Part shown: piece by piece, positions 1 through 64,000 of the stretch
Numbering within the stretch: position 1 is the first letter of the stretch
Layout of the letters: each line of letters starts with the position of its first letter
Assembly (NCBI RefSeq): GCF_001412655.1
Contig: NZ_CP012996.1
Location: 2,046,001-2,110,000 of the forward strand
Source: Pedobacter sp. PACM 27299
GTDB taxonomy: Bacteria; Bacteroidota; Bacteroidia; Sphingobacteriales; Sphingobacteriaceae
Direction: 5' to 3'
Length of the DNA: 64,000 nucleotides
The notes under the pieces: generated by a model
What the model was told of the DNA's origin: nothing
Databases searched by the model: none
What the model saw: the letters and a program-made list of their open reading frames with translations, nothing else
Program-made: the position numbers and the translations under genes

Positions 1-675
1 TGGATAGCAGCCAGTCCTGCCAGTAAGGCCTATCATGCCAGCCGTTTTAAAAATACAACGCCTCCTTATGGATTGGCCAAAGTGAAGGCGATGATTGCCG
101 GAATAAAATCAACTGGTGGCGATGGAGATACTTACTTTAATGTGCTGAGTCCGAAACTTTACCAAAGCCTTTCGCTTCCCGAAAAGTTCACTTATCACAT
201 GATCCACCCTGAAATCTCCAGTCAAAACTGCGATATCCCTACACCGATTTTAGAAGAAGACCTGAAGATTTTCGGCAATTTGCCTGATCCTTTTGAGGAA
301 CAAAACTGGAGTGAAAGACAGCTGAATTTTATGATCAGCAACCGGGATACGGTGCTTTCGCTCATTTCAGAATCGATCAATAGAAGTAAAAAAGTAGGCT
401 TAAACTATAAAACGGCGATTGAGCATGTCAATGGTTGGGAAGTGATCCCAGTATTGATCAAGGCTTATAAAACGGACCGTAAAGATCATGATATCCTGAC
501 TGTCCTGATCCAGCTCATGAAGAAAAACGACTATCAGCCTTTCATGACTTCCGCTTCCTTTATCAAATTATATGGCAACAACAGTACTTACACGAGTTTC
601 ATAAGTTTTAATCAGGCCAATGAAGACCTGGTGATCAATAGGGCTGAAGCCTTCTACAATGGTCGTAAAAAGTAA
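1..675 (+). CDS. Hypothetical protein, C-terminal part (5' end outside window)
   Basis: The frame is open from base 1 (reading W-I-A-A-S-P) to the TAA at 673-675, so the gene begins upstream of the window. An internal TTG at 73 is not a convincing start because coding character continues upstream of it. The visible 224 residues are soluble and helix-rich and contain no catalytic motif, membrane segment or family signature I recognise. Its last 17 bases overlap the next gene, a secreted formylglycine-generating-enzyme-like protein, in another frame, so the two are probably co-translated and may act in one process. The function is unknown. Confidence 0.75.
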   Translation, partial: WIAASPASKAYHASRFKNTTPPYGLAKVKAMIAGIKSTGGDGDTYFNVLSPKLYQSLSLPEKFTYHMIHPEISSQNCDIPTPILEEDLKIFGNLPDPFEEQNWSERQLNFMISNRDTVLSLISESINRSKKVGLNYKTAIEHVNGWEVIPVLIKAYKTDRKDHDILTVLIQLMKKNDYQPFMTSASFIKLYGNNSTYTSFISFNQANEDLVINRAEAFYNGRKK

Positions 676-1504
676 TTTGATTGGGGTATTGCTGTTTTGT
701 GCAATCAGCTTATTTGTTCAACCAGCATCAGCACAGTCAGACACCAGTTTTGTCCATATTCCGAAAGGAGAATATTGGTTAGGTAGTCGAGAACATCAGC
801 TGAATCCGCTTAGGAAAGTCAGCAGCCCTGGTTTTGATATCGCCGCCACAGAGCTGACCAACCGCTTGTTTGATAAGTTTGTGAAGGCTACACATTATAA
901 AACGGATGCTGAGCGTCTCAAAAATGCGATGGTCTTTGCACCCGGCCTTGCAGAATTCCGCTGGCTGAGTGATAGTACTGCTTATTGGAGATTCCCAAAT
1001 GGCACCAGTCGGGAGGGAATAGCAGATAAAATGAACCACCCGGTAACCACGATCAGCTATGCAGATGCCGAAGCTTATTGCAAATGGGCAAAAGTCAGAC
1101 TGCCAACACTGGATGAATGGGAAATCGCCTCACGTGCAGGCGCTAAAACTACTTATTTCTGGGGCGAAGATCCTCAGCAAATCAGAGAATATGCCAACAT
1201 CTGGCATGGACGCGACCACCTCAGCGCAGACTTCACAGATGGCTATATGTATACTGCCCCTGTGGCTAGTTTTAAACCCAACGGCTTTGGCTTGTACGAT
1301 ATCTACGGAAATGTATTTGAATTTTGTGAAGGAACGTTAAAAACAGATCCCAAAAACCGGAAGATTGGTCATGCCAGGGGAGGCTCCTGGTGGTGCAGCA
1401 ATTATGCCTGTGGTTTTTTCAATTCACTGGATGTCGGAAGGAATAATCCACATGCCTCTTTTAGTAACCAGGGCTTTAGGGTAGTCAGTACGCTATCAAA
1501 ATAA
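659..1504 (+). CDS. Secreted formylglycine-generating enzyme (SUMF1/FGE) family protein
   Basis: This 281-aa protein has a Sec signal peptide (hydrophobic residues 7-20, cleavage near ASA-Q26) followed by one FGE-sulfatase domain. Family signatures are HPVTTISYADAEAYCKWA (127-144), RLPTLDEWEIASRAG (147-161), PNGFGLYDIYGNVFEFC (207-223), RGGSW (240-244) and NQGFRV near the end. FGE enzymes oxidise a sulfatase cysteine to formylglycine; most bacterial members of the fold have other or unknown roles. C246 and C251 sit just after RGGSW with the CxxxxC spacing of the catalytic, copper-binding cysteine pair of aerobic FGE, which argues that it could be catalytic. No sulfatase is visible nearby. The ATG overlaps the preceding gene by 17 bases. 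Confidence 0.85.
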   Translation: MVVKSNLIGVLLFCAISLFVQPASAQSDTSFVHIPKGEYWLGSREHQLNPLRKVSSPGFDIAATELTNRLFDKFVKATHYKTDAERLKNAMVFAPGLAEFRWLSDSTAYWRFPNGTSREGIADKMNHPVTTISYADAEAYCKWAKVRLPTLDEWEIASRAGAKTTYFWGEDPQQIREYANIWHGRDHLSADFTDGYMYTAPVASFKPNGFGLYDIYGNVFEFCEGTLKTDPKNRKIGHARGGSWWCSNYACGFFNSLDVGRNNPHASFSNQGFRVVSTLSK

Positions 1505-1583
1505 TGCCAATTAAGGGAAATATTTTCTGCCTTTCTGTAACTTAAGAGACTAAGGTTAAGTCAAACAACCATATACCTTATAA

Positions 1584-2453
1584 ATGGCACTTTCGATAAC
1601 CAACCTCAGTAAACAATATAACGCACAAAAGACCGCAGTTTCCAATCTATCTCTTCAGATAAATAAAGGAGTTTTAGGCTTATTGGGCCCGAATGGTGCT
1701 GGTAAATCAACACTGATGAAGATGATTGCTACCATTAGCATCCCTTCCAGTGGAAGTCTCCTTTTAGAGGGGATAGATATTGTGCAAAATCCCAACTCCA
1801 TCCGCAAAGTGCTAGGCTATTTGCCCCAGGATTTTGGGGTGTATCCCAACCTCAATGCTTATGAGTTTCTAGAATATATAGCAGCCATGAAAGGGCTGGG
1901 AGGTAAAGGACTTCGCCAGCGAATTGACCTGCTATTAGAAAGTGTGAACCTGACTGCTGATGCCAAGAGACCTATCGGTACTTATTCCGGAGGGATGAAA
2001 CAGCGCATCGGCATCGCACAAGCCTTACTCAACGACCCCAAAGTATTGATTTTTGATGAGCCTACAGTGGGTCTGGATCCTGAAGAACGGGTGCGTTTTC
2101 GTCAGTTGATTGCCGATCTTGCCCAGGATAGTATTATTATTCTTTCTTCTCATATTGTATCCGATATTGAAAGTATTGCTGATGAGGTGGCGATTATGCA
2201 GGAAGGCAAACTGATCACACATGCTTCGCAATACGACATCATTAAACAAGCCGAGGGGAGAATATTTGAAGTATTGTTGGATAATAATGACCTTAACGCT
2301 TTTAAACACCATTACAAAGTAATTGATACCGCGCGTCAGGCGGATCAGGTCAGAACACGTTATATCAGTACAGGGCAGGCTGCAGCGCCATTGTCTACCC
2401 AGGTAACGGCGACCTTAGAGGATGCTTATCTGATTTTAACCCAAACTAACTAA
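1584..2453 (+). CDS. ABC transporter ATP-binding protein
   Basis: This 289-aa cytoplasmic nucleotide-binding subunit has Walker A GPNGAGKST (residues 36-44), signature YSGGMKQR, Walker B VLIFDEPTVGLDP, a D-loop, and the switch histidine in SSHIVSDIE. The ABC domain fills residues 1-220; the last 70 residues form the variable C-terminal extension usual in NatA/ABC-2-type exporters. The gene stops 4 bases before the permease gene, so the two form a two-gene operon and presumably one exporter. The substrate cannot be read from the sequence. Confidence 0.93.
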   Translation: MALSITNLSKQYNAQKTAVSNLSLQINKGVLGLLGPNGAGKSTLMKMIATISIPSSGSLLLEGIDIVQNPNSIRKVLGYLPQDFGVYPNLNAYEFLEYIAAMKGLGGKGLRQRIDLLLESVNLTADAKRPIGTYSGGMKQRIGIAQALLNDPKVLIFDEPTVGLDPEERVRFRQLIADLAQDSIIILSSHIVSDIESIADEVAIMQEGKLITHASQYDIIKQAEGRIFEVLLDNNDLNAFKHHYKVIDTARQADQVRTRYISTGQAAAPLSTQVTATLEDAYLILTQTN

Positions 2454-2457
2454 GCGT

Positions 2458-4041
2458 ATGTCTTATATGTATCCCATCATCAAAGCGGATTACCTGCAGC
2501 GTACCCGTAGTTATTCTTTTTTGATCACACTAGCCATCACGCTGTTTATAGCCTATTCATTTATTCCGGATCAGAATGCCAGCTACACGACCTTAAATGC
2601 TTCAGGGTATAAGGGGGTGTATAATTCAGCATGGGTGGGTTATGTGTCCGGCATTATGACGACCATCATGTTGGCTTATTTTGGTTTTCTACTGGTCAAT
2701 AGCGGCATCAAAAAAGATATTGATACCGAAGTTGGCCTCATCATTGCCTCAACGCCTATCAGTAACTTTAAATACCTGATGAGCAAACAGCTGAGCAATT
2801 ATCTGGTGCTACTGACGATTGCTGGAATTACTTTTTGCGTTAGTATTGTGGTGTTTTTTATTCGCGGAACTGGCTATCCTTTTATTTTAGGCAATTTCGT
2901 CTATCCTTACCTGTTTTTTGCAGTACCCGCATTGTTTGTTGTCGCTGCCCTTGCGGTAACCGGGGAGGTGTTTTTAGGCAAGCGCAGTGTCCTGCAGTTT
3001 ATCGTCTATTTTTCACTATGCGGGATCTGTATGGGCTTTATCAATAGTAAGTCAGGAGCCGAAACTGATGGAGTTTTTGACCCATTCGGTCTCAGCCTTC
3101 TGATCAAAAGTGTGACCCAGCATATCAATACTCATTTTAATGAGCACATCACAAAAGTATCCTTTGGTTTTATCTTTAATAGCCAGAAAAGCTATAAACT
3201 CTTTACCTGGGAAGGCCTGAATTGGTCAGCCCTGTTTATAGGAAGTCGATTGCTCTGGATTGCTTTTGGCTTTGTATTGATATATTTCTCCTCCCTGTTT
3301 TTTCATCGCTTTGATTTTAAACAATCAGTTCACACTAAAAAGAAAACAAAAGAAGTATTCAGCACCGGAGCATCAGCTAAGACCTTGAACAGACCTATTG
3401 GACTAAATCGGGCAAACCTGCCAGCAATTAACTTTAATTATGGGATCTATCCTTTTGTGAAAACTGAATTCTTATTACTGATCAGGCAGGGAAAGAAATG
3501 GCTATGGCTGTTGAATGCTGGGTTATGGGTCGCATTATGTTTTGCGCCATTGCACATCGCCTATAGCTACCTCCTGCCTATACTTTTGTTTTTACAGGTT
3601 ACCCGCTGGTCGGAACTGGCAACGAAAGAGAAGAGCAATCGCGTTCATTATTTTGCCTACGCAGCTTACAAACCTTTACAACGCATGCTGCCCGCACAGG
3701 TTTTAGCTGGTGTCAGCTTAGCCATCGGATTGTGTTTGCCAGTCATCATTCGCTGTGCTTTAGCCGGTAATAGCTATGGGGTAGTTAATATCATTAATGG
3801 AGCAGTATTTATTGTGTTGTGCGCTGTAGCGCTAGGCATATTAACCGGGGGTAAAAAGCTGTTTGAAGTGTTTTTCTTCCTGCTGACCTATGCTGTATTA
3901 AATAAGATTCCGGTGACAGATTATCTGGGAAGTCTGCCTCATCAAAATATACCGCTTTTTATGCTGATCATATTGGGTATAAATGTGACTTTAGCCGTAG
4001 TTAGTTTGATGACGAGAATGTACCAGTCCAGACATTTGTAA
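2458..4041 (+). CDS. ABC-2 type transporter permease
   Basis: This 527-aa membrane protein appears to have about twelve hydrophobic segments in two halves separated by a polar linker near residues 290-330. The layout (N-terminal helix near residues 20-36, large loop, then clusters of helices) fits ABC-2 permeases that act as one long chain. It follows its ATPase gene by 4 bases. Membrane location and partnership are well supported; the transported compound is unknown. A hairpin terminator begins at its stop codon. Confidence 0.85.
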   Translation: MSYMYPIIKADYLQRTRSYSFLITLAITLFIAYSFIPDQNASYTTLNASGYKGVYNSAWVGYVSGIMTTIMLAYFGFLLVNSGIKKDIDTEVGLIIASTPISNFKYLMSKQLSNYLVLLTIAGITFCVSIVVFFIRGTGYPFILGNFVYPYLFFAVPALFVVAALAVTGEVFLGKRSVLQFIVYFSLCGICMGFINSKSGAETDGVFDPFGLSLLIKSVTQHINTHFNEHITKVSFGFIFNSQKSYKLFTWEGLNWSALFIGSRLLWIAFGFVLIYFSSLFFHRFDFKQSVHTKKKTKEVFSTGASAKTLNRPIGLNRANLPAINFNYGIYPFVKTEFLLLIRQGKKWLWLLNAGLWVALCFAPLHIAYSYLLPILLFLQVTRWSELATKEKSNRVHYFAYAAYKPLQRMLPAQVLAGVSLAIGLCLPVIIRCALAGNSYGVVNIINGAVFIVLCAVALGILTGGKKLFEVFFFLLTYAVLNKIPVTDYLGSLPHQNIPLFMLIILGINVTLAVVSLMTRMYQSRHL

Positions 4042-4074
4042 GAATGGCGCTGCTATTTAGGGCAGCGCCATTCT
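4041..4074. terminator. Bidirectional intrinsic terminator
   Basis: A 13-bp perfect stem (4041-4053 AGAATGGCGCTGC with 4062-4074 GCAGCGCCATTCT) and an 8-base loop lie between the convergent permease and DUF4142 genes. Confidence 0.85.
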
Positions 4075-4083
4075 TATGGGTAA

Positions 4084-4773
4084 TTATTTTATTTCCTGAC
4101 TCAGTTCCAAAGCAACTTCCAGGTGTTTTTTTAATATTGGCAATTGTTTCAGCGTAAATTCCTTCAATTCCGCGTCATCAGCATTACTTCCTCTGTTATA
4201 AAGGGAAATGAGGTTGCGGTTGCTTTCCAGCATCATGGTCACAAAACCTAGATCTGTTTTAGGCGTGCCTCCCCATAATACATCCTTTTCCAGTACGATG
4301 TTTTTCTGCGAACTTAACTTTTTCAAGTCCTTTTGAATTGCGCTAAGCTCGGCAGATACCATGCCAGCATAGTCCTTAATCTTGTCTTTTGTTAGGGTAC
4401 GTACCGCTCTATTACTTGCACTGATTTCCATTTGCTGAGCTGCGACTATCCTGCTGATCAACTCTGCGTCGGTCAATGCTTCCAAAGATAGCTGTTTTCC
4501 CTTAGCGATCATATTCGCTCTCCCAATTGCATCACTGGCGATGTTGTTCGCCGCAACCTTTGAACCAGCAGCTCTTGTCTGGCTGATTCCAGGCGTTAGC
4601 CCATCACCACTGGCATTAATTATAGACCTGGTTGGGTTATTTATCGTCGGGTTAACCGTGGTGATTTTACTGCCTTTTCTTTTCCCTTCAGCAGAGAAAT
4701 TTCTGGAGGTAGAACAGGAGTAGATCAGACAGGACAACAGTATTGAAATTGCGGTGATGCGAAGTGTATTCAT
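4084..4773 (-). CDS. DUF4142 domain-containing lipoprotein
   Basis: This 229-aa protein starts with a lipoprotein signal (MNTLRITAISILLSCLIYSC, lipobox ending at C20), so it is probably membrane-anchored in the periplasm. A low-complexity linker (21-75) is followed by an all-helical domain (85-229) with the DUF4142 pattern: a DAELISRIVAAQQMEI helix, a central AELSAIQKDLKKLSS segment and a final LKKHLEVALELSQEI helix. DUF4142 proteins are widespread in Bacteroidota and Proteobacteria and have no established biochemistry. It stands alone, convergent with the ABC permease. Confidence 0.8.
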   Translation of the reverse strand: MNTLRITAISILLSCLIYSCSTSRNFSAEGKRKGSKITTVNPTINNPTRSIINASGDGLTPGISQTRAAGSKVAANNIASDAIGRANMIAKGKQLSLEALTDAELISRIVAAQQMEISASNRAVRTLTKDKIKDYAGMVSAELSAIQKDLKKLSSQKNIVLEKDVLWGGTPKTDLGFVTMMLESNRNLISLYNRGSNADDAELKEFTLKQLPILKKHLEVALELSQEIK

Positions 4774-4982
4774 AGGGCCTGGATTAAATGGTTTGGCAAG
4801 TCAAAGCTATGGAAATACTACTAAGATAAGCTAAATAAAAATTTGATAACTGCGAAAATGATCCGAAATTAACTGATGCTAACCTGATGCCATAGCCATC
4901 GTAAACTCCGCCTAAAAAATAATTGCCGGATTTAGGTGATATTTGGAGTTAATTAAGTACATACCATTAAAACATAGTAGTT

Positions 4983-5531
4983 ATGGTTCCAAAACTTGAT
5001 AAAGAGAAAATACCAAACGGTCCTGAAGCCCTGCTCATGTCGCTGTATCAAGATGCTTTTCCTCTTGTAGCCAGTCATGTAAGGAAAATGGGAGGCTCAT
5101 TCGAGGAAGCCAGAGATATTTTTCAGGATGCCCTGATCATTTATTATGAAAAAGTTCAGTATACCCGAAAAACATTGCAGTCGACGGAAAAGGCCTATCT
5201 TTTTGGCATTGCAAAATACCTTTGGAATAAACGATACAAAGTAACCAGTAAGCAATTCCCTCTTGACTTCCATCATGAACTGGATCATATTGATGAGGTC
5301 TATGAAGAGGTATCTTCGACCAGATTGATCCATTTGCTTCATACAGCCGGGGAGAAATGTATGCTATTGCTCAGTGCTTTTTATTATGAAAAGTTAAACA
5401 TGGAAACGCTTGCAGATCGATTTGGGTTTTCAGGATCAAGGTCTGCAACTGTTCAGAAGTTTAAATGCCTGGAGAAAATAAAAGAAACTGTAAAAGAAAA
5501 ATCATTGAGTTATGAAGACATCATGGAATGA
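4983..5531 (+). CDS. RNA polymerase ECF-type sigma-70 family factor
   Basis: This 182-aa protein has the two-domain ECF layout: a region-2-like helix pair (residues 22-75, with EEARDIFQDALIIYYEK and KAYLFGIAKYLWNKRYK) and a C-terminal region-4-like helix-turn-helix (125-165, ETLADRFGFSGSRSATVQKFKCLEKI). Divergence from consensus is typical of Bacteroidota sigma factors with small cytoplasmic partners. The end of the gene overlaps a small downstream gene by 20 bases. A long AT-rich leader precedes it. The regulon is unknown. Confidence 0.8.
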   Translation: MVPKLDKEKIPNGPEALLMSLYQDAFPLVASHVRKMGGSFEEARDIFQDALIIYYEKVQYTRKTLQSTEKAYLFGIAKYLWNKRYKVTSKQFPLDFHHELDHIDEVYEEVSSTRLIHLLHTAGEKCMLLLSAFYYEKLNMETLADRFGFSGSRSATVQKFKCLEKIKETVKEKSLSYEDIME

Positions 5532-5781
5532 GCTCGTCCTGATCGAAGATTATCTTTTATCAGACAGAAAGGGAACAGATCGCACCCTGCATGAAGCCCG
5601 CATGATATTACAGCCAGGGTTAAGGGAAAGTGTTTTCTGGCAAGAGAAAACCTATCATCTGGTTCAGCAATACGGAAGACAGCAGCTGAGGAAAGAAATA
5701 GAACAGGTGCATGAAAAGCTGTTTACAGCTCCGGAACATCATTCTTTCCGACAAAGGATCATGAAACTATTCGCTAAATAG
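5512..5781 (+). CDS. Small hypothetical protein coupled to the sigma factor gene
   Basis: An 89-aa, charged, mostly helical protein with no membrane segment. Its ATG lies inside the last 20 bases of the sigma factor gene, so translation is probably coupled. Residues 8-24 are acidic/polar; the rest (LVQQYGRQQLRKEIEQVHEKL) looks like an amphipathic helix. By position it could modulate the sigma factor, but it lacks a recognisable anti-sigma zinc motif. Reality of the gene is supported by the tight overlap and the intact frame; function is inference only. Confidence 0.65.
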   Translation: MKTSWNELVLIEDYLLSDRKGTDRTLHEARMILQPGLRESVFWQEKTYHLVQQYGRQQLRKEIEQVHEKLFTAPEHHSFRQRIMKLFAK

Positions 5782-5869
5782 CCTCACCATAATTTCTTAA
5801 AAACAACAATAAGCGCGCTGTAAAGCGGGTAGGACAAGCTATGTCCAAAAAATAATAAACACCTGGAAT

Positions 5870-6547
5870 ATGAAAAAGAACGAATTTCGCAATTATGCCG
5901 TTAAACACCATCGCATTAATAGTTTGTATGTAGATCGTTATATCAATCGGACATCGTCTAATATTGGTTCGATGGCTATGACACCTTACATCACTGAAGA
6001 GCGACAGTTGAATGTGGCACAGATGGATGTGTTTTCCAGATTGATGATGGATAGGATCATCTTTTTAGGGGAGCCTGTGGACGATAGGAATGCTAATGTG
6101 ATTCAAGCACAATTACTCTTTTTACAGTCGGCAGACCCAAATAGAGACATACAGTTGTATGTTAATTCTCCCGGTGGGGCAGTCTATGCCGGTCTTGGAA
6201 TTTACGATACCATGCAGTTTATATCGCCGGATGTGGCTACCATCTGTACCGGAGTCGCATTGTCCATGGGTTCAGTATTGCTCTGTGCGGGGGCGAATGG
6301 CAAACGTTCCGCATTGCAACACTCCAGAGTGATGATTCATCAGGCTTCTGGCGGCGCACAAGGTACAGCAATGGATATGGACATCAGTATAAAAGAAGTG
6401 CTCAAAGTTCAAAATGAACTCTATCATATCATTGCCAAACATAGCGGTCAGCAATATGATAAAATCAATGAAATCGCAGCTCGTGATTACTGGATGACCG
6501 CAGCAGAAGCAAAAGAATTCGGGATGATAGACGAAGTATTGGGCTAG
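5870..6547 (+). CDS. clpP: ClpP family serine protease
   Basis: This 225-aa protein carries the complete ClpP catalytic triad: S132 in GVALSMGS, H157 in RVMIHQ and D206 in ARDYWMTAAEA. It also has the substrate-cleft strand NSPGGAVYAGLGIYDTMQ (99-116). ClpP forms a tetradecameric cytoplasmic chamber that degrades proteins fed by Clp ATPases. The active-site region (CTGVALSMGSVLLCAGANG) differs from the canonical GQAASMGA, and neither clpX nor a trigger-factor gene is adjacent, so this may be a second ClpP paralogue rather than the housekeeping copy. The ATG lies just after a long non-coding leader. Confidence 0.9.
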   Translation: MKKNEFRNYAVKHHRINSLYVDRYINRTSSNIGSMAMTPYITEERQLNVAQMDVFSRLMMDRIIFLGEPVDDRNANVIQAQLLFLQSADPNRDIQLYVNSPGGAVYAGLGIYDTMQFISPDVATICTGVALSMGSVLLCAGANGKRSALQHSRVMIHQASGGAQGTAMDMDISIKEVLKVQNELYHIIAKHSGQQYDKINEIAARDYWMTAAEAKEFGMIDEVLG

Positions 6548-6642
6548 CGATACTGTTCTTTTACAGCTTTTTGAATATCCGCTGACAGTTAGCATAAAAA
6601 ACAGTTTTACCTTCAATTAGAGGTTTATTAGCAGGTATTGAT

Positions 6643-7704
6643 ATGAATTGGAAAAACGAAATTACGGATATACTAGACATTACATATCCTATTATTCAAG
6701 CGCCAATGTTTGGTGTAGGAACACCAGAAATGGTAGCCGCTGCCGCAAAAATGGGTGGATTGGGATCATTGCCGCTTGCGGACTTAGCAGCCGAGCGTTG
6801 TATCGAACTTAGTCAGGAAACAAGAAAGCTGACCAGTAAAGCTTTTGCGGTTAATATTTTTCTCAATGACATTCCGCCGCTTACTGAAGCCCTCAAAAAG
6901 CAATATGATAAAGCACGTTTGTATTGTGAAAAACTCGCTTCAGAACATGGTCTGGATGTCGAACTGCCAGCTATAGAAAGTTTTAAACTAACCAGCTACA
7001 AAGATCAGGTCGATGCACTGATCTCGGAAAACTGCGAAATTCTCAGCTTTACATTCGGGAACCTCGACGCCGAAAGTATTCAAAAGTTCAAACAAAATAA
7101 GACCCTGCTGGTCGGAACCTGTACCTCAGTTCGAGAAGCCTTAATACTGGAACAATCTGGGATTGATGTGATCTGTGTACAAGGGCTTGAAGCAGGTGGT
7201 CATAGGGGAAGCTTTGATGCGGAGCATATCCCAAGAATAGGAGGGTTCTCCTTACTGCCGCAAGTTGATCATGCAGTAAAAAAGCCTATTATTTATGCCG
7301 GTGGAATTTATAACGGCCAAACCTTATTGGCCTCTAATATGCTGGGCGCAGCTGGTTTTCAAGTTGGAAGCCTGTTGCTCTGCTCCAAAGAAAGTGCCTT
7401 GCTTGATTTTGAGAAAAGGAGTTTGAGGAGTGCCAGGGAAGATCAGGTGGTGCTGACAAACAGCTTTTCTGGACGTTATGCAAGAGGATTATCCAATGCC
7501 TTTATTAAAGCATTGGATAATTCTGAATATGTTCTTCCCTATCCGTATCAGAATAAACTCACTGCTGAACTCAGGAAACAAGCTAAAAAAGCAAAGAATA
7601 TTGATTTCGTAAGTGTGTGGACAGGGAACTCTTTACCCTCTTTTTCTCAGGCCTCCACAACTGAAATCCTATTGGACCTGATCGCAGAAACGAATAGCTT
7701 ATAA
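6643..7704 (+). CDS. Nitronate monooxygenase family FMN-dependent oxidoreductase
   Basis: This 353-aa TIM-barrel flavoprotein begins with the family hallmark IIQAPMFGVGTPEMVAAAAK (residues 18-37) followed by GGLGSLP. The phosphate/catalytic loop QGLEAGGHRGSF includes the histidine conserved in nitronate monooxygenases, and the C-terminal FMN-phosphate segments AGGIYNG and GAAGFQVGSLLL are present. Family members oxidise alkyl nitronates such as propionate-3-nitronate to aldehyde and nitrite. It is a single gene in the same direction as clpP, with no sign of a shared pathway. Confidence 0.88.
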   Translation: MNWKNEITDILDITYPIIQAPMFGVGTPEMVAAAAKMGGLGSLPLADLAAERCIELSQETRKLTSKAFAVNIFLNDIPPLTEALKKQYDKARLYCEKLASEHGLDVELPAIESFKLTSYKDQVDALISENCEILSFTFGNLDAESIQKFKQNKTLLVGTCTSVREALILEQSGIDVICVQGLEAGGHRGSFDAEHIPRIGGFSLLPQVDHAVKKPIIYAGGIYNGQTLLASNMLGAAGFQVGSLLLCSKESALLDFEKRSLRSAREDQVVLTNSFSGRYARGLSNAFIKALDNSEYVLPYPYQNKLTAELRKQAKKAKNIDFVSVWTGNSLPSFSQASTTEILLDLIAETNSL

Positions 7705-7734
7705 GGTTTTTATGGCAAATAGGATGATATTTCC

Positions 7735-10125
7735 TTATTCATATTTAAGCGCATCAATGGTATTCGCCGTTGCAGCTTTATAAGACCTGATACTTACAGT
7801 GATCAAGGTGATGAGCATAGAAATACACATCGCCAACACAAAAGGCCATACGCTCAATTCTATCCGATACGCAAAGGTAGACAGCCATTTGGAAACAAAT
7901 AAATAAGCCAATGGCCAGGCCACAAGGTTGGCTAGAAAGACCATGACTAAAAATGATCCGTTGAGCATCTTAACCAATTCGAAAGTTGAAGCACCCAATA
8001 CTTTTCTAATGGCCACCTCTTTTGTTCTTTGAGCAGCCACAAAAGAGATCAAACCGAATAACCCAATGAAAGAAATAAAGATAATTACGGCTGCAAAAAC
8101 CTTAAATAATATGCCCATGATCGCTTCACTCTCATAATAACTGTTGATCCGCTCATCCACAAAGCCAGCACCATACACACTTTGAGGAAAGGTCTCATTC
8201 CATAGGGCTTCAATTTGCTGCATCACAGAAACCATATTTGCGCCATCCAGCTTGATGGCAGCCTGCCAATATTGGTCTTTATCTGAAGAAATAGCAAGAC
8301 CGGAAATGTTCTCTTTTAATGATTTATCATTATAATCTTTCACCACACCCACAATTGGAGTACTGGCATTTGAGACTTTAATCATTTTGCCAATTGCCGT
8401 TTGAGGGTCGGTAATGCCTACTTTTTTAAGAAAAGTTTCATTGACCACATAACCATTTGTCGTATCGCTTTTCGTAAAGATCTTGCCGGCAATAATTTTT
8501 AAGTCGAACAGCTTAAAATAATCTGCATCCGCATTACATAATCTAACTTCGAAGTCGTTGTTTTTTAAACCATTAAAGGAGAAGTCACTTGAGCTTACAT
8601 CCTGAGATAATGGGGGTACCTTGCAATAACTCAGCAGCTGCACACCAGGGATTTTCAGGACCTTATCTTTGAACAGATCATGTCTGCTTTTACTGGTACT
8701 ATCCCCTGGCATGCCCACCATAGCTATCGCATTTGAGGTAAATCCCAATGGTTTTTGCTGCAAATACTTCATTTGACGAACAATCACTAAAGTGCCGATA
8801 ATCAGCACTACAGTAATGGCAAACTGTACCACCACCAAAATTTTACGTAAGCTTAAGCCGTTGTTGTTGAGTGAAACTTTATTCTTTATGGCTAAGGCAG
8901 GATTGAAACCCGATATAATTAATGCCGGATAAAAACCAGCTAAAATGCTGACAAATGCCACCAGCAAGGCCATGAATACAAAAATAATCGGATGCCCAAA
9001 CAGGCTGAAGGTGATTTGATTTCTGAAAAGGTTTTCCATTAAAGGAATGGCCAGCTCAGTAAGTATGCAGGCAAATAACAAAGCAATCACTACTAAAGTA
9101 AAAGTTTCTGTTAAGAATTGAACGACCAGCTGTTTACGTTTGCCGCCCATTACTTTACGCACACCAACTTCTTTAGACCTGTTCACTGCCTGAGCTGTAT
9201 TTAAATTGATAAAATTGATGCAGGCGGTGCAGATTAAAAATAGCCCAATGATGGCAAGGCCATAAATCTGTTGCTTGCTAACCGTTGAATTGGCGAAATT
9301 ATCATATAGTTCAGAAAAATGAATATCCTTTAAAGGTTGCAATCTGTTCGTCTGATTCCCAGCGATCTTTTTATCGCTGTAATGTATCTTGTTAAACTTT
9401 GCCAAAGTCTCCCTTAGGTCTGAATTTTTTAGCCCTTCTTTCAGCAATACATAACTGCTGAAACTGGAGGAGGTACAATCCCAGCAAGTGCTATTTCTTT
9501 CCGGGAAGCTTTTGTAGCTGACCACTATTTTTAATGGGAAACTGCTGTTTTGGGGCATATCCTGAAATACACCTGTTACCTTTAGTTCTGTTTTAGTACC
9601 AATGGTGATGCTTTTACCAATAGCATTTTCAATGCTGCCAAAATATTTTAAAGCGTTCGCTTGGGATAGAGCGACAGTATTAGGCTCCTTTAAGGCCTCT
9701 GAAGGTTTACCATACAACCAATCTATCTGAAGAATTTCAAAAAACTCTGGCTCCGCATAGTACAGATCTTCGCGGCTTTTAATCACCTCCTTGCCTTCTT
9801 TATCATTAATACGAATTACATTTCCTCCTTTCGCAATTGCACCTATCTTCTCAATCCCCGAAATTTCATTTCTGGCAGCAGCAGTAACAGGGATAGGGAC
9901 GCCTGAAGAATAATCGTCGAAAGAATTGTATTTCCAATCGGTCACCACACGATAGATGCGGTCCTCATTTTTAAAACCTTCATCAAAACTCAGTTGGAAA
10001 CGGATAAATATAAAAATCAGGATACAGCTTGCCATTCCAATGGAAAGACCAAGGATATTGATCAAGGTGTAACTCTTGTTTTTCCAGAAGTTGCGCAAAG
10101 CGATTTTTAAATTGATCCTAAACAT
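7735..10125 (-). CDS. FtsX/MacB-type ABC transporter permease (paralogue 1)
   Basis: This 796-aa inner-membrane protein has the Bacteroidota FtsX double architecture: a first transmembrane helix (residues 21-40), a large periplasmic MacB-like core domain (45-280), a three-helix FtsX block (290-400) with a cytoplasmic NRSKEVGVRKVMGG loop, a further helix, a second periplasmic domain (450-660), and a second FtsX block with RTKEVAIRKVLGAS. Such proteins pair with an ATPase encoded elsewhere and usually act as exporters or mechanotransmitters. A near-identical paralogue lies 3.4 kb away in the same orientation. Upstream is a sigma-54-like promoter with two dyads, conserved between the copies. Confidence 0.9.
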   Translation of the reverse strand: MFRINLKIALRNFWKNKSYTLINILGLSIGMASCILIFIFIRFQLSFDEGFKNEDRIYRVVTDWKYNSFDDYSSGVPIPVTAAARNEISGIEKIGAIAKGGNVIRINDKEGKEVIKSREDLYYAEPEFFEILQIDWLYGKPSEALKEPNTVALSQANALKYFGSIENAIGKSITIGTKTELKVTGVFQDMPQNSSFPLKIVVSYKSFPERNSTCWDCTSSSFSSYVLLKEGLKNSDLRETLAKFNKIHYSDKKIAGNQTNRLQPLKDIHFSELYDNFANSTVSKQQIYGLAIIGLFLICTACINFINLNTAQAVNRSKEVGVRKVMGGKRKQLVVQFLTETFTLVVIALLFACILTELAIPLMENLFRNQITFSLFGHPIIFVFMALLVAFVSILAGFYPALIISGFNPALAIKNKVSLNNNGLSLRKILVVVQFAITVVLIIGTLVIVRQMKYLQQKPLGFTSNAIAMVGMPGDSTSKSRHDLFKDKVLKIPGVQLLSYCKVPPLSQDVSSSDFSFNGLKNNDFEVRLCNADADYFKLFDLKIIAGKIFTKSDTTNGYVVNETFLKKVGITDPQTAIGKMIKVSNASTPIVGVVKDYNDKSLKENISGLAISSDKDQYWQAAIKLDGANMVSVMQQIEALWNETFPQSVYGAGFVDERINSYYESEAIMGILFKVFAAVIIFISFIGLFGLISFVAAQRTKEVAIRKVLGASTFELVKMLNGSFLVMVFLANLVAWPLAYLFVSKWLSTFAYRIELSVWPFVLAMCISMLITLITVSIRSYKAATANTIDALKYE

Positions 10126-10147
10126 AATACGGTTTTTCTCTTCTCAT

Positions 10148-10164
10148 TGCCAATGATATGCCAA
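10148..10164 (-). promoter_or_regulatory. Putative sigma-54 (-24/-12) promoter of permease paralogue 1
   Basis: Read on the minus strand the element is TTGGCATATCATTGGCA, with GG (-24) and GC (-12) exactly 10 bases apart as required for sigma-54. The -12 GC lies 24-25 bases before the start codon, the same spacing as in front of the second paralogue. Confidence 0.6.
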
Positions 10165-10215
10165 AGCCCAAAATAGGCAATAATCAACCTTTAAATCGCA
10201 TTTAGGGTTTTAAAC

Positions 10216-10252
10216 TGTTCGGTAACGCACAGTCGATGATCGAAACTGCACA
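10216..10252 (-). promoter_or_regulatory. Two enhancer-like dyads upstream of permease paralogue 1
   Basis: Two 16-bp imperfect palindromes, TGTTCGGTAACGCACA (10216-10231) and TGATCGAAACTGCACA (10237-10252), start 21 bp apart, i.e. two helical turns. The nearer one begins about 54 bp from the -24 element. This layout suits a dimeric NtrC-type activator. The second motif is identical base for base upstream of the other paralogue. Confidence 0.55.
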
Positions 10253-10330
10253 GCTGCTATATTAGAATTCCAGGTATGGTTAGCAAAAAAGTAGATGCTC
10301 AAAGATTTAAGCTGGTGTGAATGGTTTAAT

Positions 10331-10338
10331 TATATTTG
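10331..10338 (+). promoter_or_regulatory. Possible Bacteroidota -7 promoter element for the GNAT gene
   Basis: TATATTTG matches the Bacteroidota -7 consensus TAnnTTTG exactly and lies 55 bases before the GNAT start codon. No clear TTG-type -33 box is seen at the expected distance, so the call is tentative. Confidence 0.3.
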
Positions 10339-10392
10339 CTCTAGGCTATTTTACTTTTCACAATGAAGCCTGACCTAAAACCATAAATACCA

Positions 10393-11193
10393 ATGCAAAT
10401 ACTAGCCTTAGCATACGAGGATTTACATTTAATAGCAGCGTTAGAGCCTGAAGGCTGGACGGGTGTGGAAGCGAGTTATGGTTTTTATATAGCTTCTTCC
10501 TTTTGTTTTCCAATCAAAGTAGTGATAGATGATAAAATTGTGGGATTAGGTGCCACAATTGTTCACAATGATGTCGCCTGGCTGGGGCATGTGATTGTTC
10601 ATCCTGACCAGCGAGGTAAGGGAATTGGGAGATTGGTGACACAATCCCTAATTGACATTGCAAGACAGCAAAACTGTGAGACTATTTATTTAATCGCCAC
10701 TAAACTAGGCGCTCCAGTATATGAAAAGCTGGATTTTATAACGGATACAGAGTACCTGGTTTTTAAAGACATCATCTTTGCTGAAGAACTGCCAGTTTCA
10801 GATCATATCATCCCGTACCAACAGGGTTTTAAAGAAGAGATTGCAAGGATTGACAAAATAGCGACAGGAGAGGAGCGTATGATGCATTTGGAAGGCGCTC
10901 TTGAAAATGGATTTGTATACCTAAATCATCATAAAATTGAAGGTTTCTATCTGCCTGCCCTGGGTGATGGATTAATTGTTGCAAATCACCCATCTGCCGG
11001 CCTTGAACTCTTGAAGCTACATTTAAGGTCAAATGAAAAACTGAATTTCCCTAAAGATAATTTAGTCGCCAGGGATTTTTTGTACAGCAATGGTTTTAAG
11101 GAATACGATGTAGTCAAACACATGAGATTAGGCAATAGCCGACCTTTTAAACTAGAAAACATTTACAATAGAGTATCAGGAAGTATCGGCTAA
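10393..11193 (+). CDS. GNAT family N-acetyltransferase
   Basis: This 266-aa cytoplasmic enzyme has an N-terminal GNAT domain (residues 1-125). The acetyl-CoA-binding motif A is clear: HVIVHPDQRGKGIGRLVTQ (Q/RxxGxG/A type), followed by APVYEKLDF as motif B. The C-terminal half (140-266) looks like a second, degenerate acyltransferase lobe or substrate domain, an arrangement seen in tandem-GNAT proteins. The acceptor is unknown. It is embedded between the two FtsX paralogues but points the opposite way, as if carried along in or inserted between the duplicated units. Confidence 0.82.
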   Translation: MQILALAYEDLHLIAALEPEGWTGVEASYGFYIASSFCFPIKVVIDDKIVGLGATIVHNDVAWLGHVIVHPDQRGKGIGRLVTQSLIDIARQQNCETIYLIATKLGAPVYEKLDFITDTEYLVFKDIIFAEELPVSDHIIPYQQGFKEEIARIDKIATGEERMMHLEGALENGFVYLNHHKIEGFYLPALGDGLIVANHPSAGLELLKLHLRSNEKLNFPKDNLVARDFLYSNGFKEYDVVKHMRLGNSRPFKLENIYNRVSGSIG

Positions 11194-11209
11194 ATTCTTT
11201 TAAAACAGC

Positions 11210-13600
11210 TTACTCATATTTAAGCGCATCAATGGTATTGGCAGTTGCCGCCTTATAAGATCTGATGCTTACAGTGATCAAAGTAATGAGCATAGAAATA
11301 CACATGGCCAACAAAAAAGGCCATACGCTCAATTCTATCCGATAAGCAAAGCTAGACAGCCATTTGGAAACAAAAAGGTAAGCCAGTGGCCAGGCTACAA
11401 GATTGGCCAGAAAAACCATGATTAAAAATGAGCCATTGAGCATCTTCACCAGTTCGTAAGTGGAAGCACCCAATACTTTTCTAATGGCTACTTCTTTCGT
11501 TCTTTGTGCAGCCACAAAAGAGATCAATCCAAATAAACCAATGAAAGAAATAAAGATGATGACCGCTGCAAAAACCTTGAATAATATGCCCATGATCGCT
11601 TCACTCTCATAATAACTGTTGATCCGCTCATCCACAAAATTGGCTTCGTAAACACTTCTGGGGAAGTTCTCGTTCCATAAAGCTTCGATTTGCTGCATCG
11701 CAGGAACCATGTGTTTGCCCTCTAGTTTCACCGCAGCGTACCAGTATTGATTTTTATCAGAAGAAATGGCCAGGCCAGAAATACGCTCTTTTAAAGACTT
11801 ATCATTGAAATCTTTGACCACACCAACAATAGGAATATTGACGTTTGAGGTTTTAATCATTTTACCAATTGCATTTTGAGGATTGGTCATCCCTACCTTT
11901 TTAAGAAAAGTTTCATTGACCACATAACCATTCGTTGTATCACTTTTCGTAAAGACTTTGCCGGCAATAACTTTCAGGTCAAATAGTTTAAAGTAGTTTT
12001 CATCCGCTTTAGAAACCCTGACTTCGAAATCATGGTTTTTCTGACCATCAAAAACAAAACTACTTGAATTTACATCCTGAGACAGTGGCGCCGACTGACA
12101 ATAGCTCATCATCTGAACCCCTGGTATTTGCAGGATCTTCTCTTTGAATAGATTGTGTTTGCTTTTACTGGTACTGTCGCCCGGCATGCCAACCATGGCC
12201 ACAGCACTGGAGCTGAATCCCAATGGTTTTTGTTTCAAATAATCCATCTGACGAACAATCACTAAAGTGCCGATAATTAGGATGATGGTAATTGCAAACT
12301 GTAAAACTACCAGTATTTTACGCATGCTCAAGCCATTGTTATTCAATGCGACCTTATTTTTTATAGCCAGTGCTGGATTGAAACCAGAGATCACCATCGC
12401 CGGATAAAAACCAGCTAAAAAGCTGACAAATAACACGAGCAGAGCCATAAATACAAAAATAACAGGATGACCAAAAAGGCTGAATGAGATTTGGTTTCTG
12501 AAAAGATTCTGCATTAAAGGAATGGAGAGTTCTGCAAGGATACAGGCAAATAGTAAGGCGATGAGCACTAAAGTAAAAGTCTCCGTTAAGAATTGCACCA
12601 TCAGCTGTTTGCGCTTACCGCCCATTACTTTACGAACGCCTACCTCTTTAGACCTGTTCGCTGCCTGGGCAGTATTTAAATTGATAAAGTTGATGCAGGC
12701 AGTGCAGATTAAAAATAGACCAATGATGGCGAGCCCATAAATCTGGTGTTTATTAATCGTTGAATTGGCGAAATTATCATAAAGTTCCGCAAAATGAATC
12801 TCTCTTAGCGGCTGCAGTCTGTTGGCCTGATTTCCAGAAGCTTTTTGATCTGTATAGTGTATTTTGTTAAATTTTGCCAGTGGCTCTTTCAGGTCTTCCG
12901 CTTTTAAACCATCTTTAAGCAATACATAACTGCTGTAACTTGAATTGATACAATCCCAGCAGGTACCCTCTCTTTCCGAAAAACTTTTGTAGCTAATGAC
13001 TAATTTTAAAGGTAAACTGCTATTTTGAGGCATATCCTGAAACACTCCCGTTACCTTTAACACTGTTTTAGTACCAAGGGTGATGCTTTTGCCAACCGCA
13101 TTTTCAATGCTGCCAAAATATTTTAAAGCGTTCGCCTTGGATAAGGCCACTGTATTTGGCTCATTTAGCGCTTCAGATGGTTTACCATATAACCAATTCA
13201 TCTGAAATATCTCAAAGAACTCAGGTTCCGCGTAGTAAACATCTTCCCGGCTTTTAATCACCTCCTTACCTTGTTTATCTTTAATGTGAACTACATTTCC
13301 TCCTTTGGCTATGGCCCCGATTTTCTCTATACCCGCAATTTCATTTCTCGCCGCCGAGGTAAAAGGGAGGGGGACTCCTGAAGAATAATCATCGAAAGAA
13401 TTGTATTTCCAATCGGTCACCACGCGGTAAATGCGGTCTTCATTTTTAAAACCTTCATCAAAACTCAACTGGAAACGGATAAATATAAAAATCAGAATAC
13501 AGCTTGCCATGCCAATGGAAAGACCAAGAATATTAATCATGGTGTAGCTCTTGTTTTTCCAGAAGTTGCGCAAGGCGATTTTTAAATTGATCCTAAACAT
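11210..13600 (-). CDS. FtsX/MacB-type ABC transporter permease (paralogue 2)
   Basis: This 796-aa paralogue of the permease at 7735-10125 shares the same domains and most residues, including the NRSKEVGVRKVMGG and RTKEVAIRKVLGAS coupling loops. A longer frame begins at 13639, but the alignment with paralogue 1 and the shared promoter spacing put the start at the ATG ending at 13600, reading MFRINLKIALRNFWKNKS. Differences concentrate in the periplasmic domains (around residues 200-250 and 470-640), suggesting diversified sensing or substrate specificity. The upstream region repeats the sigma-54-like box and paired dyads of paralogue 1, so the duplication included the control region. Confidence 0.9.
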   Translation of the reverse strand: MFRINLKIALRNFWKNKSYTMINILGLSIGMASCILIFIFIRFQLSFDEGFKNEDRIYRVVTDWKYNSFDDYSSGVPLPFTSAARNEIAGIEKIGAIAKGGNVVHIKDKQGKEVIKSREDVYYAEPEFFEIFQMNWLYGKPSEALNEPNTVALSKANALKYFGSIENAVGKSITLGTKTVLKVTGVFQDMPQNSSLPLKLVISYKSFSEREGTCWDCINSSYSSYVLLKDGLKAEDLKEPLAKFNKIHYTDQKASGNQANRLQPLREIHFAELYDNFANSTINKHQIYGLAIIGLFLICTACINFINLNTAQAANRSKEVGVRKVMGGKRKQLMVQFLTETFTLVLIALLFACILAELSIPLMQNLFRNQISFSLFGHPVIFVFMALLVLFVSFLAGFYPAMVISGFNPALAIKNKVALNNNGLSMRKILVVLQFAITIILIIGTLVIVRQMDYLKQKPLGFSSSAVAMVGMPGDSTSKSKHNLFKEKILQIPGVQMMSYCQSAPLSQDVNSSSFVFDGQKNHDFEVRVSKADENYFKLFDLKVIAGKVFTKSDTTNGYVVNETFLKKVGMTNPQNAIGKMIKTSNVNIPIVGVVKDFNDKSLKERISGLAISSDKNQYWYAAVKLEGKHMVPAMQQIEALWNENFPRSVYEANFVDERINSYYESEAIMGILFKVFAAVIIFISFIGLFGLISFVAAQRTKEVAIRKVLGASTYELVKMLNGSFLIMVFLANLVAWPLAYLFVSKWLSSFAYRIELSVWPFLLAMCISMLITLITVSIRSYKAATANTIDALKYE

Positions 13601-13622
13601 AATGCCGTTTTTCCCTTCCCTT

Positions 13623-13639
13623 CGCGAAGGATATGCCAA
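13623..13639 (-). promoter_or_regulatory. Putative sigma-54 (-24/-12) promoter of permease paralogue 2
   Basis: Read on the minus strand the element is TTGGCATATCCTTCGCG, with GG and GC separated by 10 bases and the GC 24-25 bases before the start codon. The flanks differ from paralogue 1 while GG, GC and their spacing are kept. Confidence 0.6.
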
Positions 13640-13691
13640 AGCCTAAAATAGGGAATAACTAAGCGTTAAATCGCATTTAGAGATTTTAAAC

Positions 13692-13728
13692 TGTTCGTTA
13701 ATGCACAGCAGCTGATCGAAACTGCACA
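13692..13728 (-). promoter_or_regulatory. Two enhancer-like dyads upstream of permease paralogue 2
   Basis: TGTTCGTTAATGCACA (13692-13707) and TGATCGAAACTGCACA (13713-13728) start 21 bp apart and about 55 bp from the -24 box, as upstream of paralogue 1. The base between half-sites varies but the arms are kept. Confidence 0.55.
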
Positions 13729-13747
13729 ATGGGTAATCCAGGTCAGG

Positions 13748-13900
13748 CTATTTCTGCTTTTTTAAAAGTGTTCCTGGGGAAACTCCGAATTTCTTTTTGA
13801 AAGCAGCAGAAAAATGATTGCTGTGCTGGTAGCCAACCCGATAGGCTATTTCTGAAATGTTCCAATAATAAGGCATCAGATATTCACGGAACAGTAGTGT
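13748..13900 (-). pseudogene. AraC family regulator remnant (C-terminal HTH only)
   Basis: The minus strand reads about 50 codons ending in TAG at 13748-13750. They match the second helix-turn-helix of AraC/XylS regulators: ISEIAYRVGYQHSNHFSAAF followed by KKKFGVSPG. The N-terminal sensor and first HTH are missing, and upstream the frame meets stops and unrelated sequence. The remnant abuts, head to head, the C-terminal remnant of a siderophore-binding protein. The simplest reading is one deletion that removed the 5' halves of two divergent genes of an iron-uptake locus. Confidence 0.75.
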
Positions 13901-14136
13901 CGAGTGAATATATAAGCCATGTCCACCCAGATATCCTATATGTCATTGATAGGAACCTGATTATGGAGGGTCATAAACTAAACAAATCCGAGATAGAAAA
14001 CGCATTAGTGCAGACAACAAATGCCTTTAAAAATAAGCGTATCTATTATTTAGATCCTAATATCTGGTATTTATCCGGAGCTGGTACTTACTCTATTCAG
14101 CACATGATTACGGATGTTTTGCAGGGCTACAAATAA
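13897..14136 (+). pseudogene. Siderophore ABC transporter substrate-binding protein remnant (C-terminal)
   Basis: About 80 codons end at TAA 14134-14136. They match the C-terminal lobe of CeuE/YclQ-like periplasmic siderophore-binding proteins: HVHPDILYVIDRN, then ALVQTTNAFKNKRIYYLDP and a final WYLSGAGTYSIQHM helix. A full protein would have about 300 residues with a signal peptide and N-terminal lobe, all absent here. The GTG at 13897 gives an open frame but not a plausible functional product. It is fused to the AraC remnant. Confidence 0.7.
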
Positions 14137-14282
14137 GCTCTTTTCAGACTGAAATTAATATTTATAAAACGTAGCGTGAGAAGATCTACTTAAGCTGAGG
14201 TGATCGTTATGAATATAGATTGACCGAATGAATTTATCGAACAGGTTTCTAATGAGAGCGATTAATTACTAAGAAAAACAGA

Positions 14283-14312
14283 AAATCCTGGAACCGCTAG
14301 ATTCCAGGATTT
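14283..14312. terminator. Intrinsic terminator hairpin
   Basis: Stem AATCCTGGAA (14284-14293) pairs with TTCCAGGATT (14302-14311) around an 8-base loop. It lies just after the stop of the minus-strand lipoprotein gene and downstream of the siderophore-protein remnant; T-rich DNA follows on the plus strand. Confidence 0.7.
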
Positions 14313-14315
14313 CGT

Positions 14316-14714
14316 TTACTTTATTTTTACATATTTAAAACCACAACCTTCTATACATGGTGGGTTCAGAATTAATGTATCATTTTTTACCTTATAAAAA
14401 TACTTCCATACAGAAGCATCTATTTTTGCAAATGATAAAATCCTGCTGTCCGATTTAGTGTAGAATATGAATTCTTTGTAACGACTCCATCGCAGTTTCC
14501 CATCCTTTTTGAAAAGAATATTTTCAATAGGGGCATTACTATCAACAGGACGCCATTTTCCACTGCCATTACCTGGATCGGCAAATGTTTCAATAAGTTT
14601 CCAATTGCCATTGAGTGCTGGATCAAGACCTGGGTTGTTAACTGATTTATCTTTGCTGCAGGAAATCACAAAAAATAAATAAAGAATAGAGGTTAATTTA
14701 AATAAGGTTTTCAT
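14316..14714 (-). CDS. Small lipoprotein, lipocalin-like
   Basis: This 132-aa protein has a lipoprotein signal with lipobox FFVISC (C19), so the mature protein is probably lipid-anchored. The segment LNGNWKLIETFADPGNGSGKW (residues 39-59) is the start of the lipocalin-like beta-barrel common in Bacteroidota lipoproteins; later strands alternate hydrophobic and polar residues, and the end has a CIEGCGFKYVK cysteine pair. No ligand or role can be deduced. It is a single gene followed by a hairpin terminator. Confidence 0.75.
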   Translation of the reverse strand: MKTLFKLTSILYLFFVISCSKDKSVNNPGLDPALNGNWKLIETFADPGNGSGKWRPVDSNAPIENILFKKDGKLRWSRYKEFIFYTKSDSRILSFAKIDASVWKYFYKVKNDTLILNPPCIEGCGFKYVKIK

Positions 14715-14835
14715 AATGGTTTGGTTTTTCTATAGAAACGCGATTTATAAAAAAAACGCTACACTATGGGAAAAGAAAACTGTGAGTTCAATCTATACCT
14801 ATAGTGCCCTATTGGCTTCTTTATGAAACATAAAA

Positions 14836-15183
14836 TTATAGAACCGTTTTGTCGCCGTGTGATTTTGGTTCGGAAATCACCAGAAATTCCAATACTTCTT
14901 CTGATTGGTTTTTTATAAGATGTTTTCTACCTTTTTCTACATGAAGAGACTCCCCAGCTTGAACAGTTAAAATATCCCCTTCAATTTCAAAAACCGCAGT
15001 ACCTGATAAAATATAAAACAATTGCTGACAATGGGTATGAAAATGTTGCTGCTCCGCGGTTCCGACAGGCATTTTCTCCTGGATCACACTTAAACTATCT
15101 GTTTTCAATAAATGCCAGCCGTCGCAATTATTACCCCATTTGTAATGTTCGGAATTTTGAATCGATTTTATCATATTGGTCAA
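14836..15183 (-). CDS. Cupin domain-containing protein
   Basis: This 115-aa protein is a single beta-barrel cupin_2 domain. The first metal-binding motif is QHFHTHCQQLFYILSGTAVF, giving H-x-H and the downstream Q/E position; the second is GESLHVEKGRKHLIKN, giving the last histidine. Such small cytoplasmic cupins range from metal-dependent enzymes to sugar-binding proteins, so the activity is unspecified. A second ATG three codons in (at 15174) is an equally possible start. Confidence 0.82.
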   Translation of the reverse strand: MTNMIKSIQNSEHYKWGNNCDGWHLLKTDSLSVIQEKMPVGTAEQQHFHTHCQQLFYILSGTAVFEIEGDILTVQAGESLHVEKGRKHLIKNQSEEVLEFLVISEPKSHGDKTVL

Positions 15184-15322
15184 GGATTTGTTTTAAGAAG
15201 GTGTTTCCAGAGCTCACAAATTAAGGATAAATTTATAGAATATAGCCTAGCCTTTGCTACTTAACATTGGCTATTAGGCTGATGACAATTTTAAAATGAT
15301 GCCAGTTTCACAATAGCCACGC

Positions 15323-16036
15323 TTAAATTCCTAGCTTAGGATCATTAGAACTCGGTTTGATGAACCTGAGATAGATAAAACATAGCACCGGAAATCCAAT
15401 ATAATAAACCATAACGATCATCAATGGCAATATACCTTCCGGTTTAACAGGATCTGTATCGTATGTTTTTACCAGCAACTGTAAACCAATACTCTTTTCC
15501 CTAGAGAAGAGAATCATCGAACTGAAGTTATAGCCCAGATGGAGTGCAAATGGGAGTAGTATAGAACTGGATTTTACAAAAGCCAATGCTAGCAAATACC
15601 CCATGATACCGGTAGAAATGAATACCGATAGCATTTGAAGCGGCTGGCCAAGAATGTCATAACAGAACCAATGAAAGACGCCGAAAGCTATTGCCGATAT
15701 AGCCATGGCTTTATGGATGCCGAGTTTCCTGATCAGCAGGTAAAATAATGCGCCGCGAAATAGGAGTTCTTCAAAGATGACACCTTTAAGGACAAAAAAA
15801 GAACTTTTGAAAAAATCAACAGCGGTATAATCCGGATTGAATTGGTAAGGGTTTTCTACCAATAAAGAGATGCTGAGGTAAAGGAGAGGAAGATAGAAAA
15901 GAGCCAAGGCAAATCCGAATCCAATTAAGCACAGCCTTTTGGGATTCGGATACCAATTGAGTACATTTAAGTTTTTACCTATCGTATATTTCAATAGTAA
16001 CCAGGAAAGTAGCAATTCAATAATAATAGCGATCAT
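15323..16036 (-). CDS. CPBP family intramembrane glutamic endopeptidase
   Basis: This 237-aa membrane protein has about seven hydrophobic segments. The CPBP (CAAX protease/Abi) motifs are present: EELLFRG (EExxxR) in the core, FGVFHW and later HLGYNFSS, supplying the two catalytic glutamates and two histidines. Bacterial homologues process membrane peptides or confer bacteriocin self-immunity; the substrate here is unknown. It is divergent from an XRE regulator gene whose product has its own membrane segments; only 86 bases separate the starts, so shared control is possible. Confidence 0.85.
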   Translation of the reverse strand: MIAIIIELLLSWLLLKYTIGKNLNVLNWYPNPKRLCLIGFGFALALFYLPLLYLSISLLVENPYQFNPDYTAVDFFKSSFFVLKGVIFEELLFRGALFYLLIRKLGIHKAMAISAIAFGVFHWFCYDILGQPLQMLSVFISTGIMGYLLALAFVKSSSILLPFALHLGYNFSSMILFSREKSIGLQLLVKTYDTDPVKPEGILPLMIVMVYYIGFPVLCFIYLRFIKPSSNDPKLGI

Positions 16037-16122
16037 CTGCTTTTTCCTTTAAAAGTAGGCTCATAAAATCGTTTAGGATAGCGACATTTACATACGCCGT
16101 AAAATGCCGTATCGTAAACACA

Positions 16123-16569
16123 ATGGATCCTACCGGAAAAGAAAAAATTGCTAAACTGATCAAAGAGGCAAGACTAAGGAAAGGCTATTCGCAGCAGCAG
16201 CTTGCCGATCTTGCACAGCTTAATCTGCGTTCAGTACAGCGTATGGAGAAGGCCGAAGTATTGCCCCGAGCCTATAGCCTCAATTTACTGGCCACACACC
16301 TTGACCTGGATATTGAAGTTTTTGAAGAGATTAAAAGTAATATTGCGGCAGTACCTGGTGCAAGTCCAACAGGAAATAACCAGCTCGATAAGAAAAGCAC
16401 AAAGATTATTCTGAGCACTACGCTGGTTTTACTTACCGTATTACTGACCGCGGCTTTTCTTTCTCAATCCAGCGGCTTTCCTGAAACAAGTTTTGAGCTG
16501 TTTTTATTTCTGGCCCTAATTGTGGCGATGAATGGATTTTTATTTTGGCGGATATGGAAGGATAATTAA
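16123..16569 (+). CDS. XRE family transcriptional regulator with C-terminal membrane segments
   Basis: This 148-aa protein has an N-terminal helix-turn-helix of the Cro/CI type (residues 8-65; KGYSQQQLADLAQLNLRSVQ followed by RMEKAE) and two hydrophobic helices (about 88-108 and 122-140), so it is probably a membrane-tethered DNA-binding protein. The intergenic region to the divergent CPBP protease gene contains two GCCGTA repeats 10 bp apart (16096-16101 and 16106-16111) that could be its operator. The membrane-protein neighbour and tethered regulator may form one stress-response unit, but this is inference. Confidence 0.85.
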   Translation: MDPTGKEKIAKLIKEARLRKGYSQQQLADLAQLNLRSVQRMEKAEVLPRAYSLNLLATHLDLDIEVFEEIKSNIAAVPGASPTGNNQLDKKSTKIILSTTLVLLTVLLTAAFLSQSSGFPETSFELFLFLALIVAMNGFLFWRIWKDN

Positions 16570-16635
16570 TTGGTGAAAAAGAAAACACATACTGGTACCT
16601 ATAATTGTAGTAATAATAATTCTAGTAAAAGGACA

Positions 16636-17067
16636 ATGATGAAAAACCTGATAAAGTGTTTACTGTGCTGTATTTTTATGTTCAATACAACTCCTGGCAA
16701 TGCACAAGAGCCAGCCTTTAATAAAACTGTTAAAGATTCAGATATGCTGGTGCGTATTTCAGAGATCGAAATCATTCCTGACTATTTGGAAGCCTACAAT
16801 GCCATATTGAAGGAGGAAGCCTCGGCTTCTGTCAAAATTGAATCAGGTGTGATCGCTATCTTTCCAATGTCTATTAAAGAACAGCCGAACCAGATCCGGA
16901 TTGTTGAAATCTATGCCAATAAGCAAGCCTATCTGGCACATCTGGAAACACCGCATTTTAAGCATTACAAAACAGCAACATTAAAAATGGTGAAATCGCT
17001 GAAGCTAATGGATATGGATGCCCTGGATCACAAAACTATGAGATCGATATTCAGTAAAATGAAGTAG
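16636..17067 (+). CDS. Putative exported quinol/antibiotic biosynthesis monooxygenase (ABM) fold protein
   Basis: The 143-aa product starts with a signal peptide (LIKCLLCCIFMFNTTPGNAQ). The frame is open back to a TTG at 16570, but the ATG at 16636 (or 16639) is preceded by AAAAGGAC and directly precedes the hydrophobic segment, so it is preferred. The mature part is a dimeric alpha-beta barrel ABM domain: LVRISEIEIIPDYLEAYNAI, then SGVIAIFPM and IVEIYANKQAYLAHLETPHF. ABM proteins act as cofactor-free quinol monooxygenases or heme-degrading enzymes; a signal peptide is less usual. It lies directly downstream of the XRE gene. Confidence 0.75.
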   Translation: MMKNLIKCLLCCIFMFNTTPGNAQEPAFNKTVKDSDMLVRISEIEIIPDYLEAYNAILKEEASASVKIESGVIAIFPMSIKEQPNQIRIVEIYANKQAYLAHLETPHFKHYKTATLKMVKSLKLMDMDALDHKTMRSIFSKMK

Positions 17068-17109
17068 TATTTTTAAACGATGTGAGGACATCACTATAAG
17101 TAAAACATA

Positions 17110-18129
17110 ATGGAAATTGGAATAGATAGCTTCGCTTCTGCGATGTACGGAAGCAACAGCCTGAGCAGCGTGGATGCAATGGAACAGTTATTAGACAGGA
17201 TCGCTTTTGCTGACGAGGTAGGACTGGATGTTTTTGGCATTGGCGAACATCATAAGAAGGAATATCTGGATTCGGCTACTGCCGTGATCCTGGGAGCAGC
17301 AGCTACCCGCACTAAACGGATTCGGTTAACCAGTGCAGTTACAGTGTTGAGTGCAGCTGATCCAGTAAGAACCTATCAGAGTTTTGCAACGCTTGATTTG
17401 ATCTCAAAAGGCCGCGCAGAATTGGTAGTTGGTCGTGGATCTTCTGTAGAAGCTTACCCCTTATTTGGTTTTAGCCTGAACGATTATGATGCGCTGTTTA
17501 GGGAAAAGTTGGATTTACTGCTTAAAATACGTGATGAAGAGTTTGTAAGCTGGTCGGGCAAATTCAGAGCACCCCTCGATCATCAACCGGTTTACCCAAG
17601 GTCCTTACAGGAAAAGTTACCAGTCTGGCTTGGTGTAGGTGGTACCCCAGAATCCTTTGTAAGGGCAGGCACTTTAGGCTTACCACTAATGGCTGCGGTA
17701 ATCGGAGGAGAAACACACCGCTTTAGGCCATTGATAGACCTTTACCGTGAAGCAGGCCGCAAGGCTGGATTTACGCCTGATCAGCTAAAGGTAGGGTTGC
17801 ATTCACCAGGATATGTAGCATCAACCAATGAACAGGCAGTGGCCGATTATTATCCCGGTTACGCCGAACTCTGGACAAAACTAGGTAGAGAACGAGGCTG
17901 GCCACCGGTCACCAAATCGCAGTTCGATACTTTGATCGCTCCAAAAGGCGTGCTTGTCGTTGGCGGACCTGAGCAAGTAGCAGAAAAGCTTTTACGCCAT
18001 AGCGAAGCATTAGGTAGTGTTGATCGCTTTACTTTTCAGATGGACAATGCCGGACTGACTCATGCGGAATTAATGAGCTCAATTGAATTAATAGGGACTA
18101 AAGTGATGCCACTACTCCAAAACTCCTAA
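17110..18129 (+). CDS. LLM class flavin-dependent oxidoreductase
   Basis: This 339-aa protein is a luciferase-like TIM-barrel monooxygenase. Family landmarks are the N-terminal IGIDSFA strand, GLDVFGIGEHHKKEYLDSA (the EHH active-site loop), RIRLTSAVTVLSAADPVRTYQ, and GRAELVVGRGSS for FMN phosphate binding. These enzymes use FMNH2 with O2 or F420-like chemistry; many in Bacteroidota have unknown substrates. It follows the ABM-fold gene by 42 bases, so the two may be transcribed together as a small oxidoreductase unit. Confidence 0.88.
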   Translation: MEIGIDSFASAMYGSNSLSSVDAMEQLLDRIAFADEVGLDVFGIGEHHKKEYLDSATAVILGAAATRTKRIRLTSAVTVLSAADPVRTYQSFATLDLISKGRAELVVGRGSSVEAYPLFGFSLNDYDALFREKLDLLLKIRDEEFVSWSGKFRAPLDHQPVYPRSLQEKLPVWLGVGGTPESFVRAGTLGLPLMAAVIGGETHRFRPLIDLYREAGRKAGFTPDQLKVGLHSPGYVASTNEQAVADYYPGYAELWTKLGRERGWPPVTKSQFDTLIAPKGVLVVGGPEQVAEKLLRHSEALGSVDRFTFQMDNAGLTHAELMSSIELIGTKVMPLLQNS

Positions 18130-18213
18130 AGTTTATTCCACCAAAAATACGTAGGTGTAAAAATTCCCTGGCAGATCATTTTGATGCCAAGCTTAACTTA
18201 TTAAATTAACTAT

Positions 18214-18822
18214 ATGAAATATTTCTTTTTAATCTTGCTGGGCATGACTGTCCTCTCCTGTAAATCACAAACAAAAACAGATCTTTTGGCCTTAAAATTC
18301 GATGAAAGTATATCAGGCATTGTCCAGGCAGATCCCCAATTGAAAAAGGATCAGGATCCTAATCTTGGATTGAACGCGTTTAGGACAAATCAACCAGGTA
18401 ATTATAATATTGGTGACATTAAACTGAGTACCTATTCTTTTCCTACTGGATACCCTGCAGATTATAACCAGCTGTATTTGTTTGTTGAGGATAAGGATAA
18501 GGCCAACTATTTAGGTTTTAAATACAACACTGTTCATCAGGAAGAAACAAAGGCCATCATCAGCTATTTAAAGAAAACTTATCCAAAGTACGAAGAGAGA
18601 GCTACGCAGGGAAATGGCGAGTCGTTTTTCTGGGATTTACCTACGCTGAATGCATGGGTTTTCATTGATCAGGGAATTTCAAAAGACAAGAATGCAAAGC
18701 AATTTCTGAGCACCAATTTTATCTATGTAAAAAGAGGTACACGGATGGAGAATAGCAAGGATAGTAAAGTGATCACCATTAAAGAATATGATAAAATGAT
18801 GTATCCGGATGTTTTGAAATAA
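18214..18822 (+). CDS. Hypothetical lipoprotein
   Basis: This 202-aa protein has a lipoprotein signal with lipobox VLSC (C16) and a mature domain of mixed alpha/beta composition. Aromatic-rich strands (YSFPTGYPADYNQLYLF, ESFFWDLPTLNAWVFID) suggest a compact sandwich fold. I recognise no family. It is a single gene ending 82 bases before the convergent end of the large minus-strand operon, and marks the left edge of the unusual locus. Confidence 0.65.
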   Translation: MKYFFLILLGMTVLSCKSQTKTDLLALKFDESISGIVQADPQLKKDQDPNLGLNAFRTNQPGNYNIGDIKLSTYSFPTGYPADYNQLYLFVEDKDKANYLGFKYNTVHQEETKAIISYLKKTYPKYEERATQGNGESFFWDLPTLNAWVFIDQGISKDKNAKQFLSTNFIYVKRGTRMENSKDSKVITIKEYDKMMYPDVLK

Positions 18823-18834
18823 TCAACCACATTT

Positions 18835-18868
18835 GGTGAGTGCCTTTAAGAATCTAAGACGACTCACC
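18835..18868. terminator. Weak hairpin between convergent transcripts
   Basis: GGTGAGT (18835-18841) pairs with ACTCACC (18862-18868) over a 20-base loop. There is no T-run, so termination strength is doubtful. It lies where the large minus-strand operon ends. Confidence 0.3.
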
Positions 18869-18904
18869 GAATGATGTTATATAATTTACCTGATATTACC
18901 GATT

Positions 18905-21448
18905 TTAAATCGGTCTGTTTGAACTGGCTTCAAGATATGGAATAAATGCGCGCACCGCTCCACTCGATACTTCAGATGTGGAAGAATCTAATGTGAGGGC
19001 ATAAATTCTGGCACCATTGGGTGCCATTTTCATGTTCACCACAAATGTTTTTGAGGTATCGCTCAAAGGAGTTGCAATCGGAGACCAGGAAACTTCCTTA
19101 AGGCTTGAAGCATAATATACACTTACGAGTGTTTCGTCATTATTTTCGGCCTCCTTATTAAAGTTCAGTCCAAATATAAAAATATACTTTTCATCACCTG
19201 AATAAAGCAGGTTGGTGGTTGGGGTAGGTGCCGAATTTGGATATCCGTTAAAAATCTGAATCCTGCGACTCAGTTTCATGCTAGGTATATCCACCTGACA
19301 AAGGATAAATACAGTAGCATAATTGTTAGCCACATCGTAGCCCTGTGCAATCGTGGTCACTGTATTCCCATCCTGGGAAACCAGCAATGGCCCTGCAGTA
19401 TATTTAACCCCTTTAGGATCAGAACGCAGTGATATTGGGCTGCCTGCAATCGGGGCAAGTGTTTTACTATTTAAAATTCCCAGTCCTCCTGATGTGGTAT
19501 CCCCATCAATAATAGGGCAGAACAGATTGTTCCCTTTAGATGATAACCCGATTGGTCCTAAGCCTTTTATATTGGCTGGATTTCCAGTAGTTGGCTTGGG
19601 TTTTATAGTGCCAGTATCTATCGCCTCAATAAATGTGGGAACAGAAGTATATGGAGCCGATAGGAAAAGGGTGCTGCTGTCCTCACTGATGCACATCTCA
19701 TAAAGGTTGGGAAGACTGTTCGTATTTGTAATTAATGGCGAACCTGGTATTAGACTTGGTGGATTAGAAGTTGAAAAACCATAAACCTTACCTTCATCAC
19801 CAGTGAGACTGAGAGCGGCAACCATGATTTTTGTATTGTCGGCAGATACGGCTACATTTTTAGGCTGTTCATCGTTAGGCAGTAAAATTGGATTTGGGCT
19901 AGCCACTAGTGTTTGACCGTCAAGAATAGAAATTACGATCGAACCTATGGCATCTCTGACCCTGCCAGCAACATACACTTTGTCTGCCGAAGGAGAAATA
20001 TCAATAGCGGTAGGCATCTGGAACGACTGTGAAATTGGAAACACCTTAGCATCGTCAGCTTTCCATTTTACATGGATGGTCCGACTGATTTTAGAGACGC
20101 CCTGCTTGTCATATGCTGTAATTGTATAAGCGGAGCTTAGCGGGTTGGCATTGTTGATTGCTTTGGTATAGTCCTTTCCGGATGCTTTTGAGCCTTGCTG
20201 CGTGGCGTCACCTTTTATAAAACAATGGTCAGCATTCTTGGTCTCCCAGGTTAGTGTCAGCACAGTTCCAGAACTTGGGGTATATTGAATATTGCCACCG
20301 AAAGAAAGAATCTGAACCGAGTCTTCTTTGAAAAGAGGTTTCGGCCATACATTGTCATTAAAGCCCGGGAACTGCAGTGACTCAAGAATGATCTGGGTCT
20401 CAGGACTGTTGCTCGAAACTGGCAGATTACTGTAGATATGGCTGAAATAGAGATCGAGAAATGGGCCCGGACCGTATGTACCAGTAAACAAATACTTATT
20501 TGCTGGTGTCGGTTGTATCAGCCAATAGGGCGATGAGGAACCCAAGGTCGGTGCTGTGATCTTCCACCAGTCGTTTGTGGTCACATTCGGATTTTTGCTA
20601 TCGAGCGAGAGCAGGATATTCCAGGCTGAGGTATAGGTGTTGTAATTGGGCTCTCCAACTTTGAAATCATTTGTCAGGTCAGCATACGCTGGATCTGGGC
20701 TGTTCCCGTTAAAATAAGGGAAACGAAGCTTGAACGTTGGCGGGTGATTCGGATCCCAGGAGGGAACGAGTTGCCCCATATTTCCTTGACTTTCATTGGT
20801 TTCAGGGTTCTGAAAGAAAAAATTCAGGTGAATGGTATTCTCCGCAGCATTGTCTGAGGTGACTGGCACATTGGTTGCAGTTGCGACAATAGGATTGGTA
20901 TCATTGCTATCATTCACCATAATTCTATACCCAAGTGATTGATTTGGGCCGATGAGCGTTTTTTTATTATTCCCGGAAGCCAATATAGACAGCTGATTGG
21001 CAGCATCCATGCGGATGTCATCCTCAAAGTCATGATAAAGTTTTAGCGTTGCGGTTCCTGTGGCGATAGGTTTTATCGCTGCAAGTGCAATCGTTAATGT
21101 CCCTTTATCAGGAAACGCGACTGTGCTGGCTGCATCAGCTAACTTAAGCCGTAGTACATAGTATTTCTTCTGATCAGCGGGGTTCGGATCATCTTCTGGG
21201 GTGTAGATACCATTGGTTGCCCAAGGGGATTTTACCGTAATACCTTTTACACTGCTTTCATCAAGTACCTCTTTAGAAAATTTGACTAGCAGCTCCCTTT
21301 CCTGTGCATCAAATTGAAGGTCAAACCCTGAATTATTAGTGATTTCCAGATTGAGTTTGTTACCATCATTAAGCCCTATGTAAATCAGGTCATTAGGGTT
21401 TTTGTCAATGTCTGGATTGTGTAACTTGAGCGTAAATTGCTGTGCCAT
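18905..21448 (-). CDS. Large beta-propeller/Ig-like protein of the minus-strand mega-operon
   Basis: This 847-aa protein has no signal peptide (MAQQFTLKLHNPDIDKN). The N-terminal 370 residues are beta-rich and unfamiliar; residues about 375-465 resemble an Ig-like domain (LTLTWETKNADHCFIKG, then AYTITAYDKQG). From about 469 to the end are repeated blades of a seven-bladed beta-propeller of the YVTN/lactonase kind: AIDISPSADKVYVAGR, then NVAVSADNTKIMVAAL, with similar units following. Propellers of this type usually serve in binding. It is the last gene of six in the operon, 10 bases after the 1664-aa gene, so it is probably a late or accessory subunit. Confidence 0.75.
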   Translation of the reverse strand: MAQQFTLKLHNPDIDKNPNDLIYIGLNDGNKLNLEITNNSGFDLQFDAQERELLVKFSKEVLDESSVKGITVKSPWATNGIYTPEDDPNPADQKKYYVLRLKLADAASTVAFPDKGTLTIALAAIKPIATGTATLKLYHDFEDDIRMDAANQLSILASGNNKKTLIGPNQSLGYRIMVNDSNDTNPIVATATNVPVTSDNAAENTIHLNFFFQNPETNESQGNMGQLVPSWDPNHPPTFKLRFPYFNGNSPDPAYADLTNDFKVGEPNYNTYTSAWNILLSLDSKNPNVTTNDWWKITAPTLGSSSPYWLIQPTPANKYLFTGTYGPGPFLDLYFSHIYSNLPVSSNSPETQIILESLQFPGFNDNVWPKPLFKEDSVQILSFGGNIQYTPSSGTVLTLTWETKNADHCFIKGDATQQGSKASGKDYTKAINNANPLSSAYTITAYDKQGVSKISRTIHVKWKADDAKVFPISQSFQMPTAIDISPSADKVYVAGRVRDAIGSIVISILDGQTLVASPNPILLPNDEQPKNVAVSADNTKIMVAALSLTGDEGKVYGFSTSNPPSLIPGSPLITNTNSLPNLYEMCISEDSSTLFLSAPYTSVPTFIEAIDTGTIKPKPTTGNPANIKGLGPIGLSSKGNNLFCPIIDGDTTSGGLGILNSKTLAPIAGSPISLRSDPKGVKYTAGPLLVSQDGNTVTTIAQGYDVANNYATVFILCQVDIPSMKLSRRIQIFNGYPNSAPTPTTNLLYSGDEKYIFIFGLNFNKEAENNDETLVSVYYASSLKEVSWSPIATPLSDTSKTFVVNMKMAPNGARIYALTLDSSTSEVSSGAVRAFIPYLEASSNRPI

Positions 21449-21458
21449 AAGGTGTTTT

Positions 21459-24400
21459 TTAAGGTTGTTTTTTAAGTTTCAGCCAGCCGTCAATAAGTTG
21501 CTGCGGTGTGCCTGGAAATGTTGCACTCGTACTTTGCTGGTCTGTTCTTAATGGACCCTGGTCATTCATCCCAATTTGCTGCCAGTACCATTGAAAGCCA
21601 GCTTCAGCAGGAATAGGTATTTGAGGTGGACTGGAGGCCGTTAATATCGGAGCAGCCAGAAAACTTACGTCTAGTTTGCCGGCGGTTTGCGCGAACTGAT
21701 CGGGAGGAATAGACAAAGCGCCTACAGGTACGATCCCAGTGGTCGCATGGACTGCCGCACGTGGATCCATGATCATAGTCAGTTTTATTGATGCACCATT
21801 AGGTGTCAGTGTAACCGGGGCGTCTTTCTTACCAGCCGTAGAAATTACACCATGATCATCAGTCGTATCTACCGGCGTATACATACTGGAGTAATTGTCC
21901 GCAATGAAATAGCCCGCCAGTCCATCGTCAAAATAAGGCATTGGCGTACCTGCTACATCGATCTCTGTGGTGCCTATTTTTACAGGGATGGTCATCTTGC
22001 TGATGTCTCCCTGGTTCAGATTGTCTAGATTATAGGGAATAAAAGCAGCACTGCTGAGGTTAAATTTCGATCCCGGCTGATTCCATATCGGATAGGTATT
22101 GAGGTCCAGGCCAATATAAGGATCGCCTTTTTGTTCAACTGAGATCAGCGTCTGAGTAATCACCAAGGGCCGTCCAACAAGCAGGGCAAGGTCAGCATTT
22201 TCCTGCATCTCAGGCGTAATGATGAATTGCTGTGCTTTACTGATGACAGAGAGTACTTTTACCAGCCTGGACAGGGAAGCGGCTGTGTCATCCAAATAAA
22301 GGAACTGTGCTATGAAATCAGTAAAAACAACATTTGGTTTCTTTAATTTGAAGTAGGCGAGCATCTGATCCCGGTTGTTTTCGCCAGGAATAGTGGTTTC
22401 CCCAGGTACAGGAAACCAATGCAGCAGACTGCCCCGTTTCCCCAGGGATCCAAGAGGAATACCCTCTGCATCATATAATACCAATGTCCCATCCAGCTGG
22501 TTGGGAAAGATCCATCCACAAATAGGAGAAGCTGCCGGATGATGATTCAACTCTGTGAAACTGCCGATTCCAGTAGAGGAAGCAGCTGATAACCAGTCGA
22601 AATTCAACCTTGAAGGCTGCATCAGCCTCGGTGCAAGATAAATTTCATGATCCTTTGGGGCAGGTTGCTTTGCCTTCATACTCTCTGCAGTAATGATCTT
22701 TTCCGGTATTTCGATTGGGATAAAACGCCCAAAAATGTCAACAATTACAATGCTCTTTAACTGCATAAAGCCTGCCCGCATAGGCGAAAAGAATACCTTA
22801 TCCTGCGCGTTAGAGAAAGCATCAAAATTAATACCTTCAGCATTCCAGTTCATCGACCAGTTTTCCGATTGCTCATGAAGGAAAGTGGAAGGCCATAAAC
22901 TGCTCATATCAATGCCGCTTCCAGAAATTGAAGTCCAGGACTCGGGAATGGTGATCGGAATTTGTAATTCCTGCGCACGCTGTACCATACTTTCATTAAA
23001 CCCGCTTAAGCCCTGACTCAATACCATGCGTGTCTTATAATCCATATAAGACTTATAAAATTTCAATGCTTCTTCATACCTGGGCAGCGTTTCTGGCGGT
23101 GGTCCCAGTGAAGGATCATAGTTCAGGTAAGTCGTACAGTAAATCTTAATCTGATCACATAGATTTGAAGTCGTGGAGGAAGAAAGCGAAATAAGCCCAT
23201 GTGTGTTGAAAAAGTTTGGCTGCTGCAGGTTGCGCGCAAAAGATGGCATTGCAGTCTCGGTGGGCTCTAAATCTACACCATATTGCCCTAGTTCAAATAG
23301 TGATAGATAATCTTTTGGATAAGTTTCTGATGCGTTTTTATAAGTTTGAGCATACTGATAGTCTGTTTCCCACCAGATGAAGAGTGGTAAAAATGCATCG
23401 TTACCATTGCGCCAGTTGTAGCCGATATAGTAAGGAAGCTTACCTGACAAGCCTGTAGGTGCATTATTTAGTACAATATTGTGGATGTTATTGTATTGCG
23501 ATGATTTATTTTCTGCTGCGGCAGCTGCCAATGCAGTTGCGGGAATAACCGCTGCAAACTCAGGACTAAGCAGTAAGCCTTCAATGGCAAGATTCTGCAA
23601 GCTGCTGCTCAGGTTTGGAATTCCAGTTAAAAGATGCGCAGCGAGTCCGCTGATGGCCTGAGGTATTGCAGGAAGCTTGGGGGCAGTGATGACCTCCCCA
23701 TTTGTCCTGCAGGGCAGCAGAGCAGATTTACCATTTCTATCTACCGGCTTGAGTAAATCGTTTCCAATTTCCTGTTCAGCAAATAATACGACCGGATCGT
23801 TAGGGCTGTAGAATGGATCTGTAGGTGCGGTATCCAGCTGACAATCATTATTGATTTCCTGAAATAAGAACTGATTCCATTGTGCAACTTGCTGCGACCA
23901 AGGTAAACGCGCTCCAACGGATTGTCTGGCGGTGTCAAGTCCAGTTTGCAGGGCCTGCCATTCCTGAGAACGCAGTGCCAGGCTTAAAGCAGGAATGGAG
24001 GTCGCTGTTGGTGATGTATCCAATAAAGCCGACAATTGCAGTAATGCATTTTTGATGCTATCAGCAGTTGGTACGGCAATTAAAGCCTGGATACCAGGTA
24101 TAATTGGACTTGCCATTTCCGCCAGTTTACGCTTAAAATTATTGAGCTCTACTGAAGAAAGGGCTGCCGCACTTGCCTGTAAACCCCCATCAGCATTTAT
24201 TGCCGAGCTCGCTGAATTTATCAGTTCCTGCTGAGCCATTTGCAAATAATAAGCACAGACACAAGTGGATACAAGTCCGGATTTTTGGTAGAAGTATGCA
24301 GTTCCAAGCTGTACTGCCGCTGCTTCAGTATCAAAGAGCAGCTTAGGTTTTCCATTCTGGCCTGCAAAGATGTCCATTTGCGGTTTTAAACCAGGAAACT

Positions 24401-26453
24401 GGCCTACAGCTTTGTCCCAGCTTCCAATACATTTGTTGGTAGCAGCATTGATGGTGCCGGTATAGGTTGTACCTGCAGGCACAGGCACACTTTGTGTGGA
24501 TTTAAAAATGAGTGAAGTCGCAAAAACACCAGTCTTCTGGTCTAAATAGCTATCTAAAGTGGCTTTTGCCTGTTTTACCGCTTGCTGTTTTTGGGGTAAA
24601 TCGGTTTGTAGATTTGTTATAGACTGGTTGATGGTCATGATGGCGGTCAACAGAGTATTCAATGCCGTAGACGCCTGACTTAGGTAATTATCCGCATCAG
24701 CGCCACCTTGCTGATAACGCTTCAATAACGAAATTGCAAGTGCAGCCTGCGTTTGTGCTAAAGGCAGCCCATTGTCCCCGATTTGATCAAGTCCTATACC
24801 TAACTTAAGTAGTTGCTGTAAAAAGTTGGCTGCCACCATATTGTTTTCAGTATTGAATGCATAAGTAGGCAAGTTGGCAATAGGCGCAAGTATTTTAAAG
24901 GCTTCAGGTATGGGCTGATAAGGTGAAACTGGATGCTGTTCCATGTAAGATCCCGCTTTTAATAACATGGGATATAGGTGCATCATGCCATCCGCCAGAA
25001 ATGGACCGGAAAGATCGCTGCTCAAATCATCCTTGCCATTGACCACATGGTCATTGATGCTTTTTATATAATAGCTCCAGTCAAAAAATAGCTGTTTCTT
25101 TTTAGAGTCGATATTGCTCCAGGTGGCATCAAGGCTTTTTTGAGCCTGGTTCAGTTCACTTAGGATTTTGGCAAGATATAAAGGGAGTGTTCTCTCGTTA
25201 TCAGCGCCCTCCCTGGGCTTTTGGTTGGGGTCCATCTTTAGTCGGACAGACCATACACGGCCGCCATCATAAGCGGCAAAGCTGGTCCCATGTAAAAATT
25301 CCGCCAATTGTCCTACACCAACTTCTCCGGAAGATAGTTTTTGCAATTGATTGAATTGTAGTGCGTTTAATAGCATTTCTGCGTTGGCGCTCACATCGGT
25401 TTCAGTGCTGCTGAGTTGATTGGTTTCAATGGCATTGATGTATGCCGAAAGTGCCTCCGCAGTGTTATTTCCCACACTCACATCTATGCCGCCATTAGCG
25501 GGAAGGGAGTCTGGATAATATGGATTGCCCGGCGAGTCTATTTTCCAGGTCAGAGCGGCAATTATACCGCTCATTATGGCTTGCGTCTGACCGGTATTTT
25601 CCGGTGTGAGTACGCTATAATCCATTAAATTCCATTCCAGGGCATTTTCGATGGCTTCCTGAATGAACGTGCTGAAATCAGGTTTCGGGAGAGGCAGTTT
25701 GTCGTATTTTTCCAGCGCAATGTTTAGTACTTTGTTGCATTCATCCAGATTGCTGGAGTTCAGCCAGCCCATGGCCGAATAAGAGGCAGAGAAATCGCAG
25801 TTGTTTTCCAGCTGATTGGCATTCGGATAATGATCTTTCAGATCGTCATATAGCCCAAATATATTTCCGCTGTTCCGGTAATAAGCTGTAAATGTTTCCC
25901 CATATCCAAAAGGCGCCTGAAAAGAAGTGCCAAGGAAATTAGTTTTACTCGCGGTTGGTTCAGTCCAGGTAGATTTCAGGTCGATTTTATTTCCAACATA
26001 ATTGAATTGTAATCCCTGGATATCTGTCCGGTCATTCATCCATGGTATGGTATATTTACTGTTGCCTACCAAGGCTTGATCTTTGCTGTGAGCATCACTT
26101 TCGAGGACCCAGATCCTAATACTGGTATTGTTTTCCGGAGGCATTTTGTTGTCCTTCAGGTAGCGAATCACCAGCCATCGATTGGGCATGACCGGAAAAT
26201 TTACCGCACCGCTTTCCTGATTCTGAACGCCATGTGTATAGGCTTTGGGCAAGGACCAATGGAGGTGGATTCCTGGTTCGATATTCATTGCGGTCTGCGC
26301 TTCAGCAAACTGATTTGCTGCGATAAGGCCGCCAGCTGCCGATATTGGGCTGGTGCCTAACAAACTGAAATCATACAGTGCTGTTTTTGCCTGTTCATCG
26401 GTGGAAGGGGATACCCTCAGACCTTCTATATTTATGGGAACAATGATATTCAT
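21459..26453 (-). CDS. Giant conserved hypothetical protein (1664 aa)
   Basis: One uninterrupted 5-kb frame with no signal peptide. Near the N-terminus are two motifs I associate with giant uncharacterised bacterial proteins: GIHLHWSLPKAYTHG (residues 61-75) and PNRWLVIRYL (90-99). Residues about 570-640 form a probable coiled coil (SLLKRYQQGGADADNYLSQA onward, with heptads in LQTDLPQKQQAVKQAKATL). The C-terminal 150 residues are beta-rich and end in a WYWQQIGMNDQGPLRTDQ segment. No catalytic signature or membrane helix is seen, so a structural scaffold is the best guess. It lies 5 bases from the upstream gene and 10 from the downstream one, i.e. in a single transcript with its partners. Confidence 0.75.
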   Translation of the reverse strand: MNIIVPINIEGLRVSPSTDEQAKTALYDFSLLGTSPISAAGGLIAANQFAEAQTAMNIEPGIHLHWSLPKAYTHGVQNQESGAVNFPVMPNRWLVIRYLKDNKMPPENNTSIRIWVLESDAHSKDQALVGNSKYTIPWMNDRTDIQGLQFNYVGNKIDLKSTWTEPTASKTNFLGTSFQAPFGYGETFTAYYRNSGNIFGLYDDLKDHYPNANQLENNCDFSASYSAMGWLNSSNLDECNKVLNIALEKYDKLPLPKPDFSTFIQEAIENALEWNLMDYSVLTPENTGQTQAIMSGIIAALTWKIDSPGNPYYPDSLPANGGIDVSVGNNTAEALSAYINAIETNQLSSTETDVSANAEMLLNALQFNQLQKLSSGEVGVGQLAEFLHGTSFAAYDGGRVWSVRLKMDPNQKPREGADNERTLPLYLAKILSELNQAQKSLDATWSNIDSKKKQLFFDWSYYIKSINDHVVNGKDDLSSDLSGPFLADGMMHLYPMLLKAGSYMEQHPVSPYQPIPEAFKILAPIANLPTYAFNTENNMVAANFLQQLLKLGIGLDQIGDNGLPLAQTQAALAISLLKRYQQGGADADNYLSQASTALNTLLTAIMTINQSITNLQTDLPQKQQAVKQAKATLDSYLDQKTGVFATSLIFKSTQSVPVPAGTTYTGTINAATNKCIGSWDKAVGQFPGLKPQMDIFAGQNGKPKLLFDTEAAAVQLGTAYFYQKSGLVSTCVCAYYLQMAQQELINSASSAINADGGLQASAAALSSVELNNFKRKLAEMASPIIPGIQALIAVPTADSIKNALLQLSALLDTSPTATSIPALSLALRSQEWQALQTGLDTARQSVGARLPWSQQVAQWNQFLFQEINNDCQLDTAPTDPFYSPNDPVVLFAEQEIGNDLLKPVDRNGKSALLPCRTNGEVITAPKLPAIPQAISGLAAHLLTGIPNLSSSLQNLAIEGLLLSPEFAAVIPATALAAAAAENKSSQYNNIHNIVLNNAPTGLSGKLPYYIGYNWRNGNDAFLPLFIWWETDYQYAQTYKNASETYPKDYLSLFELGQYGVDLEPTETAMPSFARNLQQPNFFNTHGLISLSSSTTSNLCDQIKIYCTTYLNYDPSLGPPPETLPRYEEALKFYKSYMDYKTRMVLSQGLSGFNESMVQRAQELQIPITIPESWTSISGSGIDMSSLWPSTFLHEQSENWSMNWNAEGINFDAFSNAQDKVFFSPMRAGFMQLKSIVIVDIFGRFIPIEIPEKIITAESMKAKQPAPKDHEIYLAPRLMQPSRLNFDWLSAASSTGIGSFTELNHHPAASPICGWIFPNQLDGTLVLYDAEGIPLGSLGKRGSLLHWFPVPGETTIPGENNRDQMLAYFKLKKPNVVFTDFIAQFLYLDDTAASLSRLVKVLSVISKAQQFIITPEMQENADLALLVGRPLVITQTLISVEQKGDPYIGLDLNTYPIWNQPGSKFNLSSAAFIPYNLDNLNQGDISKMTIPVKIGTTEIDVAGTPMPYFDDGLAGYFIADNYSSMYTPVDTTDDHGVISTAGKKDAPVTLTPNGASIKLTMIMDPRAAVHATTGIVPVGALSIPPDQFAQTAGKLDVSFLAAPILTASSPPQIPIPAEAGFQWYWQQIGMNDQGPLRTDQQSTSATFPGTPQQLIDGWLKLKKQP

Positions 26454-26458
26454 ACGAT

Positions 26459-27433
26459 TCAGAGCGTTGAAGGCGATTTTTTATTAATGAAGCTAACGAG
26501 TCCTACACCTTTGACCATTTCCAGTGCGAAATCGGAAGAAACCAGGTGGTCTTTATAGTTCTCATTCAATGGTTTGGCCTGGTAATATCCTGGTGCAGCA
26601 TTTTTTCCTTTTGAGGCCAGCATGGCACCAAGCTGTTTGCTGAGCTGGTTCATGTCTAAAACGCGCTCCTCTGCATTGGCAAAAGGATTGCTGATCGACT
26701 GATTCTGGTAGGTGTTCGTATCGTATTTTGTATCCGGATCGTCCCAGTTTATTGTGGGAATTCGAAGTGTCTTGGTCAAATTTGGACTGACTTGATCAAA
26801 GCCAAAATGGATGGCTTCTGGCGGTTCATGCAGTACAAGTTCGTACAAGGGCCCTTGGAATATACCTAGCAATACTGTTTCTGAGAGGCGTTCCAGACGT
26901 AATATTTTCAGACTTTGCACCTTGGCTGGGTCTTTAATGATACCTTGTTCATAGTCAAATGGCGATTTTCCCTGTTCATAACCCATTACGTCCATGTTTT
27001 TCCATCCTGAAACTACAGCGGAATGTAATAGAAAACCGCTCAGTACTTCATTGATAGGTACGGCTGTGATGCTGGCGCTGACTTCTATACTCAGCTGTAA
27101 ACTTCTAACCGTATGGAGTCTGGCGCTCACCGTAGCCTGGAGTAAAGGCTGGAGCTGCTGATCGAGGTGTACTGTAGGCGGTGGATTATCTTCTCCGTTG
27201 AAATGCCTGCCTATACTCATCGCGCCATCTGTCAATGAATTGATCCAGTCTTGATCAACATGAAAAAAACGCAATGTTTCCATCGGTAAAAACTGTTCGT
27301 CAGGAACCAGGTAATTAAAAGGGATTCCATAAAGTAGTTTCAATTTAGTGAGCCAGTCTACCAGATCTTCCGGTAAAGCTGATGCAGCAACTTCAGTTGC
27401 CGCATTCTTCAGGTGTAAACTTGTGAATGCCAT
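26459..27433 (-). CDS. Conserved hypothetical protein of the mega-operon (324 aa)
   Basis: This soluble protein has no signal peptide and contains a distinctive conserved-looking block, LKLLYGIPFNYLVPDEQFLP (residues 31-50) followed by ETLRFFHVDQDW and NSLTDGAMSIGR. The middle has alternating beta-type sequence, and the end (GLVSFINKKSP) is short. I believe similar proteins of unknown function accompany giant proteins of this type in other bacteria, but cannot verify it here. It lies 3 bases downstream of the 559-aa gene and 5 bases upstream of the 1664-aa gene, implying a fixed stoichiometry or assembly order. Confidence 0.7.
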   Translation of the reverse strand: MAFTSLHLKNAATEVAASALPEDLVDWLTKLKLLYGIPFNYLVPDEQFLPMETLRFFHVDQDWINSLTDGAMSIGRHFNGEDNPPPTVHLDQQLQPLLQATVSARLHTVRSLQLSIEVSASITAVPINEVLSGFLLHSAVVSGWKNMDVMGYEQGKSPFDYEQGIIKDPAKVQSLKILRLERLSETVLLGIFQGPLYELVLHEPPEAIHFGFDQVSPNLTKTLRIPTINWDDPDTKYDTNTYQNQSISNPFANAEERVLDMNQLSKQLGAMLASKGKNAAPGYYQAKPLNENYKDHLVSSDFALEMVKGVGLVSFINKKSPSTL

Positions 27434-27436
27434 GTG

Positions 27437-29116
27437 CTAATCTTTGTTTGTCAGCAGGTTGAGGATACTTTTGTAAATCGGTTTCCCGATGTCGACACTG
27501 TGTTTTTCAGCGGTTATTCTATCTGACCATTCTAAAATGCTGGAATGTCCCTCGCTGAGGAGTTGGTTTTCCAGATTAAGGCGGAACTTTTGTGCATTGC
27601 CTTTCTGCCATTTGAAATAGGGTACTGAAAAGGTTTTATTTTGAAGTGCAACCAATTGTCCGAGTTGCCAGGCTGCTGCATAAGAAGTGTCATATAAGCC
27701 AATCTTAGGATCAAAGCGAAGGAGCTTATCGGGAGTATAAACGGGTGTTGATGCGATATTGGCTGCTTTTAATGCAAATGGGATGATGGATTGCTGTGGA
27801 AAGGGGGCAAATGGACCACGATACCAGGAAACCGTCTGTATATTTGGTAAATCGCCAGTCGCAGGAACTCTGGTCAGGTGGTTCAAAGGACTATAGCCTA
27901 AGGCAATCATGTCCTGTACCACCAATTGTTCTTTTGTTGGCGTTTTATACTGCGGAGGATTAGGTAGTCGGAAAAGCGGATTTTTCAGTGGTACCGCGCT
28001 GTTATCCGAATCCGGATCACGATCATTCAGGCCTTTTAGCAGCTGTTCAAACTGGAAGCTTTTGCTCGCCCAGGAGGTGAAACTCCACTGACTGAGGACT
28101 ATCAAACGTACAAAACCGCCGTTAGCAGTAATCACAGGATATTGGTTTTGCGGCGCTTTGTTATTGCGCAGCGCCAGTTCCATACATTCCAATGAAATCA
28201 GGAAGGCCACATTATTGCCTTCGGCAGTTGCTGACTGCTCAGCTGGACTGCCTGTATAAGTTTCAGGAAGACGGTTGCCCAGTACAAGGCCATATTGTTC
28301 GGTCAGCTTTACCGTTTCATCTTGTTGCAGGGGTTTTGCATCCATCTCCACCGCACGTACATGGGCCATCATTTTAAGGTCATCCATACTTGGTGCCAGC
28401 TTATTGAAAAGGCTGGCGGGAACATCAATATAAGTACAGCTATCTTCAGCCGCGTTGCCATATTCCGGACTTACAGGAATCGCTGGGACCGGTGGCTGAA
28501 GTAAATAAGAAAAAATAGAATAGGTATTGGACGGTAATGTTCCGGAAACAAGTCCACCATTTTTATCCTTAATTTTAAGTATGGAAGGAACAAGATCGAG
28601 TACTGTTCCCCGCTTCATTAATGAGGAGGGGTTGCTGCCATTCAAATCTGCCGGACTTAACGTCAGCACCATCATCCAGGTAGGCTGGTCATCGTCATAA
28701 TGGATCGTTTTTCCATCCACTTTATATTCATGTTCAGCTGGACTGACTATGTTTTTTGGTAAATATGGAGAGCGTAACCATGGCAGTTTTTCCTGATTCA
28801 GTACCACATGTGCAAGGGCATTCGAAAATCCTCCAAGACTTGATGCAGGTGGATAAACGGACTGGATCACATTATTATTCAAGGTATACTTTGGTCCCTT
28901 TACTCCAAATTGTCTGGTGATGGAGGAAAGCTGCGCCGGATCAGTACCATTTTCAACAGTGGTGATCAGTTTACCATTTTTGTCCCTCAGTTCTTGCTGC
29001 ACTTTTATCTGGTAAGCCCCGGCCTGCAAACCAGGAAGGCTATGCTGGATAAATGAAGCCTTTTTGTTGAACATTTCAACATCGCCTGCTGTATCAGTAG
29101 AAACTTTAATCATCAT
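27437..29116 (-). CDS. Conserved hypothetical protein of the mega-operon (559 aa)
   Basis: This protein has no signal peptide. Residues 15-50 (SFIQHSLPGLQAGAYQIKV) look like the first strands of an Ig-like or carbohydrate-binding sandwich. The rest is long beta-rich sequence with a cluster of tryptophans (SQWSFTSWASKSFQFEQLL around residue 345) that could be a binding surface, and a proline-rich stretch (PAIPVSPEYG). No enzyme motif is seen. It lies between the 1550-aa and 324-aa genes, with a 20-base gap upstream and 3 bases downstream. The function is unknown; a structural subunit of the same assembly is plausible. Confidence 0.7.
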   Translation of the reverse strand: MMIKVSTDTAGDVEMFNKKASFIQHSLPGLQAGAYQIKVQQELRDKNGKLITTVENGTDPAQLSSITRQFGVKGPKYTLNNNVIQSVYPPASSLGGFSNALAHVVLNQEKLPWLRSPYLPKNIVSPAEHEYKVDGKTIHYDDDQPTWMMVLTLSPADLNGSNPSSLMKRGTVLDLVPSILKIKDKNGGLVSGTLPSNTYSIFSYLLQPPVPAIPVSPEYGNAAEDSCTYIDVPASLFNKLAPSMDDLKMMAHVRAVEMDAKPLQQDETVKLTEQYGLVLGNRLPETYTGSPAEQSATAEGNNVAFLISLECMELALRNNKAPQNQYPVITANGGFVRLIVLSQWSFTSWASKSFQFEQLLKGLNDRDPDSDNSAVPLKNPLFRLPNPPQYKTPTKEQLVVQDMIALGYSPLNHLTRVPATGDLPNIQTVSWYRGPFAPFPQQSIIPFALKAANIASTPVYTPDKLLRFDPKIGLYDTSYAAAWQLGQLVALQNKTFSVPYFKWQKGNAQKFRLNLENQLLSEGHSSILEWSDRITAEKHSVDIGKPIYKSILNLLTNKD

Positions 29117-29136
29117 TTTGCGTTCATTTAAATGGG

Positions 29137-32100
29137 TTAATAGCTGGTTTCAGCATTCATGTATATCAGTAGTGGATCGTCCTGGTAGTCCTGGGTACTC
29201 AGTTTTTCGGAATTGATCAGTTCAATCTGGTCAAAGCCTGCCAGGGTCAGCAGATCCACAATTGCAGCTCGTGTACCCTGTGTAATTTCAAAACCAGTTC
29301 CATTTTGCATCTGCTGATAAATGACTTTTTCCTGTGCTGGACTGAAATCTGGTTTCTTTAAAACCGGGGCAGTATTTTGTTCCAGGAATAGGTTGTTGGA
29401 ATCAAATACCAGGTAATAATATGGAATGAAGGTAGTCCGTTTTGGAAACCAGATCATCGGTAAAATAGACAACTCTACCAAGGCGTTCGGTATCACAGTT
29501 GCTGGTGTAGCCACGGAATTCGCTTTGATAGGCTCATTTCCCCACAAAGAAGGCGGTACACCGGCAGTGTTTAAAACACTGATCAAATCAGTCACCGAAT
29601 CACCAGGTTTTCCCTGATTGTCGAGGTGTTTGATGCTGACAATGTGGGTAGACTTAATATCAGTAAGGCCCATGCTTGGGATACCAAATTTCAGCTGGTC
29701 CCATGGAAGGTCTTTCTCCGGTGTGGCATACGCAAAAAACGGCTGTTTCATTTGCTCATCCAATGCGGTCTGCACAGCAGCTGTCAGCTGTTTTGGGTTG
29801 AGGTATTTGTAGTCCTGCGGCAGTTCAGTTCCATTGAAATTCAGATGGGTCACGGGCGCAGTAGATTGTGTACGAATATCAAAGTCATTGGCATCTACGA
29901 TCCAGTTGAGACCGTCAATCTCATGGCCTGGCTCAAAAGATTGTGCAAGGCCTTTTTTCACCAGAATGTTAACCAGCGTAGTCTCCGGAGCCGCTGCGGC
30001 TAAAAGACTTCCGGCTTCCAGCTGCTGATGCGAACTGGAATCGCCTTTCACACTTGGCAGGAATTCCTTGAATCCAGTCCAGTCCAATAATGGAGCAGGT
30101 TTTGGATCTGCACCAAAATAAATGGTGAAGGTGATGATGTCCAGGTCTACCTTCGCTCTGCCTCCAAAAGATGGTCCCCATACATATAGGAATACGCCAA
30201 CATGGATGGTGATTCTGGCTTTAACAAAGCCCAGGTCTATGGTAAATGAAGCCCCAATTTCTACACTGCCGGCGATCTCGTAATGGAAAGGTTTCCAGGC
30301 GAGGATAAAGTCCAGCGAAGCGCTGAACCATGCAGAAATTGGACCGAGATCCACGGTGGCCTTGATGTCCATCCCTGCCATCATCATTCCTGGAACCAGA
30401 GCAAAATAAGCTCTTCCCACCATGTTTACCGGGCCGATACCTGCGCGCATTTCTATTCTTGGAACAGAAGGGTAGTTGTCGGGCTTTGGGTAATGGGAAT
30501 TGTAACCGCCAACAGTAAGCACAAAGTCTCCGTTGTGCGGTCCGGCAAACCAAACCTGGAAGGCAAAGCCGCCAGAAAGGTGTACCAGGCCGGAATAAAT
30601 GAATGAGGAAGGGGTAATCACACCCATCACCACCAGCATATTTGAGGAGGTAGAATAAGCCACCTCGAAATTGATCTGTATAAATGCAATAGGTTCAGGT
30701 ACCTTAACTGGAATTGTCATGCTGGCGCTGCCTACAACAGCAATCTGCAGATTAACGCCGAAGGCCACGGAAAGAATCGCAGATACCTTGATCATTTCAA
30801 AAGAACTGACATCCAGACCTGCTGCAAGCCAGTATTGACCTTCCTCTACCGGGAAATAACTGGCAAGGCTAACCAGTGCATTGGTCATTTCCTTTAGCTT
30901 GTCTTCCGGAGATTTGCCAGCCAGCGCCGTTCCCTCAGGAATGGCCGGACTGGAAGGTAAAAGCGGGTAAGTGGAGAGCTGATCAAAATCAGGCAGTTTG
31001 AAGTCTCGATTTACACCAAAGCCCCCGGAGATGCCATTGATAAAGAAAAACGGCGGACCGCCCATTGGCGCATTGATGTGTAAAAATATAAAGAGTGAAG
31101 GGCTGCTCAGCTGATTGGAATAACCACCATAAGCCTGCAGTCCGAAATTGCCAAACTGTACAATGAACTCACCAATCATGTTGACGGATGCGCCTGGAAG
31201 GTTCAGAAAGCCACCCGCAATATGAAAAGATGCGGTTTTATATTCCAGGAACATCCCAGCCAGATGGAAGTCGATTTCAGAGAGTGGGTTGAGGCCGCTT
31301 CCCGGTTTAGGTATTGGAAAGGTAACGCCAAGCTGATCCAGAACCATGGAAAGTCCGCCAACAGAGAAGGCTCCGGTTAAGTATAAGCCAACAATACCGA
31401 TCGCTTTTTCCTGATTTTTACCAGGCTTCTCATAACTCAATCCTACTTTGATCAGGTTAACAGGGCCAAAGGTCTTATTGATATCGAGCCATGAAATCGG
31501 ATCTTTTGGAAGACTTTGTGTTTTCTGAAATGGAGGTTGGTCGGGTACTTTTGAGCCAGTATTGACTGGCAGTGGCAATGCATTTGGTTTAGAATTTTCA
31601 TTCTTATTTCCAAACATGGCCATTAATGAAAACTCAGGCTGAGCCAGGAAAGCAGTATCCGGACTAGGCGAAAGCGGGGTGGTGGTTCCTAAAGAGGCCA
31701 CAGTAAAAATCAGCTTTTTGAGTTTTGCAGAGAAAACAGCATCCGTATAATAGAAGCCCAATTTCTTTATCGTCAGATCGGAAACACCTGGTATTTTTCC
31801 TACCAGAGGTAATTTTTCCAGGCCAATGTCGCCGCTCAATGCAACACCCAAAACATATACCGGGCTGCCATCTGCCGCAAGAGCACGTTTGGAAGCGCCC
31901 TCAGTTTCGAAGTAGGCATTGTTGGTATAGGATAGGTAGATGTCCCAGGCCAGATCTTCAACGGTGATTTTGAAAAGACCAGCAGTATCAATGCGTAAAG
32001 GATTATCCCCATCTTTAACGATCATAAGGGTCAATGCATCCATTTCTGCGTCGATATCCAAACCACCCGGGAAAGGAGCAGACATACCCATGGTGTCGGC

Positions 32101-33789
32101 CATGAGCTCAAGGAAATCAGAAAGTTTTGGTGGGTTCTTAGCTGCATATTTCAGCTCAACCGTATAAACACTGCCAGATTTGGCCGCTTTTTTCTGTTCA
32201 AGTCTGAATGAAAAATCCATATCAAACCGTCCGGTATATTTGGCGGTTCCTATAGCAGAGAAGCTGCTGCCAGCATCCTTAGAGTTTGCCAGTTGTAGGT
32301 TTAGGGTATAAGCGACATTGCCGATGCCAAACTGCGTATTCAGTTGGAATTTAGTCTGACTAGCGGTTTTGTTGAGGATAAGGGCAAAACTGGCAACGAA
32401 ATTTTGGTCCATAGCATGGATTCCAACTTCACCCATACAGGCAAGCATAAACTGCTGTTCGCCGGGTTTGGCACTTGCCACGAAATTGGTGAAACTCACC
32501 TCTTTTAAAAAGTCGGGGATTACCGAATTTGGCGAGATTTCCAGTAGAATATCAGCCATGGTAATTCGTCCGGCGTAATCGGCATAGATCGAATCAATTT
32601 CCCATCCCTTTTTAGTGCCTGAAGCAGAAATCCTAAAGTTGAAATCTTCTTTAAAAATGTTGATCGGAACCTTACCCGATGCTTTAAAGCTGACCATCGT
32701 AAGGGCATTTTGGCTACCCGGCCTTATCCAGCTGGCCTCAAATGTAAAGCCGGTCAGCTTAAAAAGACCAAGGTCTATAGTGACACCGCTAGCCTGACCT
32801 ATGGAAAAAGAAATGGAAGTAATTTTCCGCGGCTCTGAAAGTGACATCAGCGCCGAAAATCCCTTAAAAGCTATGGCATTTGTAAAAACACCAGCAATAG
32901 GATCCGGGACTAATGAAGAAAAATCTACAGCCGGAAGTACTGCAATTGACAATTCTGTGGTGGCAAGGTTAGCTAGTGTCGCGTTAAACCCAGGTTGTGG
33001 CCCACCTATAAAAGAGATGGAACCGCCGCCATCCAGGATGATCAGGTCGAACAGTAAATTTTTTGTTTCTGCCCTGATGCCAAAATTGATTCCCTGTTCA
33101 TTGTTCTTGTCGGGAACGGTAACTTCCAGGAGAAGCTTTAAGGCATTCAGCTCTAAACCAGGTACAATAGTGAATTTTGGTATCCCTAAATCAGCGTTTA
33201 GCTTCATGACAGGGTATGGATTCTTTGGATCTTTGGACAGTAAGCCCGAGATATTCAATAACCGGGCTGGGAATTGGCTGCCCAGCAATGAAGCAATAAG
33301 CTCAAAGCCTTTTAGGGTAACCAGTCCGTTGAGGTTCAGTCCAATCGATAGTTGAATTGCAGTTTTTTTTCCTGGAAGCACCCAGTCTGCTTTCTTAATC
33401 GTACTATAAGTAAATGAAGTCTCTGATAGCGCTAATAAATTAAATGGAAACAGCGTAAGCGTGGGGAAGCTGTCGTTAATTTTCCAGCCTGAAGGCATAG
33501 GGATATAGAAAATCAGATTGGTATCCGCGCCGCCAATAATGCTGAGCTGAATATTACCCAATCCCTTTTGAGCAAATATGTCTACGGTCCCCGTGCTGAT
33601 GGTGACTGAATCTCCTACTGAATCCGGCACGGTATTAACGCCGTTAATAACAATGAAGTCTTTAGGGCCCAGGCCAAAAGAACTGCGGATGGCATTGAGT
33701 TGAACGGAACTCAGTAAGGTTTCATCAAGCGCTATCTTCGCGTTTTTTACCTGTGCCCGTAGGTTGGTGATAATAGCTGAAATATCCAT
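29137..33789 (-). CDS. Giant DUF6603-like protein (1550 aa)
   Basis: A single 4.65-kb frame without signal peptide, low in charge, composed of long runs of amphipathic beta-strands. The central region resembles what I know as DUF6603: repeated aliphatic strand-turn units leading to PPFFFINGISGGFGVNRDF (residues about 905-923) and a following L-P-rich loop. Many segments alternate hydrophobic and small residues (IDLGFVKARITIHVGVFLYV), as in large beta-solenoids or lipid-interacting beta-walls. I infer a rod- or sheet-like structural protein, possibly contacting lipid, which would suit the lipid polyketide synthase of the divergent operon. The DUF6603 link is from memory. Confidence 0.6.
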   Translation of the reverse strand: MDISAIITNLRAQVKNAKIALDETLLSSVQLNAIRSSFGLGPKDFIVINGVNTVPDSVGDSVTISTGTVDIFAQKGLGNIQLSIIGGADTNLIFYIPMPSGWKINDSFPTLTLFPFNLLALSETSFTYSTIKKADWVLPGKKTAIQLSIGLNLNGLVTLKGFELIASLLGSQFPARLLNISGLLSKDPKNPYPVMKLNADLGIPKFTIVPGLELNALKLLLEVTVPDKNNEQGINFGIRAETKNLLFDLIILDGGGSISFIGGPQPGFNATLANLATTELSIAVLPAVDFSSLVPDPIAGVFTNAIAFKGFSALMSLSEPRKITSISFSIGQASGVTIDLGLFKLTGFTFEASWIRPGSQNALTMVSFKASGKVPINIFKEDFNFRISASGTKKGWEIDSIYADYAGRITMADILLEISPNSVIPDFLKEVSFTNFVASAKPGEQQFMLACMGEVGIHAMDQNFVASFALILNKTASQTKFQLNTQFGIGNVAYTLNLQLANSKDAGSSFSAIGTAKYTGRFDMDFSFRLEQKKAAKSGSVYTVELKYAAKNPPKLSDFLELMADTMGMSAPFPGGLDIDAEMDALTLMIVKDGDNPLRIDTAGLFKITVEDLAWDIYLSYTNNAYFETEGASKRALAADGSPVYVLGVALSGDIGLEKLPLVGKIPGVSDLTIKKLGFYYTDAVFSAKLKKLIFTVASLGTTTPLSPSPDTAFLAQPEFSLMAMFGNKNENSKPNALPLPVNTGSKVPDQPPFQKTQSLPKDPISWLDINKTFGPVNLIKVGLSYEKPGKNQEKAIGIVGLYLTGAFSVGGLSMVLDQLGVTFPIPKPGSGLNPLSEIDFHLAGMFLEYKTASFHIAGGFLNLPGASVNMIGEFIVQFGNFGLQAYGGYSNQLSSPSLFIFLHINAPMGGPPFFFINGISGGFGVNRDFKLPDFDQLSTYPLLPSSPAIPEGTALAGKSPEDKLKEMTNALVSLASYFPVEEGQYWLAAGLDVSSFEMIKVSAILSVAFGVNLQIAVVGSASMTIPVKVPEPIAFIQINFEVAYSTSSNMLVVMGVITPSSFIYSGLVHLSGGFAFQVWFAGPHNGDFVLTVGGYNSHYPKPDNYPSVPRIEMRAGIGPVNMVGRAYFALVPGMMMAGMDIKATVDLGPISAWFSASLDFILAWKPFHYEIAGSVEIGASFTIDLGFVKARITIHVGVFLYVWGPSFGGRAKVDLDIITFTIYFGADPKPAPLLDWTGFKEFLPSVKGDSSSHQQLEAGSLLAAAAPETTLVNILVKKGLAQSFEPGHEIDGLNWIVDANDFDIRTQSTAPVTHLNFNGTELPQDYKYLNPKQLTAAVQTALDEQMKQPFFAYATPEKDLPWDQLKFGIPSMGLTDIKSTHIVSIKHLDNQGKPGDSVTDLISVLNTAGVPPSLWGNEPIKANSVATPATVIPNALVELSILPMIWFPKRTTFIPYYYLVFDSNNLFLEQNTAPVLKKPDFSPAQEKVIYQQMQNGTGFEITQGTRAAIVDLLTLAGFDQIELINSEKLSTQDYQDDPLLIYMNAETSY

Positions 33790-33794
33790 TTAAC

Positions 33795-35102
33795 TTATGA
33801 TTTAGGCATTAGTTTCGAAGCGATCCACAGTCCTGGAGGTTTGAATAGCCTTTCAGGTAATGCGATATTTTTTGCCAATGCCATAGATAGTATTTGCTCG
33901 ACTGCTTTGGAATAGGTTTGCTGGAGATTTTCTTCATCTGCAACGTTGACTATCTTTGGCGGAGAGGTCGCTGCATCGCGTGCCTCAGTAATTACAGTGG
34001 AGAGTGTTTTGGCTTGGGGAACAACAGCACAACTGAAGGGGACATCATATTTTGACTGGTAACAGCAGTTAAGCAGTATGTTTTTAGTTTCCTGAAGCAC
34101 TTCTACTCCTATACTTTGGTCAGGGTATGTTTCGCCTTTGAGAATTTTGCAGCCACTGTAGTACTTGCAATTTTTAAGCCCTAGAAATTTGGTTAGACTA
34201 GTGTCTTCAGCTGAAGTAATAAAATATGGACTGAAAGAAAGATCGGCTTTAAGAAATTGTGCAACATTCCATAATACCGCTTGCTGGAGGATTGGGGCTT
34301 CAGAATGTAAATTAGCCGCGACTGGCGTAGGGGCTGGTAACTTAGCCATTTCTATAAACTTACTTTCGGCTATAACCTGTGTTCCTCCGTTAAAACCTAA
34401 GCCAAATAGCGTTCCCAATTGGCCTTCTACTGCTGCCAGACCTGGAAAATTGCGAATGTACGAGACATTGTCGTCTAACATCCAAATGCTGCTGCATACT
34501 TTATATTTACTGAGAAGAAGCTTGAAAAATTCTAGCGCTGCATAACGGCTCCCACCAAAACCTGTGAGTCGTAATGTACCCTCAGTTCTCCAGCCAATCA
34601 CAGTAATATTGGTGTCTTTAAATGCCTTGTAATAGGTATAATACTCATCATTAGCTACAAAAAGGTAAACATTTCTTGTGCTTGCCTCTTCTGGAGTCAT
34701 CCTTATTGGAAGGTAAAAAGGAACCGGACCCTCTTTAAATACCCTGGGATCTGTTACTGTTTTGAAACTTGGTTCGGAAGGAAATATTGATTCCAAAATA
34801 CGATTAGCCTTGTCATATCCGTTTTTTATCCAGCCCGAACGATTGCTGGAAACGACCACCATTGGTGGATTTTTTCCAACTTCTAACTCGGCGTAGTGCT
34901 CAAGCGATTCGATAGCGAGATAAGTTAGTCGGTCTACTTTTACGTCCATATCGGCGAAAACTTTTATCCGGTTTTGGACGATCTCCTGAATGAGTTTTGT
35001 GTCAGATTTTTCAAGCTTGATTTCGAGAAGAGGAGTGTACTTTTCAGTAACAAGTGCAGAGCTTGGCCTGTAGGAACTATTTAATTCAGAGGAGAGCGCC
35101 AT
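33795..35102 (-). CDS. Glycosyltransferase-like protein (GREB1/TAGT-like GT-A fold, tentative)
   Basis: This 435-aa cytoplasmic protein is the first gene of the minus-strand operon. Residues 144-215 read like a GT-A core: VYLFVANDEYYTYYKAF, then GFGGSRYAALEFFK and IWMLDDN (DDN at 210-212), a typical metal/nucleotide-sugar-binding acidic motif after a hydrophobic strand. Further along, LQQAVLWN (272-279) and SPYFITSAED (291-300) fit the acceptor/catalytic-base region. The pattern recalls the TET-associated/GREB1-type glycosyltransferases, known from eukaryotes and phages. If right, it would glycosylate a locus product, perhaps the glycine-rich proteins. The alternative is a degenerate transferase used structurally. 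Confidence 0.5.
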   Translation of the reverse strand: MALSSELNSSYRPSSALVTEKYTPLLEIKLEKSDTKLIQEIVQNRIKVFADMDVKVDRLTYLAIESLEHYAELEVGKNPPMVVVSSNRSGWIKNGYDKANRILESIFPSEPSFKTVTDPRVFKEGPVPFYLPIRMTPEEASTRNVYLFVANDEYYTYYKAFKDTNITVIGWRTEGTLRLTGFGGSRYAALEFFKLLLSKYKVCSSIWMLDDNVSYIRNFPGLAAVEGQLGTLFGLGFNGGTQVIAESKFIEMAKLPAPTPVAANLHSEAPILQQAVLWNVAQFLKADLSFSPYFITSAEDTSLTKFLGLKNCKYYSGCKILKGETYPDQSIGVEVLQETKNILLNCCYQSKYDVPFSCAVVPQAKTLSTVITEARDAATSPPKIVNVADEENLQQTYSKAVEQILSMALAKNIALPERLFKPPGLWIASKLMPKS

Positions 35103-35582
35103 AAGAATATATTTTATAGAGTGATTAATTTAAAGTTATTGATATTATTTAAATTATTTTAATAATTAATATTATTTTTTTGTTAAAAGTATTTGAAAAC
35201 ACTAATACGCTCTTTAAATGAACCTTTTTTTCTAAATTTTTGATATTATATTTTTATGAATTATAACAATTACAGAATTTTTTCACGAAAAATAAGTAAG
35301 TAGAACTCCTGTTTTTGTAGGTTTATTTTTATCGTAATATGTTGATTTTATGTGTTTTGTTTATAAGTTGTGGCTTAGAAAATAGTATCATTTTAATTAC
35401 AATTGCCTTTCTGAATCTCGCTAATTAAACTGACAGAGAATTAAAAAATGCGATTGAGGTGCTTGTATAGCTCTTTTTGGAATATTTATAAAAATATTAT
35501 TGGAATTACGAATTAATTGTTTCTAACTTTAATATGTTTTCGCTATCATCAAAATAATGCTCACTATAATCACTCAATTGTT
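35103..35582. promoter_or_regulatory. Divergent intergenic control region of the mega-locus
   Basis: These 480 bases hold no gene and are strikingly AT-rich compared with both flanks. The region separates the starts of the six-gene minus operon and the five-gene plus operon and so must hold both promoters. Long T and A runs (for example 35174-35181) suggest bent DNA, where a nucleoid protein or one regulator could control both directions. No regulator gene is linked. Confidence 0.6.
35500..35531 (+). promoter_or_regulatory. Possible plus-operon promoter
   Basis: TTG at 35500-35502 and TAACTTTA at 35524-35531 (Bacteroidota -7 consensus TAnnTTTG, last base mismatched) are 21 bases apart and about 50 bases before the ATG at 35583. 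A similar TAACTTTA box lies on the minus strand at 35131-35138, without a clear -33 box. Confidence 0.25.
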
Positions 35583-36212
35583 ATGAATCTAAAAGCAAAC
35601 CTCAGTACGCTTAGTCCTGAGCAAAGGGCAGCCTTTGCTAAAATTAATGCCCTTCTCGGCCTGGGCCCCGACGAATGTACTTACCGTATTCAGGAAGGTG
35701 CTCAGCCCCAAAAACTCATTTTGTCCTCAGAGCCAGAACACTCTAATGTGCCTCCTTATTTTGTTCCAATTGGCTCCATAGCGGAGCTGAGGAAAGTGGC
35801 TGGATATGAAGATATTCATCCAAAAACGGGATACCGTGAAGCCGATGAGATTCATTACCCAGAGTCATTAAGCGAATCGCATAAAGCCCTGCTGGATAGT
35901 CAGCCGAATGGCATGAAGCCAATTGTTAGTCCTGAATTGAAGCATATGATCGAAAAAGCAGCAATAGCTTTTGTGATGCTCGATCCGGAAAGAGTAAGGG
36001 AATATGAGACCCTGATCAATGCAGTGATGTTTCCAGGTAAAGTAGCGGCCTTTGTTGCAGAAGATCTTGAAGTACAAACCGGGCAAACGGTTGAACTTAC
36101 AGGAAACAGCGGTACAGTTTTTAACTATGGGACTGTGACGGTCCATCCCGGAGGATCGATCATCGTAGCGGTAGACTGCACTTTCAATTGTCAAATATTC
36201 ACCCAGTTATAA
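35583..36212 (+). CDS. Hypothetical protein, first gene of the lipid-polyketide operon
   Basis: A 209-aa soluble protein starting at ATG 35583 (MNLKANLSTLSPEQRAA); an upstream extension of the frame to a TTG at 35517 lies in the AT-rich leader and is not used here. The N-terminal half is helical with a charged linker. The C-terminal 45 residues look like a small right-handed beta-helix cap: ETGQ-like TVELTGNSGTVFNYGTVTVH with regularly spaced glycines, then PGGSIIVAVDC. The end is hydrophobic and contains two cysteines. I recognise no family. It precedes the first glycine-rich gene by 11 bases and could be a chaperone, nucleator or cap for that protein (inference). Confidence 0.65.
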   Translation: MNLKANLSTLSPEQRAAFAKINALLGLGPDECTYRIQEGAQPQKLILSSEPEHSNVPPYFVPIGSIAELRKVAGYEDIHPKTGYREADEIHYPESLSESHKALLDSQPNGMKPIVSPELKHMIEKAAIAFVMLDPERVREYETLINAVMFPGKVAAFVAEDLEVQTGQTVELTGNSGTVFNYGTVTVHPGGSIIVAVDCTFNCQIFTQL

Positions 36213-36223
36213 TCCAATGTATT

Positions 36224-36874
36224 ATGAAAATAGAAAATGAGGTTAAGCCTACCTGGAATTTTGCAGCAAAACCCTGGGAATCACCGGCCGCTCAAACCGG
36301 ACAAGGTGGAGTAGGAGATAAAGGTAAAAAGGGAGATGAAGGCAAGAATCATTGGGATAGCGGCAGTACTCAGAGTGTTTGTGATACCGCACCTAAAAAC
36401 GGTGGTCAGGGTGGAGACGGAAAGACGCCTGATACTGCACCAAAAGCACAGGATGGTCGTCCAGCGGCAATTATTACCCAGAATCTTGGGTTATGCAGAG
36501 GAGAGATTATTATTCATTATGGAGCTGGCGACGGACAAAAAGGAAGCAAAGGCGGCACAGGTGGTGATGGTGGAGCTGGCGGAGATCCGGGAACTTGTCC
36601 TTCGGGCTGCACTGCGGCTAAAACTGGAGATCAAGGGGTTGGCGGAAAAGGTGGCAACGGTGGTGAGGGTGGTAACGGAGGGGTAACTGGGCTCATTACC
36701 ATTTTTTATGCAGATGGTGGTGCAACTTTCACTGTAACGCAGGTTGGCTGTGGCGGGGGTGACGGCGGGGATCCTGGAGATCCTGGCAAGGGCACTGGAA
36801 CCAGAGGCGGAGGTTCAACAGGAAAACCTGGAACTGCTTCAAAGCCGCCAGTAATTAATATTAACAAAAGATAG
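36224..36874 (+). CDS. Glycine-rich GXX-repeat protein 1 (collagen-like or polyglycine-II-like)
   Basis: This 216-aa protein has no signal peptide. Glycine-rich tracts in triplet register (GQGGVGDKGKKGDEG near residue 24; GQKGSKGGTGGDGGAGGDPG near 105; GGKGGNGGEGGNGG near 145; GGGDGGDPGDPGKG near 180) alternate with short beta-like segments such as GEIIIHYGAG and GLITIFYADGG. Four cysteines cluster at CDT, LCRG and CPSGC. The pattern suits either collagen triple helix or, more likely given Gly-Gly-X runs, packed polyglycine-II helices as in phage S16 gp38 adhesins. The ATG at 36224 is used; the frame is open to a TTG at 36188. It is followed by a strong hairpin. Confidence 0.75.
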   Translation: MKIENEVKPTWNFAAKPWESPAAQTGQGGVGDKGKKGDEGKNHWDSGSTQSVCDTAPKNGGQGGDGKTPDTAPKAQDGRPAAIITQNLGLCRGEIIIHYGAGDGQKGSKGGTGGDGGAGGDPGTCPSGCTAAKTGDQGVGGKGGNGGEGGNGGVTGLITIFYADGGATFTVTQVGCGGGDGGDPGDPGKGTGTRGGGSTGKPGTASKPPVININKR

Positions 36875-36925
36875 CGTTAGATAGGTTTTAAAAAAGGAAA
36901 ACCTGGTAACGCTTTTATTTTTTAA
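36873..36925 (+). terminator. Intra-operon terminator/attenuator after glycine-rich gene 1
   Basis: Stem AGCGTTA (36873-36879) with TAACGCT (36907-36913) and inner stem AGGTTTT (36883-36889) with AAAACCT (36898-36904), followed by TTTATTTTTT. It overlaps the stop codon of the upstream gene and lies 11 bases before the next start. Partial read-through would give more of the upstream proteins than of the polyketide synthase. Confidence 0.7.
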
Positions 36926-36935
36926 AGATAATTTT

Positions 36936-37718
36936 ATGGAAAACTCAAGTCAGCTGAGCACCATCCTTGTACAAAGTACAGATGGAGCCATCGGAGGTAT
37001 TGGCAAAAAAGGGAAGGACGGAGAAAATAGTAAACAGGCCGGTACCGGGCAAAATGGTTCAGATGGTTCTTATAGCATAATATTTGGTTGTACGGCCGCA
37101 ACCAATGGCACAGCAGGTGCTTCCGCTGCGGTAACAGGAGATGGAAAACCTACTGATGGTGGGATAGGAGGGGATGGCCATGCTCCCTATCAATTTACCA
37201 TGCGTGTAGATACTTTTATTTTTCCGAATGAAACTGATATGTACATCCTAAGCCAGGGTGGCGCCGGTGGAAGAGGTGGAATAGGAGGTGATGGCGGTAT
37301 AGGGGCAGCTGGAGGAAATGCAGGGAATACTTCAGCAGATGATTATGCTAAGTATGATAAGAAATGCATTGCGACTGGCAAATGTCCGCCAGCAACTGGT
37401 GGATATGGAGGAGATGGCGCTCCCAGCGGCAAGGGAGGTAAAGGAGGAAGCGGCGGCGCCGGTGGGCTGGTCATCATCAATTACAAAAATTCAAAAGACA
37501 TTAACCGGGTCATTGTAAGTGTTGCTGGTGGTGATGCCGGGAAACCAGGTGCGAGTGGAAAAGGAGGTAAAGCCGGAGCTGGTGGGAAGAATGAAATCTG
37601 GCCTGTGGGCAGTGCTCAGACTTTTGCTCCTAATGGAAATGATGGAAATGATTCCGGTGACAATGGAGGAGGCCTTCCTGGAATATCCGGCACTTTCCAG
37701 TTGAATAAATATACCTAG
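36936..37718 (+). CDS. Glycine-rich GXX-repeat protein 2
   Basis: This 260-aa protein is a longer relative of glycine-rich protein 1. Tracts such as GAIGGIGKKGKDGE (residues 17-30), GGAGGRGGIGGDGGIGAAGG (about 108-127), GKGGKGGSGGAGG (163-175) and GKPGASGKGGKAGAGGK (202-218) are separated by beta-like segments (APYQFTMRVDTFIFPNETDM; GGLVIINYKNS). The unit 'Gly tract, hydrophobic strand ending I-x-Y, then GGDxGxPG' occurs in both proteins, pointing to common ancestry. Cysteines in GCTAA and KKCIATGKCPP match positions in protein 1. No signal peptide is seen. It lies between the attenuator and the polyketide synthase gene. Confidence 0.75.
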   Translation: MENSSQLSTILVQSTDGAIGGIGKKGKDGENSKQAGTGQNGSDGSYSIIFGCTAATNGTAGASAAVTGDGKPTDGGIGGDGHAPYQFTMRVDTFIFPNETDMYILSQGGAGGRGGIGGDGGIGAAGGNAGNTSADDYAKYDKKCIATGKCPPATGGYGGDGAPSGKGGKGGSGGAGGLVIINYKNSKDINRVIVSVAGGDAGKPGASGKGGKAGAGGKNEIWPVGSAQTFAPNGNDGNDSGDNGGGLPGISGTFQLNKYT

Positions 37719-37741
37719 GAATTACCTAATCCACATTATTG

Positions 37742-40700
37742 ATGTTAGCATGTAATACGATCGCCGATCTGATTGATCAGTATACGGCAGAACAAAAAGA
37801 CGAGCTGGTACTTACCTTTCTTGATGATTCAGGAGAGGAAAAGGCCAGCTTTACTTTTGAAAGTTTAAAAAATAGCTGCGTTACTGCAGCAAGGAACCTT
37901 CGTCTCGAATCAAGAAAGCAATTGCCAGTACTGATTATGGTAGAAGATCAGGCAGATTTTGTACTGAGCTTTTTCGGCTGTGTACTGGCCGGATTTATTC
38001 CCGCTACACTTCCCCCATTGAGGAGCAGACACGATCAGCAAGGCCTTGGGAGAGTATTGAATATCCTGAAGCAAGGGGTTTTAAAGGCAATCATTGTATC
38101 CGAAAAGGAGGCTGTACTGATGAAGAGCTTTCTACTCGATAATGAGCTCGAAGCGTTGAAAGTCTGGACGATTGAATCCTTGAAAAACCCGCTCAGTGCA
38201 GCGGTAGATTTACCTGAAATAAAACCTGACGACCTGGCTTACATTCAGTTTAGTTCAGGTTCAACAGCGACACCTTCAGGGGTATTGCTGAAGCATCAGC
38301 ATGTCATCGCACAAATGGCGATGATGCATGAAGTTTTTAACAGAAAAACAAAACCAAGGGTAGCCGGATGGATTCCTTTTCATCATGATATGGGCTTGGT
38401 AGGGCATTTGTTTACGGTCTTATATGAATCCGGATTTGGTGTGTTTTTTCCTGCTCCGGCTTTTCTCGCCAGACCAGAGCTGTGGCTCGATGTACTGCAT
38501 AAATATCGCGCAACAGCCGCTGCCGCACCTACATTTGCTTTTGAATTGTGCAGCCGTCGAATCACTATAAATCCGGAATGGGATCTTTCTTGCTGGGAGC
38601 AGGCTTATGTAGGTTCGGAAACGGTCAGCTATAAAATATTAAATGATTTCGCTGAGAAATTTGCCGCTGTCGGATTCTCAAAAAGCACTTTCAGGCCTGT
38701 TTTCGGATTGGCCGAAGCAACCTTGCTTGCTGCTGGAGGATCGCTCAATCTGGAACAGCTGGAGGCTGATATTCTAGTCAGGAAAGTTGGAGAAAAGGAC
38801 ATTCGACAGCTCATTCCCTATACACTGGAGCAAGGATGCGAGATCCGGATCAAAGATTCTTTTTCGGCAGCAGTGCTGGAAGAGGGGACGGAAGGAGAAA
38901 TCTGGATTTCTGGTGCTCCCGTGCCGGCCGCTTATTTAGCTGCTTCCACTGATCAGCGCCTGGAAGATGGAGGCGTTCGCACCGGTGATCTTGGAATGAT
39001 CATAGGTAAAAATCTTTACATCACTGGCCGGAAAAAGGAAGTAGTGGTGATCAGGGGTGTAAATTATAGTGCTGAAGATCTGGAAGCAAGTATAAGAAGA
39101 GAAGATTCTCTCATTCGCGCCCACGATCGAACCGCATGTGTATCACATATTAGAGACGAATCCGAGCAGCTATGGGTGTTTCAGGAAGTTCAGCGACACC
39201 TTTCTGAACAGGAAATGAAAGAACTTTTCATGCAAATCCAGCGCAGTCTCTCGGAAGACTTTGGTGTCATCGCCGGAAAAGTCATCTTTTTAGCCCAGGG
39301 CCTGATGCCTAAAACTGCCAATCATAAAATTTCCCGGCTGCAGTGCGAACAGCTGTTCAGCTCCGGTAAACTGAAAGCATTGGCGGTATTCCCTAAAGTA
39401 GCTGTCGATAATAATACACCTTTGGAGGGCTCTAAAGACAGGGTGGTTGTGGTGGGGATGGCTTGCCGTTTCCCTGGTGGAGCAGATAGCCCGGAGCAAT
39501 TCTGGGAGCTGCTGGCTTCGGGGGGAGATGCCATAACGGAAGTGCCGCCTGAACGCTGGGACAATGAATTGTTTTACGATCAGAACGCTTCTGTACCGGG
39601 TAAAGTGAGTACCAAATGGGCAGGGTTTTTAGACCATATCGCCGATTTTGATCCTGCATTATTCGGTGTATCTTCATTTGAAGCCTCCGAAATTGATCCT
39701 CAGCAGCGCCTTTTAATGGAAACTTCCTGGCGACTGCTGGAGCAGGTTGGAATAAAAAAAGAAGCGATTGCGGGAAGTGCTACCGGTGTTTTTGTAGGGA
39801 TTTCTACAAATGATTACCTGTATATGAAGATCAAATTAATGCCTGGAATGGAGAGCTTTAATGCGTACTCCGGTCTGGGGAATGCCAATAGTATCGCCGC
39901 AAACCGGCTTTCTTATTTTTATGACCTTAAAGGGCCAAGTATGGCGGTAGATACGGCCTGTTCTTCTTCACTTACTGCTTTTCATCTTGGTGTAAAAGCT
40001 ATTTTAAACGGTGATTGTACCCAGAGTATGGTGGCTGGGGTGAATGCAATCTTATCACCTGGACCCTCTATCACTTTATCTCAATTTGGAATGCTGTCGG
40101 CAGACGGACGCTGTAAAGCCTTTGATGCAGAGGCGAATGGTTACGTACGCTCAGAAGGATGCGGGATGGTGATGCTTAAACTGGAGTCTGCGGCAATTGC
40201 CGATGGAGATAAGATCTGGGCAATTGTGGATTCAACGACGCTCGGACAAGATGGTACCAGTGCCGGTATGACTTTCCCAAATGGATCGGCTCAGCATAAA
40301 TTATTGCAGAATAGTTTGGAGGCCGCCGGATTGAAGGGCGCTGATATCTCCTATATTGAAGCACATGGTACTGGAACACGTGCTGGGGACCCTGTAGAAA
40401 TGGAACAGCTGCGCGCTATATTTGGCGAATCAGCAGGTAACGCCTGTCATGTGGGATCGGTTAAAGCCAATGTCGGACATCTGGAGGCTGCCGCTGGAAT
40501 TGCCAGTGTGATGAAGACCATACTGATGCTGGATAAAAAGCAGATACCTCCGCAAATTCACCTGAAAACACTTAATCCTCAGATAAATATTTCCCATTCC
40601 CGTTTAAATATTAGCACATCGCTAAGCAATTGGGAGTCCCCAGGACAGGCCCGGCGTGCCGCGATCAATTCCTTTGGTTTTGGTGGTGCACTCGCAAATG

Positions 40701-43700
40701 TAATCCTTCAGGAACCAGAGCAAGCGGAGCATCGTACAAATCGTAAAGGTCTGGGTAAAACAGGCTTTTTTCAACTGCCTTTTGTCGTGTCGGGGCATTC
40801 AGCGGAAGCACTGCGGGCGCAGATCAGTTACCTGCAGGACTGGCTCGCTACCGATCCGGAAATTTCATGGAGCGATCTCTGTTACACGTATGCAGTTGGG
40901 CGCTCAGCGCTGAGTTATAAAACTTATTTTCTCGCCTATTCCTTGAAAAATCTTAGAGATAAACTGGCATCCTGGTTGGATTTATCACCGGTCATTGCAA
41001 GGGATGAACCCGCAGGTATTTGCTTTTTATTTACCGGACAGGGAGAGCATTTTCTTCGGATGGGGAATGAGTTGTACAGCCAGTGTCCCGCATTTAAGGA
41101 GGCTTTCGATCGCTGTGCAGCAGCTATTGATGTGCCAGGGCAGCCTGCTTTAACTGAACTTGCTTTTAAAAGAACAGAAACTTCCCATTGGAGAGATGAA
41201 ATTATGCAGCCCATTCATTTTGCGCTGCAATACAGCCTGGGTATTTTGTGGATGGAATGCGGGATTTCTCCGCAAGTCTTGCTGGGACATAGCTTAGGCG
41301 AATACGCAGCAGCCTGTCTGGCGGGTTGTTTTGAGCCTGAAGAGGGGATGAAAATCTTACGCCTCAGAGGTGAACTGGTGAAATCTGTTCCTGAAAAAGG
41401 CTTTATGGCAACGCTGTTTATGAACCATGAAGAGGTGCAGTCGCTGATCAACCCTGCATTGGCGTCGATTGCCGCAATCAATAGTCCTGTGAAAACCGTA
41501 ATTTCCGGTCACCCGGAAGAAGTAAATAGATTGTTAGAGATCTGCAAATCAAGAGGAATTGAAACCTATTTCCTGAAAGCAGAACAAGCTTTTCATAGTG
41601 CGATTCTGGATCCAATGCTGGAGGAGTTTCGCAAAGAGCTATCTGCTTTTTCATTTCATCCACCAAGGAAAAGATGGATTTCCTCCCTTACTGGAGAGCT
41701 GATGACCGAAGCTCCAGATGCAGATTATTGGGTGAATCACCTGCGTTTTACGGTGCAATTTGCCAAGGCTGTAGATCAGCTGGCTGTCGAAAATGAGCTG
41801 CACTTTATAGAAATTGGTCCAGGAGCAAGCACGCTGGCTGCGCTGCGGGAATGTACCGGAAGCACGAAGTCGATGCTGCTGCGGTCTTTAACCTTCAAAA
41901 AGGGTGATCGTACAGAAAGTTTCTATTTTCTGGATTCGATAGGCAAGTTATATGCTGCTGGTTTTCCCATCAATTGGGAGCAGCTATTGGCTGGAGCGTT
42001 CAGGCCTGAACTCGTTCCCGGGCAGTTATTTATGCATCAGCCTTATTGGCTGGCAGGGATGGACCTTAGTAAGTTTGCAAGTCATGCTTCAGGATCTGCC
42101 GACAAAAAATCTTTCGCTGTACCCACCAGCGGTTTACAATATAAATTGCTATGGAATGAAGCAGGACCTCTATCCGAATTACCTACGCTGGAAACTGGGC
42201 ATCAACCAGGCAACTGGATTGTAGTTGGAGAAAGAACCGAAATGCTTGAATCCATCATTTCAGCCCTACAGGAAGCAAAATATCCTACTTTCTGGATGGC
42301 TACCGGATCAGGCGAGGGCCGAAAAATTAAACCAACAGTAGTATTGCCCGATCAAGCCGGTAAGGAAGAATGGCATTCGGCTTTGGCGAGAATAAAGGAC
42401 CGTGAATCACGGGCTGATGCAGTAGAATGGAAGATTTTATTCTTGGATCCTGTAGATAAAGAACAGCTGTTTTCCAGGAATAACCGGGGATTAGAACAGC
42501 TCATTCCACTCACACAGGCCATTCATAGCACGGCCATGCTGACCTCCCTTTGGGTAGTTAGCCATGATGCCCATTTAGTCGCAGCCGATCAATCTTCCTC
42601 AATAAATATGGCTTCAGCTTTTACCTGGGGTTTCGCCAAGACCTTGTTTCTGGAACATCCAGAACTGCGTGGCGGCCTTATTGATCTTTCTGAATCGGAT
42701 GAATTAAATTCGCGGACGGCCGATCTGATTAAAAAGATATTGACACCTGAATTTGAAAGAGCGGTAGTGATACGGTCGGGTAGACCATATATTCAGCAGC
42801 TGGTCAGCGCTCCACTTGACGCGGCAAAACCGAAATCCTTTAGAGGAGATGGTGTGTTCATCATTACAGGCGGACTCGGCGGACTCGGTTTAAAATGTGC
42901 AGAATGGGCATGCAGCAAAGGGGCACGAAAGCTTATTTTATTGAGCAGGAGGAGATTGCCTGATCGATCGGAATGGGCTGAAATCAAGTCTGATGAGGCA
43001 TGTTTTGCTATTGTTCAGCAATTGATGAAGCTTGAAGATAAAGGCGTAGCCCTGGAAGTACTCAGTCTTGATGTCTCTTCGCCGGAGGCACTCAGCGCCC
43101 TTTTTGACCGTCTGGATAGGGATAAAGTACCCGTGCGTGGTGTGCTGCATGCTGCCGGGTTAAACTGGTTTTCGAAAATATTAGACCTGGATCAACAGCG
43201 TTTCTTTAATACCTTAAAGATCAAAGGAGCTGCTTCATGGGAACTGCATAAAAATACTACTAACCGAGATTTAGACTGTTTCCTGCTGTTTTCTTCTGTG
43301 TCGGCAGTTTGGGGCTCAGTAGATCTCAGCCACTACACTGCTGCCAACCAATTTATGGATGCGCTCAGCATTTACCGCGGCCAGCTTGGCTTACCAAGTT
43401 TAAGTATAGACTGGGGGCCTTGGGCGGAAGTGGGGATGAGCTCACAGTCGGCAGAAAAGACGCTGCTGGAAAAATTAGGATTTGCGCTGATGGCTCCGGA
43501 GACTGCGCTAAAAGCCATGGACGAAGCACTATCTACCTCCGAAAACGTTCGACTGATCGCTGATGTAAAATGGAATAATTTTAGACCGTTTATCGATTTT
43601 TGTCTGCAACCTTCACTATTTGCAAATGTGCCCCTTCTTCCTGAAATAAACCGCAAAACTGAGGAGCGGAAAATACACGCCAGATTAAAAGAAAGCTCCC

Positions 43701-44773
43701 CGGAAGAAGCTATGGTCCTGATTGAACAAATTATAAGGGCAGAATTGAGAACGGTGACACTGATTGAGTCAACAGATTCGATTGATGCAGATCAGCGTTT
43801 CAATTTCATGGGACTGGATTCGCTGATGGCGATATCCTACGTAGCGAAATTAGAAAACTATTTCCAGCTTAAACTCCCCTCAACACTGACTTACAACTAT
43901 CCTACCATTCGTTTGCTTCGGGAGCATTTGTTTGAATTGTTATACAAACCGCTTGACAATCTTGAGGTTAGTGTGCTGCAGGCAGAACTATTAATGGCTG
44001 TCGAAGAAGCACCTATTCTGGAAGATCAATGGTTTGTGCCGCTCAACCAGAATTCAAGCACTGGACAGCGCCTTTATTGTTTTCCATTTGCAGGTTCCGG
44101 AGCTTCGGCATTTGCTTCCTGGAGTCCTTTGCTGAAGGGGGAACTGGAACTGATCGGCATACAAAGTCCTGGTAGGGAAGAGCGGTCGGAAGAAAGTCCA
44201 TTTACAGAAATGACGGTCTTTATTAAAGAACTGCTGAGCGTTTTTCCTGAGCAAAATGAACCTTATTACTTATTCGGACATAGTCTCGGCGCTTTGATGG
44301 CTTATGAGTTTGCTATTGCGCTGCAGGATGCCGGTAGAAAGCTGCCATCCGGAATCATCATCTCTGGCTGTAATGCTCCGCTCCGGCCATCGGATGGAAA
44401 GATTCATTTGATGGATACCAACGAATTTATTGAGGCTGTGGTTTCCAGATTCGAAACACATCAGTCAGCTGAAGACCGTCTATTCGCGCTGCGTGAAAAC
44501 CATGCCGCATTGAAGGCCGATATCGAATTGCTCGAAACTTATGTGCCGGCCAATAGAACGCTTTTTATTCCATTGAGGGTGATCTGTGGAACAGCAGATC
44601 CTTTGGTCGAGCCCGAACGAATGAAGGAATGGATCAATCTTACGAAGAGCGATTTTGTAATTTCTTTTGTGGAAGGAAATCACCAGCTGGTACATCAAAA
44701 CGCTTCAGAATTGGTTCAGCTCATCCGACAGTCCATGCATCTTCATCCACATCTTAAACTGCAATCACTATGA
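37742..44773 (+). CDS. Single-module lipid polyketide synthase, FAAL-KS-AT-KR-ACP-TE
   Basis: This 2343-aa enzyme (ATG 37742; a TTG one codon earlier is less likely) has a complete domain series. A fatty acyl-AMP ligase (residues 1-550; FSSGSTATPSGV, WIPFHHDMGLVG) loads a fatty acid. The ketosynthase (567-990) has the triad C740 (DTACSSS), H875 (EAHGTGT) and H913 (NVGHLEA). The acyltransferase (1090-1390) has S1184 (GHSLGEY) and H1285 in AFHS, the malonyl-CoA signature. The ketoreductase (about 1470-1900; TGGLGGLG) has Y1865 and W1857, an A-type arrangement lacking the LDD motif. An acyl carrier protein (S2027 in GLDSLMA) and a thioesterase (GHSLG, S2181) end the chain. Expected chemistry: one two-carbon extension and keto reduction, giving a 3-hydroxy acyl product. 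No phosphopantetheinyl transferase is nearby. Confidence 0.93.
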   Translation: MLACNTIADLIDQYTAEQKDELVLTFLDDSGEEKASFTFESLKNSCVTAARNLRLESRKQLPVLIMVEDQADFVLSFFGCVLAGFIPATLPPLRSRHDQQGLGRVLNILKQGVLKAIIVSEKEAVLMKSFLLDNELEALKVWTIESLKNPLSAAVDLPEIKPDDLAYIQFSSGSTATPSGVLLKHQHVIAQMAMMHEVFNRKTKPRVAGWIPFHHDMGLVGHLFTVLYESGFGVFFPAPAFLARPELWLDVLHKYRATAAAAPTFAFELCSRRITINPEWDLSCWEQAYVGSETVSYKILNDFAEKFAAVGFSKSTFRPVFGLAEATLLAAGGSLNLEQLEADILVRKVGEKDIRQLIPYTLEQGCEIRIKDSFSAAVLEEGTEGEIWISGAPVPAAYLAASTDQRLEDGGVRTGDLGMIIGKNLYITGRKKEVVVIRGVNYSAEDLEASIRREDSLIRAHDRTACVSHIRDESEQLWVFQEVQRHLSEQEMKELFMQIQRSLSEDFGVIAGKVIFLAQGLMPKTANHKISRLQCEQLFSSGKLKALAVFPKVAVDNNTPLEGSKDRVVVVGMACRFPGGADSPEQFWELLASGGDAITEVPPERWDNELFYDQNASVPGKVSTKWAGFLDHIADFDPALFGVSSFEASEIDPQQRLLMETSWRLLEQVGIKKEAIAGSATGVFVGISTNDYLYMKIKLMPGMESFNAYSGLGNANSIAANRLSYFYDLKGPSMAVDTACSSSLTAFHLGVKAILNGDCTQSMVAGVNAILSPGPSITLSQFGMLSADGRCKAFDAEANGYVRSEGCGMVMLKLESAAIADGDKIWAIVDSTTLGQDGTSAGMTFPNGSAQHKLLQNSLEAAGLKGADISYIEAHGTGTRAGDPVEMEQLRAIFGESAGNACHVGSVKANVGHLEAAAGIASVMKTILMLDKKQIPPQIHLKTLNPQINISHSRLNISTSLSNWESPGQARRAAINSFGFGGALANVILQEPEQAEHRTNRKGLGKTGFFQLPFVVSGHSAEALRAQISYLQDWLATDPEISWSDLCYTYAVGRSALSYKTYFLAYSLKNLRDKLASWLDLSPVIARDEPAGICFLFTGQGEHFLRMGNELYSQCPAFKEAFDRCAAAIDVPGQPALTELAFKRTETSHWRDEIMQPIHFALQYSLGILWMECGISPQVLLGHSLGEYAAACLAGCFEPEEGMKILRLRGELVKSVPEKGFMATLFMNHEEVQSLINPALASIAAINSPVKTVISGHPEEVNRLLEICKSRGIETYFLKAEQAFHSAILDPMLEEFRKELSAFSFHPPRKRWISSLTGELMTEAPDADYWVNHLRFTVQFAKAVDQLAVENELHFIEIGPGASTLAALRECTGSTKSMLLRSLTFKKGDRTESFYFLDSIGKLYAAGFPINWEQLLAGAFRPELVPGQLFMHQPYWLAGMDLSKFASHASGSADKKSFAVPTSGLQYKLLWNEAGPLSELPTLETGHQPGNWIVVGERTEMLESIISALQEAKYPTFWMATGSGEGRKIKPTVVLPDQAGKEEWHSALARIKDRESRADAVEWKILFLDPVDKEQLFSRNNRGLEQLIPLTQAIHSTAMLTSLWVVSHDAHLVAADQSSSINMASAFTWGFAKTLFLEHPELRGGLIDLSESDELNSRTADLIKKILTPEFERAVVIRSGRPYIQQLVSAPLDAAKPKSFRGDGVFIITGGLGGLGLKCAEWACSKGARKLILLSRRRLPDRSEWAEIKSDEACFAIVQQLMKLEDKGVALEVLSLDVSSPEALSALFDRLDRDKVPVRGVLHAAGLNWFSKILDLDQQRFFNTLKIKGAASWELHKNTTNRDLDCFLLFSSVSAVWGSVDLSHYTAANQFMDALSIYRGQLGLPSLSIDWGPWAEVGMSSQSAEKTLLEKLGFALMAPETALKAMDEALSTSENVRLIADVKWNNFRPFIDFCLQPSLFANVPLLPEINRKTEERKIHARLKESSPEEAMVLIEQIIRAELRTVTLIESTDSIDADQRFNFMGLDSLMAISYVAKLENYFQLKLPSTLTYNYPTIRLLREHLFELLYKPLDNLEVSVLQAELLMAVEEAPILEDQWFVPLNQNSSTGQRLYCFPFAGSGASAFASWSPLLKGELELIGIQSPGREERSEESPFTEMTVFIKELLSVFPEQNEPYYLFGHSLGALMAYEFAIALQDAGRKLPSGIIISGCNAPLRPSDGKIHLMDTNEFIEAVVSRFETHQSAEDRLFALRENHAALKADIELLETYVPANRTLFIPLRVICGTADPLVEPERMKEWINLTKSDFVISFVEGNHQLVHQNASELVQLIRQSMHLHPHLKLQSL

Positions 44774-45543
44774 AACAAGCGTCGTTAAATTATAAAAAAC
44801 CCTGGTATAATGTTTCCGGAGGCCGATACAATGGCAATGAGCCTGCTTTCTATGATGCTCAGCAATTGCCTTGGGTAGCGGTGCTGGAGAGCAACTGGGA
44901 AATCATGCGGAATGAACTGCTCGCCTTGATGGAAGTAAAACCCCAGCGACTGCAGCCTTATTTTATCAATAAAGAGATGTCTTTTCCACCCCAGCAATGG
45001 AAAACTATGGGACTTTATTTCTGGAAGTTTGCCATGCATAAAAATTGTAAGAGATGCCCGCAGACTGTAGCTATCCTAAAAACAATTCCCGGACTGACTT
45101 CCTTCTCGTTAAGTGTACTTGAAGCGGGCTCGAATATTAATCCTCATCAGGGAGATACAGACGCCATTTACCGATGCCATGTAGGGATTTCGATACCAGA
45201 AGGCTTACCGAATTGCGGGTTTCAAGTAGGGAAGGAGATTCGGCCCTGGGAAGAAGGGAAGGCCTTGCCTTTCTGTGATGCACAAACGCATACCGCCTGG
45301 AATCATTCAAATGAACGGCGCATTGTGCTCATTCTGGATGTGATGAGACCCGAGTATATTGATCGTCAAAACAGTGTTTGTGCACATGTGCTTGCCTCTT
45401 CTTTTTTACAAATGCTTTATCAGCGATTTAAGGTGCTGGGGAGTCGTTCCGGTTACTTGAAAAGCACACTGTATCATGTTTCAAGGATTACTATTTTAGG
45501 CGTTTTGCCTATTCAGAGAGGGCTGAGGTTGATTACCTTTTAA
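44770..45543 (+). CDS. Aspartyl/asparaginyl beta-hydroxylase (LpxO-like) family dioxygenase
   Basis: This 257-aa protein overlaps the polyketide synthase stop by 4 bases (ATGA), so translation is coupled. It contains the Asp_Arg_Hydrox fold: NPHQGDTDAIYRCHVGI with H126, and DAQTHTAWNHSNERRIVLIL with H174 or H179 as the second iron ligand and R183/R184 for 2-oxoglutarate. This family uses Fe(II), O2 and 2-oxoglutarate. AspH hydroxylates protein Asp/Asn, while LpxO hydroxylates the 3-hydroxyacyl chain of lipid A, which makes the 3-hydroxyacyl synthase next door suggestive. The C-terminal 60 residues are basic and hydrophobic and could associate with membrane. The substrate (acyl chain or a glycine-rich protein) is undecided. 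Confidence 0.82.
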   Translation: MKQASLNYKKPWYNVSGGRYNGNEPAFYDAQQLPWVAVLESNWEIMRNELLALMEVKPQRLQPYFINKEMSFPPQQWKTMGLYFWKFAMHKNCKRCPQTVAILKTIPGLTSFSLSVLEAGSNINPHQGDTDAIYRCHVGISIPEGLPNCGFQVGKEIRPWEEGKALPFCDAQTHTAWNHSNERRIVLILDVMRPEYIDRQNSVCAHVLASSFLQMLYQRFKVLGSRSGYLKSTLYHVSRITILGVLPIQRGLRLITF

Positions 45544-45606
45544 ATGTTTTTAATGCCAGTGACCAGATATGGAATCGATGGTTCATTTGGCTTTGGTTGA
45601 ATTATT

Positions 45607-45644
45607 AAAAGACCCTGGAAATTTTAAGATTTCCAGGGTCTTTT
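45607..45644. terminator. Strong bidirectional intrinsic terminator
   Basis: A 15-bp perfect stem, AAAAGACCCTGGAAA (45607-45621) with TTTCCAGGGTCTTTT (45630-45644), and an 8-base loop follow the hydroxylase gene and close the plus operon. The rest of 45544-45857 shows no gene. Confidence 0.92.
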
Positions 45645-45857
45645 GTTTTAACGCTGTCTTCTATAGACTCTTTCAGGATTGAACGCCCTATAATCGTCAT
45701 CAAAGCAATCAATAAGCGCATAAATTGTGGCAAGCAAATATCCAGTTGGTGTCGAATCTACAGTATGGTAATTTAAATTGTATTTTAGCCACTGAAACCA
45801 GAGCTAAATCCAGGGACTACACATTTTAATTGACATACAACTATTCAATAACAAGAC

Positions 45858-46904
45858 ATGATAAGAAATGCTATTTTATGTATAGTGATGATTACAAGCT
45901 TTTTGGCTTGCTCTCAAAAAAAGGAAATAATAATAAATCAGAACCCTGATATTAACGCTGATAATATTGTAGCAGAAATAACTAAAGCGCTTAAAAGTTA
46001 CCCATCTGAGAAAATTTATGGCCTTGGTTATAGTAATAGCTGGTGCCGTTTTGATGTTTTTGTGAATGGAATTAAAATTCCTAAAAACTTTGGCGATGAT
46101 ATGGGGAGTACCGGGGTAGAAATTAATGAAGGCCTATTTAAAAGTGGTAAACAAGTGATTACCTACAAAATGTATCCGCTAGGCAAATATGAAGAAGATG
46201 GTACCTTTTACAAAGCGTTCATTAATGAAACTGACTTAGAATTTGATGTTAATTCTTATGATTTGAAAAATGAAAAAGCAAGTAACATTGAATATATGGA
46301 ATACAAGGTTCCTAAAATTGAAGTAGACACTGTCGAAAAGAAACATGTTGAAGGGGAATCAGTAAATATGGAATCTGCAACTCGTTATAAGGATAAACGT
46401 TTTGTAGCTGCAGGAAAAACCTATTATGAAGGTAGTTTTGAGGTAAACCTTGAGGTACCTTACCATATCCAGCCACCATTTCAAAGTGCCCAGGATTTAC
46501 GGAAAATGGACCCTAAATTATTGGAAGAAAAACTTCTGAAAAAATATGCTGAAATCGTAACAAGGTATGATGATGAAGATGCTGACTATTTTGCTAAAAT
46601 ATTATTTGATAGGCTAAAAACATATTATGTCACCCACTACAAGCAAAAGAAAGATTTGCAGGAAGAATGGCTTCAAGTTGTTAAAGCTTTAAAAAACCAT
46701 TGGGATATACAGCCGATTGATCATTATGAAATCGCATTTTTTGCAGATGGAAAGCTGGCTAAACTTGTTAAAAAAATAACCAGTAAAGAACCGCGTAGGA
46801 AAGATGCGTTTTGGGCAAAATCTGAAAAGAATAAGGATAAAGAAAAAGAACTGGAGTATTTATTCTATATCTCACAAGGTGAAACAGAATTAAAGGTGTA
46901 CTAG
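45858..46904 (+). CDS. Hypothetical lipoprotein
   Basis: This 348-aa protein begins with a lipoprotein signal (lipobox FLACSQ, C18). The first 140 residues contain beta-type repeats (CRFDVFVNGIKIPKNFGDDM), the middle a charged linker, and the last 150 a helical domain rich in Lys and Glu (LLEEKLLKKYAEIVTRYDDED). I recognise no family. It is a single gene between a strong terminator and a methyltransferase gene and could be an envelope stress or immunity-type lipoprotein; nothing in the sequence decides this. Confidence 0.65.
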   Translation: MIRNAILCIVMITSFLACSQKKEIIINQNPDINADNIVAEITKALKSYPSEKIYGLGYSNSWCRFDVFVNGIKIPKNFGDDMGSTGVEINEGLFKSGKQVITYKMYPLGKYEEDGTFYKAFINETDLEFDVNSYDLKNEKASNIEYMEYKVPKIEVDTVEKKHVEGESVNMESATRYKDKRFVAAGKTYYEGSFEVNLEVPYHIQPPFQSAQDLRKMDPKLLEEKLLKKYAEIVTRYDDEDADYFAKILFDRLKTYYVTHYKQKKDLQEEWLQVVKALKNHWDIQPIDHYEIAFFADGKLAKLVKKITSKEPRRKDAFWAKSEKNKDKEKELEYLFYISQGETELKVY

Positions 46905-47030
46905 GTAACTGACGTTTTTTACCTTAAAAACCAAACAGCATGCTCGAAACATGCAAGTTGTTAATTGGTATCTAAACAGCGTACCCTTCATTTCCAACTT
47001 TGATTCCTTGTGTATATCTTTACCACAGAG

Positions 47031-47648
47031 ATGAAAAGCAAATATATTAAGGAAGCCTTCGGAAATATTGATATTTATTTATTCGACCAATTGGCTAAAG
47101 GGACCTATGATGAGTGTAATGTCATTTTGGATGCCGGTTGTGGAACAGGCAGGAATTTGCTTTACTTTTTAAATAGTGGTGCAAAGGTTTTCGGTGTAGA
47201 TCAAAATCCGGAAGCTATCTTGCAACTCAGGAATCTTGCCAGTCAATTTCCTCAGATTAATCCAGAAGAAAACTTCAAAGTGACAGCAGTTGAACAGCTA
47301 TCCTTTGAACCAGAAAGCTTCGACCTGGTGATTAGCAGTGCCGTACTCCACTTTGCTGAAAACCTCAATCACTTTGAAGCCATGCTGAATTCCATGTGGC
47401 GCGTTTTAAAGCCAGGAGGTTATTTTTTCTGCCGGCTAGCGTCAGATATAGGAATAGAGTCGTTAGTCAGGTTTATCGGGAACGGCAGGTACATACTTCC
47501 AGATGGATCAGAACGCTTTCTAGTCAATCAGGAGATGTTGCTCAGACTCACCAAAAATCTTGGCGGAGAACTTCATGAACCCATAAAAACCACTAATGTC
47601 CAGAGCCTGAGAAGTATGACTACATGGTGTGTGCGCAAAACAAGGTAA
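47031..47648 (+). CDS. Class I SAM-dependent methyltransferase
   Basis: The 205-aa product has the Rossmann methyltransferase motifs: motif I VILDAGCGTGRNLLYFL, the acidic end of strand 2 in VFGVDQNPEA, motif IV/V SFDLVISSAVLHF, and post-motif LKPGGYFFCRLASD. The ATG at 47031, preceded by an AG-rich leader, is chosen over a GTG at 47010 that adds seven weakly conserved residues. The methyl acceptor is not evident; YrrT/TehB-like small-molecule methyltransferases look similar. It converges with the TlpA-like gene. Confidence 0.85.
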   Translation: MKSKYIKEAFGNIDIYLFDQLAKGTYDECNVILDAGCGTGRNLLYFLNSGAKVFGVDQNPEAILQLRNLASQFPQINPEENFKVTAVEQLSFEPESFDLVISSAVLHFAENLNHFEAMLNSMWRVLKPGGYFFCRLASDIGIESLVRFIGNGRYILPDGSERFLVNQEMLLRLTKNLGGELHEPIKTTNVQSLRSMTTWCVRKTR

Positions 47649-47656
47649 TCGCTAAC

Positions 47657-48856
47657 TTATAAAAGCCTTTCAATTTCGTTATTTACATCTTTAATCAAAG
47701 TATCTGAATATCCATCCAGTGTAAATGCAATTTCTCCGTTTTGATTTATTATAAATAATGCTGGAGAAGCATATACATGGTATAGTTTTTCTATCAGGTT
47801 TCCTTTATAAACGCAGGTCATGGTTAAGGCTCTATTCTTCAGAAATAAGGCTAGCTTATCCTTAATAGGATCATCCTTTGTATTTACACTGACAAAAACC
47901 ACTTTATTCTTGTCAAATTTATCATGGAGTTTTTGTAAGTCTATCATCTGCTTTTGGCAAGGTGCACAGGCTTTATACCAGAAGTCGAGGATTACAATTT
48001 TGTTTTTAAGATCGCTTAGTTTTAAGGTTCCGCCGCTTAACAGTGGCAATTCCCAATCAGGTGATATATTACCCTTTTTGAGGAGTTCATCGTTTTTAAG
48101 TTTAACAGTCTCATCAATTGTGATTTCCCTATCATAACCTGACAAGGATTCCTTATTGAATTGTTTGTCCTTAATAATTGTATTAGGTTTAAAGTCCGAA
48201 ATCCAAATTTCAAAAGTCTGGATTTCTTTTGCGCTAGCGATAGTATTCTCAATAATATTCTCCTGGCCAATAGGTATAAAACTATTGACAGAGATATAAT
48301 AGTTTGCAAAAGACCTGTTGTTTTGACCAATATATGGTGGGGTGCTTATCTTATAGCAAGATTGCCCTTTATAGCTGACCTTATTTTGGGATAAAGTCCA
48401 TTTCCCTAGATTTTGATATTGAACAGCACGCTGAAAAGTAGAATTGATTGATTTAATAAGTGGAACAGTTAGAGTGCCTTGTTTTAAATCTTTAATTTTC
48501 TGTGGATTCTTCACTACCGGGGCTATTTCGAGCATCTTATCCCAGGATGTTAATACTAGTAATTCGCTGCCGTTATAAAGCTGCTGAAGGCCTGAACTGC
48601 CTAACGATGAGATCTTATAGCCAATTATAGTATCTAAAGGATTTGACTTAAAATAATAATCGTAGGATTTGAATCTCTGACTACTATCTTCTCCCACCGA
48701 CACTTTTGTATAATTGTCATTTAGTTTGAATTGACCACTTGTTATTTGTCGGGTAGCAAAATCAACTTTCTTAAATAATGTCGGCAAATCAATTGTTTGT
48801 GATTTTGCATAGAGACAAATCACTTGGAATAGAATGGTAAGGATTAGATTTTTCAT
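47657..48856 (-). CDS. TlpA-like thiol-disulfide protein with long N-terminal domain
   Basis: This 399-aa exported protein has a signal peptide (LILTILFQVICLYAKSQ). Residues 20-250 form a beta-rich domain of a type often found before thioredoxin domains in Bacteroidota. Residues 255-399 are an AhpC/TSA-TlpA thioredoxin fold with the redox motif ILDFWYKACAPCQKQMIDLQ (CAPC near residue 297) and a cis-proline ASPALFI. It is probably a periplasmic disulfide reductase or oxidoreductase whose partner is unknown. It is divergent from the MarR gene. Confidence 0.85.
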   Translation of the reverse strand: MKNLILTILFQVICLYAKSQTIDLPTLFKKVDFATRQITSGQFKLNDNYTKVSVGEDSSQRFKSYDYYFKSNPLDTIIGYKISSLGSSGLQQLYNGSELLVLTSWDKMLEIAPVVKNPQKIKDLKQGTLTVPLIKSINSTFQRAVQYQNLGKWTLSQNKVSYKGQSCYKISTPPYIGQNNRSFANYYISVNSFIPIGQENIIENTIASAKEIQTFEIWISDFKPNTIIKDKQFNKESLSGYDREITIDETVKLKNDELLKKGNISPDWELPLLSGGTLKLSDLKNKIVILDFWYKACAPCQKQMIDLQKLHDKFDKNKVVFVSVNTKDDPIKDKLALFLKNRALTMTCVYKGNLIEKLYHVYASPALFIINQNGEIAFTLDGYSDTLIKDVNNEIERLL

Positions 48857-49015
48857 TAAAAGAGCGCTTGATATAAGATTTGAGAGGTGTATGATTGGAA
48901 GGCTTAATATACCTCTTTTTTTAATGTTGATTAATAAGTAATTGGAAATAAGGAGTAATCAGCTTGAAATAAATATTCTTTGCTCCTATTTAATAAAATA
49001 GTATTATTATTGCAT

Positions 49016-49026
49016 AATCATTGATT
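49016..49026. promoter_or_regulatory. Possible MarR-type operator
   Basis: AATCATTGATT is a perfect 11-bp palindrome ending 10 bases before the MarR start codon, within an imperfect longer dyad (TTGATTAGTCAA overlaps it). The position would suit autorepression. Confidence 0.35.
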
Positions 49027-49036
49027 AGTCAAGTAT

Positions 49037-49468
49037 ATGTCTGTTGTAAATCCCGCTCTAAAAATACTAATGAACCTAGCGAAAGCACAGGCTGTGATTT
49101 CCCGCAGGTTCGATCGCTTAAATGTTCACGGCATAGGTTTTAATGACCTTATGATCCTTTATGTCTTGCGTCAGTCTACAGATGGAAAAATGAGAAGGAT
49201 AGATCTCGCAGACCAAATTGGCCTCACAGCTTCTGGCATAACTCGAATGTTGTTACCGATGGAGAAAATAGGGCTGGTAACCCGGGAAGCAAATGAACGC
49301 GATGCTAGAGTGAGTTATGTCGTACTCACCTCAGCTGGAAAGCAGTTGTTTGAAGACGCTGAAAAGACAGCCAGTACACTAGCCAGTGAAATTGTTCCAG
49401 CTTTAAAACCAAAAGACTTCAACCTTTTAGCAGATTTGTTATCCAGTCTTGGTGGCAAGATTGCCTAA
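49037..49468 (+). CDS. MarR family transcriptional regulator
   Basis: This 143-aa protein has the MarR winged-helix domain: the recognition region MRRIDLADQIGLTASGITRML (residues about 52-72) and the wing EANERDARVSYVVLTSAGKQLF with the conserved D-x-R. MarR proteins are dimeric repressors that release DNA on binding small ligands. A palindrome lies just upstream of its start. It is 12 bases from the phosphotransferase gene and probably controls that operon. Confidence 0.9.
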   Translation: MSVVNPALKILMNLAKAQAVISRRFDRLNVHGIGFNDLMILYVLRQSTDGKMRRIDLADQIGLTASGITRMLLPMEKIGLVTREANERDARVSYVVLTSAGKQLFEDAEKTASTLASEIVPALKPKDFNLLADLLSSLGGKIA

Positions 49469-49480
49469 TTAGTTTATCAA

Positions 49481-50503
49481 ATGAAAACTATACATTCCCT
49501 TATACCAGCGTCAAGATCAGCCGCAGTTGAAAACGCATTGATACAGACTTTTAATACGACAGCATTACAAGAAATAATTTTATTGACTGATGGGCTATCC
49601 GCTGCCAAAGTGTATAAAATTGTTGTTAAGGATCAGCATTATGTTTTGAAATTAGCTGACCTGGCTGAGGCTATCCATGACCATTCTTGTATGGAATTGG
49701 CTGCCAACGCTGGCGTTGCTCCTCCAGTTTATTATATAAATAAAACTACAGGTATAACGATTACAGGCTATATTCAGCATATTCCATTGCATACTGCTTT
49801 CAAATCTCCCAACATCTTATTAATGGAGCTTACAAAAACTATCCGAAGTATCCATGAACTGCCACTTTTTTCGAAGGAAAGCAGTTTACTGGATACCGTT
49901 GATGGACTTGTTACTGAGTTCAAAGCATCACAAATGTTAACAGGTTCTACTTTTGATTCATGCTTTGCTTACTATGAGGTGATTAAAGCATGTTATCCCT
50001 GGCATGATAGCGATAAGGTTTCGAGTCATAATGATCTTAATCCAAATAATATGATCTTTGATGGAGAGAAAATATGGATTATTGACTGGGAGGCTGCTTT
50101 TAAAAATGACCGTTATGCTGACCTCGCTATCACAGCAAACTTCTTTACAGCGGCAGATCAGGAAGAACATATTATGTTGGAGACCTATTTTGGGGATGAT
50201 TTAAAGGAGTATAACAGGGCAAGGTTCTTTGTCATGCGTCAAATCTGTCGTATAGTTTACGCGATGCTGATGTTCAGATTAGCAAATGCTTCAGCCAGGA
50301 ATGGGGCAATTCATGATCCCGATATGGAGGGAGTGACTATGACAGTAATAAGAAAACAGTTAGCTCATGAGCAGTTAAATCTTGCTGAATATCAGGGGCA
50401 GTTGTTATTTGGTAAAGCTATGTTGAATGAGGCTATGAATAATATGCGTTCTGCTAGATTTGATACGTCTATTGAAGAATTGTCGCGTTCTAAAGTAAGT
50501 TGA
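49481..50503 (+). CDS. Phosphotransferase of the aminoglycoside/choline kinase (APH) family
   Basis: This 340-aa protein shows the APH kinase fold. The ATP-site lysine is in HYVLKLADL, the catalytic loop is SSHNDLNPNNMIF (residues about 180-192; HxDxxxxN), and the metal-binding IIDWEAA follows. Such enzymes phosphorylate aminoglycosides, macrolides, choline or sugars. With a MarR gene 12 bases upstream, an inducible detoxification or resistance role is possible, but the substrate-binding C-terminal helices are not diagnostic. Confidence 0.85.
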   Translation: MKTIHSLIPASRSAAVENALIQTFNTTALQEIILLTDGLSAAKVYKIVVKDQHYVLKLADLAEAIHDHSCMELAANAGVAPPVYYINKTTGITITGYIQHIPLHTAFKSPNILLMELTKTIRSIHELPLFSKESSLLDTVDGLVTEFKASQMLTGSTFDSCFAYYEVIKACYPWHDSDKVSSHNDLNPNNMIFDGEKIWIIDWEAAFKNDRYADLAITANFFTAADQEEHIMLETYFGDDLKEYNRARFFVMRQICRIVYAMLMFRLANASARNGAIHDPDMEGVTMTVIRKQLAHEQLNLAEYQGQLLFGKAMLNEAMNNMRSARFDTSIEELSRSKVS

Positions 50504-50770
50504 TCTAAAAACTTCATTAGTTCTATTAAGGGAAATCTAATGACTCTTCATTACAGGATGTTAACCATGATCGCTGAAATTAGCGAGTCATTGATGGTTC
50601 GAGCTTATTATGCCCGCAAGCCTTCCAGTCAACATTTACTTTGTTTGGATTATAATAGCTATTAATGATTAAGGATTCAAGTCGGCTGACAAATCATTGA
50701 TTAAATGCAAAGCAGATAGGAAATGGTTCGAGAAGCGAAACGGTTGTAAACTTTCCCCTGAATATACAGC

Positions 50771-51281
50771 TTACGCACTGCCATGAACCATAAAGAGAGA
50801 ACAATCCCTGATCTGTAAATTTATCAGTATGCTGAAATAATTATTACCACCGTCCTTTACCATAAGTTCTTCCTTTTTCCAAGTAATATCATTGCCTGTA
50901 GAACTTTTTGTAAAACAATTAAAATATATAACCTTTTCACCTTTTTTATTGTAAAAGCCAATATACTGTCTCTAATAATTCAGAGGTGATTTGATCATTT
51001 TTTTATCTACTACGATTCCATTTGAATCTTTTTTACCTATTGCTAAGCATTTTTCAAAAATCTTTTCCGCATTGAATATTTCGTCTATAGTAGGGGTGAA
51101 TCTTCTTTATTCTCCATTGTATTTTTTATTGTTAGCAGAAAATATAATACCGGAGAATTTTTCGGTCTCTATGTATAAATTTTGACTATCCTCTACCTTT
51201 TTGATATTATAACTATGGTCATCAACAGATTTATTAGATAAATCAGAAACATGCTAAAAAGAATGAAGTAAAAATCATCAT
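50771..51281 (-). pseudogene. Decayed small lipoprotein gene
   Basis: On the minus strand a start ATG at 51279-51281 opens a lipobox signal (MMIFTSFFLAC). A one-base frameshift follows directly, and the frame then reads SDLSNKSVDDHSYNIKKVED onward. It is interrupted by TAA after KKYNGE and TAG after KSPLNY, before a well-preserved end (QYIGFYNKKGEKVIYFNCF to DGGNNYFSILINL) and TAA at 50771-50773. The C-terminal pattern, with a DGGNxYF block, resembles a common family of short Bacteroidota hypothetical proteins. Three lesions make it non-functional. The stretch 50504-50770 before it shows nothing recognisable. Confidence 0.7.
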
Positions 51282-51573
51282 TCCAATCCTATAGTGCAGA
51301 GTTTTGCTCCTTAAACTTAAAGCATAATTTTTAGTCACAATTCTAATGTAACAATAAATCCTTGTATACTGGAATTTACACAAATTATGCATCTTATGCA
51401 AGTTATTTGATCTAATAATGTACCTACTCCTTATTATTGCAATTGTATCTATATTGCAACAAGATTTTGTTTTAATATTAATACAATTATGTGGCGAAAA
51501 TTATTTTAATTGGGCTCTTCGAAAAGAATAAAACTATCGCCAAACTACTTTTTCTATCGCTATTATTATTATT

Positions 51574-52122
51574 ATGCTCGTCAAAATTTCAAGACAAGAC
51601 TGTTTAAAGATGTATCCGAAGCTTCCTACAAAGGTCTATGATGCTGACAAAGACAATGACATTTATTTCTACCCTGAAGCCTACTCTTATGAAATATTAA
51701 CTGTTGCCCGCAATACTTTTAGAGGACGTATCACAATGTTGGGCGTTGAAATTTCAAAGATTGTCAAAAAGACCGGTTGTAATAATCTAATATTCCTTGG
51801 CGATGACAGCATCCCATGGCTTTATCGAGACAGTGATTATAAACCTGCAAAACTAGCATTAGATTATTTATTGGAAAACAAAGTAGGCAAGAAATTTAAT
51901 GGTGCCTTACGGGTTGATGGGTTAGAAATACCTGCTTTTGTTAGACATTTGGCTTGGCTAACCAGATGTAATACTTTATTGCCTTATGTGTATTTTACAG
52001 ATCCTGAACATAATATTATTGGTAGTATTTGTCAGTATGGTAATTTACACATAAGTATTCTAAATATAAAACTGCACAGATTCTTCAGCCCTATTTTGAA
52101 AATAGTAAATTGGAGCAATTGA
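51574..52122 (+). CDS. Hypothetical protein paired with DUF3885
   Basis: A 182-aa soluble protein with a mixed alpha/beta pattern, including NLIFLGDDSIPWLYRDSDYK (residues about 70-89) and a hydrophobic, basic end. It has no signal peptide and no family I can name. It lies 55 bases upstream of the DUF3885 gene, in the same orientation and AT-rich composition; the two probably form an accessory pair. Such isolated pairs in decayed regions are often effector/immunity or orphan immunity genes, but nothing here proves it. The 290 bases before it appear empty. Confidence 0.6.
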   Translation: MLVKISRQDCLKMYPKLPTKVYDADKDNDIYFYPEAYSYEILTVARNTFRGRITMLGVEISKIVKKTGCNNLIFLGDDSIPWLYRDSDYKPAKLALDYLLENKVGKKFNGALRVDGLEIPAFVRHLAWLTRCNTLLPYVYFTDPEHNIIGSICQYGNLHISILNIKLHRFFSPILKIVNWSN

Positions 52123-52177
52123 ACGCTGAACATTGTACTTAACTCTTCTATCAAATTTAAATAATCAATTATAATTA

Positions 52178-52834
52178 ATGCAACCACTAAAAAAAGAAGT
52201 TAATGACTTTATGAGTGCTCATTTTAATAAATCAGAGATCAGAGCGCCATTATTTTTTAATTCTAGATATGGCTTGAGGTTTGATTTGCAGTGTGGAGAG
52301 ACTGACACTGAAGAATATTTTCATGCAGCAGTATTAAGAGCACAGCAGCTATTCGAGGAAACTTTTAGTAAAAATGACAGCGTAATGTTCTATCTGGTTG
52401 ATTTTAAGTGGAAAAGAAGAAAACTGAGATTCTCAAATTACTGTTTTAAACAAATAGAGGGACTGACTGAAGATGAAACTGAGTATCATGTAGTAAGAGG
52501 GTTATATGAATCAGAGAATAGTTTAGATATTAGAAACGTCGCATTGATCAAAGTTTTGAGAAATAGGATCAACCATATTGGTATCTTCACAGCAATAGCA
52601 AACAAAGACTTTTCTAGGCAACCTGGACTCGATAAATATGGGTTTTTAGGTAGTAAGGAAGTTTATTTTATTAATCTTGATAAGCAAATTATCTTTCATA
52701 TGTATGATGATAGGGGCTTAGATATTATAGCTAGTAAAATTGAAGTTTTAAAATCGGTGTATTTTAAGTTTAATCATTTGCTGCTTGAAGTTAATCGCAA
52801 TGAAATTGACAAAAATTTCAGTTCAATAATCTGA
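52178..52834 (+). CDS. DUF3885 domain-containing protein
   Basis: This 218-aa cytoplasmic protein matches DUF3885 by its N-terminal RAPLFFNSRYGLRFDLQCGE and the hallmark C-terminal block KEVYFINLDKQIIFHMYDDR followed by GLDII. The family occurs in Firmicutes and Bacteroidota, often near polymorphic-toxin or immunity genes, and has no known activity. The frame is intact although the minus-strand neighbours on its right are decayed. AT-rich codon use matches the accessory region. Confidence 0.75.
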   Translation: MQPLKKEVNDFMSAHFNKSEIRAPLFFNSRYGLRFDLQCGETDTEEYFHAAVLRAQQLFEETFSKNDSVMFYLVDFKWKRRKLRFSNYCFKQIEGLTEDETEYHVVRGLYESENSLDIRNVALIKVLRNRINHIGIFTAIANKDFSRQPGLDKYGFLGSKEVYFINLDKQIIFHMYDDRGLDIIASKIEVLKSVYFKFNHLLLEVNRNEIDKNFSSII

Positions 52835-52861
52835 TAAACAGTGTGTAGTGTGATTATGTCC

Positions 52862-53495
52862 TTAGGCGTCAGTTGTAATGACATCCCAATTTAAAGATGA
52901 ATTTGTTACCCAATTAATTGCATGCTGGCGTTCGAGTACTATGCTGGGATCTAAATCTAAAGGAGTAAGATTATTCAATTCTACATTTCTTAAAGCCCAA
53001 TGTATTCTGTAGGTTAAATCCCATATACCTAATATTTCAGAGGCTGGTCTAATCATAGCTGATTGAATAAACTCCTTCGTTCCTGTCATAAAATCAGGAA
53101 TCTTGTTAAAGATGGAGTCCATTTCAATTTCTTGTTGAGGAAGCTCTAATTTTTCAATCTTATTGATGGTAAATAATAGTAGCCAAATGCCTTCAGAGCG
53201 CCACGATAAGTTGATCCTTTCTTTTTCTGTTAATTTATCCTTCAAAAATAGTTTCTGCTCAGCTTCTGTTACGCTACCCCAGAGATTTTATGTTTTTAGA
53301 AATTCTATTATTTCAAATTTGTCCTCCTCAACGTTGGATATATAACACAAATAGGTCAGAATTAGTATTCGTTTAGCAATGTCTTGCGGTGATCTAATTT
53401 CAGATTCCTGCTCTTTTTCAATCAAAGGGACATGTTCAAAAAAAGGAATACCTAGAGATGTTAATAATATTTCAGTTTGATTTTAATGTACTCAT
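52862..53495 (-). pseudogene. DUF4272 gene inactivated by a stop codon and a frameshift
   Basis: The minus strand encodes a DUF4272-type protein in one frame from near 53480: GIPFFEHVPLIEKEQESEIR, SPQDIAKRILILTY, then a TAA at 53288-53290 (after EFLKT), then NLWGSVTEAEQKLF and a 127-codon open part from the internal ATG at 53245 ending in NWDVITTDA. The natural ATG at 53493-53495 (MSTLKSN) is one base out of frame with the rest. The family's usual length is about 200 residues, matching the sum of the parts. The downstream 127 codons alone would lack the N-terminal third. Confidence 0.72.
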
Positions 53496-53510
53496 AAATT
53501 AGTTGTAGGA

Positions 53511-53798
53511 TTATGTCTTACTCTTTAATTTCTTAACGCCAAAAATTGTCGTGTAGCAAATAAAACCCCAAAAAGATCCATTAAGTATGAATATCACAAT
53601 AGGCCACTTGCCGTTATTCCACAAAGGGTTTAATGGGAAATAAATAATTAAGCCCACTATTTGACCGTATACCTTTTCTCCAGTAGTTAAGTCCCCATAC
53701 TTAAATAAGATAAGAGCAGATATTAACATTAAAATAGCGTATAGCAACAAGAATATAGATATGAATATTAAGATCTGCTTAATTTTAAACGCCCACAT
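53511..53798 (-). CDS. Small membrane protein
   Basis: A 95-aa protein with three hydrophobic segments (about residues 10-32, 45-57 and 65-86) and a basic C-terminus (KKLKSKT), suggesting an integral inner-membrane protein. No family is recognised. The frame is intact, unlike its neighbours on both sides. It could be an accessory or immunity-type membrane protein. Confidence 0.55.
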   Translation of the reverse strand: MWAFKIKQILIFISIFLLLYAILMLISALILFKYGDLTTGEKVYGQIVGLIIYFPLNPLWNNGKWPIVIFILNGSFWGFICYTTIFGVKKLKSKT

Positions 53799-53953
53799 TT
53801 TTCTTTAGTTTGATTTACCTTTCATGAATTTTACCCTTTTCTGTAACTAGATGACAAAGATTAAATACCTTAACTTGTTGATTCTAAAAGAGGATTTTGT
53901 ACTTTGTTTCCTCGGCATCAGCAGATTCGACTGACAAGTGAACCAGGCATAAG

Positions 53954-54410
53954 TTAATGATTCTTCAATTCAATTTTCGGTTCGTGTAGAGAAATGATAT
54001 GCACTACATGATTTGCCGCAAAAAGTCCGTAATGCTTTAATTCTGTTGGATAGATATCGTTTGCAAATGTTTCCTTCAAGATGAAATCCATATAATTTGA
54101 CTTTTGGAAAATACAAAAAGTCCCATAATCGCCAGAAACGTATTCACCAATGGGATTTGAATTAGCGTAACTTTCATTTATTACAGTGTATTGAAGCATA
54201 GTCATTAAACAGGATTGTAAAAAATGTTCCAGTTCCGTCTATGGCGATTTCCTTGCAACCAGATAGGTATTTGTCACCTATTTGCACGTTAACTTCAAAG
54301 TCAGATGTCGTTGAGTTTTTTACTTCAAGCAAGAGTTTATTATCTTCAGGTTCATGTAAATTGTTTAAGAAAACACTTCCATGTTTATTGTTCGTTTCAA
54401 AATTTTCTAT
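53954..54410 (-). pseudogene. Frameshifted hypothetical gene
   Basis: Two minus-strand frames together make one protein. The upstream part (from 54410) reads NNKHGSVFLNNLHEPEDNKL, LLEVKNSTTSDFEVNVQIGD and AIDGTGTFFTILFNDY, then runs out of frame; the downstream part, near 54195, continues YTVINESYANSNPIGEYVSG to HEPKIELKNH, stop at 53954. A one-base indel at about 54189-54205 splits them. No ATG precedes the upstream part; an ATA stands where a start might be. An 83-codon open frame exists for the downstream part but is only the C-terminal half. The family is unknown. Confidence 0.6.
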
Positions 54411-54482
54411 TTATAAAAATACCAAAATCATTTATAATTCTCAACAATATATTGGTATTACGTTGATTATCTATTTTATGAA

Positions 54483-54563
54483 TATAACGCGGTTGAAATA
54501 GCCTTTGCGCTGAAGCAGGAAGAGACAGGTACCCGTGCAGAAGAGATTTGCAGAATAAAGTGA
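54483..54563 (+). pseudogene. IS3-family OrfA (transposase HTH) remnant
   Basis: About 26 codons read AVEIAFALKQEETGTRAEEI followed by CRIK and TGA. This is the first helix-turn-helix of IS3-type OrfA proteins, whose usual continuation is a second helix and tryptophan-rich segment, missing here. It is a fossil of an older insertion beside the younger ISAon1-type element. Confidence 0.55.
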
Positions 54564-54800
54564 GAGTTACAGGTTAGCAATTAGACTATCAAGGACAAAA
54601 TGTAAAATGTTTCAAGCAACAAATTCTTGTAACATTGTTGGTGATGACAATAATTTAGTATGGGAGATAATGATTATAGGACGAAAAAAAGTCGTTTTTG
54701 CTCTCAACTAAAGACCGGGTGAAAATTGACAAATACATTAAAGAATTTGAAAGACAAAAAAATGAACTTGCATAATCAAACAGCCACAACTAAGATTTTG
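54564..54800 (+). other. Non-coding stretch with a possible C-terminal gene fragment
   Basis: No complete gene is seen. Bases 54692-54775 read an open tail LLSTKDRVKIDKYIKEFERQ plus five codons and TAA, which looks coding but has no start; it may be the end of a lost gene. The tail stops 25 bases before the insertion sequence. Confidence 0.3.
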
Positions 54801-54845
54801 CGGATCAATGCCAAAAGTTGTGGAGCAGTGGTTTGAATTTCGCTG

Positions 54846-55814
54846 TTAAGCATACAATTGTGTAAGTCTGAAAAGGAAGAATTCAATATTTTTGACGCCT
54901 CTAAACTGAGCTCTAAAAGCTTTGATTTTGGCGTTGAAAGATTCGGCAGAAGCGTTTGTAGATCTGCGATCAAAGTAGTTTAATATGGTCTGATAATGAT
55001 TCTGTATCGATCTTGCAATGGTGTTGAAAGCCTTGAAGCCAGTTTGCCTGACTCTTTCGTGCCATTTAGCCAGCTTGGCCAGTGCAAAGACCTTATTCTT
55101 TGTGTTTTCAAATAGCTGACTAAGCCCCATACTCAGCCCATATGCTGTTTTAAGATCAGGAAATCTTTCAAATAGAAGCTCAGCACGATCCTTTTGGCTT
55201 TGGGTCCAATCGGCAGGCTTTTTATACAATACGTATCTTCCCCTGGCGAGTAATTGCTTGACCGTATCCCCGTTATGGAGTACTTCCGGATGAAAAGGGT
55301 GGCCTGTTTTCTTTGATTGCTCAATGGCTTCATTTTCGATATCCATCGCTTCCCATCTATGTTTAATCCGCATTTCCTGTAGCGCTTCGGTAGCCAGTTT
55401 CTGCACATGGAAACGGTCAGTGACTCTGATAGCTCCTGGAAAACAACGTTTGCAGATTAGTTCCATATTACCTGCCATATCCAGGGTAATCTCGGTCACC
55501 TTTTTTCTCAGCCGTTCAGGAATTTGTTGCAATACAGAAATCACCGTTTCGGCTTTAGTTCCCGCTACAATAGCCACGATAGCCCCTTTTTTACCTTTAG
55601 CAGCTTTATTGGTGATAATAGTATAAAGTTCACCATGGGACAGACTGGTTTCATCAATGGAGAGCTGTTCACCAAGATTCTCCGGGTATAATAGCCATTG
55701 TTTTGCATGTGCTTTTTGATCCCAGCTTTTAAAGTCGCTGAGGTAATCACGGTACTGACGAAGCAGGTTTTTGACCTTTACACCATAAAATGAACTGATC
55801 GTATCAACGCTACT
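54846..55814 (-). CDS. ISAon1-family transposase, DDE domain (frameshift product)
   Basis: This frame of 322 codons contains the ISL3-like catalytic domain: SIDETSLSHGELYTI (first Asp), ITLDMAGNMELICKRCFPGA and VTDRFHVQKLATEAL (second Asp region), and a late RSTNASAESFNAKIKAF with the Glu. There is no ATG, GTG or TTG in frame before the GTG at 55577, which would already lose the first catalytic Asp. The frame joins that of the upstream gene if one base is skipped at the CCC-GAG-TAG stop site (55810-55818). I therefore read it as the second part of a +1 frameshift fusion; a sequencing or mutational indel is the alternative. Confidence 0.8.
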   Translation of the reverse strand, partial: SSVDTISSFYGVKVKNLLRQYRDYLSDFKSWDQKAHAKQWLLYPENLGEQLSIDETSLSHGELYTIITNKAAKGKKGAIVAIVAGTKAETVISVLQQIPERLRKKVTEITLDMAGNMELICKRCFPGAIRVTDRFHVQKLATEALQEMRIKHRWEAMDIENEAIEQSKKTGHPFHPEVLHNGDTVKQLLARGRYVLYKKPADWTQSQKDRAELLFERFPDLKTAYGLSMGLSQLFENTKNKVFALAKLAKWHERVRQTGFKAFNTIARSIQNHYQTILNYFDRRSTNASAESFNAKIKAFRAQFRGVKNIEFFLFRLTQLYA

Positions 55815-56175
55815 CGGGGCTGTATCGATTGATTTCTTTTAAAAAAGCCGCGAAATCTCCTGTCATTCGCGTTCCTTTCTCAACTAAAGTCCAATCCCGG
55901 TAGATCACTTTGCCGCTTTCCAAATTGATCCAGCGCCGGCGTTTGATATGATAGAAGACCTTATGTCCACGAATGGGGAAATCCTGAACCACGATCTGCG
56001 GGAAAAAACCTTTTGACTGCACCTTGAGCGAGCCCCATTCTGTAGGCAGTTGATTGAGTTCTTCCAACTGAATATGAAAAGTGTCAGGGTCTTCAATGGC
56101 ATTGGTAAATTCAAAATTCTCTATGATAAATTCCGGTAAAAACAGACGAAGTAAAGTGGTGCTCGCAGAAGGCAT
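55810..56175 (-). CDS. ISAon1-family transposase N-region protein
   Basis: This 121-aa protein is the first gene of the insertion sequence. It is small and basic towards the end, with IRGHKVFYHIKRRRWINLES and LVEKGTRMTGDFAAFLKEIN, as in the N-terminal, DNA-binding part of ISAon1-type transposases. It ends SPE-stop, exactly where the DDE frame begins one base over (SPS-S-V-D in the shifted frame). It may act alone as a regulator and, by frameshifting, as the N-terminus of the full transposase. Confidence 0.8.
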   Translation of the reverse strand: MPSASTTLLRLFLPEFIIENFEFTNAIEDPDTFHIQLEELNQLPTEWGSLKVQSKGFFPQIVVQDFPIRGHKVFYHIKRRRWINLESGKVIYRDWTLVEKGTRMTGDFAAFLKEINRYSPE

Positions 56176-56246
56176 AAATAAAATGGGATATAGATAGACA
56201 AAGCTATAATTTTATCTCTTGCTCCACAACTTTTGGCATTGATCCG

Positions 56247-56348
56247 ATTTTGCATGATTTTGATATGGTTTGTAAATAAAAAAAACCTGCTAATCTTTCG
56301 ATTTGCAGGTTTTTAGTAGGTTTTGATACCTTAGCGGAGAGTGGGGGA
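56247..56348. repeat. Att-like direct repeat, copy A (tRNA-Ser 3'-end-like)
   Basis: Homologous over about 100 bp to copy B at 57937-58036. The last 30 bp (56319-56348, including TTAGCGGAGAGTGGGGGA) match B at 29 of 30 positions. Read on the minus strand this is the acceptor end of a serine tRNA (CCCACTCTCCGC, then TAAGG instead of CCAAGG) followed by a hairpin terminator (AAAAACCTGC 56281-56290 with GCAGGTTTTT 56305-56314). The T-loop is not preserved, so it is not a tRNA gene. The left part was split by the insertion sequence. Confidence 0.6.
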
Positions 56349-56546
56349 TCGACCGAAACCGATCCTAAATACTCTTTAGCCTATATTTTATATCTTTTTT
56401 GTTCTTAGGGCACCTAATTGGGGCACCATCAAAACAACACAAAATCGCTATTCCTTGTTCATCTACAATTTACGCAAATAATTGTAAGTAAGCAATTAAA
56501 AGCACATTTTAATGTATTGTGTTTATAGCCTCGTTTTTATGTTTAG

Positions 56547-56981
56547 TTATTTTTCAGCGTGTAATCCAATTCTGTTTCGTTCGGTGTCCATAATTATGGC
56601 AATAAATCCTGGCGGAATTTGCATTTTAGGTGCAATAATCTTTCCTCCTGCCTGCTCTACTTTGTCAAGAACTGTTTGTATACTTGGGCTTGCATTGATA
56701 TAAATTAATGTGCCTTGTAATGACGGGCTATTTCCTTCTGATTTCGACAATACACCAGTAACCCTCCCTGAGGTTGCTTGGATTACATTTGGATTATACG
56801 GAAAGAAAACACTTTCATCATTTCCATCTGTTTTCTTAATCATTTCAATATCTAAAATGGTTTCGTAGAAAATTTTTGCCCTTTCAATGTCGGATACAGG
56901 AATTTCAAACCATGTCAGTACGTTGGTTTCTTCGTCAATTTTTTTTAATAGTTGTTTGCTTGTCTCCATGTTTTTTAACAT
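56547..56981 (-). CDS. VOC family (glyoxalase/bleomycin-resistance fold) protein
   Basis: This 144-aa protein has the paired beta-alpha-beta-beta-beta modules of the vicinal oxygen chelate fold: LTWFEIPVSDIERAKIFYET (residues 18-37) starts the first and TLIYINASPSIQTVLDKVEQ the second, ending IAIIMDTERNRIGLHAEK. Such proteins are metal-dependent lyases, dioxygenases or drug-binding proteins. A second ATG four codons in is possible. It lies 73 bases downstream of a Crp/Fnr-type regulator gene in the same direction; the two lie between the att-like repeats, apparently as a small cargo unit. Bases 56349-56546 show no gene. Confidence 0.85.
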   Translation of the reverse strand: MLKNMETSKQLLKKIDEETNVLTWFEIPVSDIERAKIFYETILDIEMIKKTDGNDESVFFPYNPNVIQATSGRVTGVLSKSEGNSPSLQGTLIYINASPSIQTVLDKVEQAGGKIIAPKMQIPPGFIAIIMDTERNRIGLHAEK

Positions 56982-57054
56982 TTGCTTATTTATTTGTGTT
57001 CTTTGCGAAGGTCAAAAATATGTATGATCTAATCCTGTGACGATCGTCACAAAA

Positions 57055-57627
57055 TTATACAAGAGTTCTTCGTTTTCGTATCCTGCTTAATGTTTCCCTT
57101 GCTACGCCAAGAAATGATGCCAATTGTGAAAGTGAAACTCTTTGTAAGATGTCAGGATGGTTGACTTCTAAGTACTTTAAACGTTCCTGAGCTGAATAAA
57201 GTTTGAATAAGGTTGAAAATTCTTCTTGTTTCGATGCGAATAGACGTATGCAATTGCGTCCTAAAGCTTCTATTTCATTTGTTTGTTTGGCAGCTTTAAA
57301 TAATTTCTGTTTGTCAAAAATTACGACTGTTAATGGTTCGCAAGCGATGATGTTAAATTCTGATTTTTCTCCGCTACCAAAGCTGTTGATGTTTGTTGCG
57401 ATGTCATTTTCAAAGAAGAACGCTGTGTTTTTTTTTGCTCCGTCAATTTCATAATAACTCTTACAGTAGCCTAAGTCAATATAAAATAAAGAATTGCAAA
57501 TCTGTCCTTCATGTAGTAAAAAATCATTCTTCTTAAACTGTTTTTTTGATAACGCAGGTTGTAGCAATTCCCAACTTTCCTCAGAAAATTCAGTTATTGA
57601 GTGAATATATTTTAAAAGATTGTTCAT
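57055..57627 (-). CDS. Crp/Fnr family transcriptional regulator
   Basis: This 190-aa protein has an N-terminal cyclic-nucleotide-binding-like beta-roll (LLQPALSKKQFKKNDFLLHE, then YIDLGYCKSYYEIDG) and a C-terminal helix-turn-helix (RVSLSQLASFLGVARETLSR, IRKRR). The PRRxR-type cAMP pocket is not kept, as is usual for Bacteroidota members that sense other signals or none. The VOC-fold gene follows it, so it may regulate that gene. Confidence 0.88.
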   Translation of the reverse strand: MNNLLKYIHSITEFSEESWELLQPALSKKQFKKNDFLLHEGQICNSLFYIDLGYCKSYYEIDGAKKNTAFFFENDIATNINSFGSGEKSEFNIIACEPLTVVIFDKQKLFKAAKQTNEIEALGRNCIRLFASKQEEFSTLFKLYSAQERLKYLEVNHPDILQRVSLSQLASFLGVARETLSRIRKRRTLV

Positions 57628-57936
57628 TTATAATAGGTGGGGGTGAAAGAGCCGTACTTAATAAGTACGCACAGCTGTAGTGCATTTTTAATATTTGTGA
57701 TGTAATTTATTGATTCTTTACAAGAATATAAAACTATCCTAAATATCATTTTTAATCCTTTCTGAAAATTGGACTGTATAAACCCCTTTCTCTGTTTTGA
57801 GGTGTTAAAGGGGAGAGGATTAAATAAATTCCAGTTTGTTGAAAGTGATTTGTGCTTTTGGGATCATCAATAACTTAAAAGGGCTTGCGGGTGAGCGATA
57901 GAATAGGGCACCTCATAGGACACAAGATATTGCGAA

Positions 57937-58036
57937 ATTTTGTGTGATTTTGATAGGGTCTACAAAATAAAAATGCCTTAAACATAAGTTTAAAGCATTT
58001 TTGTGTGGTTTTGATACCTTGGCGGAGAGTGGGGGA
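57937..58036. repeat. Att-like direct repeat, copy B (tRNA-Ser 3'-end-like)
   Basis: Copy B keeps ATTTTG and the following GATTTTGATA block, a hairpin (57969-57983 with 57988-58002) and TTTTGATACCTTGGCGGAGA (58009-58028). On the minus strand the core reads CTCTCCGCCA, a tRNA acceptor end including CCA; the T-arm beyond 58037 is degenerate. The stretch 57628-57936 and 58037-58350 around it contains no gene, only a GC-rich CCCCTTT/AAAGGGG dyad near 57783-57813. Confidence 0.6.
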
Positions 58037-58350
58037 ATTGTACCCACGGTTAAAATCCCGCTTTATTATGGTGTCTGGATGGTTTGTAATTGTCGACTCA
58101 CCGAATCACTCACCGCCATCTCTGTTTTTATAACTGCAAATGCTATACTGTAAAATTATTCATAATTTCCAGTATATCAAATAGTTGATTTCGTTTTTTT
58201 TAGGTTCTGGAGTTTTTTTTATGGTTCTGGAGCCAAAGGGATTGTGTTTTTGTCTTTAACTGGTTGTTTGTGAGGTTCTTGTTGGTTTTTTTTCTGCTTT
58301 GACTCACTCAACTTGAAAATGCTACCCCTTTGTTAAGAGTTCTATTCTAG

Positions 58351-58400
58351 TCGGGACCACTTATTTAGCCAGTATTTATACATAACTACTGGCTTTTTTA
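58351..58400 (+). repeat. Second att-like repeat, copy C, with terminator
   Basis: TCGGGACCACTTATTTAGCC (58351-58370) resembles a tRNA acceptor end with CCA and recurs at 63140-63157. A hairpin (AGCCAGTA 58367-58374 with TACTGGCT 58387-58394) followed by six Ts gives a good terminator. Bases 58401-58586 show nothing else. Confidence 0.45.
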
Positions 58401-58586
58401 TGCCATGGTGCGAGAAAAAGGGCGAGTAGATTTGACGATGATCGGTCTTCAAATGATTCAATTTGAGCTTTTGGGTTGATTTTTTAACTTCATCAAATTG
58501 CATTCCTTAGAGTTCAAGAAATCAAAATCCATGTATAAATAAAAATTATTTTAAAATACTTTTTTGGCAGATTTCTTTGTTTTATA

Positions 58587-59642
58587 TTATTCAACTCCTA
58601 TAATTCGAAACTCCGGTAAGTAAATTTTGGCTTGTTCAATCACACCAGAAGAAACGTGTCTGCAAATTAGAGTTACAGTTTTTCCCTTAGTATCAAAGCC
58701 TTTCACTGCCATCTCCACCAATGCAATGTCACTGTAAACTAAGTATAAGGGAATTATAACGTAAATATCTTCACAAGTTTCTGTTACTTTAATCTTGAAT
58801 TCACCTTTATAAAGCTCTGTTCGGTTTACCTCAATGCTGCATGGGGTAATATTTTCAAAGTGAAAGTTTTTACCTATGTAGGTCATTCTTGAAATGTTCT
58901 GCCCAAATTCATGATAATAAACCCAAATAATTTTATCACCTTCCAATTTTCGCATTGCGGCAGCAGCCCAGGTACCTCCAGTACCGTGTGTTAGGCTTAG
59001 CTTCGGATTAAACTTTGCACCATTATCAATTAGAGTTATATTATCATCAGCTATGAGTATTTTTACTTCTGTCGCCTTGCCATGAGATAAAGCATTACGT
59101 GTCAGTTCTATTATCAAATCTCTTAATATATGTGCATTTTCTTTACCCCAGGATAACTCTACTCCGCAATCCTTTAATAGATCTCCGATTGTTTGAGAAT
59201 CGGTATCCATACTACCAACGTTAATTGTTTCAGCGATTAACTCCCGGAACGCAAAATGTTTAGATGCTGCGTCATAATTACAACCCTTCTCGACCATAAT
59301 TCTGGCTGTTGTTTCTGCAATTTGTTTCCAGTCCTTGAGCATTTTGATTGAAAAGCGAGTTTCATCTGTATCAATGAGCTTGCCATGAGTATAACAGCAC
59401 CAAATCCCATTCGCGGCACTTTTTCGATCGGCACTTTCCATATCAGGATCATATCGTCTTGCTGAGCCACCACCCGAAGCTGCGGTAATATGACAAGCCA
59501 TCCCCGTTTCGCTTGTCGCTTCATCATTTTCATCACTCGGTCCAGCGGTTAGATTTCCACATCCTAAAAAGGAACAATGGTAACCAACCCGTTTTGCTAA
59601 TACTCTTTTGGTCTCTAAATTGAAATTATCTGTCCTTGGCAT
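58587..59642 (-). CDS. HNH-like zinc domain fused to GHKL (histidine-kinase-like) ATPase
   Basis: This 351-aa cytoplasmic protein has two parts. Residues 20-110 resemble the HNH/treble-clef module found in many accessory proteins: C23 and C28 in YHCSFLGCGN, then GMACHITAAS with H51, and NGIWCCYTHGKLID (78-91) with C82/C83 and H86. Residues 165-350 are a GHKL ATPase: N-box LIIELTRNALSHG (E179, N183), G1 box IDNGAKF (D206, G208) and a glycine-rich THGTGGTW lid. No histidine-kinase dimerisation domain is present. The pairing suggests a nucleic-acid sensor or nuclease controlled by ATP, typical of defence genes. It lies 25 bases downstream of a 303-aa gene in one operon. Confidence 0.7.
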   Translation of the reverse strand: MPRTDNFNLETKRVLAKRVGYHCSFLGCGNLTAGPSDENDEATSETGMACHITAASGGGSARRYDPDMESADRKSAANGIWCCYTHGKLIDTDETRFSIKMLKDWKQIAETTARIMVEKGCNYDAASKHFAFRELIAETINVGSMDTDSQTIGDLLKDCGVELSWGKENAHILRDLIIELTRNALSHGKATEVKILIADDNITLIDNGAKFNPKLSLTHGTGGTWAAAAMRKLEGDKIIWVYYHEFGQNISRMTYIGKNFHFENITPCSIEVNRTELYKGEFKIKVTETCEDIYVIIPLYLVYSDIALVEMAVKGFDTKGKTVTLICRHVSSGVIEQAKIYLPEFRIIGVE

Positions 59643-59667
59643 ATTTTAAGAATAAGTGTCGTATCTG

Positions 59668-60579
59668 TTAAGGAAGCCTTAAATGGTGGTGTGTTAATTT
59701 TTCATAGATGTATTCAAGGGTATCATTTTCCAGCAGCTTTGCTAATGCTAAATCAACTATCTTCCCTTTAACCACTTGTCCAAATGTTTTCTTGTTTAAG
59801 GTCTTGTGTAGCTCCTTTAGTTCTTCTATTTCGTTAAAAATAATTTCCTGTCCATAGCCGAGCTTGGTTAACTTATCCAGAATTTCATCAATATTCGCAT
59901 TAATCACTGCTGCATTGTCATCTATTGAGCTGTAATCTTCAATGTAAGTTCTACGCTTTTCCTCTACAAAAATTCTTCCATTGAGTGTAATAGACGCAGA
60001 GACACGCCGGATATGCATTGCATTAACCAGCCCATTATCTTCAAGCATTTTCACATATTCCCTTTCTTCACCATATTGAATAGCTATTCCATTAGACTCT
60101 AATATAAATGCGACATCGTAATATCGGCCATCCCTTAGTTCATAAAGCTTTTCAAGTATAAGTTCCAACCTTTCGTGGGTATCTAATTTTGCCCGTTTAA
60201 CCAGATCAATTTTGTCAGGGCGCACAATTGCATCGGCGATACTGTAGATTCTAATCAAATTAGATAAGAAATTATTTTTTGTCTTAAAATCTTCAAGTGC
60301 CTCTTTTTTTAGTTGATCAAAAAGCTTCTTGGCATTTGGAATATTGAAACGTTGATGGCCACTATGAAAGAATTCTCTCCCCTCAATCTGGTTTGCAGGT
60401 ATAAACGAATTTTCAATAATTTCTTTAACACCAGTTGCCCACTCTTTCGTTTTATCCAATAAAACGTTTAAATCAGTTTCGTTTTTTACAACTGGAAACT
60501 GTTTTTCCAAGTCCTCGTGTTGAATTAATGATTTCTCTATTTTTGAAGTAAAATCTTCCCAAGTAATATTTAGCGTCAT
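59668..60579 (-). CDS. Hypothetical protein, partner of the HNH-like/GHKL ATPase
   Basis: This 303-aa, mostly helical, charged protein is the first gene of the two-gene operon. Residues about 150-215 (YYDVAFILESNGIAIQYGEE, then LVNAMHIRRVSASITLNGRI) look like a winged helix: a strand-rich turn after two helices, ending in FVEEKRR. The N-terminal half resembles a helical adaptor and the C-terminal 80 residues a coiled, Leu/Lys-rich segment. I know no family for it. A role as DNA-binding adaptor or effector partner of the ATPase is inference from the 25-base spacing and the island location. Confidence 0.65.
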   Translation of the reverse strand: MTLNITWEDFTSKIEKSLIQHEDLEKQFPVVKNETDLNVLLDKTKEWATGVKEIIENSFIPANQIEGREFFHSGHQRFNIPNAKKLFDQLKKEALEDFKTKNNFLSNLIRIYSIADAIVRPDKIDLVKRAKLDTHERLELILEKLYELRDGRYYDVAFILESNGIAIQYGEEREYVKMLEDNGLVNAMHIRRVSASITLNGRIFVEEKRRTYIEDYSSIDDNAAVINANIDEILDKLTKLGYGQEIIFNEIEELKELHKTLNKKTFGQVVKGKIVDLALAKLLENDTLEYIYEKLTHHHLRLP

Positions 60580-60765
60580 TGAATTTATCTTTATACAAAG
60601 TTAAGTAATAGTGTAGACTTCTTTAATTGGAAAGGGGGACTTGCTATCTGAACCTGGAATTGTATAGAATACTTTCTGATTAATGACATGGCATCCCTCA
60701 TCAAAACTATTAAAAATTTAAGTGTCTGATTCCAATGAAATGAATTTTAGGTTAAGGTAGGGGGT

Positions 60766-60821
60766 AAAAAAACTCTTGTTTGTTCAAATCGAGCCATATT
60801 TGATCAAACAAGAGTTTTTTT
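60766..60821 (+). terminator. Long intrinsic terminator hairpin
   Basis: A 17-bp perfect stem (60766-60782 with 60805-60821), including CTCTTGTTTG paired with CAAACAAGAG. The loop pairs further (TCAAAT with ATTTGA). A/T runs at both ends make it bidirectional. It lies between the two-gene ATPase operon and a gene fragment; the remainder of 60580-60936 shows no gene. Confidence 0.8.
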
Positions 60822-60936
60822 ATGCCATAAAAAACAGCGTTCTTTCTTCCGTCGAAGCCACAACGCTTTGCCAGCGGTTATGCACAAACCCAGGCGTTTT
60901 TGTATCAAGGGGTTAATCTATTTTCTCTTCCCGATA

Positions 60937-61190
60937 TTATTCATCGACCTCGGTTCCAAAGTCGTGGTAAACAGAGGTGTTCGGGAATAAGTCACTAAGA
61001 AGATCACTCTCTAACTCTTTAATTTCGTAATAAAGGTTGGAGACCTCGTTCAAATTCGTTACTTCATCCTTTTTGTCATCTTTTAAATCCTCAATACTTG
61101 AAGAAAGGATTAAATATTTATTAGGAGTGTTCTTTATTCTTTCTACAAATGCTGTAATTTGATTTTCCGTTTTGTTGATATTTGGGCATG
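60937..61190 (-). pseudogene. C-terminal gene fragment, family unknown
   Basis: The minus strand reads about 80 clearly coding codons: INKTENQITAFVERIKNTPN, KYLILSSSIEDLKDDKKDEV and NEVSNLYYEIKELESDLLSD, ending TEVDE-TAA at 60937-60939. It has no start; in the same frame a TGA stands near 61191 where the coding character ends. It is a truncated 3' end of a helical protein, probably cut by a rearrangement in the island. The gap 61191-61483 contains nothing recognisable. Confidence 0.5.
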
Positions 61191-61483
61191 GACGTCAAGG
61201 TAAATTGATAACAACAAACAAATTCACAAGATCTAAGACTTGTTTCATCAAATGGATAAGATTCAAAGCTGATGAAGCTTATTTGGGTGGGGTTGTGTTG
61301 CTGCCGATTAGCAGTAATAAAAAAGGTCTTTCAAAAACTTGTGACCGTCAATAATCGTTGTATAATAAATTTAATAAAGTCTTTGTAACAGTTATGATAT
61401 AAATTGTTAGTTTAATACAAAATATACTTTACATTTGTAATCCTATTTTTTTTAGTATTTCCTCTCAAAACATATAAGCTCCT

Positions 61484-61951
61484 ATGATACAAATTAACCA
61501 AGCCTGTGATTATATTATTTTTAGATTGAAAGTCGAGGGTGAAAGTCAATTGAATCACCTCAAGCTTCAGAAGCTACTTTATTATGTCCAATCGTGGCAT
61601 TTGGCATTTTATGGTGAACCATTTTTTAATGGCAAATTTCAAGCTTGGGTTCATGGACCAGTAAATAGAGCCATCTACAACAGGTTTAAAGACAGTAAAT
61701 ACATGTATACAACGATCAATACATCGGATCTTATGGAGCCTGAGATTGTTAAAACACTTGATGGGGATTCAAAAGAGCATATTGATAGTGTTTTAGAAGT
61801 ATACGCTGGTTATTCAGATACAGAACTTGAGGCTAAGACCCATGCTGAAACTCCTTGGATTGATGCACGAAAAGGTTATGAACCTTTTCAAAGATGTGAA
61901 GTTGAGTTGGATGAAAGTACTATTACAAGATATTATAAAGCTCGTTTATAG
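61484..61951 (+). CDS. Panacea domain (SocA-like, DUF4065) antitoxin
   Basis: This 155-aa protein matches the Panacea/SocA fold: NHLKLQKLLYYVQSWHLAFY (residues 24-43), GKFQAWVHGPVNRAIYNRF (50-68) and the late LEAKTHAETPWIDARKGYEP. Panacea domains are antitoxin modules that neutralise many different toxins, and SocA in Caulobacter is a proteolytic adaptor. The gene is 8 bases from a 253-aa gene in the same direction, the usual arrangement of antitoxin and toxin. The AT-rich leader and start ATG are clear. Confidence 0.88.
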   Translation: MIQINQACDYIIFRLKVEGESQLNHLKLQKLLYYVQSWHLAFYGEPFFNGKFQAWVHGPVNRAIYNRFKDSKYMYTTINTSDLMEPEIVKTLDGDSKEHIDSVLEVYAGYSDTELEAKTHAETPWIDARKGYEPFQRCEVELDESTITRYYKARL

Positions 61952-61959
61952 TACTCCTT

Positions 61960-62721
61960 ATGGGAAAGAACAGAAAACCTATTGATGAAGTCTCTAAAAA
62001 GCGCCTAGTACCAAAGGATAATAAGGCTAAATCGAGTCATGATAGGCTACAGCCTAAAGACACTTCCTCTGTAAAAAAAGTATTCTGGACATTTGGTTTT
62101 AAGTATTACACTCAAATAGATTTGTTTGGTTTGAGTAATGTCGATGTACCTTGGTTTGTTGCACTTCTTGATAGGTTAAGAGATACTTCTAAAATGGAAT
62201 ATACGGGCATGACTCAAGTTCTTGAGGAAGGATATCGCTATCACGAAATCAATTGGAGCCAAAAAAATATTCCACTTCAAAGAGAGGAATTTAAGTGGGT
62301 ATTGTCTGATTACCTAAATAATGAGTTGGAATACCCTTTTTGTCAGTTCCATATTTCAAAGGGAACGGGTAGGATTGTTGGTTTTTGGGATGAAAGCAAT
62401 ATATTCCAGATCATTTTGCTTGATCCTCTTCACAATCTTCAACCATCGAAGTTTAATGATTACGAATTAAGGGAATGTTATCCTGCTAAAAGTCAATTTG
62501 ATTCATTACAATTTGAAATAGATGAAATCTTGAGGTCTAATTGTTCCGTAACATCTTGCTCGGTATTTGAAAAACTTCGCACTCTGCCAACTGGCAGAAG
62601 TAATATCAATGTAGTAGTTGCGCATCTTGACAACGACTTTCACAAATCATTAGGCGAAGTTCTGAAGCATAAAACACTAAGTGAAATAATTGAGGCTGGC
62701 GTGCTTAGCTTGACTGATTAA
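61960..62721 (+). CDS. Putative toxin partner of the Panacea antitoxin
   Basis: This 253-aa protein has a basic, disordered N-terminus (residues 1-40, KNRKPIDEVSKKRLVPKDNK) followed by a compact domain. Notable segments are KVFWTFGFKYYTQIDLFGLS, the predicted strand VGFWDESNIFQIILLDPLHN (about residues 145-164) and NINVVVAHLDNDFHKSLGE. Several members of such pairs share an 'F-x-I-I-L-L-D-P-x-H-N' strand, and this looks like a conserved toxin fold, but I cannot name its activity. The 8-base spacing to the antitoxin and the island location support toxin assignment. Confidence 0.65.
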   Translation: MGKNRKPIDEVSKKRLVPKDNKAKSSHDRLQPKDTSSVKKVFWTFGFKYYTQIDLFGLSNVDVPWFVALLDRLRDTSKMEYTGMTQVLEEGYRYHEINWSQKNIPLQREEFKWVLSDYLNNELEYPFCQFHISKGTGRIVGFWDESNIFQIILLDPLHNLQPSKFNDYELRECYPAKSQFDSLQFEIDEILRSNCSVTSCSVFEKLRTLPTGRSNINVVVAHLDNDFHKSLGEVLKHKTLSEIIEAGVLSLTD

Positions 62722-63511
62722 ATCTATTGATATCTTTTGCAGTAAGAACTAATAGGTTGTTCAACAAATAATTCTCAATTAGAACAATGAGTAATTTTGT
62801 GTTGAAGAAACAAGATCCCGATAAATGAACTCTTTCTATCTCAAAGGTAAGATGAATAAGTGGTGTTTGGTGTTGGCCAATAGAGTTCCTCTTAGAAGAA
62901 TAGTGCTTCAACAAATCATTTATGTACCTACAAAAACTATCCTAGGTTTAAATAAATCATGTAAATTGCTCAAAAGAATTTATGAGCAAAATCAAGCCGT
63001 TCTTATTTTCGATACCAAATCTTTAAATAGCACATTAAGTCTTAAGGGGTAAAAAAAAGGGTAAATTAATATGACCAGATCTGATTAAATGTGACCTGTT
63101 TTGATGCTTTTTGACCTACAGAAACCACTGTTTTTTCTATCGGGACCACATTTAGCCCTTTCAGTTTTTTAATTGAGAGGTTTTTTTATTATGTGGTTGT
63201 TGGATTGGTTGTCGCTTTTATGATGCTTTTAAGTACAAACAAGGATGGGATCAGCTCTCTTGATGGCCTAATATTAGTATTTAACAAGCTCTACACTTAT
63301 ATACTTAAACCTTTATTCGTTAATATGAACTAAAGCTAGGTGTCAAATCTATGTTTTTAAAGGTATACATAGTATCAGGTTTCCTCTGAAATTAGATTTT
63401 TTTGTCTTTTTCATAAGTTTCATGCCACTTAGCATCAGATTCTCCTGAACTATACTAATTGTGTCTGGATTGGATTATACTATACTTTTCATAAGTGAGA
63501 TAAACTGGAAC
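62722..63511. other. Intergenic region with second att-like repeat copy D
   Basis: No convincing gene is present; a 75-codon frame at 62825-63052 lacks features. TCGGGACCACATTTAGCC (63140-63157) repeats copy C. A hairpin (CCTTTCAG 63157-63164 with TTGAGAGG 63173-63180, then seven Ts) follows, as at copy C. The remainder, 63189-63511, is AT-rich and empty. Confidence 0.45.
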
Positions 63512-64000
63512 TCAAAATGGAAGATCATCTTCAGCCCGAATTTCTGATGTTTTTGGTGTAGTATTATCCTGTAAAGGCATAAGTTCATAAGGTAGCTCGA
63601 TCTTGTTAAACTGTCCCGTTTTATGGTGACAATAACTTATCACACTACAGTTAAGACATTTTTTTGGCTGGGATAGCTTTTCGCCGTCTACCATCATAAT
63701 TGCATCCTTACTAAATACCTTTAATTTCTCTATTGTTGAGTTAAGGGATATAATCCGTTTTGGATCAAGTTTAACCTTTATCAACCTATAATGGCTGATT
63801 ACCATTTCTTTCTCTCCTTCCTTCCCGTCCTCCACATCTTGAAAGGTATAATACCAAGTTAAAAAGAGACCGAAGTGTATATGGTAGTTGGTGAACTCCT
63901 GTAAGAAAGCATAATGCTTAATAAGATCACTTTCAAAAGGATTATTGTAGTCCGACGAGCTGTAATGACTGAACTTTTCAGTAAGCACAAATCTATTACC
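63512..64000 (-). CDS. Hypothetical protein, C-terminal part (5' end outside window)
   Basis: The minus-strand frame is open from the right edge (reading GNRFVLTEK) to the stop at 63512-63514, giving 162 visible residues. A GTG at 63986-63988 could serve as a start, but coding character continues past it. The sequence has a CLNCSVISYCHHKTG block (C-x2-C with further Cys and His), suggesting a small zinc ribbon near residue 120 of the visible part, and an acidic end resembling SSB-type C-termini (EDDLPF). That tail suggests interaction with a DNA-replication or repair partner. No family is recognised. Confidence 0.6.
   Translation of the reverse strand, partial: GNRFVLTEKFSHYSSSDYNNPFESDLIKHYAFLQEFTNYHIHFGLFLTWYYTFQDVEDGKEGEKEMVISHYRLIKVKLDPKRIISLNSTIEKLKVFSKDAIMMVDGEKLSQPKKCLNCSVISYCHHKTGQFNKIELPYELMPLQDNTTPKTSEIRAEDDLPF

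What the first reader, a model, noticed from the sequence alone, without database searches (positions are those of the whole stretch)
18905..45543. Divergent 27-kb locus: giant signal-less beta-rich proteins plus glycine-rich proteins and a lipid polyketide synthase
Seen: eleven genes in two back-to-back operons around a 480-bp AT-rich control region. The minus set has gaps of only 3-20 bp and contains 847-, 1664- and 1550-aa proteins. The plus set ends at a strong terminator. Known: FAAL-KS-AT-KR-ACP-TE enzymes make extended 3-hydroxy acyl chains. Inference: one system that builds and acylates or glycosylates a large glycine-rich/beta-rich assembly. I know no described system with this combination.
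Basis: partly seen in the sequence, partly recalled or inferred. Interest (0 to 1): 0.9.

Follow-up and report, generated by a model that had tools for sequence, protein, structure and literature searches.

The report
Swappable-payload giant-protein cassette with lipid module
A Pedobacter-like bacterium carries an undescribed gene cassette, shared across many bacterial phyla, in which one slot holds a different enzyme in different species while the surrounding giant proteins stay related, which looks like a modular machine for carrying enzymes to a target, here with its own lipid-making enzyme.

Summary
In detail: eleven genes, two tight divergent operons, a 480-bp 21% GC centre, a terminator hairpin. 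The minus operon is one case of a conserved cassette X-E-D-C-B-A: 78 of 90 loci examined hold B, C, D and E, in at least seven phyla. X, the gene upstream of E, is exchangeable: metallo-beta-lactamase fold, nuclease, lipase, peptidase or, here, F435; on the E tree its class changes at least 24 times. The first ~500 residues of E tend to vary with X, while the DUF6603 half stays. A homologues end in phage-fibre, lectin or propeller modules. The plus operon is an accessory module: G, H, I, J and K recur with the core in two other genera of the family and in a gammaproteobacterial MAG, there with a lipase and no F. My reading: a payload-delivery particle that works like, but is not homologous to, Tc toxins; the lipid module arms or anchors it. 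Function is inferred, not shown.

The parts
18905..21448 (-). A847: receptor-binding/fibre-like protein; N-terminal part shared with relatives, C-terminal part variable (reads like a YVTN-type beta-propeller here, by eye)
   Evidence: Only a sub-threshold DUF5001 hit in the window protein; of 10 homologues scanned, C- or N-terminal modules are Laminin_G_3, Gp10_C, Peptidase_S74, Kelch, Lactonase propeller, Fib_succ_major, and Collar below cut-off; Collar above cut-off in L023
21459..26453 (-). B1664: large core protein of unknown fold
   Evidence: B found in 82 of 90 loci; AF2 of a 1165-aa homologue (L018) pLDDT 75.9, pTM 0.76; no Foldseek PDB match with E<=0.001
26459..27433 (-). C324: core protein, fused to D in many loci
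   Evidence: Alignments A3/A6; D-C fusions; no Pfam hit
27437..29116 (-). D559: core protein
   Evidence: Alignments A2/A5; no Pfam hit, no PDB sequence match
29137..33789 (-). E1550: beta-rich giant
   Evidence: PF20248; AF2 model of residues 401-1550, mean pLDDT 74.9, pTM 0.59, blocks mostly 80-97 between model residues 370 and 840
29869..31482 (-). constant half of E: DUF6603 (residues 770-1307)
   Evidence: Foldseek top rows ApoB100 and LPD-3, then outer-membrane barrels
32350..33789 (-). payload-matched half of E (residues 1-480)
   Evidence: tblastn over 90 loci: 8 hits, the best five being the five F-bearing loci; the closest E relative L026 is not hit
33795..35102 (-). F435: protein in the payload slot, invariant DDN motif, sub-threshold resemblance to TET-associated glycosyltransferase
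   Evidence: TAGT 13.6 bits, below cut-off 27.5; alignment of six with invariant D210 D211 N212
35103..35582 (.). divergent AT-rich control region
   Evidence: 480 bp, 21% GC; 8 promoter-like matches in 35050-35650 against 3.6 (sd 1.7) in shuffles
35583..36212 (+). G231: marker of the accessory module
   Evidence: 3 of 201 family genomes, all beside E; alignment A10
36224..36874 (+). H: glycine-rich protein (26% Gly)
   Evidence: relatives beside E in L015, L017, L092, L080
36936..37718 (+). I260: glycine-rich protein (26% Gly)
   Evidence: As H; no PDB sequence match
37742..44773 (+). J: polyketide synthase, AMP-binding(FAAL)-KS-AT-KR-ACP-TE
   Evidence: relatives 47%, 46% and 42% identical in G155, G099, G585; same domains in G155
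44770..45543 (+). K257: aspartyl/asparaginyl beta-hydroxylase family protein
   Evidence: PF05118 6.3e-44; PDB AspH 6.9e-20; relatives 67%, 66%, 59% in the same clusters and 46% in Janthinobacterium
45606..45649 (+). intrinsic terminator of the plus operon (hairpin 45606-45645, then TTTT)
   Evidence: missed by the pattern scan

Best explanation
The minus operon is one instance of a modular cassette X-E-D-C-B-A. X is an exchangeable enzyme, the payload (here F435, a DxD-type glycosyltransferase-like protein). E holds it: its first ~500 residues tend to be matched to the payload and its DUF6603 half is a constant, large amphipathic beta-sheet. D, C and B complete a constant scaffold. A is the variable recognition end, built from modules known from phage tail fibres and lectins. 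Most likely (inferred) the particle is made in the cytosol, leaves the cell by lysis or an unknown route, binds a target surface through A and passes X across or onto a membrane with the help of the lipid-binding or barrel-forming sheet of E. The plus operon is an accessory module: J makes a 3-hydroxy fatty acid, K hydroxylates it or an Asp/Asn side chain, and the lipid is loaded on E or on the glycine-rich proteins, which would add target adhesion. Shown here: conservation, slot, payload exchange, co-variation with E, variable A, linkage of the lipid module. Inferred: delivery, target, lipid loading, product of J, activity of F.
For: Core: 78 of 90 loci have B, C, D, E; E lies before B in 44 loci and after B, with D and C fused, in 25. 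Slot: payload families by Pfam on 20 proteins and F-type in five loci besides the window. Exchange: at least 24 class changes on the E tree, 54 labelled rows (200 shuffles 28-38). Natural swap: two Microcystis loci (L065, L075) with downstream flanks 95-97% identical and E C-terminus plus DC 85% identical have different payloads and no blastn match over the first 500-560 residues of E. Matching: same-payload pairs keep a detectable E N-terminus in 95 of 191 pairs, different-payload pairs in 167 of 985; the residual after C-terminal similarity was reached by 0 of 2000 label shuffles. Variable A. Lipid module; a discrete set with KS-like and K-like genes in Janthinobacterium; the AU test rejects one E clade for the five G-bearing loci, p 3.6e-5, so core and module were joined or exchanged more than once. 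G/Gly-rich relatives beside an RHS-repeat giant.
Against: No export signal, secretion gene or translocation pore was shown. The matching of E N-terminus and payload is not strict: 96 of 191 same-payload pairs show none, and L086/L105 and L067/F-type loci share an N-terminus with different payloads. No PDB relative of B, D or F by sequence (the best B row is a designed helical protein at E 0.017) and none of B by fold; A, C and E were not searched by sequence. E fold matches have low TM-score (0.12 to ApoB, 0.08 to LPD-3). Some payloads resemble effectors of intracellular defence. No J- or K-like ORF lies within the fetched flanks of the loci; J was found only where I fetched further. F is called glycosyltransferase-like on a sub-threshold hit. 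The shuffles take no account of the tree beyond C-terminal similarity.
Confidence: 0.5

Rival explanations
1. Intracellular conflict (anti-phage) system: A is a sensor that captures foreign features, and E-D-C-B release the enzyme X inside the infected cell.
For: Some X resemble known defence effectors: MBL payload L051 hits LmuA 1.4e-13, RTasMBL 1.1e-12 and Avs1a 1.3e-4; trypsin-like L048 hits LmuA 2.5e-4; subtilase L103 8.6e-4; NCBIfam 6A-MBL 2.6e-11 for L051, below its cut-off. No signal peptides by simple tests. Patchy distribution.
Against: No PADLOC hit for A, D, E or F (B and C not scanned). Payloads also include class 3 lipases and an M91 effector. Phage-fibre modules in A are more usual for extracellular binding (recalled). 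A lipid synthase and Gly-rich proteins fit poorly.
Confidence: 0.2
2. Extracellular or surface enzyme-display/adhesion complex for feeding or matrix building, in which X is a degradative or modifying enzyme and the lipid anchors the complex.
For: Lipases, peptidases, lectin and propeller modules; Gly-rich proteins; hosts with mostly environmental names.
Against: No signal peptide by simple tests; nucleases and MBL-fold enzymes of the competence/defence type are odd for surface digestion; payload-matched E halves suggest packaging.
Confidence: 0.15
3. The PKS operon is an unrelated lipid or lipopeptide pathway that merely lies beside the cassette.
For: Most cores show no such operon within the fetched flanks; J and K belong to common enzyme families.
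Against: G-H-I-J-K with the core in four genomes of two phyla, in three gene orders, with J 5 bp behind A in G155; Janthinobacterium has KS-like and K-like genes downstream of its core.
Confidence: 0.1

Closest known systems
Tc/ABC toxin complexes (TcA, TcB, TcC); only the abstract starts in the listing seen: PMC6868009, PMC7264150
   Same: Constant scaffold of large proteins with a variable enzyme and a receptor-binding part
   Different: No Tc, SpvB or RHS domain in A-I by Pfam at E 0.1; payload is a separate protein; DUF6603 giant; lipid module
Rhs/RHS-repeat polymorphic toxins (PMC8765631, abstract start in listing)
   Same: Variable toxic part in a housing; Gly-rich/G relatives sit beside an RHS giant in G467
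   Different: No RHS repeat in the core; payload not a C-terminal domain
Extracellular contractile injection systems (PMC8213781, abstract start in listing)
   Same: Common in environmental bacteria; varied toxins
   Different: Contractile sheath match in 8 of 20 E- or D-positive against 12 of 38 other genomes
ApoB100, bridge-like lipid-transfer protein LPD-3, and large outer-membrane barrels
   Different: Low TM-score, 8% identity; homology not shown
FAAL-PKS pathways for 3-hydroxy fatty acyl products (recalled)
   Same: Domain order AMP-binding-KS-AT-KR-ACP-TE
   Different: Clustered with giant scaffold and Gly-rich proteins; product unknown

Membership tests
DUF6603 (PF20248) | Pfam profile above gathering score | tested here: met
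   399.9 bits, cut-off 27
Tc/ABC toxins | TcA/TcB/TcC-type domains in the core proteins (domain list recalled) | tested here: not met
   Pfam scan of A-I at E 0.1 shows none
Tc/ABC toxins | variable enzyme in a constant scaffold | tested here: met
Tc/ABC toxins | enzyme enclosed and translocated through a pore | not testable with these tools
   No complex prediction or assay available
Rhs polymorphic toxins | RHS repeats with C-terminal toxin domain | tested here: not met
   No RHS hit in A-I
eCIS | contractile sheath in the genome | tested here: not met
   12 of 20 E- or D-positive genomes lack a sheath match at E 0.001; the 20 include five with distant DUF6603 variants
Anti-phage defence (PADLOC-DB 2.0.0) | core proteins match a listed system | tested here: inconclusive
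   A, D, E, F: 0 families; B and C were not scanned
Glycosyltransferase (F435) | profile above cut-off | tested here: not met
   TAGT 13.6 of 27.5 bits; DDN invariant in six
ApoB/bridge-like lipid-transfer or barrel fold (E) | same fold over most of a domain | tested here: inconclusive
   top rows, but low TM-score and mostly high rmsd
Modular type I PKS with FAAL loading and TE release | AMP-binding, KS, AT, KR, ACP, TE domains | tested here: met
   FAAL as against other acyl-ligase types was not separately tested
Asp/Asn beta-hydroxylase family (K) | PF05118 and AspH relatives | tested here: met
   substrate unknown

The most novel reading that the evidence does not exclude
A phylum-spanning class of payload particles unrelated by sequence to any described injection or toxin complex: a giant lipid-clad beta-protein of which one half is tailored to each enzyme cargo, a fibre-type targeting protein and, in some lineages, a dedicated polyketide synthase and hydroxylase that make the lipid of the particle; in effect a bacterial protein-lipid delivery particle.
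Probability: 0.25. Interest if true: 0.95.

Novelty: categorically new. Interest (0 to 1): 0.85.

Why it matters
None of the core proteins B, C and D has a Pfam family above cut-off, and DUF6603 occurs in 0 papers of the held library (no supplements searched). If the reading is right, it is a new modular way for bacteria to carry enzymes, spread over at least seven phyla, with natural payload exchanges available for study, and it gives a testable role to a fatty-acyl polyketide synthase as part of a protein machine. Even if delivery is wrong, a cassette with a swappable enzyme slot and a half-protein that tends to change with it is an open, testable system.

Tried and rejected
Rejected: phage origin. 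E has no match in 50,697 phage records; in viral contigs 45 stretches matched the patterns and none was confirmed; plasmids gave 8 records. Rejected: dependence on a contractile injection system. Rejected: VgrG/DUF4280 genes as a regular neighbour; seen only in the P. polymyxa plasmid and, as fragments, in G889; phmmer of the plasmid's genes found no relative in the other loci save pentapeptide repeats.

Limits of the counts. The search for related loci kept the best 80 of 256 relatives; L081 and L104 were dropped as duplicates of L016 and L014, so the 90 loci are 78 of these plus 12. Of the 12 loci without all four core genes, five (L019, L021, L022, L024, L025) are distant variants, with weak E- or D-like hits in three, and six of the other seven are 13.5 kb or shorter. 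The orders were set by a script that did not require X or A; 10 loci were partial and 11 had no E frame called. Slot genes are the nearest upstream frames; five loci had none, several lie more than 200 bp off, in L045 the gene is a sigma-54 regulator and in L023 an A-type Collar protein. Of 20 slot proteins scanned by Pfam, 8 had no hit at E 0.01; the nuclease L016 (24.1 of 24.5 bits) and the MBL L026 (21.2 of 22.7) are just below cut-off. Payload classes were partly set by eye: L042 and L091 as MBL; L020, L028, L031, L033, L067, L070 as nuclease; L055, L075, L093, L099 as HNH-like; L086 as zinc-peptidase-like; L083 as lipase; others inherit the class of their BLAST cluster, and unclear loci were left out. 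Some A genes were named by position after B. Searches used a quick LG+G4 tree with long branches flagged (L018, L023), and the AU group was named after the tree was seen. E-like and D-like tallies are of drawn samples.
Full report
Observation. Gene gaps in the minus set are 3-20 bp, the centre is 480 bp at 21% GC, and the plus set ends in an 18-pair hairpin and four T. The part is richer in GC (44-48%) than its right flank (32-39%). The genome is one 6.15-Mb contig with one DUF6603 gene. A same-genus genome, G100, has the contig length and position of a Pedobacter yulinensis record, so the source is Pedobacter-like (inference).

The minus operon is a conserved cassette. DUF6603 was found in 13 of 201 genomes of the family, the window's included; 7 of the 12 others show E, D, C and B neighbours by BLAST. 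A scan of genome contigs gave 256 relatives, 80 kept. Over 90 non-duplicate loci, a six-frame HMM search finds B, C, D and E in 78; of the other 12, five are distant variants and six are on 13.5 kb or less. E lies before B in 44 loci and after B, with D and C fused, in 25. The 78 named loci are from Bacteroidota (21), Actinomycetota (15), Cyanobacteriota (13), Pseudomonadota (10), Chloroflexota (4), Bacillota (3) and Acidobacteriota (3), nine unassigned; each of these seven phyla has at least one locus with B, D and E. In 395 genomes of the window's phylum, D was found in 9: rare and scattered.

The slot. The gene upstream of E differs: an MBL-fold cluster (14 loci), endonuclease/exonuclease/phosphatase (7), class 3 lipase (5), and smaller groups; Pfam on 20 of them gives MBL, nuclease, lipase, DUF4135, trypsin, subtilase and M91 effector, with 8 without a hit. 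In the window it is F435, whose relatives sit in the same place in Pacificoceanicola, Pseudomonas, Streptomyces, Hormoscilla and a Pyrinomonadaceae MAG, with invariant DDN. In loci with short E (L020, L028, L031, L033) a nuclease-like gene is followed by proteins of about 390 and 161 aa where other loci have the E N-terminus; that these replace it is inference.

Payload exchange. On a tree of 80 E domains the payload class changes at least 24 times among 54 labelled rows; 200 shuffles give 28-38, mean 33.5, so there is some inheritance and much exchange. The window's closest E relative, Chitinophaga ginsengisoli L026, has an MBL-like payload. Two Microcystis loci show the exchange directly: the same downstream genes at 95-97%, E from about residue 500 (L065) or 560 (L075) together with DC at 85%, but other payloads and no blastn match over the start of E. 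A second pair (L099, L051) shows the same with the break near residue 800.

A. Of ten homologues scanned, all carry one or more of Laminin_G_3, Gp10_C, Peptidase_S74, Kelch, beta-propeller, Fib_succ_major or (below cut-off) Collar. A simple motif flagged a signal peptide in 0 of 54 A genes and 1 of 74 slot candidates, that one 959 bp from E.

The plus operon. G occurs in 3 of 201 family genomes: the window, G099 and G155, all about 2-3 kb from E. G155 reads G-H-I-lipase-E-D-C-B-A-J-K on one strand, with J 5 bp behind A; G099 likewise with an extra 162-aa gene between A and J. J is 47% and 46%, K 67% and 66% identical. In the gammaproteobacterial MAG of L083 (G585) A is followed by two G copies, H- and I-type genes, a lipase, a further Gly-rich protein, an APH-type kinase, J (42% over 2348 columns) and K (59%); there the lipase is not directly upstream of E. 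In Janthinobacterium (G586, L092) G, Gly-rich genes, lipase, E, D, C and B are followed by an ACP-like protein, two KS-like proteins, a K-like protein (28%), an SDR-like protein and a second K-like protein (46%) (ACP and SDR by eye): similar chemistry by other parts. The E genes of those four form one clade with support 99, the window's E lies elsewhere, and the AU test rejects joining them. G relatives without the core: two weak, partial ones among 395 phylum genomes (G256, G467) and two among 349 of the Janthinobacterium phylum (G889, G927). They lie beside an RHS-repeat giant, a giant that looks RHS-like by eye (0 Pfam hits) with a PhyH oxygenase, or a 1.4-kaa protein with a pentapeptide-repeat protein and a KS-AT-DH-KR-ACP synthase (the synthase and pentapeptide protein of G927 were scanned, those of G889 named by likeness). 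So the Gly-rich module, often with lipid or hydroxylating enzymes, goes with giant proteins, one of them of the RHS type.

Mechanism. I take the cassette as a payload carrier: E N-terminus holds X, E C-terminus with D, C, B forms the lipid- or membrane-active body, A recognises the target. The lipid of J/K would be loaded on E or the Gly-rich proteins. Delivery, target, product and lipid loading are inference. Glycine-rich helices of the polyglycine-II kind in phage adhesins are recalled; one search gave only a listing.

Rivals are intracellular defence (some payloads resemble defence effectors), surface enzyme display, and chance neighbourhood of the PKS; the last is the least likely.

Verdict. 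Real, conserved, modular, and not described in the papers found by the searches made. Function open. 'Categorically new' rests on the lack of related core proteins in Pfam, PADLOC (A, D, E, F) and PDB searches and on the combination; if it proves to be a delivery particle, the general idea of a swappable payload is known from Tc and Rhs toxins.

Noticed in passing
L161/L162 (G927) and L163/L164 (G889): G/Gly-rich genes with a 1364- or 1482-aa protein without Pfam hit, a pentapeptide-repeat protein and a KS-AT-DH-KR-ACP synthase (scanned in G927), without the E-A core; VgrG-type fragments nearby in G889
   Followed up: partly
L165 (G467) 2395-13407 and L166 (G256) 1-10627: Gly-rich proteins beside an RHS-repeat giant (2808 aa) and beside a similar-looking giant with a PhyH-type oxygenase
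   Followed up: partly
L151 7923-13038 (Janthinobacterium): Discrete ACP-like, two KS-like, SDR-like and two K-like genes downstream of the core, where other clusters have the modular PKS
   Followed up: partly
L019, L021, L022, L024, L025: Distant DUF6603-type operons of giant genes in Sphingobacteriaceae in which B and C as modelled here were not detected
   Followed up: no
L125 16221-17860 and L149 12431-13291: APH-type kinases (one of the two in L125 scanned) beside the Gly-rich genes
   Followed up: no
L117 454-6060 (P. polymyxa plasmid): Baseplate V, DUF4280 and pentapeptide genes some 8 kb upstream of an E-DC-B cassette
   Followed up: partly
window 45858-46904: 348-aa protein of a family with matches in 31 of 79 genus genomes, no Pfam hit
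   Followed up: no
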